From positions 10,579,088-10,643,087 of the forward strand of contig CM044959.1 in NCBI GenBank assembly GCA_024516035.1: a DNA stretch of 64,000 bases, read 5' to 3'. Below the pieces are notes generated by a model. That model saw only the letters and a program-made list of their open reading frames with translations, did not search any database and was not told the DNA's origin. Both the position numbers and the translations under genes were made by a program. Below, piece after piece: positions 1-64,000 of this stretch (position 1 is its first letter; the number at the start of each line of letters is the position of its first letter). Source of the DNA: Bactericera cockerelli. Taxonomy: Eukaryota; Arthropoda; Insecta; Hemiptera; Triozidae.

Positions 1-248
1 ACATCAGGTCAGCAAATACATATGAGGTATTCTAGGATTCCGAGAATTCTGCAGACTCTGCGATTATTACCTGAGTTGTCGCGTTTGCTACCTGCAGGTA
101 GATGTATGAAGTTTTCTGCGACAGAAAAGTCTCGAGTGTACACAAGTTATAAAAATAAGTAGCATTCAAACCGTTGCTACGTGCAGGTAATCATTATTAC
201 ACTAAAATAATAAATACTAGGCTTTCAAATTATTAAAAGTACTTCTTA

Positions 249-391
249 TAATAATAATAATAACACTCTTTAGTGGAAGGTAACCACCAGGCGAGGTTAA
301 TGCTTAAAGCATTTTCTACCACTTGCCCTTACAGTCTTAATATTATGTGGTCACAACGGTTAATGAGGAAAATTCATGCACTGGGTGGGAT
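249..391 (-). mobile_element. SINE family A, truncated copy
   Basis: 3' part of a tRNA-derived SINE on the minus strand: (TTA)n tail, the conserved hairpin block (GCTTAAAGC variant) and the segment down to CACTGGGTGGGA. The tRNA-like head is missing or decayed. Family A copies recur at least 14 times in the window, which is how the family was recognised. Confidence 0.75.
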
Positions 392-649
392 TTATTGGAT
401 TGGATTTATTGAATCTGGTTTAAAATACTAATTATTATAATATGATAACTACACAGTACACAGTTTTACTGGTTATTATCAAGGCGCATTGCTTCAATTT
501 TTTTTTTTTTTGTAATTGTGTTTAACGTAATTTTATATCTTGGATATGTGTGGGTAACTGGTCACTTTAATATTTTCAATAATAACCAGTTACTCGCCGC
601 AAAAAAAAAAAAAATGTGCAGGTCGAGAAAGGAGAAATGTTCAGTTCAA

Positions 650-950
650 AGAGTAATCGTTTCCGAGATCTATTCCCAGACAGCACGGAAGGTGACTTCC
701 AGTCTGGATTTAAGGTGGAAATATCCAGGTGTATAAAGTCAACTGGACCTCCAACTGTCCCGACAGCTGGATTTTTCCATTCTGGATTTAATCAGTTGAC
801 CAGCCACCTGGATATTTCCAACAAAAATCCATCTAGACTCAGTCACCTGGGCAGTCAGCTGGAAATATAACGACTCAGTCCAGCTAGGACATGAGTAGAA
901 TTTAGTCAGTTGACCAGTCAGCTGGAAATGTTCCATATTTTTCCAGTTTA
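650..950. repeat. CCAGTTGA/CCAGCTGGA-rich dispersed repeat, copy 1
   Basis: About 300 bp with many short CAGTTGACC, CCAGCTGGA and CCAGTCTGGA motifs in both orientations. A related stretch lies at 3,240-3,465. No coding frame is convincing; the small ORFs are by-products of the repeat. The function and repeat class are unknown. Confidence 0.5.
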
Positions 951-954
951 CTTA

Positions 955-1350
955 AAACGCGTCCTTTGTTGAAGACGCCATGTTTGATCTTTCGTAATTT
1001 CAGAAATTCAGAAATTGTGATATTGATGGTGATTGTAAATTGTTTTAAATAATTAATAATTCTTTTAAATATTAGTTCATTTAGTTTTGAACATTTTTAA
1101 ATACAAATATCATTTTAATTAGTTTTGATCTTTTTTATAACTACTGGAAGTGTTTAGATAAAACTCGTCCTTTGTTGAAGGAAATTCAGAAATTTTGATA
1201 TTTTTGTGACAAATTGTGAATTGTTTTAAATAATTATTAATTCTCTTAAATAATAGGTATTTCATTTATTTGAACATATTTTAAATACAAATAATATTTT
1301 AATTAGTTTTGAACATCTTTTTTATAACTACTGAAAGTGTTTACTTTGTC
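955..1350. repeat. Two-copy tandem duplication, period about 206 bp
   Basis: CGTCCTTTGTTGAAG starts near 960 and again near 1,166. Each is followed by a similar AT-rich segment containing AATTGTTTTAAATAATTA and TTTTATAACTACTG. The two copies are diverged by many small changes, so the duplication is not recent. Confidence 0.75.
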
Positions 1351-2440
1351 ATTTCTGAACTCCAAATTTGCTTTCGAAATGTTTCAAAAAATAGTTCTTT
1401 AGTTTGTCTAAATCGTGAATCTTAATACTGGATCACCTTTTTCATCTGACAATAACCATCCATTTCTAGAGACATCCACTTGGACCCTAATGAACTTTCT
1501 GCACTCTGCTGTTCCTGGACTAACACAATGGATTAACACCTTCAGTTCACTTGGAATCATACCAGCTACCCATATTAATCTCACCTAACCTAGCCAAGCC
1601 AAATTAGGACCATGAATGCTAGTCTCATGTGTTAAGGGAAACAGAATTTTTTATGCTCAAGATCTCTTGATCATAGGTTGGCTAAAAAAAGGTTCTGGTT
1701 CAAGCAAAGAAACAGCTGAATGCATAGTGCTAGATAGTGAAACTTTTCACTCTGTGGATTTTATTTAGATGTACAATACATATTATTATAAAATGAATAT
1801 TTCACTCATAGGTGGTTCTGCCACACTAAAAAATGATGTTTACTTTGTGACATGCTTCCTGATTACTTGATTTAAAATTAATTGGCCAATTTACTGTGCA
1901 CTGTTCATAATAACAATAATAACTATTGTGCTCTCTCTACCACCTTATTACTATGAAGCCCCTTAAATTTTGAGTTAATTTTATATCTATTTAAAAAAAA
2001 TGTTCCACACTATTGTGTTTTATAATTTCACTAGTCTTAACAAGTCAAATGTTTTTTGGTAATAATTCTCAAAGCAAACAACCCAGCAATTCTAATTAGC
2101 CACAGCAGTATATAAATTGTCATGAAGGATTACAAATACATAATAACATTCACTAATCCATGTTCCACCACGTTAGACATTGCTTAACTTTTGCAATTTC
2201 ATGAAAACTGGTGTATTCCATGCCCCATCTTCATTTTCTGCTGGCTATTAGTTTATTTCTTTGTTATTTTTGGTTTCACGAAAGAAATATATTTTAATTT
2301 ACATAGTATTATTATTTTATTGTGATTATGTACATGTTATGAGCATATTTTATAATTGGATATCATTATTTTATTTCTATACTAGCTAAAACCTGGCATT
2401 TTGTCACCATTAAGGTTTTTTCTTATGGCCGGTGTCCCAA
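1351..2440. other. AT-rich non-coding stretch with one old SINE E remnant
   Basis: About 1,480-1,660 resembles a strongly diverged minus-strand copy of SINE family E (CATACCAGCTACCCATATTAATCTCACC). Nothing else recognisable; no exon-like segment of the minus-strand gene was seen here. Confidence 0.5.
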
Positions 2441-2443
2441 TAA

Positions 2444-2642
2444 AAATAATAATAACACTTTTAATTGGAAGGTAACCACCAGGTAAGGTTAAAGGTTATG
2501 CTCAAAGCATTTTCTACCACCTAACCCTCAGAGTCTTATTATTATGTGGTCACAACCATAATGAGGAAAAATTTGAAACAATGGAACCCTACGCTAAGTG
2601 GATTATCTGACTAGCACGTTAACCACTTGATTACCAGTGCAC
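2444..2642 (-). mobile_element. SINE family A
   Basis: Nearly full-length minus-strand copy, from the (TTA)n tail through the GCTCAAAGCATTT hairpin arm to the tRNA-like head ending CCAGTGCAC. The box B part of the head is damaged. Confidence 0.8.
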
Positions 2643-3104
2643 TTGAAAATTGTATTACATATTTTAATTTTGATAATTTTCTAGTATGTTGAAGGTGGCT
2701 TAGGGGGGGTGAACTCTCAGTGAGAGTACCGTTTGGTATTGTAACCCCAAGAGGACATAGTCAGCCAGACATGCACAACTTTGAGTATTATATATAGAGA
2801 ATAATACCTACTTAGGAAATACTTGTGATACATTGGTATAAGGTCTTGTGACATGGTGGAAATTTGATAGTGCATTTTACACTTTTGTGACAATTTTTTT
2901 ATTAATAATAAACACTCTTATTTGAATTGTGTTGTTTAAAACAGATTAGTTATTTTCTTTTTCTTTCCAAATTTCTATAAAAAAAAATATTCTTCATGAG
3001 ATTTGAATGTATGGCCTCTAAATTAAATAACTGAAATTGAATTTATGCATAATATACATTTGTTTCTAGTATTTTTATTACTATTATTATTATTATTTGA
3101 AAGA

Positions 3105-3240
3105 AAAAAAAATGCATATAATGGGATTCGAACCCACGACCTCAAAACCAAGAGCGTAGCATTTGATTATTATGTAGTATAATGTACAGAATAGGTAAAT
3201 AGGTATGTCAACATTGTGGTAGTGAGTTACTACCCATCCA
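3105..3240 (-). repeat. tRNA-like box B remnant
   Basis: The minus strand reads a GGGTTCGAATCCC-type box B after a GAGGTCGTGG stem, as in SINE heads, but no full cloverleaf can be drawn. I read it as a decayed tRNA-derived repeat, not a functional tRNA gene. Confidence 0.4.
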
Positions 3241-3465
3241 CTAGAGAGCGCTACAAGTAGCTGGAAATAAGTGGAACAAATCCAGTTGACTTTGGGCAAC
3301 TGATTTCCAGTTAAAAGTTGGGTTACTTTCCAGTTCATTTCCAGTTGATTTCCAGGTGGAGGTCAGGTGGAAGGTGGAAATCTCCAGCTGATTTCCAGGT
3401 GGGCAAGTAGACTTTTTCCACCTAACAGTATGGTATACATCCAGTTGACTGTGCTGTCTGGGTTG
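3240..3465. repeat. CCAGTTGATTTCCAG-rich dispersed repeat, copy 2
   Basis: Clustered CCAGTTGATTTCCAG and CCAGCTGATTTCCAGGTGG motifs, similar in composition to 650-950. It is probably part of a larger, decayed mobile element, class unknown. Confidence 0.5.
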
Positions 3466-3585
3466 GGACGGTTAGATTTAAGTGTGAAAAAGTTCAACTT
3501 TTAAAAGAGGAACATTTTGAAAAGCTTAAAATGCTTTATACACTGATTACTTTGTACCAGTGCACTAGTAATCACTGATTACTAG

Positions 3586-3796
3586 TGCACTGGAAGTCAA
3601 GTGGTTAACGCGCTAGTCTGGTATTGCAGGTAGCGTAGGGATCCGTTGGTTCGAATCCCACCCAGTGCATGCATTTTTCCTCATTAATTTGAGTTTGTGA
3701 CGACATAATAATAAGACTCTGAGGGTTAGGTGGTAGAAAATGCTTTGAGCATTAACCTGGCCTGGTGGTTGCCTTCCACTAAAGAGTATTATTATT
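3586..3796 (+). mobile_element. SINE family A, abutting a splice donor
   Basis: Full copy in the plus direction: head GTGCACTGGAAGTCAAGTGG, box B GGTTCGAATCCC, the hairpin AATGCT-TTG-AGCATT and a TTATTATT tail. The tail ends at 3,796, immediately next to the GTGAGA splice donor (3,797-3,802, minus strand) of the CEP350-like exon. Confidence 0.9.
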
Positions 3797-3802
3797 TCTC
3801 AC

Positions 3803-3961
3803 CGTTGTGCGAGTAAATGAAGGAGTCCTCGGAGCCACTGGACAGACGTCTCAAGTACTTGGGGTAGAGGGCCGCTCTCATGGGGATGACAGCAGGGGGG
3901 GCCAGGGGGGCAGGGGCCGGGGCCTCAGGGGGGTTGAAATCTAGTGGGGAGGTGCTCTGGT
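3803..3961 (-). CDS. CEP350-like gene, exon 10 of those found
   Basis: The acceptor is a pyrimidine-rich CTCCCCCAG; the exon starts in phase 1 to match the previous exon. It codes a Pro/Ala-rich stretch, then a short basic segment and SSGSEDSFIYSHNG. The donor is ACG|GTGAGA, with a SINE starting right after it. If this donor is not used, translation stops three codons later (GEK then TAA), so it could also be a terminal exon. Confidence 0.65.
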
Positions 3962-6900
3962 CTGGGGGAGATATAAATGCGAAAGTTAACACTCACTCAC
4001 TCATTCATCTCGATTTCTCAGCACTGGTTTGTCCTAGGAGGCTGAAATTTGGCATGTATGTCACTTTTAGTTCTTAGATGCGCACTAAGAAAGGATTTTG
4101 AAATATTCCCACTGGGACGCTAGCCGCGAGGAAAAAGGACGCATATCTTATAAATAAAATGAAATTCAATGATCAGTATAAACAGAAATATGTAATAATT
4201 ATTATTTTATGCTTTATTAGAAGGAAATACACAATATTTACAAAATAAAATAGTTTGGAAATTGATAAAAGATAAAATTGTTTGAAAATAAATAAATAAT
4301 AATGTCCTAACTAAAGGGCGGGGTTATTGCCTGCGGCAATCTCTTCCACCCAACCCTTATAGATCGTTAGTGTACATGTTAGGTACTCTATGTACCGCTG
4401 CTCCGATACCTTCTTCTTCTTCTTCTTTTACTCTGTCTTATCCCGCTCAAGCAGGGTCGACGTTGTTCAACCTCATGGTTGAGGTTGATTGGTTTTGGCA
4501 CATTTTTTACGGCTGGATGGCCTTCCTAACGCCAACGATTCTATTTGATTTAACGTCCTGGATTAGGACGGGGGTTTTACCCTCCATTCGCTGGGAATCG
4601 TACCAGCTACCCACATTGACCTCACCCAGCCTGGGTAGGGCCGGAAATGACAGCCTCACGTGTTTGGATGGAACAGAATTTTCTTCGAAAAGTCTGCACC
4701 AGCCGGGAGTTGAACTCGGGAACTCTGGACTAAGGGGAGTAGTCACAACCGTTACGCCACGGAGGCGCCACAACTGCTGCTCCGATACCATTGCTTTGAA
4801 ATAGGATACCTCTAATGTTGATAAAATACAGTCAGTGTATCTTCAAATTTCAAGAGTAAAGTAAGTCTAAATCATAGATGAAAATTTCTACTCATTGCGA
4901 GAAATTCTCATTTAACTATCAATATACACTTAACCTGTGTTAATTCGAATTTACATTGCTTTAATTTTTTGTAAATGTTATAATTTAGACAAAAAATTCG
5001 AATACCAGACATATAAAAGTGTTTCAAAATAATTAGGATGTCTAATATACTCGTAAACACCATGTTTAAAAAAATTGTGTTATAATTATAAATGTGGTGA
5101 ATTGGCGCGCACGACCGAATTATCGCTGAGTTGAAGCGTAGGAAATAGGGAAAGAAGTGCCAAAGGGATTTTGGAGATCGACCTTTTCCACCCAACCACA
5201 GATACCATGTACCTGGATTTTATTAATATGATAAAAGAAGAGGGCTTTAATTAAAAGCTACCAGAATATTTTATTCAGTCTTTTCAATAGTTTTATTACC
5301 TTTCAGAGAGAAAAGAAAAACAAATTCGACAGAACACAGTTGATTATTTCAGAAATTGGAACTCAAAATAATTATTTTATATAAAAAAAAATCGAAATTA
5401 AAAAAAAAAAAAAAATATCCAGAAAAAAAACGAAGAATATTGGGTCACTTCCTCTGGCGAAATAGGCACTGAGATATCTTGTTTACACTTGTGTAAAATG
5501 ATGCATCAATTATTATGGCTTTATGCTTACACCAACTTCTTGTAAACATTGAGAAATTTACGATAGAGTGAACTGTATGAAATATGAACATAATTACACA
5601 CTTCCTATGCTTTGCATTTAATCCAATTTTCATGATAGCATGACACATAATTGCATTTTTGAGCAACTTGAATATTTATTTGACACTGTGCACTGAAAGT
5701 CAAGTGGTTAACGCGATAGTCTGGCAATTCAGGTAGTGTAGGGATCCGTTGGTTCGAATCCCACCCAGTGCATGAATTTTTCCTCATTAATTTGATTTTT
5801 TGACCACATAATAACAAAACTCTGAGGGTAAGGTGGTAGAAAATGTTTTGAGCATTAACCTCGCCTGTTGGGTACCTTCAACTAAAGAGTGTTATTATTA
5901 TTATGGAGTGTCCACTCACACCCTACAACCGAGTCAGAGAATTTGTGTCTTTTGATTTGATTAGATTATGTTGAACAAGTACTTCTCTTTTGTTCTTATC
6001 TCTTACTTTTCAATATCTAGCTGGGCACTTACCTTTCAATATCTTCTGCTGGGAGACTGATTTCACAGGTTTCCCGTGAGCCATTGCCTTGCTGAAAGCC
6101 ACGCCTCCTCGGTCTAGTCCCTCGGGCAGAGAACTGCATGCTTTCAGCTTTCCGCTGGAATAGCAGGGGAATTTGTTTGAGATTAGAATGAGATTAAATT
6201 TACTGATGGCCGAGTCGAGATAAATACTTTTTTTTAAGGAAGGGCGGGGAAAAATCTTTTAAAGACACCCAGGGCTTAGCCTGGGGTGTGGGATTTCCAC
6301 CCACTAGAAACCCACCTTTCCTGATAGCATACTGCACTTGGAACCGAAATATTTTCATTACTTCTAGTGCAGTGCTAATAGGGCCTACCGATCCCGTTGT
6401 AGGGCCCTCCCATCCCTCTCTTTTATACGTATGATCTCTTTTATACATATATCCAAGGTACATCTGAGGAACACTTACACATTGGTCGACAACTCTACAC
6501 CCAGAGGCATGGCCTCGACGGAGGTCACATCACTGTCGGCCAAGTCATCCTGGAACCTAAACGAGTCGTCTATCACCTTCAGTACCGCCTTCGTGTCTAG
6601 CCGGGTCCTGAGCTGGTTGTACTGGTTGGTCAGCTGCTGCACCCGCTCCTGGGGGACGTTAGGAGTGAAGGGGTCACTTTGAGATTAAATGCATTTTGGG
6701 GACGTTAGGAGTTAAGGGGTGACTTTGAGATTAATTGCATTTTGGGGACGTTAGGAGTTAAGGGGTCACTTTGAGATTAATTGCATTTTGGGGACGTTAG
6801 GAGTTGTCACTTTGAGATTAATTGCATTTTGGGGACGTTAGGAGTTAAGGGGTCACTTTGAGATTAATTGCATTTTGGGGACGTTAGGATTAAGGGGTCA

Positions 6901-9900
6901 CTTTGAGATTAAATGCATTTTGGGGACGTTAGGAGTTAAGGGGTCACTTTGAGATTAATTGCATTTTGGGGACGTTAGGAGTTAAGGGGTCACTTTGAGA
7001 TTAATTGCATTTTGGGGACGTTAGGAGTTAAGGGGTCTCTTTGAGATTCATTGCATTTTGGGGACGTTAGGAGTTAAGGGGTCACTTTGAGATTAATTGC
7101 ATTTTGGGGATGTTAGGAGTTAAGGGGTGACTTTGAGATTGAATGCATTTTGGGGACGTTAGGAGTGAAGGGGTCACTTTGAGATGAAATGCATTTTGGG
7201 GACGTTAGGAGTTAAGGGGTCACTTTGAGATTAATTGCATTTTGGGGACGTTAGGAGTTAAGGGGTGACTTTGAGATTTAATGCATTTTGGGGACGTTAG
7301 GAGTTAAGGGGTGACTTTGAGATTAATTGCATTTTGGGGACGTTAGGAGTTAAGGGGTCACTTTGAGATTAAATGCATTTTTTTAATGAACATTTATTTA
7401 AAGAGAGGTCTATAACAAACGAATTCCTTACCCCGAATTTTCTTTAATGAAAGTTATATCGCTTTACTTATACTGCAATTATTTCAGCAGTAAGTCGAAG
7501 ACTTTATACTATGTGGCAAAAATCCCAAATGGGAAGATAACTTGTCGTGTCCCGGCTGAGTTTGGAACACGCGACCTCTGGAATACCAGACGGACGGCTA
7601 TGCCTGGGACAACAGATGAGTTAGCTTTCTCGTTACCTGAGTAGTCACCATGGCCGAGTGAGTTAGCGCAACAGGTATTGCACCCTAATGACCTGGGTTC
7701 GATCCCCAGCGGAGTAGAAATTTTTCTTCTCTGTACGTTGGGTGCTCGGGGTTCACTCATACCTCGTGATGAAAAATGAGGAACTGCTTTGATTTGTGCA
7801 GCGACCAGTGGCGGAATTAGAAGCAAAAAAAGTGTTAAAAATTCGTATGATCCTGCAATACCCAGTAAAATTGTGATAGAATAACACGAAAAAAAAAACA
7901 TTATTATTACTATCATTATCATACAGGCGAATGTTGAACCTTGTAACAACATTCTGTTGTTACAAGGTTCAACCCACCCAGTGCATGAATTTTTCCTCAT
8001 TAATTTGAGATTGTGACCACATAATAAGACTCTGAGGAGGGTTAGGTGGTAGAAAATGCTTTGAGCATTAACCTCGCCTGGTGGTTACCTTCCACTAAAG
8101 AGTATTATTATTCTGCTGTATTCTGTATTCACTCAAATAAATTTTTATTACAAAATTAGATCGAAAAATTCGAGAGACTTAAATAATTATAATAATATCG
8201 CCTTTTTTTATACTGCCCGATAAGGACTATTAAAGTCCCATTATTCCAGCAGTAAGCCCAAGACATATTATTATGTGGTAAAAATCCCAAATGGGAAGAT
8301 AACTTGTCATGTCCCGGCTGGGTTTCGAACCTACGACCTCTGGAACTTCTGGATTTACAGAGAGCCGCCTTCACCACTGAGCTACCGGGACCGACCTTAA
8401 ATAGGTTATTTTAAGTCGGTTTTTAAATAGGTTAAAATTGAGAGAAAAAAAACATTAGTTACCTGGGACTGGCTGAGCAGTTGCTTGGCAGCGGCATTAA
8501 GCTGGCCCCTCTCCTGGTTTAGTCGCATCAGGAGACCCCTCTGTCGCTTCTTCAGGATGCGGATCTGGTCGCTACTCTGCGGGCCGCTGTCGCTCTCCTT
8601 CAGCGTTCTGAAGAGATAGCGTCATTTTTTTTACAGTCAGATAACCTCACCCATTCTGGGTAGGGCCGGAAATGCAAGCCTCGTCGAAAAGTCTGCCCCA
8701 ACCGGGAGTCAAACTTGGGAACTCTGGGCTACGGGCAGTAGTCACAACCATTTTTTTTTTTTTTCCAACATGAGTTTTCACAGCCTTTTTTATTTCGTAG
8801 TCATGAAACAGGAGCTGCTGTAGACGCTTGTGGTCTCTGTTGTAGCCTCCCCATCCCGTAGTATGCCTCCCCTCTGAAGGGCGAGAAGTGACACAATACT
8901 TCCCATTTAGGTGCTGGGTCAAAACGAGCACACCGAAAAGTATCCCTCACAAACAATAAAATTGTAACCAAATTAAGAATACAAATTTTTGTCGGCACGG
9001 GGGATCGAAATTGGGACTTTCCGCATGGCAAGCGAGTGTTGACAAAAAGGGCAAAAAAAAGGCAAAAAAGACTTCCTACGCAGGTCCATTTCATACACCC
9101 ATATAATTTCACAAAATTACTGGAGGGTGTTAACAATTAAACTATTTTCTACCAATTAACACCTGTCCTAAACAGTGCTGTTTTTTACTGCCCGATTAGA
9201 ATTAATGAGTCCCATAATTTCGGCAGTAAACCCAAAACGCATGAGGTCAAAAATTCCAAAGGGGAGAGCTTAACTTGTCATGTTCCGGCTGGATTTCAAA
9301 CCCACGGCCTCTAGATGTTTACGTGTAATAGAGAACTGACTATATTAGAAACCTCTTCAAAATAGAATTTTTGCTCTGTCCCGTGGGTTCTAACATATAC
9401 AGATCTAACTGTAGCTCGTTGTGAGTTTTCAGCGAATGGAGCGTGTTTGGTACTGTTTAATAGTTGTATTAATGAGAGAGCATTGTGCTGTACATCAACC
9501 CAAAAATTAAGAAATCACCAACAAGTTCTCTCACCCTCTTTCAAATCAGAGCGAAACATACCTAGAAAGCTCCTAGATAGTCAGTATAAATTTGACAACC
9601 ATTAGAGAAAGTACAGTTTATTCAGAGCTTTTTATTATAGAATTATCATCCAAGTGAAAAGTGAATTTTTCAATACACCTCAATAATTATTCTGCATTTT
9701 AATTGACCGCTTTTATATTAAAGGGCAAAGGCCTCCGCTCCCCTCCTAATCTCCTTTAAGTCTTCTAAAATTTCAGCAGTAATATAATATAATATATAAT
9801 AATAATAATGCTTTTTCTTTGTGTTATTATGTCACAATTTTAGTGGGTAGCGCAGAATCATAGGACTTTACCACTTTAATTTACAATATCTTGTATTATT

Positions 9901-12900
9901 TTTTTGCCTAAGATTCTGCCACTGGTCGCTGCTTCACATTAAAGCAGCTACTCATTTTTCCTCACGAGGTATGAGTGGACCCCGAACATCCAAGTACAGA
10001 GCAGAAAAAATCCTCCCCCGCTGGGAATCGAACCCAGGTCACCATGTGTGCAATGCCTAGCGCGCTAACTCGCTCTGCCATAGTGACTACAAAAAAATTT
10101 CAGCAGTATAGGGAAGGGTGATAGCGGTGAGTGATAAAAAAAAATCTACAAGTCTTGAGTCACGTAAGTAAAATCTTTTCAGCCTTTTTATATAAATCAT
10201 TTCTTTACCATTTGAACCAGCCCTATTAAATTTTTAGAATCTACAGTCCACTTCGCTCCATATTTTTGGTCATCTTCGGGCCATATAGCATATTTTTCAT
10301 TTATTTTTGGCATTTATTTTCGTAGTCGAAAAGTCACTTTTCTCTGGTGTCATTTTTATACTCAAATTACTCAATCATTTTCGATGGGTATCTAGTAAGT
10401 TAGCTTGCTAGGTATAATAGTTATTCTCAGCTATTTATGTACTAAGCATTCTCATTCATTCATTTCGTTCGTTAGGCAAATGTACTTAGATAGCTTGAGA
10501 ACCGCGGCATTCGATGCATAGTCAAACAGTCATTCATTCATAGAACTTTAGAAACTTGTTAAGTTACCATTTTTCAATCTCTTAACTTGTAACTTTGTTG
10601 GCACCTCGGTGCATTTCATTTTATAGATAGTAGATAGGTACTCTTAATTAGGTACCTTCTTATCATAATTAAAATTAGGTAGTTGGAAATCGAGTTTCGG
10701 GATTCTCCGTAAACTTTTGTTGATTTCACACTTTGTGACTTGTAATTTTCAACTTAGTCATTATTTCAGAATTTCCAAAAATAATTTTGAATTTCTTTTT
10801 TCTTCTTATTTGTTGGTGGTTGTTTATTTAATATTTTTGTGAATATTTAATTTAATGATAAACCTTTTGCATAATATTTCGCTTTATTAGTAATTTATCA
10901 TAATTTTATGGTTGAAATTTAGCACTTTTCTCTCAAATTGGTTGATTGATTTTTTTTGTGAATAGTACGTACATTCATATTTTAGCTGGCTTAACTAACT
11001 TAACTTTAAGGGATTTATTATTTAATTCACTTATAGTCACAATTACAATTCAGAAGATTTTTTTTTGTGCATAATTTCAGTGAAATTAGTGATATTTTAG
11101 TTCACATTCAATTTAGTACTGTTTCATAAACTAACTAGTTTCATAAATTTTCTTTTGCATTTTTTCAAATATGGGTAACGAGACTAAAGAGATTAAAACC
11201 ACAGGTTTAACAGATCCTACAGCTGAGGCTTTGCATAATAACAAGGTTTTGTTAGAGGCTAAAAGAAATAGTTTGTATAGTGTAGCCAAATCAGCTAGTG
11301 AATTAGCCAAAAAGTTGGCTGATGATCCCAATAACTTAGTGCTTCTCAAGGCCAAATGTCAAGCGTTGCCTGCTGTAAGGGACTCTTTTATTGAAGTTTT
11401 AGACAAATTGAACTTGGTAAAAATTCAGTTGGATAGTACATACACTCCAGATTACTCAGATCTAGAGAAGTTTGTTACACATTGTGGTTATGCTCAAGAT
11501 ATATTGGCATCCACTCGGGAGGTGACCGCCGTGGTTCCGACTCAAAAGTCAAAGGTTCGTCTGCCTGCTTTGGAGTTAGTTCCATTCAACGGTGAGTTTT
11601 CTGAATTTAATGTTTTTTATGAAAGTTTCAAATCTATGATTCATGAGAATAGGGACTTAGATAATACACAAAAGGTTCAATATCTTGTATCAAAACTGAC
11701 AGGCAAGGCACTTACCGTGTGCGCTGGTATACCTGCCACTGGTGATAACTATACCATAATTTTTAATAATTTAGTAGAAAAGTACCAGTGCAAAAGGAGC
11801 GAGGCTAGGGTCTATTTATCTAAAATATTGAACTTTAAAGCCATTAAATCCGAATGTCCTGCTCAGTTGAATCCACTTATAGATGAGTTATGCTCTTCCG
11901 TGTTAGCTTTGAAAAAGGTGGATCTCGCATCTCTCTCGGACTTCATGCTTGCGCATGTTACTCTCAGTAAATTAGACAGCGAGACAGCACGTCTCTTCGA
12001 AATGTCGCTCAAGAGTAATGAGATACCCACTTTCCAGAATGTCCACACTTTTCTCAAGGATCACGTAAAAATATTGTCTCGTTTAGAGGTTTCGAACCCG
12101 GGACCTAATAGACCCACTTCATCTAGTAGTGGTCAGAAATCTTTTCTCCCTAATAAAGGTAAGGTTAGTCAGACATTTATAGTTGAACATTCTCAGTCTA
12201 AACCTTCTAGTTGCATAGTTTGCAAATCGTCACCAGCTCATCCCATTTATAGTTGTAAACTGTTTTTAGACAAAAGTCCTGATGTTCGTTATCAAATAGT
12301 TCGTGACAAAGGATTTTGTATCAATTGTTTAAGTAGTCAACACAAAGTCAAAAATTGTCAATCAAAACATAGTTGTAAAAAATGTAATCAACGTCATAGC
12401 ACTCTGCTGCATTTTCCGCAAGCTAGCTATCCGCAACCGCATTTTTCTGAACCGGGTCCCGCAAAAACATCTGGTGTAATAGGTAGTGGCCAAGAAAATA
12501 GTTTTTGTGCATTACAATCATTCAACTTGAATGATAATAATAATTCATCTCATGTTGTTTTGCTGCCTACCGCTCAAGTTTTTGTCACAGATAGTAGAGG
12601 GATCCAGCAGTCAATTCGCGTCATTCTCGATAGTGCTAGTTCTTGCAACCTCATCACTTCTGCTTGTTGTAGGAGACTAGGACTTCCCTTAGGCAAGATG
12701 TATGCCTCAGTCAAAGGCATCGGGGACTCTGGCAGTTCAGTCAAGGGACAGACTTGTTTCACTTTCACTTCTCGCTTCGACACAGACATCAAGTACCAGG
12801 CAAATGCTTTAGTAGTAGATATCATCACCAGTAGTCTTCCTGCAGCGCGGGTTCCCGCGGACAGGCTGACTCATCTCCGTCATCTCCCATGGGCAGATCC

Positions 12901-15900
12901 GGACTTTGCCACTCCTGCTTGTGTGGACGCTATTGTAGGCGCACAGCTTTTCTCTGAGTTGTTTCAGTCTACTCGCGTTCTCAATCCTAATGGTCCGGTC
13001 GCTATGGAGACATCGCTTGGTTACGTCATGATGGGTTCTGTGGCGTCTAGTTCGAATATTAAATCGTTGGAAAATCATTCATTTCATATTGTAGAAAAAC
13101 CTCTTGAATTGTTAATACAAAAATTTTGGGAGATTGAAGATGTTTGTACTCCCAAAGTTTTGAATCAAGAGGAGTCGGATTGTGAAGAAATCTTCCAATC
13201 AACTGTATCGCGTGACTCAACAGGTCGCTATTCAATCGCTATGCCGTTTCAGCATGATCCTTCAAACCTAGGTAATTCGTACTTGGGTGCTGAAAGACGG
13301 TTCAATAGTTTGGAAAGAAAGTTGCTCGCTAATCCTTCACTTCATTCATCATATTGTGAGATTATACAATCGTACCTCGATAAAGGTTATATGTCCCCTT
13401 TAGATAGTGATAACCACGACACTGGTTATTACGTTCCTCATCATGTTTTGATAAAGCAGGATAAAATCACATCCAAACTTCGTATAGTATGGGATTTTAG
13501 TTTCAAATCTGATTCTAATAAATCTCTTAATGATCTCTTGTACACAGGTGCAAAACTTTATTCTGACTTAATTACTATTTTGTTGAATTTTCGTTTGTAT
13601 AAAATTGCAATGACTGCTGACATTGCTAAAATGTACTTACAAATAAATATGAAACCTGCTCATCATTCATATCAAAAACTTTTGTGGCGTTTTCGTAAAG
13701 AGGACCCCTTGCGTACATACTGCCTCACCACTTTGAATTTTGGTTTAAATTCTGCACCGTTTCTAGCATTGAGAACGGTCAAGCAGCTCGTGGAAGATGA
13801 AAAAGATCATTTTCCTCTCGCTGGTGAGTTTGCAGGTCGAGATATGTACATGGATGATGTGGCTTGTAGTGTACCAGATATCAAGGTAGCGAGTCAACTT
13901 CAATCTCAATTAGTAGGATTGTTCAGGGCCGGGGGTTTCGACCTCACAAAATGGTCCTCGAACTCTAAAGAAGTTTTAGAAAAAATTCCTGAGACAGATC
14001 AGGTGTCTAGTTTAGTAGAATGGGACTCAGACTCGAAAGAAACTATTAAAATATTAGGACTTCAATGGAACCCTAATACTGATTCATTCTTCTTTCAGGC
14101 TCACTTGGAGCCAAAGGTCGCAACTAAGCGAAATATTCTTAGCGCGGTAGCCAGGATATTTGATCCTTTAGGTTTAGTTCAGCCCGTCGTTCTGGTGGCT
14201 AAATTGTTGATTCGTGAGTTGTGGAGCATCAAACTTGGATGGGATGCTACTCCACCTCAAAAAATAATTCATACCTGGGATTGCTTTCAGTCTGAGCTTC
14301 CCCTCATTTCGCAAATTCAATTTCCTCGTCATATTTCTGTTACTCAGAATTCTCATGTTGTTTTAGTTGGCTATTCAGACAGTTCTGAATCAGCATACGG
14401 AGGAATGGTCTTTTGTAGAACCACCTTACCTACCGGTGAAATCAAAGTTCACCTGGTGTGCTCAAAGTCGCGTGTTGCCCCTTTGAAAAGTACTTCGCTG
14501 CCTAGGTTAGAACTTTGTGGTGCTCTTTTACTTGCCCAACTTATGGCGCGCGTTGTAGATACATACAGGGCTAGACAATCGATTGAAAAAATATTTTGTT
14601 TTACAGACTCAATGGTGGCGCTACATTGGATTCGTTCATCTCCTCATAGATGGCAAACTTTTGTCGCAAATCGGGTTGCAAAAGTTCATGAATTAGTGTC
14701 TCAAAATGTTTGGTATCATGTTGCGGGTATCAGTAATCCGGCTGATTGCCTGACTCGGCCCATCATGGCTCAAGAGTTTATAAATCATCGTCTGTGGTTT
14801 TCAGGTCCAGAGTGGCTTAAGTCAGATATAGCTGACTGGCCTTTGGATATGGTTCACTCGGAACTGACTTCAGTACCTGAGGAAAAATTAGTCGCGCTTG
14901 CTGTAGTTGAGCCGCCCATTCATTTTCTATTAGAATTATCTTGCAAAATCTCGTCGTGGTTGAAACTACTGAACATAATAATTTTTATGTGCAGGTTCAT
15001 ACACTTTCTTTCGCGTAGGGATTTCATCTCGGTGTCCGATAGAAATTTCGCAGAGACACTTCTCATTAAGGCCTTGCAAAGACAGTTTTTTGCTAAGGAT
15101 ATCACGGCGTTAGAAAATAATAAGGAATGTTCTTCTCAATTACGTCATTTGAATCCATTCTTACTAGATGGATTGTTGAGAGTTGGTGGCAGACTTTCAA
15201 ACTCCTCGCTAGGCTATGAGCACAAGCATCCTCTGATTCTTCCCAAGAAACATCCTGTTGTGAATTTAATTATTGAGTTTTTTCATATTTCTAACTTGCA
15301 CACAGGACCGTCTTTACTTTTGGCTATCTTGAGAAAGAAATATTGGATCTTATCAGGTAGAGATATAGTCAGACGTCGAGTCAAAGCTTGTAATCATTGT
15401 TTTAAATTAAATCCTAAACCAACTTTCCCACTTATGGCAGACTTACCCCAGTTTCGCGTACAAGAAACTAAGTCTGCTTTCACTCACACTGGTATAGATT
15501 TTGCGGGTCCTTTTCATATCACTTTAGCAAAGCGAAGAGGTATCAAATCTCAAAAGGCGTATCTTTGCCTTTTTATTTGTTTAGTTACAAAGGCATTGCA
15601 TTTAGAATTGGTCTCAGACCTTAGTACTGCCATGTTCCTGGCCGCATTGAAAAGATTCGTTTCAAGACGCGGTCCAGTGTCTTTCATTTATACCGATAAT
15701 GGTACTAATTTTGTTGGTTGTAAAAATGAGCTCGACGATCTTTATAAATTGTTGTCTTCTTCAGCTCATTCTAAACAGTTTGCGGAAGCTCTGTCTTTCC
15801 ATCAAATTGAATGGAAATTCTTACCGCCTACCGCTAGTCATTTCGCAGGTATCTGGGAGTCTAACGTCAAAAGTGTTAAGACTCATTTGTACAAAGCAAT

Positions 15901-18900
15901 AGGTACCCAGAATCCTAACATACGAGGAACTCTCTACAGTATTGGTTCAGATTGAATCCTTACTTAACTCGAGACCTCTGTGTGTTCTTAGTTCAGATGG
16001 CAGTGAGCCCTCTGCTCTCACTCCTGCACATTTTCTTAATCTTGTTCCTTTGAGATCTATTCCGTCAAAAGACGTCTCGGATGTAAATGAGAACCGCTTA
16101 CAACGGTTTGAGTTATTGAACAGGATTGTTCAGGTGTACTGGAAAAGGTGGAGTCTTGAATATTTGACTAATTTGCAGGAGAGACAAAAATGGAAATCCC
16201 CCGCTCCTCCTATAACCCCAGGCACGATTGTAGTTATTATGCAGGACTTGCTTTCACCTCAATATTGGCCCTTGGGTGTCGTGACTGATGTCTATCCTGG
16301 TAAAGATGGTATTTGTAGAGTGGCTTCAGTCAGGACATCAAAGGGTGTGTTCAAGCGTCCAGTGGTAAAATTATGCATTTTACCTACTCAGTAGGTGTCT
16401 ACTTAGTTTTATATTTAGTTGGTTGTTATGACTTACATTATTTTAGTAGTCATAACTAACATTTTAGTTGTTGTACATAGTAAGGAAAATCCTTTTTGCA
16501 CCCCAGAAGTTTAATTTATTTCATTTTCAAATATTACATTTATTTAGTTTTTCATATTTTTTTTTTGGTTGTTGGTTCTTGTGAATTTTCATTTGGAATT
16601 TTTATTTACTTTTCTCGATATTGTAAAAGTTAGCTTAGATATGAGATGGTCTACTTTTCTGCTTTTATTTTTAATTTTTGTTGTTAGTAGACTATCTTTA
16701 CTTTAACCCTTTCGTGGTCATTATGAAGTGATTACTTCATGGCCGGGGGAATGTTTGGTACTGTTTAATAGTTGTATTAATGAGAGAGCATTGTGCTGTA
16801 CATCAACCCAAAAATTAAGAAATCACCAACAAGTTCTCTCACCCTCTTTCAAATCAGAGCGAAACATACCTAGAAAGCTCCTAGATAGTCAGTATAAATT
16901 TGACAACCATTAGAGAAAGTACAGTTTATTCAGAGCTTTTTATTATAGAATTATCATCCAAGTGAAAAGTGAATTTTTCAATACACCTCAATAATTATTC
17001 TGCATTTTAATTGACCGCTTTTATATTAAAGGGCAAAGGCCTCCGCTCCCCTCCTAATCTCCTTTAAGTCTTCTAAAATTTCAGCAGTATAGGGAAGGGT
17101 GATAGCGGTGAGTGATAAAAAAAAATCTACAAGTCTTGAGTCACGTAAGTAAAATCTTTTCAGCCTTTTTATATAAATCATTTCTTTACCATTTGAACCA
17201 GCCCTATTAAATTTTTAGAATCTACAGTCCACTTCGCTCCAGAGCGTAAAATCCTCCCGTCATGATATGACCGCGCATTTTTTTTTTTAAGTCTGTACAC
17301 ACGCAGTAGTTTACTGCCTTTACGTGTACAGCTTGTTTCATTACATACAAACCCATATGTAACAAAACAAATTTATTCATACATTACTAGGTACAATTTT
17401 CTAATAGAAGAGTGCATTGTTCTTTAAATTTGTCTTTTGTATCACTAATTCAAGTTGTAATGAATATGCAATGCATTGTAAAGTTTCAGGGCTGATAATA
17501 GTGGTGATTATCAGCTTGATATGGACTTGATTTGTAATTGGTATGATAAAATAATCATTATCAGCATTGTTTTGCGATTCATTTCTTCTATTTCTTAGTC
17601 TTAAATTGGGGACTTTGATATTTATTTTTTGAATGAGGTTTGGAAGGTTTATTTATTAGTTCATGCACAAATAATAATTTAAATTTATTTCTCCTATTTT
17701 CGAGAGATTCAATGCACATTTGTTCCCTCAGTAATTTGTATGATTGACAGTTGACAGTGACGTTAACATACAAATGCTTACTTCTTCTCAGTCTCCAGGC
17801 GGGACAGTTCCGCCATCACCTTGTCCGTCACAGCTTTCGACTGCAGCTTGAGAATGATCTTGCCCTGCCTCTGTCTCTCCTCCTCCGCCTTGATCATCTT
17901 ATCCAGCTGAAACAGGAGCCCAAGCATTCGGAGCTGACACTTAAGTGCGAAAGGAGCGACATCAAAATCGACAGATCCCTGCCTTATACAGTACCGAATT
18001 TCAAGGTGCACTGGTAGTCAAGTAGTTACTGGTTATCCAGGTAGCGTAGGGGTCCGTTGGTTCGAATCCCACCCAGTGCATGAATTTTTCCTCATTCATT
18101 TGAGTTTGTAACCGCATAATAATAAGACTCTAAGGGTTAGGTGGTTGAAAATGCTTTGAACATTAACCTCGCCTGGTAGTTACCTTCCACTAAAGAGTGT
18201 TATTATTAAGTACTATCTTCAGCTTTACTATAATCAGTTTCAAGTTCATAATTTCAACACGAACCAGCTGAAACAGGAGCCCTGAAAGATCCCTGAATTT
18301 TACAGTACCAAATTTAAAGTATTATCATTATTATTATTACTACTACAATAGAGTACATAGAATATATACAATTATACATAGAAATTGAAATAAGTACATA
18401 CTATCTTCTATAGTCAATTTCAAGTGCATAATTCAAACACGAACCACCTACACAACACACAGGACACGGAAGGAGCCCACATTAACCGGCCTCTGTGGCG
18501 TAACGGTTGTGACTACTGCCCGTAGTCCAGAGATTCTGAGTTTGATCCCCGGTCGGGGCAGACTTTACACACATGTAATTCTGTCCCCTCTGTACACGTG
18601 AGGCAGGCATTTCCGGCCCTACCCAGGCTGGGTGAGGTTAATGTTGGTTGCTGGTACAATTCCTAGCGAATGGAGGGTAAAACCCCCGTCCTTATCAAGA
18701 CGTTAAATCAAATAGCATTGTTGGCGTTAGGAAGGGCAGCCAGCCGTAAAACCAACCAACCTCAACCATGAGGTTAAAGAATGCCGACCCACAGCAGTTT
18801 TGGGAATAAGCAAAGTGAAAGAAGAAGAAGATGTTCAATCCAAGGGGTTTAATACCCATAGTCTAACTAAACAATCACGACAAAAAAATTGGTTTTTGTG

Positions 18901-21900
18901 TGTTTTACACTACAACATACTTGTTCAATACCTAAAGTCTCAGTAAACAATGAAGACAATTTATTTTTACGAGTACATATGTATAATGTACATTCCATAC
19001 GAGTACATTGTTTTTTTATTAGTTAAATTTTATATACAAATATTTTGTCAGCTCTGATGTTTGAACCCGGAACCTTTCGCATGGAAAGCGAGTATCTTAC
19101 CACGTACGCAAAAAAAAAACGAACACTTACCAGTTCCAACGAAAACTTAGGTGAGTTCCAGTTCTTCACTGTGAATATACTCTTGTCTTTGCGAGCCTCA
19201 CTAGCAAGGGATAGGTCGGTGAGCGGGTCACACAATGTGTCGGATGTGCAGGAAGGCAGCGGGTCGCATAGAGCCGCTGATGGAAGCGAGCTCTGAGTAG
19301 CCACGGACTTGGTACATCTGTCGGCAAGGGGCGGCTTGGGTACTGAATTCAGGACTGTTGTCGGGACAGATAGCGGCTTGTGTTTTTCGCCCTGGTTAGG
19401 GGAAAGAAAAGGAGATATACTCATAAGAGGGAATGTGCAGTGAAACCTGGATGTGATGGACATGGATGTAATAAAAAACTATCTACAATAGAGAAAATCT
19501 TGAGATTAAGAAACAGAACAGTCGGGCCCTCGACGTTATCCCAAGGTGAGCCCAAGAGGCAGTATATCTGGAGTAATGTTCAAGTAACGGTTCCGGATGC
19601 ACTGTCTTTAAATGAGAGGGATAGGTTTTTTCAGTGGCTGGAAATCCCTCTCCCCATGTTTTCCGGGTGTCTTTAAAAGAATTTTCGCCTATCTCTTTCT
19701 CAAAAGAAAAATAGAGAAAATCTGAGGTCCGTGTATTACCTGTTTATGTGTAGTAGAGAACTGACTAAATTAGAAACCTCTTTATAATATTAATAGACTT
19801 TTTGCTCTGTCCCTTCGGTTCCAATATATCACGGTCCGAATGTATTTTTGTTGTTGTGTTTACCACAAAAGACTTGCCAGAGATACACATATAGGTACTC
19901 ACTTTTTCTTTGCAGAAATTTGATCGTTCACTTAATGAGCCCATTAGCCGTTTGATTTATTATAAATTATCATGAAAATTCATTAATTTGTGAATTTTAT
20001 TAGAATTCTCATTTTCTCTAGACAAGAATAGCCATTTGATTTATTATTATTATAATTTATGTTTAATTAAATTTGTGAATTTTATTAAAATTTCAATTTC
20101 TCCTAGACACGAAAAAATACAGACCTGTTTTGACTGCACCCCCTCCGTCGGTGGAATGTCCGACAAGGTGTCCGAATCCTTGAACGTCGCCACAGACTGG
20201 AGGGAGGAGGTGGGGGTGGAGGAGATCCTCCTGAAGTTCACCTCCACGGCTGTCTGGCGGCCAGAGCGGAGGACATCGGCCGGGCGGGCGAGACTGGGCG
20301 GGACGCTGTAGAAAGCGCTTTTCTTTCTCGCGTCGCGTTGGCCATCGGGATTCTCCACTGGAATGTTGGCTTGCGGGTGAAGAGTATCAGTGGCGACGGT
20401 AGGATGACACGCAGGCGGGACATTTCGAGGGACTTTATAGGTCCTCGCGTCGCGTTGGACATCGATATTCTCCACTGGAATGTTGACAAGCGGGTGAAGA
20501 GTATCCGTAGCGACGGTGGGATGACAAGGAGGCGGGACGTTTCGAGGGACTTTATATGTTCCGTGATTGGATACATCTGGATTCTCCACTGGAATGTTGG
20601 CTTGCGGGTGAAGAGAATCAGTGGTGACGGTGGGATGACAAGCAGGCGGGACATTTCGAGGGACTTTATAGGTTCCGTGATTGGATACTTTGTAAGTTTG
20701 ACAGGGTCTTTCATCGACTGCTGTGACATGCTCTGTCCGTCGATTCTGTACATGTGTGTTTCGTCTGGAAAATTCATTGGTGTCCACTACGTCTGTTCGA
20801 TTCCGTTCTAACGTTCTGTTGAACAGACGATCATCGTTTTCGAATGAAGTGCCATCAGTATCTCCACTGTCGCGCTCGGGAAGTTGTGATGTGCTCAACA
20901 CACACTGGGTCTGCAGGAGACGCACTTCTGAGAAGTCCACACAGCTGGAGCTGGTGGACTGGCCACTCCTGGGGAACTGAAGCTTCAGGTCTTCCACGCT
21001 CAGGGGCAGAGGCTTCACCGAGCGGTCGAAAGTTAGGTTGACGGGAACGGAGGAGGGCTGACCACTGGAGGAGGGCTGACCACTGGAGCGGGTCAGAGTG
21101 AACGTGTTGAACTGGGAGTTGTCCGCTGGTCTGACATTGTGTTGACCATCTCGTTCCTCCACGCGACTGAGTTTAGCAGGACTGGAACGACCAGCCAATG
21201 GTTTCGCCGACACGGTAGCTTTGCTAGGCTCGCTGCACGCTCTGAGCTGTTCCACGTTCCTCTGACAATTAGCCACATACTTTGCGATCAGATCTGAAAT
21301 GTCCTCCTTGACGTCTCCTCTCTGTTTCTTGCTCACGTCCTGGCGAGACGTAGCGTCTCCTGTCTGTCGCTTCCTGTGGGTTTCGCCACTCAGGAGGTTG
21401 AGTCTCGCCTTGGCGGCGCTCGTGAAGTTGAAAGGCGTCGGATCTCGGAAGCCCAGCATCTCGAAACTGCTACTGGCGTCCGAATCTTTCCGATCTGTTC
21501 CGAATCTTTCCGATCTTTCCTCTTTCGCTTCTGTTCGGCTCGGTAGCTCACAGGACGAAGGATGAGGAGAGGTTTGCCGTTTCGGAGGTTTAGCGTTCGT
21601 GGAGTGAAAGGATTTTTGAGAAACACAGTTGTTGCGCGTAGATTTGTTTTGCAGAGAAGAAGTCTTGGCATCTTTTGTACTGAATTGACTTTTCGAAACA
21701 CCCGGTGGATTGTTGAAACTAGCGACAGCATCTGTAAGAGAAAAGAAAACTCGTGATAAAACACAACAGGGTATATTGCTTGATTAATATAACAGAGAAA
21801 AAGAGGAACTAAGGATTGATTTGAAATATCAAGTTTCATCAAGAAACTAAATTGTTGTTACTGAGGTAGAGAACATTTGGATTGAATTCCATCTGTTTTG

Positions 21901-22884
21901 GAGTAGAGTTAGCTCTAATATTCAAAGGTTGAGTTTCAAATTTCTTTATTACATTGACTTAAACTTACTATAATATTTTTTAGTGAAAGGTAATCACCAG
22001 GCGAGGATAATGCTCAAAGCATTTTCTACCACCTAACCATCAGAGTCTTATTACTATGTGGTCACAAACTCAAATTAATGAGAAAAAAATCATGCACTGG
22101 GTGGGATTCGAACCAACGGATCGCTACACGACCTGGATTACCAGACTAGCGCGTTAAACACTTGACTCTGTCGCTCTGACTCTCTGTAGCAAATAATTAA
22201 TAAATTGCAACTTTACTGTTGCTAGATAAGGTTTATCTAGCTTTATTTGGGGGTGCGGCTCCTGTTTTTGACTAATCCGCTTCCCCCCTTAATTGTTCTT
22301 ACTGTCCTGTGTGTTTTCTGTTTCTTGTTAAGTGTTGTCTTAATATAGATCATGTATTGTTGTTATCTTCCTGCTAATTTAACCACAGGAAGAGCAGGTA
22401 AATTGTCTTGGTGTATGTGTTATGCAGTTTGTTGTGTCGTTCTGACTGTGAATTTTACACAGAAATTCACGTGATCATGTCTCACCTCGGGCGAGCGACT
22501 TCTCGAGGGTTCCGGCGAAAGTGTCGGGCGTGATGAACTCGGTGCTCAGGGCGCGCTTGAGCAGGCGCACCTTGCTGTTGAACTGCGCCAGAGCCCCGCC
22601 CGCGCTACTACTTGCGCAGGTCTCGTGGAACTCGGAGCAGAGGGAGACGTGGAGGGGGGAGGGAGAGGGGTGAGAGGGGGGCGAGGGGTGAGAGGGGTGA
22701 GGAGGGGGGGGGAGGGGGGCGAGGGGTCGACGGGGTGAAGTGGTGAGATGAGGGGGGTGAGGAGGGAGAGGGAGAGGACGCTGGGGCGAGTCGGAGTGGG
22801 GAGTGGCTGGGCGGGCTGCGATGGCGGGTTTTGCAATCTGAGGGGAGGATGCACCCGATTAAATGAGAAGAGATGGAATTTTTT

Positions 22885-22917
<33 letters not shown>

Positions 22918-25475
22918 AGCACGTTTATGAATCATTTGGGTGAGACCAGAATTGTTGTATATGTTGTTTGTTACAAACTATGAGATTATAAAAAAAAAGT
23001 ATTTTTCCCTTTGACATATTTACAGTGGGGGTTCAGTAAACCATTGAACCGACCCCTGGATTGCCAGACCGAGGGCTTGACCACTGAGCTACCGGGACTG
23101 ACTCTAGGGTAGGGAATAAGCCTAGTTAACTCGACCACATTGTTATCGTGTACCTGTGTCATACGCCTGATCCGTCTTTCTCTTGGGCGCCTCCTTCTCG
23201 TCAGCTCCGCCCTCCAGATCCTGCAAGCTCAGCGGGAGGCGTGGTCTAGACTCGGGAGGCGTGGCGACGGCCTTCAAGGGCGGGGCTATCACAGGCTTCA
23301 TCACATTGGACTTGCAGGATTCCAGGATCCGTTGCTTCTCCGTCAGCGACGTGAACAGCCCTCGAGCTTTGGTTGAGCTTGGAGAACTCCTGATTGACTT
23401 GGCGTGGGACGACTTCCCGATGTTCTTAGAAAGCCATTTGTCGGACGATGCTTTGGAGTCCAACAGTTGGGACACGTTCAAGCTGTGAGCACTGTTCTCC
23501 TTCGGACGACTACCGGTCTCTTTGATTATGTCTTTGAGTGGGTGCTTGGACCTTTGCTGGCTCATGTAAGACTCCTTGGCGACATTCCTGCGAGGGCTTT
23601 GCAGAGGCTCCGAGCTGCTTCTCCTAATGTTGGGATGCCCAGGGGTCGGAGGGTCAGGGTTGGGAGGGCCGAGGTTGGGAGGGCCGGGATTCGGAGGGCC
23701 GGGGCTGGGAGGGCCGGGGTTCTGCTTGCGAGGTCGGGGCCGCGGGGAGAGGTGCTCGGAGCTGTGCACCACCTTGGTGACGGTGGTGCGGGCCACGGCC
23801 GCGTTAGGGCCTCGCTGCATCTTGGACAGCAAGCTTGGAGGCCGCTGCGTCGAGGCTCTGTGCGCCTGGAATGAGAGAGAAAGAATGAAAGTTAGGTCCG
23901 AACCCATGAACTGTTTTTGTTTCCTGTAATCAAGGGTGGTGTGGAAGAGAATGCCGAAGACATTATCACCACCCTTGTTCAGGCTTTGTTTATATTTATT
24001 TCTCAACTTGTTACCATGTTCATTGTATATAAAAGATGTAAATAAAGCTTGATCCAAATGTTTATAAATTAATAAATAAATAAATAAAAGTTCAAGGTCC
24101 GAATTAATTAACGCTGCTGTGGTGGACACTGTTACTATAGTATCTGATTTCAGTTATGTGTTTGGCTATTACCATGGTAATAGTACAGCGAATTAACAAA
24201 AAAAAAATCCGGCATTTTATAATAAAAGTACCGAATTTGGCACAGGGGTAGATCGATATAAAGAAAATTTGGATATGGAGCTATCGGCCAACTGCCCTCT
24301 GGAGTGCGTAGCGGCCTCCAGAGCAAAGTTTTGTAGACATTTCCTAGCTAATTTGCCGTACTACAATAAAAACAGTACAGTAATAGCCTCCGTTTTAGAG
24401 TCGTCAATTCATATGGCCCTTGGAATAGTTTATGGTCTTTGTGGATAACTTACTTTGTTTTCTACACGTTAAAAAAAAAAAAAACATTAAGAAAAAAATA
24501 CATTTTAGGAGAAAGAGGTATGAAAAGAAAACGTTGGACTGATGGTGTCAGAAGTGGTATGGAGAAGCTAACCCCCAGAAAGCCGTGAAATTGGAAGAAT
24601 TTGCTAAAGACAGGACTAGTTGGAGCAATATGGGGTATAGAGGTTTTGGGCCCCCGCGCCTGTATCGACCCTATAGTAAGTAAGTAAGATATTTGCAAGC
24701 CATCACGTACGATAGGTTAGGTGGTAAAAATGCTTTGAGCATTAACCTCGCCTGGTGGTTACCTTCTACTAAAGAGTCGAAACCCGGGCCTGAGTGGAAT
24801 TTTTACACATAATAATACGTCTTGGGCTTACTACTGGAATAATGGGACTTTAATTAGTCCTAATTAGGCAGTATAAATCAACAGGTTGATGAATTTGTGT
24901 GATGTTTATCCTAATATGGACTACTCACAAAGAATGGGGTGCTTTGTAGCAGATCTAAAAGATATTCTTTATGCATTATGATTTTCTTTATTTAAAATTT
25001 ATTAGCTTATTTCTGACTTTTATTCTTAAAAATGCTGTTATTTTTACTATTATTATTTTACTTTAGTCAATTATAAGTGTATTAATGATGATATAGATGG
25101 GAAACCACTGTTTTGTAATGCACTCTAAATAAAATAAATAAATTGATTTTTTTTTTTATCATCATCATCATCATTTTATTGTTTTAATACATACATGTAT
25201 GTTAACAAGTTGGGTGTACTAAAACTAGTCTTAAATCTTAAATTGAAATTGAATTACGTTAGCCTTCATCTTGAGCTGTTTCATCGTGGCCTCGAACTCG
25301 GCCTTGTGCTGTTTCCTCCGCTCCTCCTCCTGTTTCCTGGCCTCGAGCTCCATCAGCTGAGCCTCGTACCGCTCCTGTTTCTTCTTCTGGATCCACTGGC
25401 GCGTCTCCTCCCTCGCGTCCACCTGCTGCTTGATCCTGCCAAGCTCGTCAGAGTCTTGCTGCATGCTGCCGCGAC
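3803..25475 (-). CDS. CEP350/CCDC187-like centrosomal protein, partial multi-exon gene
   Basis: Ten internal exons join into about 1,200 codons: 25475-25258, 23865-23165, 22610-22486, 21731-20125, 19391-19131, 17906-17782, 8607-8463, 6648-6479, 6154-6033, 3961-3803. Acceptor/donor dinucleotides are canonical and phases match at every junction, apart from the uncertain 23,165/22,610 boundary. The protein is mostly disordered, with charged coiled-coil segments at the start (exon at 25.4 kb) and in the exons at 17.9, 8.6 and 6.6 kb. The block ending KKRQRGLLMRLNQERGQLN resembles the central helical region of CEP350 (a centrosome/cilium microtubule-anchoring protein), which is the basis of the call. 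Start and end are missing: no initiator exon was seen on the right and no CAP-Gly domain on the left. GC-rich exons contrast with AT-rich introns. Family assignment is from memory of the motif, not a search. Confidence 0.6.
4196..4366 (-). mobile_element. Retroposon family F (hairpin domain + tail)
   Basis: The minus strand reads GGTTGGGTGGAAGAGATTG, then GCC-GCA-GGC pairing, AATAACCCCGCCCTTTAG, an AT-rich body and an AATAAAG-type tail. No tRNA head is visible. Four other copies or fragments lie in the window. Confidence 0.75.
4402..4772 (-). mobile_element. SINE family E, full length
   Basis: The minus strand has a tRNA-like head (CCTCCGTGGCGTAACGGTTG, then box B GAGTTCAACTCCCGG), a conserved body (GGCCCTACCCAGGCTGGGTG; GTCCTAATCCAGGACGTTAA) and an end with an AACCTCAACCATGAGGTT hairpin. 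It matches 18,488-18,838 along its whole length. Confidence 0.85.
4800..5687. other. AT-rich intron sequence
   Basis: No gene or full repeat recognised. A short family-F-like fragment (TTCCACCCAACCAC) lies near 5,185-5,200. The rest is A/T-rich with poly-A runs. Confidence 0.4.
5688..5902 (+). mobile_element. SINE family A, full length
   Basis: Plus-strand copy with head GCACTGAAAGTCAAGTGG, box B GGTTCGAATCCC, a weakened hairpin (ATGTTTTGAGCAT) and a (TTA)n tail. It lies in the intron just downstream (in the gene's sense) of exon 9. Confidence 0.85.
6033..6154 (-). CDS. CEP350-like gene, exon 9
   Basis: 122 nt between acceptor TGCTATTCCAG and donor AAAG|GTAAGTG. It enters with one base completing a Val codon and leaves in phase 1, matching both neighbours. 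It codes a basic, low-complexity segment (GKLKACSSLPEGLDRGG). Confidence 0.7.
6479..6648 (-). CDS. CEP350-like gene, exon 8
   Basis: 170 nt between acceptor CTAACGTCCCCCAG and donor ATGT|GTAAGTG. It codes a coiled-coil start (ERVQQLTNQYNQLRTRLD) followed by an acidic segment with DDSFRFQDD. The acceptor lies at the edge of the 47-bp minisatellite, so its branch point and pyrimidine tract are made of repeat sequence. Confidence 0.75.
6649..7382. repeat. Minisatellite, 47-bp unit, about 16 copies
   Basis: The unit GACGTTAGGAGTTAAGGGG + TCACTTTGAGATTAATTGCATTTTGGG is repeated about 16 times with few differences, including two units with small deletions (near 6,800 and 6,885). It fills the intron next to exon 8. 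There are no spacers between units, so it is a simple tandem array. Confidence 0.95.
7461..7590 (-). mobile_element. SINE family B, truncated
   Basis: Minus-strand copy: tail-side segment (ATACTGCAATTATTTCAGCAG), then AATCCCAAATGGGAAGATAA and GTCCCGGCTGAGTTTGGAAC, the 3' side of the tRNA-like head. The outermost head is replaced by other sequence. Confidence 0.7.
7642..7930 (+). mobile_element. SINE family C, older copy
   Basis: Head GTAGTCACCATGGCCGAGTG with box A-like GAGTTAGCGC and box B GGTTCGATCCCC, then body CACTCATACCTCGTGATGA, the GACCAGTGGCGGAAT arm and a (TTA)n tail. It is diverged from the copy in the LTR at 9.8-10.1 kb. Confidence 0.85.
7933..7973. repeat. Perfect 19-bp hairpin at a SINE-SINE junction
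   Basis: GTTGAACCTTGTAACAACA, loop TTC, then the exact reverse complement. The right arm runs into the box B region of the next SINE A copy. Such perfect pairing in a decayed region suggests a recent inverted duplication. Confidence 0.9.
7966..8112 (+). mobile_element. SINE family A, 5' truncated
   Basis: It begins inside box B (GGTTCAACCCACCCAGTGC) and continues through the conserved hairpin AATGCT-TTG-AGCATT to a TTATTATT tail. Confidence 0.8.
8191..8393 (-). mobile_element. SINE family B, full length
   Basis: The minus strand has head GGTCCCGGTAGCTCAGTGG, box B GGGTTTCGAACCTACG (slightly decayed on the plus reading), body AATCCCAAATGGGAAG and a tail ending AAGGCGATATTATT. It lies about 70 bp from exon 7. 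Confidence 0.85.
8463..8607 (-). CDS. CEP350-like gene, exon 7 (family motif)
   Basis: 145 nt between acceptor TATCTCTTCAG and donor CAG|GTAACT. It codes a coiled coil containing ILKKRQRGLLMRLNQERGQL. This is the best family signature in the gene: CEP350 and CCDC187 carry a KKQRGLLL-type segment followed by QQEK in the same position after an AEL-LE-QKK helix, and here that helix is the previous exon. Confidence 0.75.
8643..8752 (-). mobile_element. SINE family E, truncated
   Basis: Minus-strand head half: AACCTCACCCATTCTGGGTAG, then CCAACCGGGAGTCAAACTTG (box B) and GTAGTCACAACC. It is cut off at a poly-T run. Confidence 0.75.
9181..9315 (-). mobile_element. SINE family B, decayed
   Basis: Minus-strand copy: TTACTGCCCGATTAGAATTA, CCCATAATTTCGGCAGTAAA, GTCATGTTCCGGCTGG. 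It is followed at 9,318-9,405 by a dispersed repeat that recurs at 19,745-19,833 (AGAGAACTGACTA-ATTAGAAACCTC). Confidence 0.7.
9444..10260 (+). repeat. 5' LTR of BEL/Pao element 1, with SINE insertion
   Basis: It starts TGTTTGGTACTG and ends CTTCGCTCCA. Its 817 bp equal the 490-bp 3' LTR plus a 312-bp SINE and one 15-bp target duplication. Confidence 0.95.
9782..10093 (-). mobile_element. SINE family C inserted in the LTR, 15-bp target duplications
   Basis: A 312-bp full-length SINE in the minus direction: head GTAGTCACTATGGCAGAGCG, box B GGTTCGATTCCC and a (AAT)n tail. It is flanked by AAAATTTCAGCAGTA at 9,767-9,781 and 10,094-10,108. The empty site is preserved in the 3' LTR, so the boundaries are exact. 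The duplication length and tail show LINE-type retroposition, and the family moved after a recent LTR insertion. Confidence 0.95.
10261..11170 (+). promoter_or_regulatory. Leader of BEL/Pao element 1, including the primer-binding region
   Basis: 900 bp between LTR and gag. TTTTTGGTCATCTTCGGGCC follows the LTR directly and is the likely primer-binding site; the primer tRNA is not assigned. The second element has a related TTTTTGATCCTTCG at the same place. No ORF of note. Confidence 0.6.
11171..15955 (+). CDS. BEL/Pao element 1 gag-pol polyprotein, interrupted by a frameshift
   Basis: 1,594 codons from ATG (TCAAATATGGG). Order: gag with a DUF1759-like region (about residues 130-290), cysteine/histidine knuckles (about 345-420), A17-type aspartic protease with DSAS at 487-490, reverse transcriptase with YMDD near 893, RNase H (SDSS near 1,070; FTDS near 1,140), integrase with an HHCC region and the D, D, E residues near 1,441, 1,507 and 1,561. 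An extra base near 15,910 shifts the frame, so this ORF ends about 15 codons after the break. The last 150 codons continue in the next frame. The protease has DSA where DSG is usual, which some A17 members tolerate. Confidence 0.9.
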   Translation: MGNETKEIKTTGLTDPTAEALHNNKVLLEAKRNSLYSVAKSASELAKKLADDPNNLVLLKAKCQALPAVRDSFIEVLDKLNLVKIQLDSTYTPDYSDLEKFVTHCGYAQDILASTREVTAVVPTQKSKVRLPALELVPFNGEFSEFNVFYESFKSMIHENRDLDNTQKVQYLVSKLTGKALTVCAGIPATGDNYTIIFNNLVEKYQCKRSEARVYLSKILNFKAIKSECPAQLNPLIDELCSSVLALKKVDLASLSDFMLAHVTLSKLDSETARLFEMSLKSNEIPTFQNVHTFLKDHVKILSRLEVSNPGPNRPTSSSSGQKSFLPNKGKVSQTFIVEHSQSKPSSCIVCKSSPAHPIYSCKLFLDKSPDVRYQIVRDKGFCINCLSSQHKVKNCQSKHSCKKCNQRHSTLLHFPQASYPQPHFSEPGPAKTSGVIGSGQENSFCALQSFNLNDNNNSSHVVLLPTAQVFVTDSRGIQQSIRVILDSASSCNLITSACCRRLGLPLGKMYASVKGIGDSGSSVKGQTCFTFTSRFDTDIKYQANALVVDIITSSLPAARVPADRLTHLRHLPWADPDFATPACVDAIVGAQLFSELFQSTRVLNPNGPVAMETSLGYVMMGSVASSSNIKSLENHSFHIVEKPLELLIQKFWEIEDVCTPKVLNQEESDCEEIFQSTVSRDSTGRYSIAMPFQHDPSNLGNSYLGAERRFNSLERKLLANPSLHSSYCEIIQSYLDKGYMSPLDSDNHDTGYYVPHHVLIKQDKITSKLRIVWDFSFKSDSNKSLNDLLYTGAKLYSDLITILLNFRLYKIAMTADIAKMYLQINMKPAHHSYQKLLWRFRKEDPLRTYCLTTLNFGLNSAPFLALRTVKQLVEDEKDHFPLAGEFAGRDMYMDDVACSVPDIKVASQLQSQLVGLFRAGGFDLTKWSSNSKEVLEKIPETDQVSSLVEWDSDSKETIKILGLQWNPNTDSFFFQAHLEPKVATKRNILSAVARIFDPLGLVQPVVLVAKLLIRELWSIKLGWDATPPQKIIHTWDCFQSELPLISQIQFPRHISVTQNSHVVLVGYSDSSESAYGGMVFCRTTLPTGEIKVHLVCSKSRVAPLKSTSLPRLELCGALLLAQLMARVVDTYRARQSIEKIFCFTDSMVALHWIRSSPHRWQTFVANRVAKVHELVSQNVWYHVAGISNPADCLTRPIMAQEFINHRLWFSGPEWLKSDIADWPLDMVHSELTSVPEEKLVALAVVEPPIHFLLELSCKISSWLKLLNIIIFMCRFIHFLSRRDFISVSDRNFAETLLIKALQRQFFAKDITALENNKECSSQLRHLNPFLLDGLLRVGGRLSNSSLGYEHKHPLILPKKHPVVNLIIEFFHISNLHTGPSLLLAILRKKYWILSGRDIVRRRVKACNHCFKLNPKPTFPLMADLPQFRVQETKSAFTHTGIDFAGPFHITLAKRRGIKSQKAYLCLFICLVTKALHLELVSDLSTAMFLAALKRFVSRRGPVSFIYTDNGTNFVGCKNELDDLYKLLSSSAHSKQFAEALSFHQIEWKFLPPTASHFAGIWESNVKSVKTHLYKAIGTQNPNIRGTLYSIGSD
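15942..16394 (+). pseudogene. BEL/Pao element 1 pol C-terminus, out of frame
   Basis: This frame holds the C-terminal integrase tail with a DUF5641-like domain (PLGVV-DVYPGKDG-RVASVRT, then RPVVKLCILPTQ). The second BEL/Pao element has this part fused to its integrase, so the separation here results from a one-base change near 15,910, not from a separate gene. Confidence 0.9.
16743..16751 (+). other. Polypurine tract of BEL/Pao element 1
   Basis: CCGGGGGAA directly before the 3' LTR, the expected position of the plus-strand primer. Confidence 0.6.
16752..17241 (+). repeat. 3' LTR of BEL/Pao element 1
   Basis: 490 bp, TGTTTGGTACTG to CTTCGCTCCA. It preserves the site that is occupied by a SINE in the 5' LTR. 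The target duplication GAGCG follows at 17,242. Confidence 0.95.
17247..17781. other. AT-rich intron sequence
   Basis: Between the retrotransposon and exon 6. No repeat or gene recognised. Confidence 0.4.
17782..17906 (-). CDS. CEP350-like gene, exon 6
   Basis: 125 nt between acceptor TCCTGTTTCAG and donor AGAA|GTAAGC. It codes a highly charged helix (LDKMIKAEEERQRQGKIIL, then KAVTDKVMAELSRLETEK). This corresponds to the AEL-LE helix that precedes the KKQRGLL motif in CEP350-type proteins. Confidence 0.75.
18007..18208 (+). mobile_element. SINE family A, full length
   Basis: Head GTGCACTGGTAGTCAAGTAG, box B GGTTCGAATCCC, hairpin AATGCT-TTG-AACATT and a TTATTATT tail. Confidence 0.9.
18488..18838 (+). 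mobile_element. SINE family E, full length
   Basis: Head GGCCTCTGTGGCGTAACGGT, box B GAGTTTGATCCCCGG, body GGCCCTACCCAGGCTGGGTG, 3' end AACCTCAACCATGAGGTTAA with an A-rich GAAGAAGAAG tail. It matches 4,402-4,772 in reverse. Confidence 0.9.
19131..19391 (-). CDS. CEP350-like gene, exon 5
   Basis: 261 nt, phase 0 at both ends, between acceptor CCCCTAACCAG and donor GAACTG|GTAAGT. It codes a Ser/Pro/Leu-rich segment with a short internal repeat (ALCDPLPS, TLCDPLTD) and ends FTVKNWNSPKFSLEL. Confidence 0.7.
19400..20124. other. Intron 4-5
   Basis: AT-rich, with the dispersed repeat copy at 19,745-19,833 that matches 9,318-9,405. No other feature. Confidence 0.4.
20125..21731 (-). CDS. CEP350-like gene, exon 4 (long disordered exon)
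   Basis: 1,607 nt without a stop, between acceptor TTTTCTCTTACAG and donor AACAG|GTCTGT. The frame reads through the whole exon from GAT-GCT-GTC at the junction. The protein is Ser/Thr/Arg-rich, with a possible short motif FEMLGFRDPTPFNF. Near the end are three tandem repeats of about 38-39 residues built on TYKVPRNVPPACHPTV (plus-strand positions about 20,320-20,690). No enzyme domain is visible; it is probably a flexible linker or scaffold region. Confidence 0.75.
21972..22167 (-). mobile_element. SINE family A
   Basis: Minus-strand copy with conserved hairpin (GCTCAAAGCATTT), body and head ending at CACTTGAC; the outer head is slightly cut. Confidence 0.85.
22486..22610 (-). CDS. CEP350-like gene, exon 3
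   Basis: Codes ALAQFNSKVRLLKRALSTEF and TPDTFAGTLEKSLAR, a helical segment, to donor CCGAG|GTGAGA. The upstream limit is uncertain: acceptors at 22,611 (phase-compatible with donor 23,164) or at 22,631 (better pyrimidine tract but wrong phase). I list the phase-compatible one. Confidence 0.6.
22631..22800. repeat. G-rich/purine-rich low-complexity tract
   Basis: Almost pure G/A on the plus strand with many GGGG runs. On the gene's strand it is a C/T tract just upstream of exon 3, and could act as a very long polypyrimidine tract. The plus strand could form G-quadruplexes. Confidence 0.8.
22886..22916 (+). repeat. Poly-A run of about 30
   Basis: Long uninterrupted A run, possibly a retroposon tail, but no clear element precedes it. 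Confidence 0.8.
23059..23101 (-). mobile_element. SINE family B head fragment
   Basis: GACCACTGAGCTACCGGGAC matches the complement of the B head (GTCCCGGTAGCTCAGTGG). Only about 40 bp remain. Confidence 0.6.
23165..23865 (-). CDS. CEP350-like gene, exon 2
   Basis: It opens after acceptor CTCTCATTCCAG in phase 0, matching exon 1. It codes a basic, Pro-rich, disordered region with a tandem PGPPN repeat (plus-strand 23,630-23,725), then KSSHAKSIRSSPSSTKARG and LTEKQRILESCKSNVMKPV. Two donors are possible: GC|GTATGA at 23,164 (phase fits exon 3) and ACAG|GTACAC at 23,153. Confidence 0.7.
23931..24090 (+). mobile_element. Retroposon family J (hairpin domain + tail)
   Basis: GTGTGGAAGAGAATGCCGAAG with the paired arm (one mismatch, GACATT), then ATCACCACCCTTG, an AT-rich body, AATAAAGCTTGATCC and a (TAAA)n tail. 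It is closely related to the two copies at 48.5-48.8 kb. Confidence 0.8.
24093..24190 (+). mobile_element. Miniature element family K, partial
   Basis: AAGGTCCGAATTAATTAACG, then GGTGGACACTGTTACTATAG, shared with 52,172-52,327. Only the left part is present. Confidence 0.65.
24715..24885 (+). mobile_element. SINE A 3' fragment fused to a SINE B fragment
   Basis: 24,715-24,777 is the hairpin end of family A (AATGCT-TTG-AGCATT, ACTAAAGAG). From 24,778 a family B body follows (CGAAACCCGGGCCTGAG, ATAATACGTCTTGGGCTTAC). Confidence 0.7.
25258..25475 (-). CDS. CEP350-like gene, first exon found
   Basis: 218 nt between acceptor GACTGTTCGCAG and donor CTAAC|GTAATT; enters in phase 1, leaves in phase 0, matching exon 2. 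It codes a strongly charged coiled coil (ETRQWIQKKKQERYEAQLME, EARKQEEERRKQHKAEFEA). An upstream exon must exist because of the phase, but I could not find it in the 30 kb to the right. Confidence 0.7.
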
Positions 25476-25565
25476 CTGCGAACAGTCGGAGAAGATGGAA
25501 TTGAAAAACTATTAAAGATTCCAGAGGTCGTGGGTTCGAAAAACTATTAACTTTAATAGTCGGAG

Positions 25566-25765
25566 AACAACAAGGGTTGGGTGGAAGAGATTGCCATAGG
25601 CAATAACCCCGCCCTTTAGTTAGGACTTATGTTTTTATATATTTTCTATTCTTTTTCATTTTCATTGTATATATTGTTTCCATTTTTTTCATTGTTAAAT
25701 TAATTATTTGTATGTACATAATGTCCATTTATACCTAATAAAGCGTTATATAATAATAATAATGG
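25566..25765 (+). mobile_element. Retroposon family F
   Basis: GGTTGGGTGGAAGAGATTGCC, loop, GGCAATAACCCCGCCCTTTAG, then an AT-rich body with AATAAAGCG and an AATAATAATAAT tail. A lone box B-like GTGGGTTCGAAA lies just upstream (25,528). Confidence 0.8.
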
Positions 25766-25798
25766 AATTGAATTTTTTCGAAGGATTTCATTACTTTC

Positions 25799-26010
25799 TG
25801 TCCCGGTAGCTCAGTGGTCCTTGGCACTCTGTGAATCCAGAGAATCCAGAGGTCGTGGGTTCGAAACCCAGCCGGGACATGACAAGTTATCCTTCCATTT
25901 GGGATTTTTACCACATAATAATATGTCTTGGGCTTACTGCTGGAATAATGGGACTTTAATAGTCTTAATCGGGCGGTATAAATAAGGCGATATTATTATT
26001 ATTATCATCA
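25799..26010 (+). mobile_element. SINE family B, full length
   Basis: TGTCCCGGTAGCTCAGTGG, box B GGGTTCGAAACCC, body CCATTTGGGATTTTTACCAC, hairpin GGACT-TTAAT-AGTCT and tail GGCGATATTATTATT. Confidence 0.9.
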
Positions 26011-26050
26011 TTATTACTTTCCTCTCTATAAGATAGGAAAGTGAAAACAT

Positions 26051-26162
26051 GTAGTCACCGTGGTCGAGTGAAGTAGCGCACTAGGTTTGCAAGCACGGTA
26101 ACCTGGGTTCGATCCCAGTTAAGTAAGATTTTTTCCACTCTGTACTTTGGATTTTCAAGCTA
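26051..26162 (+). mobile_element. SINE family C, 3' truncated
   Basis: Head TAGTCACCGTGGTCGAGTG, box B GGTTCGATCCC, then TCTGTACTTTGGAT before identity is lost. Confidence 0.75.
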
Positions 26163-26378
26163 ATGGAAGGTAAAACCGAATAATTTCCAGAATGAAAATA
26201 AATAAACCTGTATTTTTGTGTTATTAGAATTTAATTATTTGAGGTTTATCAATTTACATTGTTAAGACAAGTCATAAAATATGTTTATTATATCGCAATT
26301 ATTTTAACTTCGTAGAGCCGTTTTAATAGGAGTATAGGAGTAAACCGTTTCTTATATTTATTCTTTTATATCATTTGC

Positions 26379-26574
26379 TCATAATTCCGTCACTGGTCGC
26401 TACTCACATCAAAGCAGCTTCTCATTTTTCCTCACGAGGTATGAGTGGACCCGAAACATGGCAAGATTGGCAAGTACAGAGCCAAAAAATTCTGACTCCG
26501 CTGGATTTGAACCCAGGTCACCGTGCGTGCAAGCCTAGTTCGCTACCTGCTCGGCTACGGAGATGACTACAACT
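26379..26574 (-). mobile_element. SINE family C, truncated
   Basis: Minus-strand copy: GTCACTGGTCGCTACTCACA, CCTCACGAGGTATGAGTGG, box B and the head ending GATGACTAC. Confidence 0.8.
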
Positions 26575-26777
26575 CTAGAGTAGAAAATTTATATCCCGTC
26601 GGGATTCGAACTAGGCCTACAGTGTGTTAACCTACCGGTGCCGAGACACGGCGTAATTGAGGGGGGGGGGGGGTTGAACGGCGTACTGATGGGGACGATT
26701 TTCCCACCCATTAGCAAGGTAGTTCATCTCCATCATTTGCTACCTTTATGCAATCCTAGCTACTCACTCTAACCAAC

Positions 26778-26930
26778 CGACCTCAGTGGCTTGATCGATA
26801 AGGCGACGGACTTGTGACCTGGAGGTCGGTGGTTCAAGACCCGGTTTCAGCGTAGAATTTGTAAAGCGAGTTTGAGTAGTTGTGATATCACGAAAGTGAA
26901 CAATACAAATATGATAACTTACTCACTCTA
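26778..26930 (+). mobile_element. SINE family D, 3' truncated
   Basis: GACCTCAGTGGCTTGATCG head, GGCGACGGACTTGTGACC, box B GTGGTTCAAGACCCGG, then TTTGAGTAGTTGTGATATCA. Confidence 0.85.
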
Positions 26931-27424
26931 ACCAGTCTGAATGGGGCCGAGATATCAAAGGTAACGGTAAGACGAAAACTTATATGAATTACAAGAAATG
27001 AAGAACGCAGAGCTTTCTGTACCTCGGATGTAATATTTATATTTAGCCCGTTAGAAATTAAAGAATCTGACAGACAGCATTGGGCGGCCTTGGTTTTTAG
27101 GACGGCTTGTAGGTTCTTCAGCATGTCTCAGGGATTCTTAGGGCGAGGTACACCATTCTGTTCCTGTTATTCTCTTGACTCGGATGTTATATGTGAGGTA
27201 TAATAATTATCAGTTGTTTTCTTCACTCGCTGTTAAGGTCTCAAATGATGGTTCTGATGTAAATGTACAATTTTTGTGAGAGGCATCTTTTTGAAAACTT
27301 TTTTTTTCCATAAATTAGAGTAAAATCTTGTTTACTATAAATTTTGTTGTGGTTTTTCTCATTTTTAGTGGTTTTTTACACCTTTCTTTAAGTGGAATTT
27401 TCGAAGTATTTTTATCTACAACGT

Positions 27425-29430
27425 GAAATTTTGTAAGTATTGTCATCAGGAACTTGTAATTTGGAGGTATCATCAGCAATATAGAATTTGGAGGTATCAT
27501 CAGCAACATAGAATTTGGAGGTATTATCAGTAACATAGAATTTGGAGGTTTCATCAGCAACATATAATTTGGAGGTATCATCAGCAACATAGAATTTGGA
27601 GGTATCATCAGCAACAAAGAATTTGGAGGTATCATCAGCAACTTGAAATTTGGAGGTATCATCAGCAACTTGAAATTTGGAGGTATTATCAGCAACGTAC
27701 AATTTGGAGGTATTATCAGGAACTTGAAATTTAGAGGTATTATCAGCAACTTGAAATTTAGAGGTATTATCAGCAACATGGAATTTGGGGGTATCATCAG
27801 CAACGTAAAATTTGGAGGTATTATCAGCAACTTGAAATTTGGAGGTATCATCAGCAACTTGAAATTTGGAGGTATCATCAGCAACTTAGAATTTGGAGGT
27901 ATCATCAGCAACTTGAAATTTGGAGGTATTATCAGCAACGTAGAATTTGGAGGTATTATCAGCAACGTAGAATTTGGAGGTATTATCAGCAACTTGAAAT
28001 TTGGAGGTATCATCAGCAACTTGAAATTTGGAGGTATCATCAGCAACGTAGAATTTGGAGGTATTATCAGCAACTTGAAATTTGGAGGTATCATCAGCAA
28101 CTTGAAATTTAGAGGTATTATCAGCAACTTGAAATTTGGAGGTATTATCAGCAACTTAGAATTTGGAGGTATCATCAGCAACGTAGAATTTAGAGGTATC
28201 ATCAGCAACGTAGAATTTGGAGGTATCATCAGCAACTTGAAATTTGGAGGTATCATCAGCAACTTAGAATTTGGAGGTATCATCAGCAACTTGAAATTTG
28301 GAGGTATTATCAGCAACGTAGAATTTGGAGGTATTATCAGCAACGTAGAATTTGGAGGTATTATCAGCAACTTGAAATTTGGAGGTATCATCAGCAACTT
28401 GAAATTTGGAGGTATCATCAGCAACGTAGAATTTGGAGGTATTATCAGCAACTTGAAATTTGGAGGTATCATCAGCAACTTGAAATTTAGAGGTATTATC
28501 AGCAACTTGAAATTTGGAGGTATTATCAGCAACTTAGAATTTGGAGGTATCATCAGCAACGTAGAATTTAGAGGTATCATCAGCAACGTAGAATTTGGAG
28601 GTATCATCAGCAACTTGAAATTTGGAGGTATTATCAGCAACTTAGAATTTGGAGGTATTATCAGCAACGTAGAATTTGGAGGTATCATCCGCAACTTAGA
28701 ATTTGGAGGTATCATCAGCAACTTGAAATTTGGAGGTATTATCAGCAACGTAGAATTTGGAGGTATTATCAGCAACATAGAATTTGGAGGTATCATCAGC
28801 AACTTGAAATTTGGAGGTATCATCAGCAACTTAGAATTTGGAGGTATCATCAGCAACTTGAAATTTGGAGGTATTATCAGCAACGTAGAATTTGGAGGTA
28901 TTATCAGCAACATAGAATTTGGAGGTATCATCAGCAACTTAGAATTTGGAGGTATCATCAGCAACTTGAAATTTGGAGGTATCATCAGCAACGTAGAATT
29001 TGGAGGTATTATCAGCAACTTGAAATTTGGAGGTATCATCAGCAACTTGAAATTTGGAGGTATTATCAGCTACATAGAATTTGGAGGTATCATCAGCAAC
29101 TTAGAATTTGGAGGTATCATCAGCAACGTAGAATTTGGAGGTATCATCAGCAACAAAGAATTTGGAGGTGTCATCAGCAACATTGAATTTGGAAATATCA
29201 TCAGCAACATAGAATTTGGACGTATCATCAGCAACATAGAATTTGGAGGTATCATCAGCAACATAGAATTTGGAGGTATCATCAGCAACGTAGAATTTGG
29301 AGGTATCATCAGCAACATAGAGTTTGGGGGTATCACCGTATCATCAGCAACATGGAATTTTGTCAGTGTTATCATAAGTGGCATAGAATTTGGAGATATC
29401 ATCATCAGCGACATTACGTTGAATTCTAAT
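27425..29430. repeat. 27-bp tandem array, about 70 units, with a higher-order repeat
   Basis: The unit is GGAGGTATCATCAGCAACTT + GAAATTT, with variants at a few positions (TTG/TTA/GTA/ATA before GAA; T/C in the middle). A block of 14 units (378 bp) from about 27,935 is repeated from about 28,313, with the same order of variants for about 12 units. Because 27 is divisible by 3, reading frames stay open on both strands: plus, 27,643-29,460 (FGGIISNLK-type 9-mer) and minus, 29,045-27,315 (LLMIPPNFK-type 9-mer). Neither long frame has a convincing ATG context, splice site or flanking domain, so I treat it as a satellite-like array. Confidence 0.95.
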
Positions 29431-29469
29431 AATGTTGTATGTGCGTGTAGATACTTTTAATTTATCTGT

Positions 29470-30057
29470 GTTGTGATTTTTGCTCAATCTTTTTCTAGAA
29501 TAATTAAGTTTTCATTTCATCAAGTGGCTCGAAAACAGTTTTAATAAACATAAATCTGGTCAGCATTTGAACATAAGACATAGTTTTTTCCTACATATTA
29601 GTAACATTTTTAATTCCGTGCATTATACATGTGAAGCCAGTTGATAGCTGATCTACTAAGGCGTAGTTGAAGGTTCTAATAATAATGAATTCAATTCATG
29701 AAATAATTGATAAACAATGTTCTATGAACGCCATGAAATCTCCGAGTATGCAAATTGCAAAGAATACGTCCGAATTACTTAGTGACACAGAGCTATTTAA
29801 TTGGAATTCGACAAGAGTGGGTAGAGGGCGATTCGAAAAATTACAAAGACAACCGCGAATATTATTGTAAAAATAAAAGGAAAATTCGTCTTAAAAAAAC
29901 TTTGACTTTTATTTTCGCATATTGCATACTTTAGGTTTCACGGCGCTCATAAAAAAATGTTTTCTTTGCTGAGTTATAAGAATTCTAAAAATACAGGGTA
30001 CGCGATTATATATGGACTAAGTTTATTTGTTAGAACTAACGACAAACTCTGTTGCTG
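29470..30057. other. AT-rich stretch, no gene seen
   Basis: Nothing beyond short chance ORFs between the 27-bp array and the next SINE. Confidence 0.4.
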
Positions 30058-30059
30058 TC

Positions 30060-30248
30060 TGTCCCGGTAGCGCAGAGGTCAAGGTCTCGTCATTCAAAGG
30101 TCGCGGGTTCGAAACCCAGTCAGGACATGACATGACCCTCCCATTTGTGATTTGTCCACAATATTACGTCTTGGGCTTACTGCTAGAATAGTGGTACTCA
30201 ATAATCCTAATCGGGCAGTCGAAATAAGGCGATATTATTATTATTATT
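30060..30248 (+). mobile_element. SINE family B, full length
   Basis: GTCCCGGTAGCGCAGAGGTC head, box B GGGTTCGAAACCC, body TACGTCTTGGGCTTACTGCT and tail AAGGCGATATTATTATT. Confidence 0.85.
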
Positions 30249-30433
30249 TCTGTTATTTTCAAGTTACTTTTTATACTAGGATCTGAACAATAATGATTTA
30301 TGTGCCAGTTTTGGTATACGCCTGGTTTCGGGTTTGTCTTGTGGTCATGGTTCCAGTTCAAATACTTTGAAAAATATTATACGCTTCAATTGATTTCAAG
30401 AATAATACGTTTTTGGTTATCTTGTGAATATAA

Positions 30434-30608
30434 AGGGTTTGGTGGAAGAGAATGCCAAAGGCAATGACCCCACCCTTCAGTTAGGGCATATGTGTATATA
30501 TATTTATCTATTTTTTCCTCTTTATTGTTTATATTGTTTCCATTTTTTTATTTTTATAATAATTATTTGTGCTGTACATATGTCTTTTTATATCTAATAA
30601 AGTAGATA
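30434..30608 (+). mobile_element. Retroposon family F
   Basis: GGTTTGGTGGAAGAGAATGCC-AAA-GGCAAT hairpin, GACCCCACCCTTCAGTTAGG, AT-rich body, TCTAATAAAGTAG. Confidence 0.75.
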
Positions 30609-30757
30609 GATAGAGAGAAGATAGAAAAAGTATATGTAATAATATAAGCGACAAATTAAGTTAGAAAAGTAAGAACTTTAAAACGGTTATCAAATAACCT
30701 GATTTAATAATTAAATTTATGAGTTACGAAAAAAGGTAAAATTTAGATGCTTTAGAT

Positions 30758-31003
30758 CAGCGGTCGGCAACCTTTTGAACTACGCGGACCCCTTGCTTAT
30801 CTCGCAATTTTTTAAGGGACCCCCACATTACAAAGCTAGACATAGAGATTTAGGGGGAAGTAGGGTACTTCAGACTATTTATGATTCGAGTTCATGAGCT
30901 ATTTTTCTTCTTCTTTTTTTAAATCCTGAAATGGCTTCGCGGACCCCCAATTTAGCTCTCGCGGACCCCCGGGGGTCCGCGGACCCCAGGTTGCCGACCG
31001 CTG
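30758..31003. mobile_element. hAT-type miniature element with 8-bp target duplication
   Basis: 246 bp with perfect 16-bp ends CAGCGGTCGGCAACCT and its complement. It is flanked by the 8-bp direct repeat CTTTAGAT (30,750-30,757 and 31,004-31,011), the hAT hallmark. The inside has further copies of GCGGACCCC in both directions and no transposase, so it is non-autonomous. Confidence 0.9.
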
Positions 31004-31311
31004 CTTTAGATAACTTAGAACTATTTTCAGATAATAACTATTTCATCTCAATTAACATAGAAGAATTACAATGCATAAATAAAACAATTAAAAGTATTAA
31101 AACACTAAATATTATTTAGACTTTCAAAGCGAGCGAATGCACAATGAACCGATAAAATTGCAAGACCATTTTACTTCCGATAATTTTCTAATATTAGAAA
31201 TCCGAAGTATTGTGTTTGTTTTTGCAAAAATACATATATCTTGAAGATTCATAACTTCCTGGGCAACTTTGGTTTTGTGTTTGTCGGTCTGTCGGTCAAA
31301 AACATTCCTTG

Positions 31312-31965
31312 TGTTTGATAGTTTGACATGCCCCATACTTGCTTCAATCGGTTTAACTTTGTTTAACTTTTGGTAGCTAATCACCGAGTCACCGAGGTGA
31401 GAGCTGCCTTCAGTACTTACCATCAGTTCAGTTCAAATTTACCTACCGCCCGTTCATCTAGGGTTTCTTGATCTCGCAGGCTATCGTAGCATATAGGTAG
31501 TCCGACTTTTCATTATAAAGTTTCATCATTTTCATTTAAACACCTTTTCATATTTTCAATAATTAATACCAGTGCAACTAATCAACATAAATCTAAAATA
31601 ATAATATAATGCAGACCAAATTAAATATCAACTAGGCTAGGGTATCCCTTTCCTCTTCCCTCTAACATCTTTTTCTAACCCTTAGTCGCGGTCGCGTCTA
31701 TAATCTTCGGTCGCGAAAAACCAACCTCGATCGCGAAACTATAATATAAAATAATAACGTGTGACCTGTAAGTTGTACGGTAAGATTTATGTTGTAGTAA
31801 ATAGCATCAATTCATTTCACAGCATAGGCTTTTCTGGTTTGAGCTAGCACCCATATATACAGTCCACTAATCCGCTCACATGTAAGCTACCATTTCATTT
31901 GTCCTACAGGACCCTCTTTAATTTCATTTTCCATCCAGTGTAGTCAATACATTGATTACACCACA
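31312..31965 (+). repeat. 5' LTR of BEL/Pao element 2
   Basis: TGTTTGATAGTTTG to GATTACACCACA. It is followed by TTTTTTGATCCTTCGAACG, the likely primer-binding region. Confidence 0.95.
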
Positions 31966-32350
31966 TTTTTTGATCCTTCGAACGACGGATTAGCCTTTGC
32001 ATTTCAGCATTTTTAACCATTTTCAAAGGGTTTGCTTTCATGGCATAATAACTGTATTTCATATATTATCAAATGTTTAATTCAGTATAATTAGATATGT
32101 ATATTATTCATATTCAGTAATTACCTTTCAAATATTTTTTATTGATTATTTTCACACATTTTAAAATTTATTTTTAATAATAATTGGTTTATCCTATTTG
32201 TTCCATGCATTAGGTGCCAGCTATTCTTAATTGTCACTCATTGTGTTGTTCAATTTTTATTATCATTAATATTATTCATTGCTTTTCTTTTTAAATTAAG
32301 TGTCATTATTTCTTAATTTTTCATATTGTTTAAATAATTATCTTGTCAAA
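31966..32350 (+). promoter_or_regulatory. Leader of BEL/Pao element 2
   Basis: Non-coding stretch from the LTR to the gag ATG; it begins with the candidate primer-binding site. The ATG is preceded by GTCAAA, much like element 1 (TCAAAT). Confidence 0.6.
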
Positions 32351-33931
32351 ATGGGTTCAGACTCTGAAGAGGATACAGGTATTATGAATGGCAAATTGAA
32401 AACATTAACAGCTAAAAAAGAGTCGGCCTATGCGATTCTTAATTCTGTGTATGACTTAGCTCAGAAAGCCACGTCAACTGATACATATAAAACATTCTTA
32501 AACAAAGTGCATAATGTTGAAGGGTTAAAGACTAGGATTCTTGAATGTATTGATCAAATTAATGATTTAAATTTAAAGATTGATCCTACTAAATATAAGC
32601 CTTCGTTTCAGGGTGTTGATTCAGTCTATGATATGTGTGGTTATATACAGAAAAAACATGCTTATTGGTTGGCACATCAGGCCAAGACAGCGGACGCATC
32701 CAAAGACTTGCCCCAGCCAGTTGCCGTTCAGCCTAAAATTCATTTGCCTCCTTTAGATATAAAACAATTTTCAGGTGACCCCACAGAGTGGCCCCTGTGG
32801 TACGAGACATACAAGTCTCTAATTCATAACAACGCTGAGCTGTCAAATCAGCAGAAAGTGCAATATTTGGTTTCCAAGTTGTCTCATTCTGCACTCAATG
32901 TTTGCACAGGCATCTTACCCACGGCAGATAATTATGACACCATTTTTCAGGCACTGATCCAGAAGTACGACGACAAGAGAACACTCGCCATGTCCTACTT
33001 AGATAAATTGTTTAAATTCAAACCTTTGAAATCTGAGTCCGCTACAAATTTGAACATGTTTGTTGACAACTTTTCAGGTGCAGTTATGGCGCTGAAAAAC
33101 TTGCAAATACCCAATCTTGATGATTTTTTAATTTTAGCCTTAGCTTTAGGCAAATTGGACCCAGAAACTACAAAGCAGTTTGAAATGTTTGTCAAGGGTA
33201 CACCCATACCGACCTTTGAGCAGCTTAATAAGTTCGTCAAAGAACAGGCCAAAATGCTAGGCAGGATGCCGAATTCTTTCGTCAAAGTTGATCAGTCGCC
33301 TCAAAACAAATTTTCTCATGCTAAAATTTCTCCTCCTTATCATAATAAGAGTACAAATTTAGCTGTCTTTGAAAAGACTAAAACTTGTTGTGCTTGTCAT
33401 AAAGAGCCACATCCACTTTTCAACTGTGAAGTTTTTCTAAAACTTTCACCTGTTCAAAGATTTGATTTAGTTAAACAAAATAAAATTTGTATCAATTGCC
33501 TTAACGCTAATCATATAGTTACCGCATGCAAATCGAAACATAATTGTAATCATTGCTCGTCCCGGCACAATACATTGTTGCATTTTAGAGACAAGCAAGT
33601 TACACCGCAGACTTCTTGTTCTACAGAACAAAATCAGTCTAAGTCTAATGACGCTAACACTTCAACATGTTGTTCATATTACACCAAATCTGGTACCACT
33701 GATCATACAGTTCTGCTATCCACCGTCAAAGTTCACATTACAGATCAGAACGGGAAGAAACATTTAATTCGCATGCTGCTCGATTCCGGTAGCATGTCTC
33801 ATTTTATTACACTTCCTTGTGCTCAAAAGTTAGGCCTTCCGATTGACAACTCTCCTCACCGTGCAAGGTATCGGCTCAACAAGCAAAGCTGTCGCAGGTC
33901 AAACTTGTTTCACATTTTCATCTCGATTTGA
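32351..33931 (+). CDS. BEL/Pao element 2 gag plus start of the protease
   Basis: Starts at ATGGGTTCAGAC; the in-frame GTG upstream is not needed. Codes gag with a DUF1759-like region, Cys/His knuckles (CCACHKEPH, CINCLNANHIV, CNHCSSRHN) and the protease active site DSG at 33,782-33,790. About 70 nt after the active site the frame is lost; the ORF then continues in a wrong frame to 33,931. The position inside one domain argues for a mutation rather than a natural gag/pol junction. Confidence 0.9.
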   Translation: MGSDSEEDTGIMNGKLKTLTAKKESAYAILNSVYDLAQKATSTDTYKTFLNKVHNVEGLKTRILECIDQINDLNLKIDPTKYKPSFQGVDSVYDMCGYIQKKHAYWLAHQAKTADASKDLPQPVAVQPKIHLPPLDIKQFSGDPTEWPLWYETYKSLIHNNAELSNQQKVQYLVSKLSHSALNVCTGILPTADNYDTIFQALIQKYDDKRTLAMSYLDKLFKFKPLKSESATNLNMFVDNFSGAVMALKNLQIPNLDDFLILALALGKLDPETTKQFEMFVKGTPIPTFEQLNKFVKEQAKMLGRMPNSFVKVDQSPQNKFSHAKISPPYHNKSTNLAVFEKTKTCCACHKEPHPLFNCEVFLKLSPVQRFDLVKQNKICINCLNANHIVTACKSKHNCNHCSSRHNTLLHFRDKQVTPQTSCSTEQNQSKSNDANTSTCCSYYTKSGTTDHTVLLSTVKVHITDQNGKKHLIRMLLDSGSMSHFITLPCAQKLGLPIDNSPHRARYRLNKQSCRRSNLFHIFISI

Positions 33932-36900
33932 TCCTAATGTTTCATTTTCAGTTCACGCGTTAGTTGTAGACCACGTCACTAGCAAGTTACCTACAGCGCG
34001 TATTCAGAGTGAAGCTTTGAAGCACTTGCAAGGTATGCAGGTAGCAGATGATACCTTCGATGAGCCGCATAGTATCAGTGGTATACTGGGTGCCTCATTA
34101 TGGCCTCTAGTTATTCAAAGTGGTCAAATTACTGGTGGGCCAAATAGTCCGATTGGTGTTTGTACTAAACTAGGTATTGTGGTTATGGGTACCGCCCCCT
34201 TACAGTGGGATGATGGTGATACCTCTAATCAGACATTTTGTACTTTTGCTGAACAATCACTTGACACGATGGTGCACAAATTATGGGAGCTGGAAGACAT
34301 TCCGGATGTTGGTGCTTCCCCTTACAATGCAGAGGAAGCTTTGTGTGAGGACTTGTATAAAAATACTGTGTCTAGAGATGATTCAGGTCGATTCATTGTC
34401 GCTCTTCCCTTCAAGGAAAGTCCTAATGTACTGGGTGATTCATACATGAACGCTAAGAAAAGGCTTCTGAGTTTGGAAAAGAAACTTGAAAAATCTCCCG
34501 AGTTTAGACAGGGTTATAATGAAGCTCTACAGGACTTCATAGATTCTGGTCACATGTCTCCTTCTGATCATGATAATTTTTCAGGCGACCCTGTATTTAT
34601 CCTTCCACACCACGCCGTGATAAAAAGCAGTAGTTCAACTCCTATAAGACCTGTTTTTGATGGTTCCTGTGTAACCTCGAGTCAAAAGTCACTCAATGAT
34701 ATTTTGTTTTCAGGTCCCAATATTTATTCGGACTTATTTGTTGTCTTGTGCAACATGCGTTTGTTCAGTATATGCATCTGTTCTGACATCAGAAAAATGT
34801 TCAGACAAATATTTGTTCGTCCCCAAGACAGGGAATTTCAGAAAATTTTGTGGCGTTTCAATCCACAAGATCCTGTTTCAGTGTACACACTGAACACGGT
34901 TGTATTCGGGCTTAAGCCCTCCCCGTGGCTGGCGCTCCGTACAGTGAAGCAGCTAGTTATTGAGGAAGGGGCTAAGTATCCTGCTGCATCTCATGTTGTT
35001 TCCAGGGATATTTACATGGATGACCTGGCCACGAGCATAGCAGATGAAGATGAAGCCACAGAACTATACACTCAACTCAAAGATTTTTTCAGGTCTGGAG
35101 GTTTTGAGCTGGTGAAATGGTCTTCAAATTCTTCACGTCTCCTTCAAAATATTCCAGAGTCTGACAGGTTACAAAAACCTTTGGAATTAGAAGATAAGGG
35201 ATTTCAAAAAATCCTAGGCTTACAATGGGAATCAAACGATGATTTTTTCTCTTTCAGAATAGAGGAGATCGCAACTGATACACCCTGTAGCAAGAGATCC
35301 ATTCTCTCATTCGCAGCTAAGATATGGGATATCTTGGGCTTTCTTTGTCCGGTTATCATTAAAATTAAAATTTTATTACAACAGTTATGGAGTCAGCATT
35401 TAGATTGGGATGACACTCCTCCCTATCACATTATCAAAACTTGGAATGAGTTCCGACTTGAATTTCAAAAACTATCTCACCTCAAAATACCTCGTCATTT
35501 AGGTGTACTTGATCATAACATGCCCGTTACACTTGTTGGATTTTCAGATGCGAGTGAGAAGGCTTATGCTTGTATTATCTATTGTAGAGTTGTGTTACCT
35601 AATGATGACGTAATAGTGAGATTTGTTTGTGCCAAGTCGAAGGTAGCGCCATTGAAAACTATCTCAATACCGAGACTCGAACTCTGTGGTGCGCTTTTAC
35701 TCTCAAAGCTCATGCTTCTTATAATTAACACATTTCAATCGCGTTGCAATATTTCAGACATATACTGTTTTTCAGATTCAACTGTGACTCTAAATTGGAT
35801 TCAAAAATGTCCGAGCCAGTTAAATACATTTGTGGCAAATAGGGTTTCAAAAATCCAACAGAATGTAGATAAACAACATTGGTTTCACTGCAGTGGTTCA
35901 GACAACCCCGCAGACCACGCCACCAGAGGGTTAACGCCTGGTGAACTTATGCATCAGGATTGCATTTGGTACACAGGTCCTTCCTGGTTATCTCGGGACA
36001 TATCCGAGTGGGATTACCATCCAGTGGAGGTCATGAATTCCGTACCAGAGGAAAAGAAAATAGTTCTCGTTTCGCTTGATAATAAACCAAAATCTCCGTT
36101 TGACTTCTTCTCTCCTATTTTTAAGAGATTTTCCTCTTGGTTAAAATTACTTCACATGTTTGTTTATGTCCTCAGGTTTGTCAAGTTACTCCCTCATGGT
36201 GACGATATTTCATATTCAGACATTAAAACTGCTGAACAATATATTTTAAAAATCACTCAGCAATTTCATTTTTCAGATGTTTTCGAGTCTATTCATAAGA
36301 ACCAGCAATGTTCTCCTAGCATTCGCAAACTTAACCCTTTCATACAGGGTGGTCTCCTCAGAGTGGGGGGCAGACTCGTTCATTCTGATTTAAATTATGA
36401 ACAGAAGCATCCGATCTTATTACCACAAAAGGATCATGTTGTTACATTATTGGTAGAACACTACCACAAGACTAACCTTCATACAGGGTCTACCTTATTG
36501 TTTTCTCTTCTTAGAAACAATTATTGGATTCTAGGTGCGAGAAACCTCGTGCGAAAAATTGTTCGCTCATGTAACAAATGTTTCAGATGCAAACCAGATT
36601 CCACATCACCTCTCATGGGTAATCTTCCTGATTACAGGGTGCAACCAGCAGTCAAGGCATTCATTCATACAGGCCTGGACATGGCTGGCCCGTTCCATGT
36701 AACACTTAGCAAACATAGAGGTGTTAATAGCCAAAAGGCTTATCTTTGTCTCTTCATATGTATGAGTACCAAAGCATTGCACTTGGAACTTGTCTCAGAA
36801 ATGACTACTGAGTCGTTCATGGCAGCTTTTAAACGGTTCATTGTACGCCGCGGTCCTGTACTTTACATGTACAGTGACAACGGTACGAACTTTGTCGGTG

Positions 36901-37547
36901 CCAAAAACAAGTTAGATGAGGATTTCAGGTTGGGTTTGATTCAGCAGCAGATCATTTGGAAGTTCAGTCCTCCCTCCGCCCCTCATATGTCTGGTATATG
37001 GGAGAGTGGAGTCAAGAGTGTTAAAACACATCTTCACAGGGTTATTGGCACACAAATATTAACCTATGAAGAGCTCAATTCTGTTTTTATTATGATTGAG
37101 GGCCTGCTCAATAGTAAGCCATTGTGTAAGCTGAGCACTGATGATTCTTCTGAACCTGTTGCACTAACCCCCGCCCACTTTCTAACATTTCAGCCTTTAA
37201 CACACTTGCCAGCACGCGACGTGTTAACTGAACCTGCCAACCGACTTACTCGTTATGAGTTGCTCGACCAAATGATTCAATCCTTTTGGAAGAGATGGAG
37301 CAACGAATATTTGCATACTTTACAGGTTCGCAGCAAATGGACCAAGCATACTGATTCGTCTATCACTGTAGGTACACTTGTACTAATTAAACAAGATAAC
37401 TTTGTTCCTCCCTTACAGTGGCCCTTAGGTATAGTAGTCAAGGTCTATCCTGGGACCGATGGCATTGTGAGAGTGGCAGACATAAAGACAAAGCAAGGCA
37501 TTTTCAAAAGACCAGTCGTGAAACTTTGTCCATTGCCTACTCAATAA
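33843..37547 (+). CDS. BEL/Pao element 2 pol
   Basis: Up to 1,234 codons in the +1 frame relative to gag; the true start of this frame's protein is the shift at about 33,850-33,870, not an ATG. Order: rest of the A17 protease, reverse transcriptase with YMDD near 35,015, RNase H (FSDAS, CFSDS), HHCC zinc region, integrase with the D, D, E residues (GLDMAGPF, YSDNGTNF, GIWESGVK) and a C-terminal DUF5641-like tail ending LCPLPTQ. No internal stop. Confidence 0.9.
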   Translation: MTTLLTVQGIGSTSKAVAGQTCFTFSSRFDPNVSFSVHALVVDHVTSKLPTARIQSEALKHLQGMQVADDTFDEPHSISGILGASLWPLVIQSGQITGGPNSPIGVCTKLGIVVMGTAPLQWDDGDTSNQTFCTFAEQSLDTMVHKLWELEDIPDVGASPYNAEEALCEDLYKNTVSRDDSGRFIVALPFKESPNVLGDSYMNAKKRLLSLEKKLEKSPEFRQGYNEALQDFIDSGHMSPSDHDNFSGDPVFILPHHAVIKSSSSTPIRPVFDGSCVTSSQKSLNDILFSGPNIYSDLFVVLCNMRLFSICICSDIRKMFRQIFVRPQDREFQKILWRFNPQDPVSVYTLNTVVFGLKPSPWLALRTVKQLVIEEGAKYPAASHVVSRDIYMDDLATSIADEDEATELYTQLKDFFRSGGFELVKWSSNSSRLLQNIPESDRLQKPLELEDKGFQKILGLQWESNDDFFSFRIEEIATDTPCSKRSILSFAAKIWDILGFLCPVIIKIKILLQQLWSQHLDWDDTPPYHIIKTWNEFRLEFQKLSHLKIPRHLGVLDHNMPVTLVGFSDASEKAYACIIYCRVVLPNDDVIVRFVCAKSKVAPLKTISIPRLELCGALLLSKLMLLIINTFQSRCNISDIYCFSDSTVTLNWIQKCPSQLNTFVANRVSKIQQNVDKQHWFHCSGSDNPADHATRGLTPGELMHQDCIWYTGPSWLSRDISEWDYHPVEVMNSVPEEKKIVLVSLDNKPKSPFDFFSPIFKRFSSWLKLLHMFVYVLRFVKLLPHGDDISYSDIKTAEQYILKITQQFHFSDVFESIHKNQQCSPSIRKLNPFIQGGLLRVGGRLVHSDLNYEQKHPILLPQKDHVVTLLVEHYHKTNLHTGSTLLFSLLRNNYWILGARNLVRKIVRSCNKCFRCKPDSTSPLMGNLPDYRVQPAVKAFIHTGLDMAGPFHVTLSKHRGVNSQKAYLCLFICMSTKALHLELVSEMTTESFMAAFKRFIVRRGPVLYMYSDNGTNFVGAKNKLDEDFRLGLIQQQIIWKFSPPSAPHMSGIWESGVKSVKTHLHRVIGTQILTYEELNSVFIMIEGLLNSKPLCKLSTDDSSEPVALTPAHFLTFQPLTHLPARDVLTEPANRLTRYELLDQMIQSFWKRWSNEYLHTLQVRSKWTKHTDSSITVGTLVLIKQDNFVPPLQWPLGIVVKVYPGTDGIVRVADIKTKQGIFKRPVVKLCPLPTQ

Positions 37548-37844
37548 TCATATTCATGTACCTACTTGACCTATCAGCATTTATGCACTTGTAAATATAT
37601 TACATTTATTGCAATTTCACTTTTCTCATTATGTAACTTAACATTGTTTACTTTTTGCCTTTCATTTTAGGGCCTTATAGTAAGGTTTGTTACTTAGATT
37701 TCAAACTTTTTGCGGTGTTGGTTTATTTTTTCAAACTTGTTATTTTTTTCAATTTTTATGATTTTTGTCATAACTTTGTTATTTTTTGAACAATTTTCAT
37801 GATTTTTTTTTCATTTATTTTTTGCCTTGAAAGCAGATCCTTTC

Positions 37845-37857
37845 AAAGTGGGGGGTA
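37845..37857 (+). other. Polypurine tract of BEL/Pao element 2
   Basis: AAAGTGGGGGGTA directly before the 3' LTR. Confidence 0.6.
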
Positions 37858-38511
37858 TGTTTGATAGTTTGACATGCCCCATACTTGCTTCAATCGGTTT
37901 AACTTTGTTTAACTTTTGGTAGCTAATCACCGAGTCACCGAGGTGAGAGCTGCCTTCAGTACTTACCATCAGTTCAGTTCAAATTTACCTACCGCCCGTT
38001 CATCTAGGGTTTCTTGATCTCGCAGGCTATCGTAGCATATAGGTAGTCCGACTTTTCATTATAAAGTTTCATCATTTTCATTTAAACACCTTTTCATATT
38101 TTCAATAATTAATACCAGTGCAACTAATCAACATAAATCTAAAATAATAATATAATGCAGACCAAATTAAATATCAACTAGGCTAGGGTATCCCTTTCCT
38201 CTTCCCTCTAACATCTTTTTCTAACCCTTAGTCGCGGTCGCGTCTATAATCTTCGGTCGCGAAAAACCAACCTCGATCGCGAAACTATAATATAAAATAA
38301 TAACGTGTGACCTGTAAGTTGTACGGTAAGATTTATGTTGTAGTAAATAGCATCAATTCATTTCACAGCATAGGCTTTTCTGGTTTGAGCTAGCACACAT
38401 ATATACAGTCCACTAATCCGCTCACATGTAAGCTACCATTTCATTTGTCCTACAGGACCCTCTTTAATTTCATTTTCCATCCAGTGTAGTCAATACATTG
38501 ATTACACCACA
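37858..38511 (+). repeat. 3' LTR of BEL/Pao element 2
   Basis: 654 bp, same length as the 5' LTR and almost identical, followed by the target duplication CCTTG. Confidence 0.95.
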
Positions 38512-39130
38512 CCTTGTAACGCGCAAATCTCAGAAACTACTGAATGGATTTTGTACACATATACGAGACGTAGATGGTCCCATTTTAAATTCATCGACTT
38601 CGCATTAGCGATTTTTGGTGGTAGAGACCATGCGCCTGACCACTAACTTTTTACTTATACGCTTATATCTCGTGAACGATATACCTGATTTTGATGAAAT
38701 TTGTATGTATATGAGAATTAGCGTTTTACATAGTGCATTGATAATTATTTTTTTTAAATAAAATATGATTGAGCTCTGATATTTAATAAAAGATAAAACC
38801 CAAAAATGTAGACAAAAAAGTGGAAAAATAAGGTCTACGACTTGCCGATACATAACTTTTTGTAGCATCTAGAATGTACAAAAAACGGTATTCTACCATT
38901 TGAAATTTGAAGAAAATCGGTTAAACTGTTTTGGAGATACAAGTGGTTTAGTATAATGTATATATTCGGACTCATCAGTTAGACATAGCTCCCATTATAA
39001 AGTCTAAATATTTTTTTTTAATCTCGAAATTGGCCAGTGTATACAATGTGAACCAATCACGAGGAAGTATTGTGTCCACAATTGGCTGTGTATTTTTTTT
39101 CTTCAAGAGATAGAAAAATGCAGCTTAAAA

Positions 39131-39589
39131 CACGAAATAAATAATTAAAACAATTACACATCTCTCATCTGGGTTGCGAAACATCGCATCGGCAACCAGT
39201 CAGGTATAAAGTACCGATATATCGATTACACCAACCGCGACCCCTCTGCATTCTACATGCAACAACTAGATGGTCAATCCATAATATTAGGAGTACATAA
39301 ATATACGTCTGATCCATAGATAGTGAATTGTTGTAGTAGGTTTTAGTTTTAGTCATACTAAGATCAGACTTGTCCAAACCGTGCGATCACACGGGTGGTT
39401 AAGGCGCTAGACTGGTCACCAATGGTTATGTCGGCCAGGACAAGCGGGACTGCTTTTTATGCTTATCAAGTTAAGATATACATCTTATTCCTAATTTTCA
39501 TATTTGTTCAAGCTTTTATTATATTTTAAACACCACTATTTTAAAAAGCCCTACGCATCGATAACGGTTAGTTCTGTCCGTTAGGATTT
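39131..39589. other. Unassigned stretch
   Basis: No gene. 39,380-39,460 has a tRNA-like GGTGGTTAAGGCGCTAGACT but no matching box B, so it is a fragment at most. Confidence 0.35.
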
Positions 39590-39692
39590 AAGGGCCACAT
39601 TAAGAAAATGGATTAAATCCAAGCGAAGCCGGCACGCTCTCAAGTCGGAGTTTCAACCAATCACAGCGCTTTATAACCCGATTTGAGAGATA

Positions 39693-39855
39693 GTCTGGCT
39701 GGGGGACTATAAATAGGGAGTAGACCAGCATTGGCTTGGTTCTGGGGGCCCTTATCTATTATTAGCTTCCTTGTAAAGACAGTGGTAGAAGTGCTGAGTC
39801 ATTCCTCCACTGTCTGGCTACCATCGATGGTTCACGATGACGCCACCCTATGATG
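39693..39855 (+). repeat. Dispersed repeat G with TATA-like motif and hairpin
   Basis: AGTCTGGCTGGGGGACTATAA starts the repeat; CCAGCATTGGCTTGG and a 9-bp stem AGACAGTGG / CCACTGTCT follow. A copy lies in reverse at 53,546-53,703. TATAAATAG sits about 45 bp after the CCAAT in the host element. Class unknown. Confidence 0.7.
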
Positions 39856-39869
39856 ATGAATCCTGTTTT

Positions 39870-40245
39870 CAGTAGTCACCGTGGCAGAGTGAGTTAGCGC
39901 GCTCGACATTGCACGCATGGTGGACCTGGATTCGATTCCCAGCGGGGTAGGATTTTTTCTGCTCTGTACTTGGATGTTCGGGGTGCACTCATACCTCGTG
40001 AGGAAAAATGAGTAGCTGCTGTGATGTGAAGCAGCGACCAGTGGCGGAATCATAGGTAAAAAAAAATAATACAAGATATTGTAAATTAAAGTGGTAAAGT
40101 CCTATGATTCTGCGCTACCCTAACTGTTGGCATAATGGGACTACCTGTCTTGCGCTGACAGTCTAAATAAAGCACTACTTATACTTATACCCACTAAAAT
40201 TGTGACATAATAACACAAAGAACAAACATTATAATTATTATTATT
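39870..40245 (+). mobile_element. SINE family C, full length, 10-bp target duplication
   Basis: Head AGTAGTCACCGTGGCAGAG, box B ATTCGATTCCC, body and a (TTA)n tail, flanked by ATCCTGTTTT at 39,860-39,869 and 40,246-40,255. A 70-bp retroposon tail (next entry) was later inserted into it. Confidence 0.9.
40126..40195 (+). mobile_element. Short retroposon 3' end (repeat I)
   Basis: AACTGTTGGCATAATGGGAC, then CTGACAGTCTAAATAAAGC and an ACTTATACTTATA tail, possibly flanked by TACCC. It interrupts SINE C between GCTACCC and ACTAAAATTG. A reverse copy is at 63,880-63,955. Its first part resembles the family B 3' end (CTGCTGGAATAATGGGACT). Confidence 0.75.
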
Positions 40246-40269
40246 ATCCTGTTTTATAATATTCGGCCC

Positions 40270-40600
40270 TTAGATTGACAAGACAAACTTTGCTCCATAC
40301 TCCGGCGGTCCGGCCATCACTCCACAGCGACACCGCTGGCCATCACTCCACAACTGGACAGCTCTGAGAGGGAGGAGAAAAAGAACCAGAAGATGTCCTT
40401 GGCTCCTGCTCCGATTATTCACATCCATGATCAAGACTACGACCTGGCGTGCTTTGTTTACCCAGGCACTCTCCTGACTGCCATTATCCCCATCAATACC
40501 AAACAGAAATCGATCTGATAACGATCCCGTCGGATCACAATGGACGCTCGACACAAGGCAGTTATGAGTGTGCTGTTTCGTATTCATTTTACTTTCAGTC
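40270..40600. other. Unique, exon-like segment, strand unresolved
   Basis: GC-richer than its surroundings and not seen elsewhere. The plus strand has an open frame ending at TGA (40,516-40,518) after a possible acceptor TGGACAG, coding EEKKNQKMSLAPAPIIH and DYDLACFVYPGTLLTAII. The minus strand has an open frame of 105 codons from an ATG with an AAA context (40,587). I do not recognise either protein. Confidence 0.25.
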
Positions 40601-40764
40601 CAATTTAATCAGGTGACACCGGTGTTGCCCGATGGAATTGGAAGACAATGGATTGCACGGGCCGCATGATGTAATGTCGGGCGAATGCAAAGTGTGGCAA
40701 CACTGGCTTTAGAAATGGTGTGCGACAAAATACAATGACACGTGTGTGGTCGATTATTATCAAA

Positions 40765-40945
40765 AGCTTTATTAGATTATAATACATATGTACAATACAA
40801 ATAAGTATTTTAAAAAATAAATAGAAAAATGGAAACAATATAGACAATAAAATAGAAAGAAATAAGATAAATACATACGAGTATATCCTAATAGTAAAGG
40901 GCGGGGTTATTGCCTATGGCAATCTCTTCCACCCAACCCTTGGGT
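40765..40945 (-). mobile_element. Retroposon family F
   Basis: The minus strand reads GGTTGGGTGGAAGAGATTGCC-ATA-GGCAAT, AACCCCGCCCTTTACTATTA, then an AT-rich body and an AATAAAGC tail end. Confidence 0.8.
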
Positions 40946-41165
40946 CGCATGGGATGTTAGTAATGATTTGAAGGTGAATATTGTTCAGGTGATGGTGCAT
41001 GTAAGGATGGTAGTGCTGATTCAGATTATTTCTTCTGTGCCGCCCTTGAAATAATTCCTACTTTTTATTCAAATTAATTATGTGTTTGGCTATTTGCACA
41101 GTATGCTGGAAAAAGAGGTTGTTTTCAATGCCTAGCTCGTACACAGTGATTATCTTTTTTCATTG

Positions 41166-41240
41166 TAAAAAAAAAAAATATTTGTACTGCACATATGTCC
41201 ATATTGTCCATTTATATCTAATAAAGTGTTGAATAATAAT
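41166..41240 (+). mobile_element. Retroposon family F, 3' end fragment
   Basis: TGTACTGCACATATGTCCAT to TCTAATAAAGTGTTGAATAA. Only the tail half is present. Confidence 0.65.
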
Positions 41241-42009
41241 AAAATTATCATTACACATTTCTAGAATAATTAAATCAAATTTCTAATAATTGGCGTGAGC
41301 GACTCTATGTATAAATCCCATTTTAGTCCTGTTTACATGGCAGCGGCCTCAAAACATTTTCCCACCGGCCGCGACGGCCGCACCCGGTTATAAGAACTTT
41401 TATTTATGCGGCATCTGGACTTGTAACTTGGAGATCGGTGGTTCGAGATAACATTTAAAAAATTATCTATCATATCTATATTTACGAAGAACATTTATTT
41501 TGTACACGCCGCTTTCTCAGAATACCAAAATAAATAATTTCATCATTATTATTATTATTTGCTGTTATTGCAATTAGTTGAACTTTATTGAACGTCGAGA
41601 AATTCCACGGGAAGATTTTGCTAACAAGAATCTACACGTGAATGCCAACTTTAATCTTAACACACACTATTTAAGTCAGCCTGGCATCAGCTTAAACTGT
41701 CCAGTGGTACAAAGACTCGAGGAATATCCAGAGAAGTTCCTCTAAGCTCTTTGGTGGTCAATAAACTTGAGAAGAAAAAAAAATCCGTTCAGAAGTTTCT
41801 GAGATTTGCGCGTTACAAGGCATGTATTTAACAGACAGACAGACACAAAACCAAAGTTCCTCAGGAGGTTATGAAACGTCCAGAAATATGAAAAAAAAAA
41901 TATGAACATTTTTTTTTACATACAAAACCAACACAATACTTCCGATTTCTAACATTAGAAATTTATAGGAAGTAATACTGAGTACTTATAATTATGTAGA
42001 GGTTTAATT
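41241..42009. other. Mixed repeat fragments
   Basis: A short SINE D head remnant at 41,408-41,452 (GGACTTGTAACTTGGAGATC) and a reverse copy of repeat H at 41,795-41,970. No gene seen. Confidence 0.5.
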
Positions 42010-42148
42010 GTGCACTGGTACTCAAGTGGTTAACTGTGGGTTCGAATCCCATCCAACGCACGAATTTTTCCTCATTAATTTGAGTTTGTGACATAATATG
42101 ACTCTGAGGGTTAGGTGGTAGAAAATGCTTTGAGCATTATTATTATTG
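42010..42148 (+). mobile_element. SINE family A, internally deleted
   Basis: Head GTGCACTGGTACTCAAGTGG joins directly to GTGGGTTCGAATCCC, skipping the middle of the tRNA-like part; the hairpin is present, ending AGCATTATTATTATT. Confidence 0.8.
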
Positions 42149-42229
42149 TTTTTTAGTCTTTTACTTGAAGTTTAGCATGCCTATCAGGAGAGTGTTCTTC
42201 AAAGCTATTTAATGGTCAAAGGACTTATA

Positions 42230-42330
42230 CAGTAGAACCTGATGGATATGAGAACAATTTCTAGGTCAAATTTACCTCTTTATAAGGGAAAATAACCTCT
42301 CTATAAGAGAAACCTGAATAAAATAAAATA
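42230..42330 (+). mobile_element. Pogo/Tigger-like miniature element fragment
   Basis: CAGTAGAACCTGATGGATAT followed by TTTACCTCTTTATAAGGGAA. The CAGTAGAACCT end and the AGAGGTTAT-type inside resemble pogo-group elements. Confidence 0.5.
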
Positions 42331-43252
42331 AAATTCTGCGGCCGCAGGACCGCAAATATTAGTCGCAAGCGCCGCTCCTTTGAATTGGTTAAGATGCAAA
42401 AAAAGTGTGGAACAGAATTTTCTTAAAATAAAAAAATAATAGGGGTCTATTCTAATAATTTTTTTGATATCTTGAATTTTTTGGACCTCGGCCCAAATTT
42501 ACCTGTATTTTGGGGGGGACCCGTTTTGATTAACTTTTTTATTATTCATCCTAGATGGGGGTTGTGACATATCAAATTCATTGATTTTGAGGTACCGATC
42601 ACGAATTTGGCATTGATTTTTAGCCATCTGTTACCGTTGAGTCACCAGTCGTGTGTCGTGTGATGTTTACACCAGTTATTTTTTATATAAAGAGATAATA
42701 ACTAAATACAAGAAATCTCATGCACATAAGCCTGATTAATTCGCACACATCTATACTATTGGAAATGGCACAACACAGATAGTTTGAAAATTTATCTATC
42801 AGCTTCTTTCTTGCTTTGTGTAGGTGCCGAGAAGTTATGTGCAAATTCACAACAGCATGTTATACGTACATAGATATAGGAAACGTAGGATATATGTAGG
42901 TATTCGTAAATATATATTTAGACGTATGCCTACATATTTATGTATATTGAATGGGGCTATACAACTTAGAGTCAACCAGATGCATTATTATTACGTTGCT
43001 ATTATCTGAATTCTGAAGTATATATGTATACCTAGAAATCGGAAAGGTCATTAAGTGTTTCTCAAACTAATAAAATACATACCCGTAGATCTTATTTAAA
43101 CATATAATCTTTTTGGGTTTTGAAAAATAGCAATGCTGGCTGCATTCCCCCACGTGGTTCAGGACGAGCCTACTTTGAAATAATGTTGGCTGGAGACCAT
43201 CACTCACCCCTCCAGTTGTAGCCAAGCTGGCTACAACAACAACAACAGTAAA
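42331..43252. other. AT-rich, no gene seen
   Basis: Contains TATA/ATATAT-rich DNA around 42,830-43,080 and a CAACAACAACAACA run near 43,230. No supported feature. Confidence 0.4.
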
Positions 43253-43351
43253 GTCCAGAGCGGAAAAAATGGGGATCGAGCCCTAGGGGGAAAAAAAGGT
43301 TACATTGCGTGTAATGGCCAGTGCACTAACTCACTCGGCCAAGGTGACTAT
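43253..43351 (-). mobile_element. SINE family C head fragment
   Basis: Minus strand: TAGTCACCTTGGCCGAGTGA, then a damaged box B. Only the head and start of the body remain. Confidence 0.7.
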
Positions 43352-43475
43352 TTCATAATAAATCCCCGGAAATTTGCAAATGAAATATTCCCAACAGCGT
43401 CGATGGCGGGTTGAATGCACCGGTTCTCGCAGGATCACCCAAGTCAAGCAACGTCCAGCTATTATTACTAAAGAG

Positions 43476-43674
43476 TAATAATAATAATACTCTTAAGTGG
43501 AAGGTAACTACCATGCGAGGTGAATGCTCAAAGCATTTTCTACCACCGAACGCTCAGAATATTATTATTATGAAAAGTAATGAGGGAAAATTCATGGATT
43601 GCGTGGGATTCGAATCAACGGTTTCCTACGCTATCTGGATTACTAGCGCCTTAACCATTTGACTACCAGTGCAC
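43476..43674 (-). mobile_element. SINE family A
   Basis: Minus-strand copy from the (TTA)n tail to the head ending CCAGTGCAC, with several substitutions. Confidence 0.85.
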
Positions 43675-43717
43675 GATGAGATATAGAAAAACAAAAAACA
43701 TAATTATTTGTGTTGAT

Positions 43718-43856
43718 CACAATCGTGACAATATCACAACTACTCAAACTCGTTTTACTAAAAATTTGCTCAACTTGAGACTTGAACCACCAACCTCCGA
43801 TTACAAGTGCGCCGGCTTATCGATCAAGCTACTGAGGTCGGAAGAGAAAACACATA
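43718..43856 (-). mobile_element. SINE family D, 3' truncated
   Basis: Minus strand: CCGACCTCAGTAGCTTGATC, box B GTGGTTCAAGTCTC and the linker with AGTAGTTGTGATATTGTC. Confidence 0.8.
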
Positions 43857-44278
43857 TTTAACAACCACTTTCATATTTCAATATTCATAGAAATTCTCCG
43901 GTAATGCCTCCAGGATCGTTTCTTCCAATGACAGATCGGACCTCTTGATAGGAGAACCAACTGATCACACATCTCGGTACCCAGAGGTCTAAGGTCCTGT
44001 GATAGCCAATGTCGGACCTATGTATATAATCTGGCGTTATCTAACACAGGACAGGTTCGGATGATCAGGGAGCAAGAGGATCGCGGGAGAAAGCACTAGA
44101 GATGTACGCACAATGGTTGCCATAGCAACGTATTGATCACATTTGAGCCAGAGGGCAGAGATGTTGAAAAACAGGTACGGAGTTGAAAGTGTCTTCAGAA
44201 CACCGTGAACAATATCTTACAATATCTCACATAATGTATCTGATGTCAGTAAAAGCGAGGAATACATAATTATGTACA

Positions 44279-44573
44279 CAGTCAAACCTGCATATAAGAA
44301 AGAGAATAATAAAACTCTTTATTGGAAGGTAACCACCAGGCGAGGTTAATGCTTAAAGCATTTTCTACCACCTAAACCTCAGAGTCTTATTATTATGTGG
44401 TCATACCTCAAATATAAAGGTTAACTTCCAATAAAGAGTATTAATATCATTGCTGATCAGGATCTCATCTCGAGAGTGTGAAGCACTCCCAAAAGAATGT
44501 TATTATTATTAGTTTTATTATAGAGAGGTAAATAGGAATTTGAAATTGTTCTTTTATATCCAGGCTCGACTAT
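44279..44573. mobile_element. Pogo/Tigger-like miniature element with a SINE A inside
   Basis: Inverted ends CAGTCAAACCTGCATATAAG and the complement of CTTTTATATCCAGGCTCGAC, with TA at the border. A truncated minus-strand SINE A occupies 44,306-44,425. The remaining interior matches the fragment at 42,230 (TAGAGAGGTAAATAGGAATT). Confidence 0.65.
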
Positions 44574-44734
44574 AATACGTCGACATTATAGTGGAACACA
44601 AGCCGCATTGATAGACAGCCCTTGCGACTTCCCGCAGATAGCTGTGAGTGATTTAGATGTTTACGTGGGCAACGACAAATTTAATCTGGACGGCTCAAAG
44701 TGAAACATCCAGATTTGCTAAAAAAAAATTACTG

Positions 44735-45135
44735 GTGTCACCTATTTTACTTCCTAAAATTTCTAATATTAGAAATCGGAAATATTGTTTTCGTTTTTGT
44801 AAAAAAATATATATTTTGCTCTGATTTCAGAGGGCAGCGATGTTGAATTTCTAATGTTTCAGAAAATCCAAAAATTTAAACAAAAAAGTGTAAAAATAAG
44901 GTTTACGACTTACCCATACACAATTTTTTTTGTAGAATACAGAATATAGGAAAAATGGAAATCTACCATTTAAAACAAATTTGTTCTAACAAATTTGAAG
45001 AACAGGTTAAGAGGTTTTGGAAATACAAGTGATTTAGTATAAAATCTCAAAATTGCAACGTGTGTACAGTATGAAACAATCACGAGGAAGTATTGTGTCC
45101 ACAATAAATTGGCAGTGTATTTTTTATTTTTGAGA
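44735..45135 (+). repeat. Dispersed repeat H, internally deleted copy
   Basis: TTTCTAATATTAGAAATCGG at the left and AATCACGAGGAAGTATTGTG at the right match the copy that hosts BEL/Pao element 2. Confidence 0.7.
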
Positions 45136-45984
45136 TGCTGTGAGTGGTTTCTTCTTTCATTTAAAATTTTGACATCATGTTTAATTTTTGGTCCTCAGTG
45201 TCTGACACCATGCTGTGACGATGATAAGAGAGAAATCAAGGTGAGAAAGATTTTTGGCAACTAAATGGTCAGTATGGTCACTCCTCTGGTATGACACCTG
45301 TTGTCACTGTCAAAAAAAAGAGCTTAACTTTTCTTTTCAAGATTTCAGAGCTGCCAAAAATTAGGAGCCTAAAATGGAGATCGGACATATCTCCATTTAG
45401 ATGCTGAGTGGGAATGACAAGTACGAGGTAAATATTAATGGACTCGTGTAGACAAGGAAGTCTGCTTTAAATATAATTCTGTTAAATAAAACTTACCACT
45501 TTGGTGGTGAAAATTGTTTCATATATAATAAAATAATTCTGCTGTGGGGATTCAACAAACACCAAAATCAAGCGCAAAATAAATAAATTTAATTTTAAAG
45601 AAAAAACAAGACTCTAACACTTTTTAAGTAAAATAATAAGTGAAAGGAGATGGCACATTCAATACACCAGTTCTCAATACACCAGTTGAACCTAAAAAAA
45701 AAAAAAACAAACAAGCAAATGATCGCAATAGAGAGGACTGACTTAAAATGTCTTTAAATATCTACCCAATATGGTATCCAACATCCAATAGGATGGTACC
45801 GATAGTATCTAAAATGGAAATGACTTAATTTCTAATTGATATGCCAATTAAAAGTGACCCTAAAAAAATAGCCTCAAATATACAGAAACACACAGGGATA
45901 AATATAACCCAAGGAAAGGTTGTTTACAAAACCTAGGCATTGCCTCCATTATCTTTTCTTTTTCAGGGATCCTAATTTAGAAGT
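45136..45984. other. No feature seen
   Basis: AT-rich with no recognisable gene or repeat. Confidence 0.35.
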
Positions 45985-46141
45985 GGGACCAAATTATGAA
46001 ATAGGATTAAAGTTAAGATAAGCCAAACATGGCCTCATCAGATCAGAATTTCAACCAATCACAGCGCACTAAAGCCCAAGTTGAGGGAAAGTCTGACTTA
46101 TCTTAAATTTTATTTAACCCTGTTTTATATAATTCGGCCCT
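45985..46141. mobile_element. GGGCC-ended miniature element N1
   Basis: Left end GGGACCAAATTATGAAATAG and right end complementary (TATAATTCGGCCC), with subterminal TTAAGATAAG pairing TTATCTTAA. The inside has TTTCAACCAATCACAGCGC. About 157 bp, no ORF. Confidence 0.75.
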
Positions 46142-46183
46142 GTGGGTGTAACAAAAAGAGATCGAGTGACATTATTTTCTGTC

Positions 46184-46398
46184 GCGGTTGCTCAGTGGTA
46201 AAGGCGGCACTCTGTGAATCCAGAGATACCAGAGGTCGCGGGATCGAAACCCAGCCGGGACATGACAAGTTATCCTCCCATTTTGGATTTTTACCACATA
46301 ATAATACGTTTTTACCACATAATAATAGGGCTTACTACTGGAATAACTTAATAGTCCTAATCGCGGGCAGTATAAACTAGGCGATATTATTATTATAA
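46184..46398 (+). mobile_element. SINE family B, with a small internal duplication
   Basis: Head CGCGGTTGCTCAGTGGTAAAG, box B GGGATCGAAACCC. The segment TTTTTACCACATAATAATA occurs twice in tandem inside the body. Tail GGCGATATTATTATTA. Confidence 0.85.
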
Positions 46399-46559
46399 TA
46401 ATTTTACTCTATTTTATTTAATTTATTACCTTAGGTATTGTAAAACATTGTATTTTTCAAGTCAAATTTATGTACACTTAGCTATTTACTGCATTTTACT
46501 GCAAACTCTGTATTCAATATTTGTAAAAATTAAGTTCAAATAAATATATTCTTATCTTA

Positions 46560-46600
46560 TCTTATGTTATGTTATCTTATCTTATCTTATCTTATTATTA
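46560..46600 (+). repeat. TTATC/TTATG short tandem repeat
   Basis: (CTTAT)n microsatellite at the end of an AT-rich segment that looks like a retroposon tail. Confidence 0.8.
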
Positions 46601-46789
46601 TTTTAAACAAGGAAACCGAGATCGAGTTCTCTTCCCACTTGATTTCTCGGCTAGTCTGGGAATCGAACTGGCGGTGGCGTCTCGCTGGCCACCCCTGACT
46701 AGTGACCCACGGGGAGTGATTGACATAACGCGAGTCAGGAGCGTGTGGGATGACCCTGCGGTCGTAACGAACTCACCCTCTTCGGTGTC

Positions 46790-47500
46790 TAGGTCCTTGT
46801 TCAAGAAATCAAGAATCACTTTTAACCCATTGCATATACCATGGGTACCACATTTGCAAGACACTGGTATTGCCTGGGGTACCGGGGTTGCATATATGCT
46901 AGACACGTTTGAACCTTCTTGGGTACCATGTATAATTGTATAGCATATATGCAAGACAATTTGTCTAGCACATATGCTATACACGGTCCCTAGTGACAAG
47001 GAAATATGGGTTTTTTTGTCTGGGGGACAGCGTGTTGCGCATATGCTAGACAGGTGATTTTGAGGAAAATACCCTTGGTCCCCAGGGCAAGTTTCATAAA
47101 AATGGCTTGGTATTAGGCAATGGGTTAAGTCGGTTTCATACTGTGCGCCACATTTTGTTTTAAAACGTTTCACGGAAGTTTGTCTCGAAATTTGAATGCG
47201 AAGTGTTGCCAAGTAATGTTTCAGTCAGTGGAATTCGATCTTCTTATTCAAGACTCACTTTTAAGTCGGTTTCGTACTGTGCGCCACATTTTGTTTTAAA
47301 ACGTTTCACGGGAATTTGTCTCGAAATTTGAATGCGAAGTGTTGCCAAGTAATGTTTCAGTCAGTGGAATTCGATCTTCTTATTCAAGACTCACTTTTAA
47401 GTCGGTTTCGTACTGTGCGCCACATTTTGTTTCAAAAAGTTTCACGGGAGTTTCTCTCGAAATTTGAATGCGAAGTGTTTCAGTCAGTGGAATTCGATTT
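46790..47500 (+). repeat. 136-bp tandem array, split by a miniature element
   Basis: Units start AAGTCGGTTTC at 47,127, 47,263 and 47,399, and each contains CACATTTTGTTT, TTGAATGCGAAGTG and AGTCAGTGGAATTCGAT. The end of a further unit (CAAGAATCACTTTTAA) lies at 46,805-46,825, just before the inserted element. A diverged reverse relative is at 52,605-52,795. Confidence 0.9.
46822..47128. mobile_element. piggyBac-like miniature element at TTAA
   Basis: 299 bp starting CCCATTGC and ending GCAATGGG, flanked on both sides by TTAA. The inside holds several GCATATATGCTAGACA-like subterminal repeats. It splits the 136-bp array exactly at a TTAA present in each unit. No transposase. Confidence 0.85.
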
Positions 47501-47520
47501 TATTTGATTCTGAAGGAAGA

Positions 47521-47600
47521 GCACTGGTTGTCAAGTGGTTAAGGCGCTAGTCTCGTAGTCAGGTAGCGTAGGGATCCGTTAGCTAGAATTCCAGTGCATT
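47521..47600 (+). mobile_element. SINE family A head
   Basis: GCACTGGTTGTCAAGTGGTT to TTCCAGTGCAT; the body is lost. Confidence 0.75.
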
Positions 47601-47797
47601 CAATGTGCCATCGACACTGGATCCAGAATGATTGACAATGTGTTTTCTAGGAATAGGAAGTAAAAATGCAAAATGGAACCGATGTCACATCCCCCAAACA
47701 ACCCCGTTGTAGCCATTACAAATTATTATTATAAGACACTTTTATTACTATCATTTTTTCCTTATGAAGACGTATTTACCTATGTTAGTGTCTATAG

Positions 47798-47960
47798 TAA
47801 TAATAATAATACTCTTGAGTGGAACCTAACCCTCAGTATAATAGGTACATACTCAAATTAATGAGGAAAAATTCATGCACTGGGTGGGATTCGACCCAAC
47901 GGATCCCCACGCTACCAGGATTACCAGACTAGCGCGTTAACCACTTGACTACCAGTGCAC
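47798..47960 (-). mobile_element. SINE family A, lacking the hairpin
   Basis: Minus-strand copy; the stretch between the tail (ACTCTTGAGTGGAACCTAAC) and CTCAGTATAATAG has lost the conserved hairpin. The head is complete. Confidence 0.8.
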
Positions 47961-48147
47961 GATATGGCCATCTCTTCCATCCAACCCTCGCTCCTACCGT
48001 CAAGCGTCCAAGTTCCAAAAACAAAATATCACAGAAGAGGCCAGAGGACCACATTCTTGCCTCCATGTAACTTCCTAAATAATTTGATCCAGCCTCGAGC
48101 CACCTAAAAAATAACAGAATCATTGAATACTTGCACGGTAATAGTAC

Positions 48148-48148
<1 letters not shown>

Positions 48149-48184
<36 letters not shown>
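48149..48184. repeat. (AC)n microsatellite
   Basis: About 17 AC dinucleotides in a row. Confidence 0.95.
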
Positions 48185-48185
<1 letters not shown>

Positions 48186-48539
48186 ACAATCTAGTTTCCT
48201 CTGCTTATCAAGGTATTCAATCATAATCAAATAGTGTCCATGCCAGAACTCCCAGTGGTATCTACAAGAGAGAGATAGATAATTGCTTGCAAATTTAGTA
48301 CCATCGGGACGAGGTACACAAATTCGGCAAAGTACAAACAATACGATCACGGACTAGCGGGATCCGTCAAAGGGAGACGGGAGATAAATTTTTGAAGAGT
48401 GTGCAGTGTTCTAAGTGCGCGGACACAACGAGGACCCTGGCTTTATACCCTAGAGGCCTTAGAGTCTAGACCCTAGATCCTCGACCTTGAAGAAGAATAA
48501 TTTTATTTTTATTTATTTATAAACAATTGGATCAAGCTT

Positions 48540-48690
48540 TATTTACATTTTGAGAGAGAATGCCGAAGGCATTATCACCACCCTTGATCAGGCTTTGTTT
48601 ATATTTATTTCACCATGTTACCATGTTCATTGTATATATAAAAAAAAAATGTAAATAAAGCTTGGTCCAATTGTTTTTATAAAAAATTTT
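48540..48690 (+). mobile_element. Retroposon family J, plus copy of an inverted pair
   Basis: GAGAATGCC-GAA-GGCATT hairpin, ATCACCACCCTTGATCAGGC, AT-rich body and AAATAAAGCTTGGTCCAA. Confidence 0.85.
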
Positions 48691-48699
48691 TTATATACT

Positions 48700-48805
48700 A
48701 TGAACAATATGAACATGGTAATAAGTTAAGAAATAAATATAAACAAAGCCTGATCAAGGGTGGTGATAATGCCTTCGGCATTCTCTTCCACACCACACTT
48801 GGTTA
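48700..48805 (-). mobile_element. Retroposon family J, minus copy of an inverted pair
   Basis: Minus strand GTGGTGTGGAAGAGAATGCC, loop, GGCATTATCACCACCCTTG. It faces the previous copy head-to-head across about 25 bp, so the two could fold into a long hairpin. Confidence 0.85.
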
Positions 48806-49019
48806 CAGGAAACAAAAAGAGTTGGAAAAAAACATAGAAACTATTTACAATTGAAGTATATGAACAATTAAATGAATATTTATTTTTATACAAATATTCA
48901 TGCTGCCCACCATATGGTGCTGAATATGGGTATAGCAGGTTTGTGAGTTTCCTGAAAATGGAGGGTAACACCCCTGTCGTTATATGACCATGCAGTAGAA
49001 AGCGACGTTAAACCCTAAT

Positions 49020-50530
49020 TAAAAAAAAATCCAGTGTGACTTCACTCGACTTTCCTTATCCCCCGAAGAGAAGTCGAATTCCGCCACTGGTGACTCAACG
49101 ATAACAGATAGCAAAGAATTAATGCCAAAAAAAGCTTTACAGAATTATTTATAAATAAAATAAAATTTTGTCTTCAAATTTATTTACCCATAAATTCAGC
49201 TGCACAGAGATTGCTTGTTGACCATATGTCAATATCTCACATCACCACCTCATTGTCATGTTGATGGAACCTTCTCATAACACGAACGCGAAAAATGGCG
49301 AAGCTATTATTACTCGATATACCCTAGCAACATTGAATAATCTTATGTAAGTAATAAAATCAAATAAAAATAAATAGATCACATTAAACTATACTCCGAT
49401 ATATTGTTGTTCTTAAAACCAAATCCAAATTCAGCGATAGTGAAAGTTCTTCCCCGGCAAACCAAGATCCTCGCCACGGCAGTCCGTGTCAGGCCCAGAA
49501 CCAACAACCACTTCTTATCATTCGTTCAAAGTCATTCATATCGCATGTCGGCTCGTTTGTCGGTTCGATCCCATATTTTTATGTCTTTTTCAACAAAAAA
49601 TAAATAAAATTAAATCGCGTAATTTAAAATCTTTTTCATGGTAAAAAATTAATTATTAAAAAAAAAATTGTGTGAAGTACTTTTTTTTTCTCTCTAAAAA
49701 AAGCTAATTTTCATAACATTTTGACCCAAATGGGTGATAATTTTCGCGCAGAAAACTTGCAATAAAATCAAAACACTTGTGTTTTTTTTTAAATTATTTT
49801 TAAAATGGAAATAATTATTCCAGATATTCCACTGGAAGTTAGTGTCCAAGTTTTTCAACACGGTGTGCTTTATTATAAATGAAAGTTTTCACTAGTGATT
49901 TAAAACTGAATTAAACGCGGTTTTCACAGCTAAATAAACCGATTTTTTTAGTGTACCTACACCTACGCACATTTGGATATTAAATTACGGAACATACTGG
50001 GAAAACCACGGTAAAGGTATAACAGTGTCAGCTTTTTAAATTTTCTTTTTCTTAATACTTATTTTTCAAAAAAAAAAAAAAAAATCGATCCGTGTCGAGA
50101 AAAAAACAGAACGGGGTCCCTCTTGGTGAAGATATTTTTTAAAACTGGTTCAGCCTTGGTCTTGGAATTCTGGCATACCACAACCCAGACCACATTGGGC
50201 AAGAGAAGATTTTGAAATGAAACTTAAAAGATGAAAATATTGAATTTCCCTTTGTCAACTGAAAAAAAACAAATAGGTTAAAAACGATTGAATGACTTGG
50301 TAGATGTGCATGAGTTATATTTCTAAACCATGTAACTCATTCTAACGTCCTATTCAGCATGAGTTAAATCTCCAACCATTGCCAGTCAAGGTTTTTGATA
50401 TTCAGAGTTCAGACTAACAAAAGGTCGATCCTTTTGTTAGTGATTTATTTTGTTATTTTTTTTAGATTGCCTTAAATATGTATCTATATAAATATCACAA
50501 TATCGAATTTAAATATAATTAGGTGGAAAA
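49020..50530. other. AT-rich stretch without a gene
   Basis: A short fragment at 48,950-49,015 (GGGTAACACCCCTGTCGTTA) resembles one at 62,255-62,320 in reverse (AACGTCGCTTTCAACTGCAT) and is probably a SINE end. Poly-A/T runs; no supported gene. Confidence 0.4.
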
Positions 50531-50675
50531 AGCGACCTCAGTAGCTTGATAAGGCGGCGGACTTGTAATCTGGAGGTCGGCGGTTTAAGTCCCGGTTTCA
50601 GCGTAGATTTAGTAAAGCGAGTTTGAGTAGTTGTGACATCACAAAAGTGATTAACACAAATGTGATAACTTTTTT
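50531..50675 (+). mobile_element. SINE family D, 3' truncated
   Basis: GACCTCAGTAGCTTGATAAG head, box B GGCGGTTTAAGTCCCGG, linker to TGATAACTTTTTTTT, where the next element begins. Confidence 0.85.
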
Positions 50676-50833
50676 TTAACACTTAGACGACCGGCATGGT
50701 TTTTCGTGAATTCTCTTGTGGGACCGGCGATAATACGGCTCTCCGACATTGTGTACCACCGGTGGTACACCCGGTCCATTCCGTACGAACGTGCTTGTAC
50801 CACCGGTGGTACACCCGGTCGTCTAAGTGTTAA
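50676..50833. mobile_element. piggyBac-like miniature element with palindromic ACCACCGGTGGT
   Basis: Perfect inverted ends CACTTAGACGACCGG within TTAA...TTAA borders. Inside, the 12-bp palindrome ACCACCGGTGGT occurs twice as part of a repeated TGTACCACCGGTGGTACAC, the second copy near the right end. No ORF. Confidence 0.85.
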
Positions 50834-51390
50834 ATATGTAGAAAATTCGGGTGAGTCGTTGGAATCGACCTATCTTGTTTAGAAGATAATTGAGATTACA
50901 TGCAGAAGCCTGTTAGAAAGCCAGTAAAGATTCGTAATTCCTCTTTGCTCAGACAGAGCATTTTTGCTTTGCGTTTTTCTTTTGCTCTTTTGGATGAGTG
51001 ACTTAAAAAATAATCACCTGATTTTCGCCTGATTCTATAGCTTCTTTCACACCATATGTCACTAGGATTTACCAAGAACAAAAATCTAAATCTAATCTCA
51101 AAGATTTGAACTCTTGCTGATGACTTCTGACTTCGGTTTTCCAATTCCTAATAGAGGTTGAAACAATATTGCTCGGTACACATTGTGGTTACTGCTGGAA
51201 CACACAGCGGTTTCTCCACTGTGGTTTCATGGTTTGACCACCACGAGACGCTATGATACCGCCGTGTTAACATGAAATAGCTGACGAACTTTGCAAAAAC
51301 CAATGACTGAAAAGTCTGGGAACAGAAGCAGGGGCGAGGAGGTGAAACTAAAAGGGGAGGAGGCTCATTGTATCGAGTGAGTTTGATCTA
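50834..51390. other. No gene supported
   Basis: An 82-codon minus-strand ORF at 50,896-51,144 has no features I recognise. Otherwise blank. Confidence 0.35.
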
Positions 51391-51598
51391 CATTGGTAGT
51401 CAAGTGGTTAACGCGATAGTCTCGTAATCCAGGTAGCGTAGGGATCCGTTGATTCGAATCTCACTCAGTGCATGAATTTATCCTCATTCATTTGAGTTTG
51501 TGACCACATAATAATAAGACTCTGAGGGTTAGGTGGTAGAAAATGCTTTGAGCATTAAGCTCGCCTGGTGGTTACCTTGCCACTAAAGAGTGTTATTA
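51391..51598 (+). mobile_element. SINE family A, full length
   Basis: ACATTGGTAGTCAAGTGG head, box B, hairpin AATGCT-TTG-AGCATT and tail TGTTATTATA. Confidence 0.9.
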
Positions 51599-51892
51599 TA
51601 AGGATTTTCATTATTATTATTATTATTATCTACTCAAACCGATTTTTTTTTTTTTAATAAAAAATTAACAATTACACGAACAAGCAATATGTGTGTTCTA
51701 GCAAAGTTTCCACTCGTAATCAAAGCCATGCTCTATTGGAATTGAACCCAACATTCAAGTGATGGTCCTTGACGATCATACTGGTCAGATGTTCAGATTG
51801 TTCAGGGTAGACGCTACTTTGAGAGTCTAGTAGCTCAAGATATACAGGGTGGCTGGAGAGAATCTAAAGTTATGATATTTGTGTTAATTATT

Positions 51893-52160
51893 ATTATTAT
51901 AATTCAACACTTTGTTGGTCAACTACATGATACATTCAACAAAATATAACATGAAAAAAAAGAACACAATAGAATATTTAGTGAACCAAGGGGCGAGGTT
52001 AAAGCCTGTGGCTTTCTCTTCCGCCGAATCACTTTCATGATGTCACATCTTCTCAAACTCGCTTTACTAAATCTTTGCTGAAACCGGAACTTGAACCGCC
52101 GACCTCCAGGTTACAAGTCCGCCGCCTTATCGATCAAGATACTGAGGTCGGTGGAGAGAA
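51893..52160 (-). mobile_element. SINE family D, full length with hairpin domain
   Basis: Minus strand: tRNA-like head CCGACCTCAGTATCTTGATC, box B GCGGTTCAAGTTCCGG, linker, then GGCGGAAGAGA-AAGCC-ACA-GGCTT, TAACCTCGCCCCTTGG, an AT-rich body and a tail AACAAAGTGTTGAATTATAA. This copy shows that family D ends in the same hairpin block as A, F and J. Confidence 0.85.
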
Positions 52161-52171
52161 TCTAAGGAAAC

Positions 52172-52327
52172 TAAGGTCCGAATTAATTAACGCTGCTGTG
52201 GTGGACACTGTATCTATAGTATCTGATTTCAGTCCTGTGATTGGCTGTTACCATGGTTAAAATAATAACACTATAATAAGTAGAATAACAGTCTCTGCTA
52301 TAGCGTCTTGACTTAATTCGAGCCTAA
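52172..52327. mobile_element. Miniature element family K
   Basis: Left end TAAGGTCCGAATTAATTAAC, right end complementary to TTAGGCTCGAATTAAGTC. The left part is shared with 24,093-24,190. About 156 bp, no ORF. Confidence 0.65.
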
Positions 52328-52383
52328 GACAGAGCTCCAATATAGGACATCAGTTAACATTTGTGTTAATGCTCTGCTCTTAC

Positions 52384-52597
52384 AATAATAATAGTCTTTA
52401 GTGGAAGGTAACTACCAGGCGAGGTTACTGTTCAAAGCATTTACTACCACCTAACACTCAGAGTATTATTACGTATAATACTATGTGGTCACAAACTCAA
52501 ATTAATGAGGAAAAATTCATGCACTGGGTAGGATTCAAAACAACGGATCCCTACGCTACCTGGATTACCAGACTAGCGCGTTAACCACTTGACTTTA
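52384..52597 (-). mobile_element. SINE family A
   Basis: Minus-strand copy from the tail to the head ending ACCACTTGAC, with a short duplication ATTATTACGTATAATAC in the body. Confidence 0.85.
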
Positions 52598-52604
52598 CCA
52601 ATAC

Positions 52605-52795
52605 TCATTCTTCAGAATCCAATAAGATTAATTCCACTGACTGAAACATTACTTGGCAACACTTCTCATTCAAACTTCAAGACAAAATGCCTTGAAACAC
52701 TTCAAGACAAATGCCTTGAAACACTTCAAGACAAATGCCTTGAAACACTTTGAAACAAAATGTTGCGTACAGTGAGAGACCGATTTAAGAGTCAT
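52605..52795 (-). repeat. Diverged copy of the 136-bp unit with an internal triplication
   Basis: Reverse complement matches the 136-bp unit (AGTGTTGCCAAGTAATGTTT). In the middle, CTTCAAGACAAATGCCTTGAA is present three times in tandem, an expansion absent from the array at 47 kb. Confidence 0.8.
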
Positions 52796-53545
52796 GAAGT
52801 AATCATTTGAAACTGTGAACTGTTAACACTCTTCTAGAAAGATTATGGATCACTGGTCTCGAGCAAGCTAAGACTAAATACATTATTTATGGAGGCTTAA
52901 TTAAACATGTAACATTCTATACACCTGTTGAAATTGAGGACAGTATTTTATTCATATTTTTATGACATTTTGATGTCTTATTAAACAGAATTACGGGGTT
53001 TATTTTTAACTCACGTTTGCCTTACTGCGTACAAGTGTGAATGGAAGGCGGGTCCCCCTCATTTAACTTCTAAATCTGCCCCATGGACATACAATTTGCT
53101 CGCACTCGAATAACGTGGTCACCGTCCATTTGCAAAGACCATCGAATATCAAGCGAGATACTCTCGTAAAAAAACGCCGATATTAAAGATCATAATTACA
53201 GGTTGATAGAATGAGTGATTGAGAGAGAGAGAGAGAACTATAAGTGGTTTGTTTTAATTGAGGGACGCAGGTCGGTGGAGTGAAATGGATCACTTGCACC
53301 TGTTTTTTTTATTGGCTCTATCGAAACTGTTCATCGTAATGATGCGCAGAGTCTTTTTTTTTCGAGCCCAGGAAGTTAAATTTCACGTGAGCCAGTGGAA
53401 ATTTGAAAATCATTTTTCAAGTTCTGAATATCCTAAACTATGCCTGAAAATTTTTTAAAGGGACTTTATTATGAGCGATAGAAGTGTCCGAAGTTAATTT
53501 TCATCATTACCCGTTTACACATATATGTCCTTTTAATCATCATCA
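52796..53545. other. No gene supported
   Basis: Includes a short GA microsatellite (about 53,219-53,236). Otherwise blank. Confidence 0.35.
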
Positions 53546-53703
53546 TAGGGTGGCGTCATCGTGAACGATGGTAGCCAGACAGTGGAGGAATGACTCAGCA
53601 CATCTACCACTGTCTTTACAAGAAGGCTAATAATTGACAAGGGCCCCCAGAACCAAGCCAATGCTGGTCTACTCCCTGTTTATAGTCCCCCAGCCAGACT
53701 GAA
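53546..53703 (-). repeat. Dispersed repeat G, reverse copy
   Basis: Reverse complement of 39,693-39,855, including the ACTATAAACAG region and the AGACAGTGG / CCACTGTCT stem. Conservation of the stem in both copies is notable. Confidence 0.8.
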
Positions 53704-54221
53704 ATAAAGAGTTAAATAATAATAATAATAATGTCTGTCCCGTTCGCTTTTCGTGGTTTTGCAGGCGGAAATGGCTTTTTCTGATATAAATTTACTGTAG
53801 AATGAGGCATTCACTATTTTTTTTTCATTTGCAAGTGGCCCACTAAGCGACGCTGATTGGTGGGGTGAAATTCATTCATAAGTTCCTGCGGTGGTCAGGT
53901 CAGGCAGGGGGTTTCATAACGACCGAGCGATTAATCTCATTTGTAATTTGCTCTACCGACGGACGACTCCGGTCAATTATTGGAATATTAAATATATATA
54001 ATATTTTAAATATATATGATATATATTGGAATGTAAATGATAATTACTGGGCACTGCCATATTCATGTTGGATACATTAGCACTCAAGAGAGCGGGTCCG
54101 CTGAGGACAATCGACATGTGAACACTGAACACTGTCAAAGATAGGTTGATTACATAATATATTTCAAAAAGGAAAAAAAAAGGTAAAACATTTCCAAATA
54201 ATTTTGAAGATAGAAACCACT

Positions 54222-54388
54222 TGGCAAAAACGCCTGACGTCGCCGTATTGGATACCTAATTTCGTCAGGTGAAGACGCCTGACGTGGTCGTATTGGATAA
54301 ATTTAGTCAGGCGTTTTCGCCCGACACTCAGTGAATCGTAAGTACTACTGTCAGGCGAAAACGCATGAAGTGGCACGGAATGTGTTAA
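54222..54388. mobile_element. Possible TTAA-type miniature element with CGCCTGAC repeats
   Basis: CGCCTGACG(T) and GTCAGGCG occur several times in both orientations (AAAACGCCTGACGTCGCCG near the left, TCAGGCGAAAACGCATG near the right). The right border is TTAA, inside a family B SINE tail (AATAGTCCTATCGGCAGTAT). The left border is not clear. Confidence 0.5.
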
Positions 54389-54959
54389 TAGTCCTATCGG
54401 CAGTATAAGTAAGGCGATATTATTTTTACCATGAGTGTCAGAACCCATCTTACAAAACCATTGATAAATATCTTATTAAATCAACATCATTAAAAATCTT
54501 AAAAATTCATATTCCAACTCTTCCTATGAAAAGATTATGTTTTGCAATATGCCCGTCTATATAATAAATGCTTACAATCTAATAATATATAATATGTGCA
54601 TTTATACTATTAGATTTACTTATATATAGGCGTCACTCAACGAGTAAGTAGTAATATATGAAATACCTACTTAATATGTTTAATACATTGGGCGTTTAGC
54701 AGGTGAATGTGGTACGCAACCTGCTGTCATTGCAACATTGCAATTATCATCTTTGCCGCTTCCTCTGAGTGGGTCACTGTTAGTGCGGAATTGTGCTTGA
54801 TTTGAAAGCCCAATGATTTAAAGGCTATCGGTTACTGTGCTAAAAAGTCGGTATCACATGATCACCTGTTCTTGTGGACTTTTTGGGCTGTCCTTCTATC
54901 AAGAAGTCATATGTTCGGGAGATGTAACTCGGGTCAATAAATGTCGACATACATAAGGT
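54389..54959. other. No gene supported
   Basis: AT-rich; begins with a SINE B tail remnant (to about 54,423). Confidence 0.35.
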
Positions 54960-55127
54960 TTACCGACCTCAGTAGCTTAATTGATGAAGCGCCAAACTTG
55001 TGATCTGGAGGTCGATGGTTCAAGTCCCAAGATAAGCAAACATTTAGAAAGAAGAGTTTGGGTAGTTTAGTAAAACGAGTTTGTGATATTATCACGATTG
55101 TGATCAACACAAATATGATAGCATAAA
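54960..55127 (+). mobile_element. SINE family D, 3' truncated
   Basis: GACCTCAGTAGCTTAATTGA head, box B GTTCAAGTCCC, with a duplicated GAGTTTGGGTAG / GAGTTTGTGA linker. Confidence 0.8.
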
Positions 55128-55531
55128 TAAGGTTATGAATTGCAATACTATTCATCCTCTGTTCCCAATGCTCCCATCATAAAAGCAGACACTCTGCCAT
55201 CCGCCTTGCTACATATTCATTAACATTTGGTACATTGGTACATACATCTATTGCAGTATTACAATTTCAAACACGTTAGTATATTATAAACATTGAAAGA
55301 TATAGACACCAAGTGGTACCCTAGTTCAAAATAGTAGGATAGAATGCATTGCAATAAATTAACATAATAATTATATTCTTCTTATTTTTGGTGAAAATTC
55401 AGGAATCAAAAACAGAGTTCACAGTTTAAATAACACTCATTCAGACCATTGTAAATACCCAGATCTGTCTGTCCACAAGGCTATAACGTCCGTTTCGCCT
55501 GCTAGGACACTGTGCCCCAGTGCCGTGCACC

Positions 55532-55896
55532 ATGCACATCGCCAGGCTAGCCGCGTGTGCACTGATGCTCGTCGCCCTGTGTACCGCGGCCACCGCGGCC
55601 GAGTCCGATAGCGGCCCACACCGGCCGCAGGCCTCGCGGCGCGTGCGCAACCCGCAGGTGATCATCCGGGCCGTGAACACCGGCAAGTCCATCTCCTCCT
55701 CGTCCTCCGTGTCCTCTAGCTCGAGGAACACCTCGGCCGCCGCGGCCCCCGTGGCCCTCGCGCTCGGCCAGGGCACCACTGTGTACCCGAACCCGCTGTA
55801 CACGGCGGCCGCGAGGAGCGCCGCCAGCGCTGCTGCGGCCACCAATGGAACCTCGGCCCCGCCGCCGCCGCCCAGTGGAAAATCTTCTCGTAACAG
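55532..55896 (+). CDS. Signal-peptide exon of an unidentified secreted protein
   Basis: ATG at 55,532 in a good context (GTGCACCATGC) opens 121 codons to the donor AACAG|GTAAGA at 55,897 (phase 2). Residues 1-23 are a clear signal peptide (MHIARLAACALMLVALCTAA), with likely cleavage before ESDSG. Then come RRVRNPQVIIRAVNTGK, a serine run, Ala-rich stretches and a PPPPP segment. About 70% GC with many CpGs, unlike its surroundings, as expected for a first exon near a promoter. Next exons were not found. RRVR could be a proprotein cleavage site. I do not recognise the family; a secreted or extracellular-matrix factor is only a guess. Confidence 0.65.
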
Positions 55897-56447
55897 GTAA
55901 GAATTTCCACCTGCATCCATCAATTTCACCTCTATTTTCCTTTCAGCTACAAATGAAAATAATAACATGAGGTTCACGGTCAAAGCATTTTCAATCATTA
56001 TAAAACTTGAATATCAATCGATGATAAATATGGAAAAGTGTTGTAAAGTGAATCTAAATTGATTGCTAGGCCATGCCTCTGACAACCGATTGTGTCACCC
56101 TCGTTATAACATTAATGATCTTACGTCAAGTGAGACATACATATACTTGAGGTTTTCACGAATCACATTAAATCCGCCATTCAGCCAACACAGTCGAAAT
56201 GTTAATAATGTTATCCAATAACATTATGCATATGGGTCACAAGATACACATGTTTCAGGCGTCACGATATCTCGGTTCGAAAGCTTTCAACTTCCTAGTA
56301 AGGACTTGGGTTAGCCACGCCGCAGTGGTTAACGGTTATCAATGCTTTGGGTTCTGAGAAAAAGTTCTCAATGAATTTGGAAAAGACAAAGACGAAGGCC
56401 AATCTAGTGACAAAGCACTTCCTCGTGATATCGACTAGAAAAAAGAG
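55897..56447 (+). other. Start of the intron after the signal-peptide exon
   Basis: AT-rich, nothing recognised apart from the GTAAGA donor. Confidence 0.4.
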
Positions 56448-56597
56448 AACCGGCCTCACAGTAGCTTGATGGACAAGGCGGCAGACTTGTAACCTGGAGG
56501 TCGGTGGTTTAAGTCCCAGTTTCTGCGTAGATTTAGTACAAGCAGTAGTAGTGATATCACGAAAATGATTAACACAAATATGATAACTTTAGATTTG
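56448..56597 (+). mobile_element. SINE family D, 3' truncated
   Basis: GGCCTCACAGTAGCTTGATG head, box B GGTGGTTTAAGTCCC, linker to ATTAACACAAATATGATAAC. A decayed second head lies at 56,867-56,920. Confidence 0.8.
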
Positions 56598-57604
56598 AAA
56601 AAGATGAGTGTTTCACGGGCTTTTGTGCTCCGTAGCAATGAAACAGGAGCTACTGTAGACGCTTGTGGTCTATGTTTGCAGCCTGCTTATTCTGTAGTAT
56701 GTCTTCCCTCTGATGGACGAAAAGAGACAAAATATTTTCCATTACACAGTACTTCCCAAAAGATTCAATGACTTTTGGTTTTTTTTTTGGGGGGGGGGGG
56801 GGGGTCGTATTGGTCATATCAGGGCGGGGGTTTTACCCACAACTTTACTGGAGAAAAAATCCCTGTAGTTCGACAGACAAAGCGGCGATCTCCTAACCTG
56901 AAGATCGGCGATCCACCAGTTCTCATCAGATAAAGTGGTGACCGTTCTGTTTTTGAATCCATTGCAGCTACGGTCATCTTAGCAAGTTTTGCTGGGTATT
57001 CCCGACCCCACTCAGGCGAGGTTAATTTGGGTGATTTTTTCCCTCTTCGTTAAATATTTTTCCTCCGTTAAAATTATTTTTCTTTTTTTTCAATAAATAT
57101 TTCCGATATCTTCGGACATTTTCGGAAGTAAAACGAATCGCTTCAGTTTATGAGTTGACAGATGAGTCGTGATCTGACGTCGAGCCAAGATTCGGATCAG
57201 GTGATTCGCTGTTGCCGAGGTTATTATAACTGACCAGGCTGACTTGTTGACCGCTTGTCCTGAGAATGATCGATCCCCCGCCAAAACTAAATAGATGCAT
57301 AATTACATTGTTTTTTTTTTTAAATATTTTATTTTTTAACAACGAGGAGTTGCATATAGGCGCTGGTGAGGCGAACCGTGCCAAAGCTGAGGAATGAAAG
57401 AATTGAAAGAAAATTTGGAGAGTTTTTGCTAAGAAATCAAAGGAAATTATAGCTGTGGAGAATGATTTTTTTTTTGTTGAATTAATATTTAAATAGTCGA
57501 TGGGCCATATTTTGATAGTTGGATAAAATTAAACTTTACAACTGAAAGTTCAGACGAATTTTACATTCAATCATTTAAATAACTTTTCCAAGTTGTACGA
57601 ATAA

Positions 57605-57765
57605 GAATGTATTTAACAGACTTACTTTAAAGACACAAAACCAAGGTTGCTCAGGAGGTTATGAAACGTCCAGAAGTATGAAAAAAAATGGAAATCGGAG
57701 CAAAAAAATTTTTTACAAGAACGAACACAATACTTCCGATTTCTAATAATTGAAATTTCTCGGAA
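57605..57765 (-). repeat. Dispersed repeat H fragment
   Basis: ACACAAAACCAAGGTTGCTC, AGGAGGTTATGAAACGTCC and AATACTTCCGATTTCTAAT match 41,800-41,970. Confidence 0.7.
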
Positions 57766-57833
57766 ATAAAATAAAGTTGTATAATGTCTCTTGCATGAAA
57801 AGTATATTAGAATGTATAATACAAAAATCTTAC

Positions 57834-58008
57834 CTCTGCGATAATTTCAACTTTTGGAAGAGCGGATCATCCGCTGCGGATGACCTAATGACCATCGCAA
57901 AATTCGAGTGGGTAGTGTATTTTACTGCACAAGTGACGATATCCAAACACCAAACTGTACTTTGCAGAAGTGATGCCAAACTACACGGTTTATGCCCATG
58001 ATGAGAGG
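57834..58008 (-). CDS. Possible internal exon, unidentified
   Basis: On the minus strand, acceptor TTAACATTCAG and donor CAGAG|GTAAGA bound 175 nt with an open frame (57 codons, phase 2 in and out) coding LLQSTVWCLDIVTCAVKY and NFAMVIRSSAADDPLFQKLK. The plus strand is also open here (DNFNFWKSGSSAADDLMTIA), so strand is not certain. Unique in the window. No family recognised. Confidence 0.3.
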
Positions 58009-58904
58009 CTGAATGTTAAGTAATAACCTGTCCTTGCTAAAAATATTAATAGAAAATTTAACTATACACACCAGTATATTATAATTATAGTTATACACAC
58101 TACTCGTATGTGAAAGGGAAGAAACATTTGATTATTGTACAACATTAACGAAAACGACCAAGTAAAACTCGAATATTAATTATTATGATTCCATGTTAAG
58201 GAACAATGAGACGAATTATAAAACAGGTTTACAACAAAGATAGGTCAGACCATTTTATAATGAGCCCAATAAATCTATTTTGAATTTATACAATCATACA
58301 ATTTCGGCGCGAACGACCCACTTTAACACCAGAGGTGTTAAAGCGCCTAACGGAGGAAAAAATCATACAATTTACGTACAGAAAATGCTAGAAAGGCATC
58401 AACGTGGAACCGAATCCTTCTGCGAGGGATCTGTTTCGCCAATTTCGCAAGTGGACCAAGTGTGCCAATGGCCTTGCGAATACATCTCAAACCTCATTCA
58501 TCTCATCACTGGCCCCATCAACTCGTGTGACAGCTAAATCTTGGTCACTACGAAATCAACGCAGCAAAAAATTCGCCGAAACAAGTTGATAGCCCCAGGA
58601 AACTGTACATGAATATTCAAGGACATTGCAGTACCACATACAGGGTTCCTCTTATGATGGCCAAGGGATGTGTCCATGTTTTGATGGGGCTAATATTGTT
58701 CCGTTCACTTACGTTTGACTGATAGAGGTGTACTGAGGGCAGACTCTCGATGCTGGAAGTTGGAAGTTCGAGAGCCTGCTACAACGAAGTTGAGGCTTGT
58801 CTTCGACTTGAATACAGGGTGTTCGGGGTAAGGATATACAGTGTGTAAAAAGTACAAACTTCCAAATTCAGTGAATAAGTCACTTTTTTACAAATAATAA
58901 TAAC
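58009..58904. other. Unassigned, with one small ORF
   Basis: 58,388-58,589 (+) has 60-odd codons (VEPNPSARDLFRQFRKWTK) ending at TGA, without splice or start support. A perfect-looking CTTTAACACC/GGTGTTAAAG hairpin lies at 58,320-58,342. Confidence 0.3.
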
Positions 58905-59095
58905 ATCACCTTATTTATACTACCCGATTAGGACTAATGACTCTAATGAGTCCCATTAATCCAGCAGTAAGACGTATTATTATATGGTCGAATCTCAAAA
59001 GGGAGGATAACTTATCATGTCCCGGCTGGGTTTCGATAACCCGACCACTGGATTACCAGTCAGAGATGTCTTGATCACTGAGCTACCGGGACGGA
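58905..59095 (-). mobile_element. SINE family B, full length
   Basis: Minus strand: GTCCCGGTAGCTCAGTGATC, box B, GACATGATAAGTTATCCTCC, and tail side AATAAGGTGATGTTATTATT. Confidence 0.85.
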
Positions 59096-59256
59096 CATGG
59101 ACTATCCAGTATAATATTTATTCAATAAAAAATCCAATTCAACCTGTATGACACAATATTCTACATCTCGTGGCACAGTACAGGTCCTGCACAACAGGTC
59201 CATAAACCATAGGTACGTACAAGCTAAGGTCTGACATGTTATCATTCTGTTATTTC

Positions 59257-59630
59257 AATAAAAATATGGTCAACGGAAGTGGACTAACATGCCGGACAAT
59301 GTGCGTGGCCAATATTTACCAGAATCAACAAACTGGTCAAGACGAAGACGAACCAGTAATTCCAAGCCATTCATTTTTTTTTTAAGCTTTATTAGGAGGA
59401 CAAAGTACAGGTGACAGTATAAAATTAAGAGGAGAAAAAAAAAAAAAAAAAAAAAAACAAATGACAAAATAAAGAAGTAAAAAAAAAAGAAAATAACAAT
59501 AATGTCCATCAATAAAAATATGGTCAACGGAAGTGGACTAACATGCCGGACAATGTGCGTGGCCAATATTTACCAGAATCAACAAACTTGTTGTCAAGAT
59601 GAACCAGGCATTCCAAGCCATTCATTCGTC
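59257..59630. repeat. Direct duplication of about 118 bp flanking an A/T-rich insert
   Basis: ATGGTCAACGGAAGTGGACT to CCAAGCCATTCATT occurs at 59,257-59,375 and again at 59,511-59,630. The spacer has AGCTTTATTAGGAGGACAAA and poly-A, looking like a reversed retroposon tail. The repeats are too long for a normal SINE target duplication. Confidence 0.8.
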
Positions 59631-59872
59631 AAATTGACTGCCTGTTTGATATGTAATCGATGACTTTGGTTCCCAGGAGCATGTACATGGATGACATAGT
59701 CGTCTATCATATTTGTTCACATTAGGCAGAGTGTATCATGTCAATTTTAACGAGCTAGATGGTGACTGGCGCCAACAGGTAGAGATCATATCAGCAGACT
59801 GGAAGGCCTAGGGGAAGTATGAATGAGTGTTTTGTATATATTATGTACAGATTGTACAGTTGTACAGGTTTT

Positions 59873-60035
59873 AGGGCCATATTATAAAATAAGATTACGC
59901 AACAAAAATAAAGGACGTCGCTCAAGTCGAACTTTCAATAAAATCACAGCGCATCCTCACGCCCCACCATTTCTAGAATAAAGAGGTACTTTTTTCCCAA
60001 ATCATCTTTGTAATCTAATTTTGAAATTTGACCCT
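59873..60035. mobile_element. GGGCC-ended miniature element N3
   Basis: AGGGCCATATTATAAAATAA at the left pairs imperfectly with the right end (TTTTGAAATTTGACCCT); the inside has CAATAAAATCACAGCGC. A further start of the same family (AAGGGCCAAATTATGAAAC) follows at 60,037. Confidence 0.7.
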
Positions 60036-60129
60036 AAGGGCCAAATTATGAAACATTATAAGATTTAATCTTAGTAATGGTTGTATGGAATGACCTCGCC
60101 AACCAATGCCAAAAAAAAAAATCTTAGTA

Positions 60130-61253
60130 GAGACTATCCCTTAACACGCCCTCGAGAGGGAATTTCGATATTATAGATATTCTTTTACTTTTCTTCTGCT
60201 TCTTGTGTGGGATGTTGTAAAGTTTGTGGTTGATGATTTTGGAGCTGCAAGGATGGGCTCCTCGGAATCAAAGGGAAAAAAATCAGCAAAAGCTGAGGAC
60301 TCTCGATATGGGAAGCAATAGCAAATTCCCTTCTATGAAAAATATTATGGCTATAAAAAATGTTATAGCAAAGTAAGGTGTTATAGCAAAAATGTTATAG
60401 CAAAGTTGGCAGGGAGCATGTCACTGGGGATTTTATATTCAAAATTAATCCTTTTCTTTTTTAACAAATTAAGATAAACTCTCTGGGACAAGCACTCTAA
60501 AAGAGACCTCTCATTAAGTAAATGTTAATAAAAAATGATAAGCTCTTGTCTAAGTGCTTCTAATAGTTGTCCTGAAGATTTACCAAAGGACTCATTGTAT
60601 CTTCAATGGTTTTAAACAATTTTATCACCTGTCCAAAGCAGCTGATTAGACCGAGGACTTTCACGGCCGAAAATGATAAGCAAAGAATATACTGAAGTTG
60701 ATAAAGCCACCTAAGGAGGACACGAAAAGTGTCAGAAGTCACCCAAGGTTCTGGTGGACCGAACACAAGTCACGCGCGCAGCGCAAGTGGGTGTTCTGTG
60801 TTCGATTCGATTTCGCTGATATTAAATTTAATACCTGTCTAATAACATTCAATACAATGTTGGTCAGGTATATTAAATATTGAACTTACAGCACATCGTT
60901 GAGTATGAAGTGAGCACGATTTTGGATGGCGCAAGTTATTTCAACTATCGAATAGCTTGGATCCGGGATATTAACAGACCTAAATGGATGCTGCATTGCC
61001 TCTTAAGTACCAGGGACCTGGGGTACATATTACTATAAGACTTAGAGCGAAATTAAAAGACGTTTTTGTAATACCTCTGTGGCGCTAAGTCTCGGATTGC
61101 GTACTATGATAGATAGGGAAAACCGATGCTAAGCAATGACTTAAGTTATCAATTTTGTGTATTCATTTCGCACTTAGGTGCTGTAATCTCAGTATTAAAA
61201 GCCTTTCTCCATTTAGACTGTGTTAGCATTTTCCACCAACCTCTCATACTCAC
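60130..61253. other. No gene supported
   Basis: Has repeated GTTATAGCAAA near 60,340-60,400. A 22-codon ORF at 60,254 (MGSSESKGKKSAKAEDS) has a good ATG context but no continuation. Confidence 0.35.
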
Positions 61254-61641
61254 AATTCGCCTCTGACAACACAAAGAGGCGTAAACAACATTTTCGAAAT
61301 TTTACAGGAGAGCCAAAATGAGTTTTCTTGTGCATAAATTTTCTGTTCACGGTAGGAAAACCATCACTTCCCTGTACCTGTGAATGACCATACGAACTTT
61401 TTCTGTTGCCAAATTTGATTATTTAACCGTGACTATCGATTTACGCCTATTTGATTTGTCTGAAAAAGAGAAAAAGAGGGATACGCCTGATTTCAATTTT
61501 TGTTGTATCTTTTCTTTGGATTATAATTAAATTACGTCTATTTGTGAGAACAAAATATAGCACTAGTAGACTCAATTCAAGCAATAAAACTGATTTCAAA
61601 AATTTGTGGTTTACGCCTCTTTGTGTTGTCAGAGGCGAATT
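61254..61641. mobile_element. Miniature inverted-repeat element with about 34-bp ends
   Basis: AATTCGCCTCTGACAACACA + AAGAGGCGTAAAC at the left is repeated as a near-perfect inverted copy at the right. Each end itself contains an inverted CGCCTCT/AGAGGCG pair. 388 bp, no transposase. Confidence 0.85.
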
Positions 61642-61705
61642 AAGTAAGCTCTGTGTCTTTCAATTTTATGAATTTTATTGTCTTTTTCAGAACAGTAGAA
61701 ATCTG

Positions 61706-61955
61706 GTAGATTCCACTCAGTTGGAGTACCGACACAACTCAAAAGTTTAAGTAACAGTTCGAACTGTATCACTTGCCAGGGTCTATCAGGGTCCTCACAA
61801 CTTGAGTCTCGTGGCTTCCACTGAGTTGGAGTACTGACTGAACTCAAAAGTTTATGTAACAGTTCCTATTTAATCACTTGCCAGGGTCTAAGAAGAGATT
61901 CCTCACAACATGAGTCTCGTAGCTTCCACTCAGTTGGAGTACTGACGGAACTCTG
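61706..61955. repeat. About 107-bp tandem repeat, 2.3 copies
   Basis: Copies start at about 61,706, 61,811 and 61,919 with TTCCACTCAGTTGGAGTAC; each full copy contains CACTTGCCAGGGTCTA and CTCACAAC-TGAGTCTCGT. Confidence 0.85.
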
Positions 61956-63420
61956 GCCTTGATTCCAGAAGTCCGACACATCACGACCTAAACCAACTCA
62001 ATATTGATCCAGATTGTCCTAACAATCCATTGCGTATCACTAACATAGAACTGAAACAGCTTTTTATACCAATCAACATTCAACACCCAAATATAATTCG
62101 TAAAATACACATATTTTCAACAAATAACTACCATGGAAATATTTTTTACCATCTTTATTTTTTGTCAAATATCCTATCACTTCAATAGTGAAAACTTAAA
62201 AATTGTACATGAAAAATTGGAAATACATACATACTAAGTATTTTGATATATATTTTTTTATATAGGTTTAACGTCGCTTTCAACTGCATGGTCATATAAT
62301 GACGGGGGTGTAATATAACTCCCGATAAGAGAGAGATACGAAATCAAATGTGTATTTTGTTTGAATAATAATCACAAAACTAATCGTTTCCTTCAGAATC
62401 AAAAACATAAGTGTGTAGCATACCTATGTGCCGCATATGTCAAGGTTTTCCCGCTTTGGCTAGGCATACAATTAAATTTCCAATTAAAAAATCCATTCAA
62501 AACCCAATTTTTTCAATTAACTTTTTTTTTTTCGTGAACATCATCTTCCTAAACCTGTTGACATTCTGAAATCTGAAAAGTCCGTCATTTGTTGGAAATC
62601 TCAGATGTTTTGTCAAATTTACTCCAGTTGAGGAGAAAAAACTAGATGGAATTTTATAAATTCGGTGATACATAGTGGTCTGAGAGTGCTTCTGTCAACC
62701 TTGGTTGTCGTAGCATCCACATGGCCAAGCAATGGGGAGCAGGAAAATTTAATTGGCAGCCATTCAGGTATGCAAATTAGACACATCTTCTCATTTAAAA
62801 ATTCGAAACCTATTAAATATAATCAAATTACCGAACGTATCAAAAAATGTGTCTAAATGTTACGTGCCAAAATATATCAAACAGGAAACGGGCACGTAAA
62901 CAAATTGAAGATGAAACGAAATAAAACTATTGAGATTATTTAGTAGAAGATGAAAGACCACATCTTTCAAAGAAGAATAAGAGGACGTCAAAGAGGATTA
63001 ATTAGTCGCTTGAAGGTAACTCGCGAATCTTTTTGTGACACAAATCTTATTGTCACCTTGGCTAACCAACTGAAACATCCAATGGTACTCTTCGAGATCC
63101 TCTGGCATGCATCGTCCAGATGAATAAACAAAAGTGCTCCAATTTCTGTGCAGTCACATGCAGGTATCCAGTCTCCAGCCAACGCCAATAAAGTCGATTT
63201 TAGTCGATCATGGGGTACGGAGCAACATTTCATTAGTTTATGTACTACTCGATATTAAGTACATTATTTTTGTAATTTAATTTATACTCGTGATGGTCCC
63301 AATACGCCCGTGTCTTTACTGTAATCTATGTTGACCAGGCGCAACTATTGCAAAGTCGAACGTTTCAATATTTCATTGAGCTAGAAAGAGAGCACAAGTT
63401 GGTCGGGTGTCGGTCGGGCG
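61956..63420. other. No gene supported
   Basis: AT-rich; 62,255-62,320 holds a SINE-end fragment in reverse (AACGTCGCTTTCAACTGCAT). Nothing else recognised. Confidence 0.35.
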
Positions 63421-63424
63421 GGCA

Positions 63425-63735
63425 CCAGGGCCGGACTGAGAGGCGGCATGAGGGCTTTTTCAGGCAGATTGGATTGATTGTCTATAGAGTATTTTTATTA
63501 ATAGTTGAACCGAGAGTCGACTGCAAAAAGTCCTTTTTCGGCCAATGTGAGATTGTCTGTAGAGTATTTTGATTAGGAATTGGACCGAGGGTGTACTGCA
63601 CACAAAGACCTTTTCAGGCCAATGAAAAGTATTTTGAATTAAGTCCGGACTGAGAGTCAACAGGAGGGCTCTTTTCAAATTGGATTATCTGTGTAAAATT
63701 TTGAATAAGGATAGGACTGAGAGTCCGCAAGGCCT
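63425..63735. repeat. Degenerate tandem repeat, about 65-80 bp, roughly 4 units
   Basis: Each unit has GGACTGAGAGTC(C/A), then an A/G-rich CAAAAAGTCCTTTT-like part, CAATG and GTAGAGTATTTTGATTA. Units are strongly diverged and differ in length. Confidence 0.7.
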
Positions 63736-63879
63736 AGTCAGTATTTAAGTTTGCTGAAGTCAATTCCTGTTCCAACGAGGAATGCAACCACATGATTGTT
63801 ATGTCTCCAAGAGAATGATGAACAAGGTGCTGACATGCGTCCGCATGGAGAAGGATAGTATTAGACACTTATTTATAAG

Positions 63880-63955
63880 TATAAGTATAAGTAGTGCTTT
63901 ATTTAGACTGTCAGCGCAAGACAGGTAGTCCCATTATGCCAACAGTTATACTATC
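63880..63955 (-). mobile_element. Short retroposon 3' end (repeat I), reverse copy
   Basis: TATAAGTATAAGTATAAG tail, then AGTGCTTTATTTAGACTGTC and GTAGTCCCATTATGCCAAC, the reverse complement of 40,126-40,195. Confidence 0.8.
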
Positions 63956-64000
63956 GGAGAAGAAATAAGGAGTCCCTTTTTTCAATAGCTGTTTTGAAAT

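Follow-up and report, generated by a model that had tools for sequence, protein, structure and literature searches.

A short structured block recurs in the 64,000-nucleotide stretch of Bactericera cockerelli DNA analysed here (the window) and in the host genome. The block is probably an RNA-structure module that has passed between a tRNA SINE and headless retroposons, and it would serve them as a protein-binding handle for retroposition. Because paired bases change together, the folded RNA, not the exact letters, is suggested as what is kept in the two kinds of element.

The block and its carriers

The pattern GGTGGWAGA-N15-TAACCYCGCC, with up to three mismatches, is found at 15 places in the window; 100 shuffles give an average of 0.03. 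Collecting the copies and building a covariance model, as the first-pass annotation of this DNA had proposed, was done for the window and yielded 21 copies (13 A, 4 F, 3 J and 1 D), all at E ≤ 4.1e-8; because the model was trained on 19 of these 21, the scores do not count as independent proof. A shorter block pattern has 29,357 exact matches (14,511 + 14,846) in the 565-Mb host genome, and the reversed control pattern has none. The perfect D-type stem, present once in the window, is found in 301 + 347 copies genome-wide, and the first 100 genome matches of the block include 65 F-type and 32 A-type copies. Three D-type copies among the genome matches read AGCTTT, with one pair lost, and sit in copies of one larger repeat.

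The block starts at or beside places that the first-pass annotation had named, at 3729 (+), 4350 (-), 23940 (+) and 52025 (-), and the stems of A, F, J and D read as given there. Its representative J copy at 48,550 (+) does contain the block, in partial form with the left flank missing. The right flank it described as shared, TAACC(C/T)CGCC or close, is matched by the window pattern, but J reads TATCACCACC.

The A blocks, all listed from the covariance model, are as follows:

3721..3773, + strand: block of the A reference copy (R1 71.7 bits), with a tRNA-like head at 3587-3669
279..330, - strand: A block
2471..2529, - strand: A block with an internal insertion, excluded from alignment A2
5824..5876, + strand: A block
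8037..8089, + strand: A block
18132..18184, + strand: A block
21989..22041, - strand: A block
24712..24763, + strand: block of an A fragment without head or tail repeat
42106..42158, + strand: A block whose hairpin passes directly into (ATT)n, excluded from alignment A2
43503..43555, - strand: A block
44328..44380, - strand: A block
51524..51576, + strand: A block
52407..52459, - strand: A block

A has the marks of a tRNA-derived SINE. The head at 3587-3669 matches the Rfam tRNA model at 25.5 bits (E 0.0023), under the gathering score of 29, and ARAGORN reports no tRNA anywhere in the window. As expected of a SINE, A has interspersed copies and a simple-repeat 3' tail, which in 10 of 13 copies is TATTATT or longer and follows the element immediately.

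The remaining carriers comprise F, J and an insert within a tRNA SINE of family D:

25572..25762, + strand: F retroposon, block at 25572-25624, with an AT-rich body, AATAAAG and a (TAA)n tail (3' end by eye)
4190..4358, - strand: F retroposon, block at 4306-4358 (3' end by eye)
30433..30625, + strand: F retroposon, block at 30433-30485, with stem AATGCC/GGCAAT and one position unpaired (3' end by eye)
40737..40941, - strand: F retroposon, block at 40887-40941 (3' end by eye)
47963..47988, - strand: F-A chimera, in which the first 26 nt of F are fused directly to the 5' end of an A head
23909..24084, + strand: J retroposon, block at 23932-23984, with the 9-bp direct repeat AGGTCCGAA near both ends
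48709..48823, - strand: J retroposon, block at 48748-48800 (covariance model)
48541..48679, + strand: J copy without the 5' flank of the block, inverted relative to the neighbouring J (covariance model)
51886..52026, - strand: 141-nt headless insert within a D tRNA SINE, with the block at its 5' end and TAA repeats at its 3' end

Five other copies of the D SINE are uninterrupted at the insert site, and the joined flanks reproduce the empty site. The D block, first described as lying downstream of a tRNA head within D, is actually the 5' end of this nested insert. Between F and J, 104 nt can be aligned at 75% identity (E 1.2e-11), so that their likeness extends beyond the block. Together with the D insert they are related headless retroposons, whose block is 5'-terminal or nearly so. 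Homology of the block itself was gauged against 2,000 shuffles: the A-F, F-J, F-D and J-D similarities were reached by none, A-D by one and A-J, a weak case, by 33. Elements with different heads and tails carry the same domain, as in the highly conserved domains (HCDs) of SINEs. The earlier proposal of one structured block under different heads stands on the A-F comparison (0/2,000), but its four different families do not: with D a nested insertion and F, J and the D insert related, the settings number two: the headless group, and tRNA-SINE A, which carries the block close to its 3' end. Derivation from a diverged hairpin of another SINE family, B, was rejected, the resemblance being no better than that of shuffles (A-B 655 and 1,048, F-B 1,995 and 1,668, of 2,000).

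Pairing and covariation in the block

The flanks GGTGG and YCGCC are able to pair in an outer helix, with which the A and F cores both fold; the A core by itself folds weakly (z -1.4). Folding of longer stretches gives other outer registers in F, J and D, including AAGGGU/GCCCUU in F and an 11-bp helix in J. A pseudoknot between GGTT and AACC was discarded, with 78.1% of cells pairing, below the nested helices.

Stem bases had been noted to change on both sides with pairing kept, and the alignments of 19 window copies and of 91 genome matches (79 distinct) bear this out. Among the window copies, 93.8% of cells are paired compared with 89.0% in shuffles, and the covariation score is 0.245 compared with 0.156; among the 91 matches, paired cells reach 93.3% compared with 86.2%, and two-sided cells number 71 compared with 27.6. 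None of 500 shuffles reached the observed value in any of these four comparisons. Covariation above background is therefore present in paired cells, score and two-sided cells, but not in the number of pairs changed on both sides (reached by 95/500 shuffles for the window copies and 56/500 for the 91 matches) or in further pair types (406/500 and 262/500). Alignment A3 was fitted to the structure. Inner-stem changes between lineages are compensatory: each of three lineages has one stem pair changed on both arms, and with changes placed at random on a star tree the probability that all pairs are kept is 2.8e-4. Only about three independent two-sided stem events are visible, the copies being related.

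The outer helix is the less sure part of the structure because it has no two-sided change in the 19 window copies and because other registers form when longer stretches are folded. G-U pairs put the structure on the sense strand. They make up 27 of the 196 paired cells in the window copies, so the antisense strand would pair just 169 of 209. Loops are several times more variable than stems, with a departure from consensus of 0.22 at loop positions versus 0.02-0.03 in stem arms among 65 F-type copies, and of 0.17 versus 0.03-0.04 among 32 A-type copies. The third base of the F loop is invariant (65/65 copies).

Outer-helix G-U pairs are retained (U-G in 14/19 cells, G-U in 12/19), and the unpaired flanking positions between the helices are also conserved. 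Both observations weigh against upkeep of the stem at the DNA level, by which an imperfect palindrome without RNA function would be repaired through arm-to-arm template switching; copying from arm to arm would have made the G-U pairs Watson-Crick. This alternative, which seems improbable, takes some force from the short inner stem with its 3-nt loop and from fold-backs that do occur: in 3 of 58 F copies the element's own 5' end is repeated in inverted form, over 11-15 nt, directly upstream, and two J copies at 48.5 kb are mutually inverted.

The 5' start of F and the LINEs

F has a sharp 5' start. Among 32 non-duplicate copies, 16 begin at one nucleotide; by query position, 25 begin at 735-741, four at 746-752 and three elsewhere. 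The 25-mers upstream of F are 58 distinct sequences with one similar pair, a duplication, the larger set of starts being confined to copies with an AAGGGTT start (up to three substitutions); 15 of 40 F-type copies deviate from AAGGGTT within the 8 nt ahead of GGTGG. F has no Rfam match at E up to 10 and appears to possess no tRNA-, 5S- or 7SL-related head, in keeping with the initial description of F as headless and with its 58 distinct starts without shared upstream sequence. A self-cleaving ribozyme within the retroposon was also considered and rejected, no known ribozyme family being matched in Rfam either by the window at gathering scores or by F at E up to 10; an HDV-like ribozyme was judged by eye, again without an Rfam match.

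The distinct starts bear on the possibility that F is not a family but the product of a longer autonomous element that repeatedly lost its 5' part at the hairpin base. Several F subfamilies do combine different AT-rich 3' parts with a common 5' start, as such truncation might produce. Yet no two unrelated copies among the 58 have upstream sequence in common, and about 350 kb of window and host sequence contains no common upstream extension, leaving this account with little probability.

F copies look like retroposed polyadenylated RNA. Of 20 F copies followed as far as the 3' end, 17 have AATAAA or TATAAA, 130-172 nt from the start and ahead of TAA, TAAA or A repeats. Target-site duplications are limited to short candidates in 3 of 20. 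Insertion is evident at two sites with a known empty state, the D SINE described above and a LINE, in which a 202-nt F copy ending in 27 A is absent from relatives that have the empty site. At this site, in L035, the F block lies in frame as the last codons of a LINE ORF, which raised the possibility of a LINE ORF2 C-terminus; this reading is wrong, and the block belongs to the 202-nt F insertion, because the LINE relatives, 98% and 96% identical, have other ends and retain the empty site.

The first-pass annotation had also suggested a comparison with the 3' ends of resident LINEs, which did not reveal a source: none of 20 LINE 3' ends, picked out of 146 matches of one LINE group, carries the block (best 7.2 bits, E 1.8). 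Origin of F from a LINE 5' end was likewise rejected, with no match at E up to 1 in eight LINE 5' regions (27,108 bases) of one group. The 3'-end result counts against the block being the 3'-tail stem-loop of a stringent partner LINE, from which A and F/J would have copied it and whose reverse transcriptase would read it, as does the position of the F hairpin, which is 5'-terminal and 130-172 nt ahead of AATAAA/TATAAA in 17/20 copies. The window has 228 ORFs of at least 60 aa, and a scan of 147 of them, which omitted 35 in BEL/Pao and minisatellite stretches and 46 others, detected no reverse transcriptase domain. Such a copied tail is thus a rather unlikely explanation, even though in the A consensus just 24 nt separate the CGCC of the block from the ATT repeat, LINE proteins are known to bind 3'-tail stem-loops (PMC4176376) and a plant LINE/SINE 3' hairpin is described with compensatory stem changes (PMC3747384).

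Further searches returned no homologue of a 261-aa LINE fragment at E 1e-5 among 304 candidates. Five pattern scans of viral contigs gave one chance phage-like match, in the first scan, and GTDB contigs gave six, all chance phage or bacterial; both sets may lack records closely related to the genome of the window.

The exchanged-module reading would join these observations as follows. The module would be a sense-strand RNA hairpin of about 45-50 nt, in which an inner 6-bp helix with a 3-nt loop is joined through an asymmetric internal loop to an outer helix, either GGUGG/YCGCC or one in a neighbouring register. It forms the 5' end of the abundant headless family F, with its relatives J and the D insert, and also lies in the 3' half of SINE A; it may have passed between element types by template switching. 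The hairpin could act as an RNA handle for a retroposition protein, which may come from a LINE ORF or belong to a host RNP. Alternatively, it might guard the RNA 5' end. Either role would keep the pairing and flanking purines while two or three positions of the loop are free to drift. Neither a binding partner nor a transcript nor an autonomous carrier turned up. A more specific version, in which headless polyadenylated short retroposons share a structured 5' domain with a tRNA SINE as a portable handle for LINE proteins, is offered tentatively and is the less probable of the two. If true, the handle would recruit LINE proteins whichever polymerase made the RNA, SINE A presumably being transcribed by Pol III.

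Comparison with known retroposon domains

MESC counts among the published SINE HCDs. Others, as named in one paper, are V, CORE, Deu, Nin, Ceph, Inv, Pln, Snail and Meta (PMC8010984). By description, SINE HCDs are the same sort of object as the block, a short domain common to retroposons with different heads and tails, and this likeness favours the block being one of them (Inv, Pln, Meta, Nin, Snail, MESC, V or others) in a psyllid. That identity is nonetheless unlikely: Rfam has no match for F. The block is also smaller, about 45-50 nt against about 120 bp for the V domain (PMC6887750), and, unlike SINE HCDs, it makes up the 5' end in headless elements.

Stringent LINE/SINE 3'-tail stem-loops likewise share a compensatory hairpin with conserved neighbours, as described for zebrafish LINEs (PMC4176376) and for plant L1/SINE pairs (PMC3747384). 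They differ in that the F hairpin is 5'-terminal, far from the tail, and absent at the 20 LINE 3' ends. The moth SINEs HaSE1, HaSE2, HaSE3 and PxSE, likened here by description, have different origins, a common body part and module exchange; unlike the present case, the words stem-loop and hairpin are absent from the text of both papers (PMC3272025, PMC8010984).

To account for the short conserved domains that SINEs of different origin have in common, exchange of tails, exchange of modules and a benefit to the host have been proposed (PMC6887750). A portable handle, if real, would explain such sharing. The block is small, clearly structured, represented by 29,357 exact pattern matches in one genome, and carried by tRNA-headed as well as headless elements. 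A parallel to the two settings comes from molluscs, whose short retrotransposons, attributed to work by Matetovici et al. in 2016, reportedly combine a LINE-derived 5' end with a body or tail shared with tRNA SINEs. These are the same kind of headless short element sharing a module with a tRNA SINE; they differ in their LINE-derived 5' end, whereas the F 5' end has no match in eight LINE 5' regions of one group.

Distribution of the hairpin block

A sense-strand RNA hairpin with a sharp 5' start in the headless F elements is common to two element types, the tRNA-derived SINE A and the headless retroposons F and J. With up to three mismatches allowed, the block pattern has 15 matches in the window, compared with a shuffle mean of 0.03. 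A covariance model finds 21 block copies at E 4.1e-8 or better (13 A, 4 F, 3 J, 1 D), having been built from 19 of these same copies with two damaged A copies excluded (2471-2529, 42106-42158). The block occurs with the described stems at the places named in the first-pass annotation, except that the 48,550 copy is only partial.

The first-pass annotation placed the block in four unlike families. The distinction between A and headless F/J holds, but F and J align with each other over 104 nt, and the D copy, from another tRNA SINE family, is interrupted by a 141-nt element with the block at its start and TAA repeats at its end. Five other D SINEs are uninterrupted and lack the block. Despite the D block being an insertion, the D-type stem is a separate lineage; AAAGCC/GGCTTT has 648 exact copies in the genome. 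The similarity of the A block to that of F is reached by 0/2,000 shuffles and to that of D by 1/2,000; the similarity to J is weak (33/2,000).

SINE family B, also present in the window, is alignable with A in all three parts (head, body and tail); its hairpin occupies the place that the block has in A but shows no detectable sequence match to the block.

Copies of SINE family B in the window
8183-8394, 25770-26010, 30092-30247, 46170-46402 and 58893-59095: tRNA-SINE B, sister of A; head, ACCACATAATAATA body and ATATTATTATT tail common with A; a different hairpin at A's block site

The genome search covered the 565-Mb assembly, in which the window sits in a 46-Mb contig. Among the first 100 listed matches, found with a pattern that constrained the stem at its last base only, six pairs form in 79, five in 18 and four in 3. 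Three D-type copies among them read AGCTTT, with five pairs, and each lies within a copy of the same larger repeat, whose ends are inverted. At loci L020, L021 and L022, a repeat of about 1.66 kb, its inverted ends about 400 bp long, has multiplied together with its D-type block. Locus L035 holds another headless lineage (2058-2109, minus strand; stem AATGCC-TAA-GGCATT, different flanks, AATAAAG/TAAA tail) and three tandem A modules spaced by about 140 nt (3550-3885).

RNA structure and covariation

Folding of the 34-nt A and F cores encloses the inner stem in a second helix, GGUGG/YCGCC (F z -3.5; A weak, z -1.4). Longer stretches fold with z -2.0 to -3.1, and their outer pairing moves to other registers: AAGGGU/GCCCUU in F, an 11-bp helix in another register in J and a different one again in D. 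The inner stem is therefore firm, in contrast to the precise register of the outer helix. Because the G-U cells (27 of 196 paired cells in the window alignment) would become A-C on the opposite strand, the structure belongs to the sense RNA. Loop positions are several times more variable than stem positions; the third loop base of F is invariant in 65 copies.

The compensating stem changes proposed earlier are upheld by covariation score but not by the counts of pairs and types. In the 19 window copies, 93.8% of cells are paired versus 31.6-49.8% with the arms slid, and none of 500 shuffles reaches the covariation score. Changes on both sides affect 3/6 inner pairs and 0/5 outer pairs, and outer pair columns 13/42 appear as U-G, U-A and C-G. 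The pair-count and type-count measures are reached by 95/500 and 406/500 shuffles, since there are only about three independent events. A larger set of 91 matches (79 distinct), fitted to the covariance model, forms an uneven sample, since 7 of 20 fetched 10-kb stretches and 8 further loci were picked for holding listed matches; it scores 0.281 versus 0.165 in shuffles (0/500), whereas its five pairs with two-sided change are reached by 56/500 shuffles and further types by 262/500. Under a star tree and a J-like ancestor selected post hoc, the chance of three stem changes keeping pairs is 2.8e-4, or 2.7e-5 counting Watson-Crick pairs only.

The 5' start of F and its probable retroposition

F starts were surveyed by BLAST of 925 nt around one F copy, LINE flank included, against 224 kb of host loci and the window. 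This gave 32 non-duplicate copies. Half of them (16) begin precisely at the initial A of AAGGG; starts fall within query positions 735-741 in 25, at 746-752 in four and elsewhere in three, and none extends into the LINE flank of the query. In 40 listed copies (four already in the earlier set), upstream flanks show no relationship apart from three duplicate pairs and some fragments that do not adjoin both starts; AAGGGTT precedes the block in 25 and differs in 15. Over all fetched sequence, 93 starts found via an AAGGG-bearing word with up to three substitutions, which leaves truncated copies uncounted, have 58 distinct upstream 25-mers with one similar pair.

Of the 40 listed copies, 20 were read to the 3' end, and 17 of these carry AATAAA, or in one case TATAAA, at a distance of 130-172 nt from the start, followed mostly by TAA, TAAA or A repeats. 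Terminal direct repeats are limited to short candidates in 3/20; elsewhere, a 9-bp repeat was seen in a J copy and another, AT-rich and also of 9 bp, in an F copy. An F copy ending in 27 A is inserted in a LINE, and LINE relatives at 98% and 96% have the empty site. Given the common start, the AATAAA and repeat tails and this empty site, F looks like a retroposed polyadenylated RNA beginning at the hairpin. At L056, L083 and L090 (3/58 distinct copies), the start is immediately preceded by 11-15 nt of the F 5' end in inverted orientation, resembling a snapped-back cDNA end.

The F block at L035 was initially read as the end of a LINE ORF2, a reading refuted by the empty site in the 98% and 96% relatives. 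A genome search with the LINE fragment as query scored 146 of 5,224 candidates. The suggested comparison with resident LINE 3' ends gave no convincing model match in 20 ends of one LINE group, hand-picked across the 146 (best 7.2 bits, E 1.8), and eight 5' regions from this group gave nothing at E up to 1.

The existence of an F-A chimera suggests that the block might have been exchanged between element types by template switching. In retroposition, the hairpin probably acts as a handle for binding or protects the 5' end. The part missing from an A copy at 47802-47960 (minus strand) coincides closely with the hairpin (GAGGGTTAGGTTCCACT), as though copying had skipped over the structure.

Other repeats and known SINE domains

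The window holds further repeats, among them a 27-bp unit repeated about 70 times at 27310-29460, open in frames on both strands. The near-identical repeats flanking two BEL/Pao ORF stretches indicate that these elements are probably young insertions. For a BEL/Pao integrase piece, the best named matches (85%) are in Diaphorina citri and Cacopsylla melanoneura, and one other match reaches 87%; these matches point to a psyllid as the probable host. Another element, with GGAAGGSCAKCCAGCCGTAAAA and AAGAAG tails, seems similar to the V-domain part of mollusc and arthropod SINEs.

Other elements in the window
4505 (minus) and 18730 (plus): element with GGAAGGSCAKCCAGCCGTAAAA and AAGAAG tails, two copies
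9444-9781 and 16752-17089: repeats flanking the first BEL/Pao ORF stretch, 100% over 338 nt
31312-31965 and 37858-38511: repeats flanking the second BEL/Pao ORF stretch, 99.8% over 654 nt

The literature searched, outside which lay the papers likeliest to print the sequence, contains no description of the block. A domain common to unlike SINEs is of an already known kind. What sets this case apart, and makes it a variant, is that the domain forms the 5' terminus of a headless family and shows visible compensatory change.
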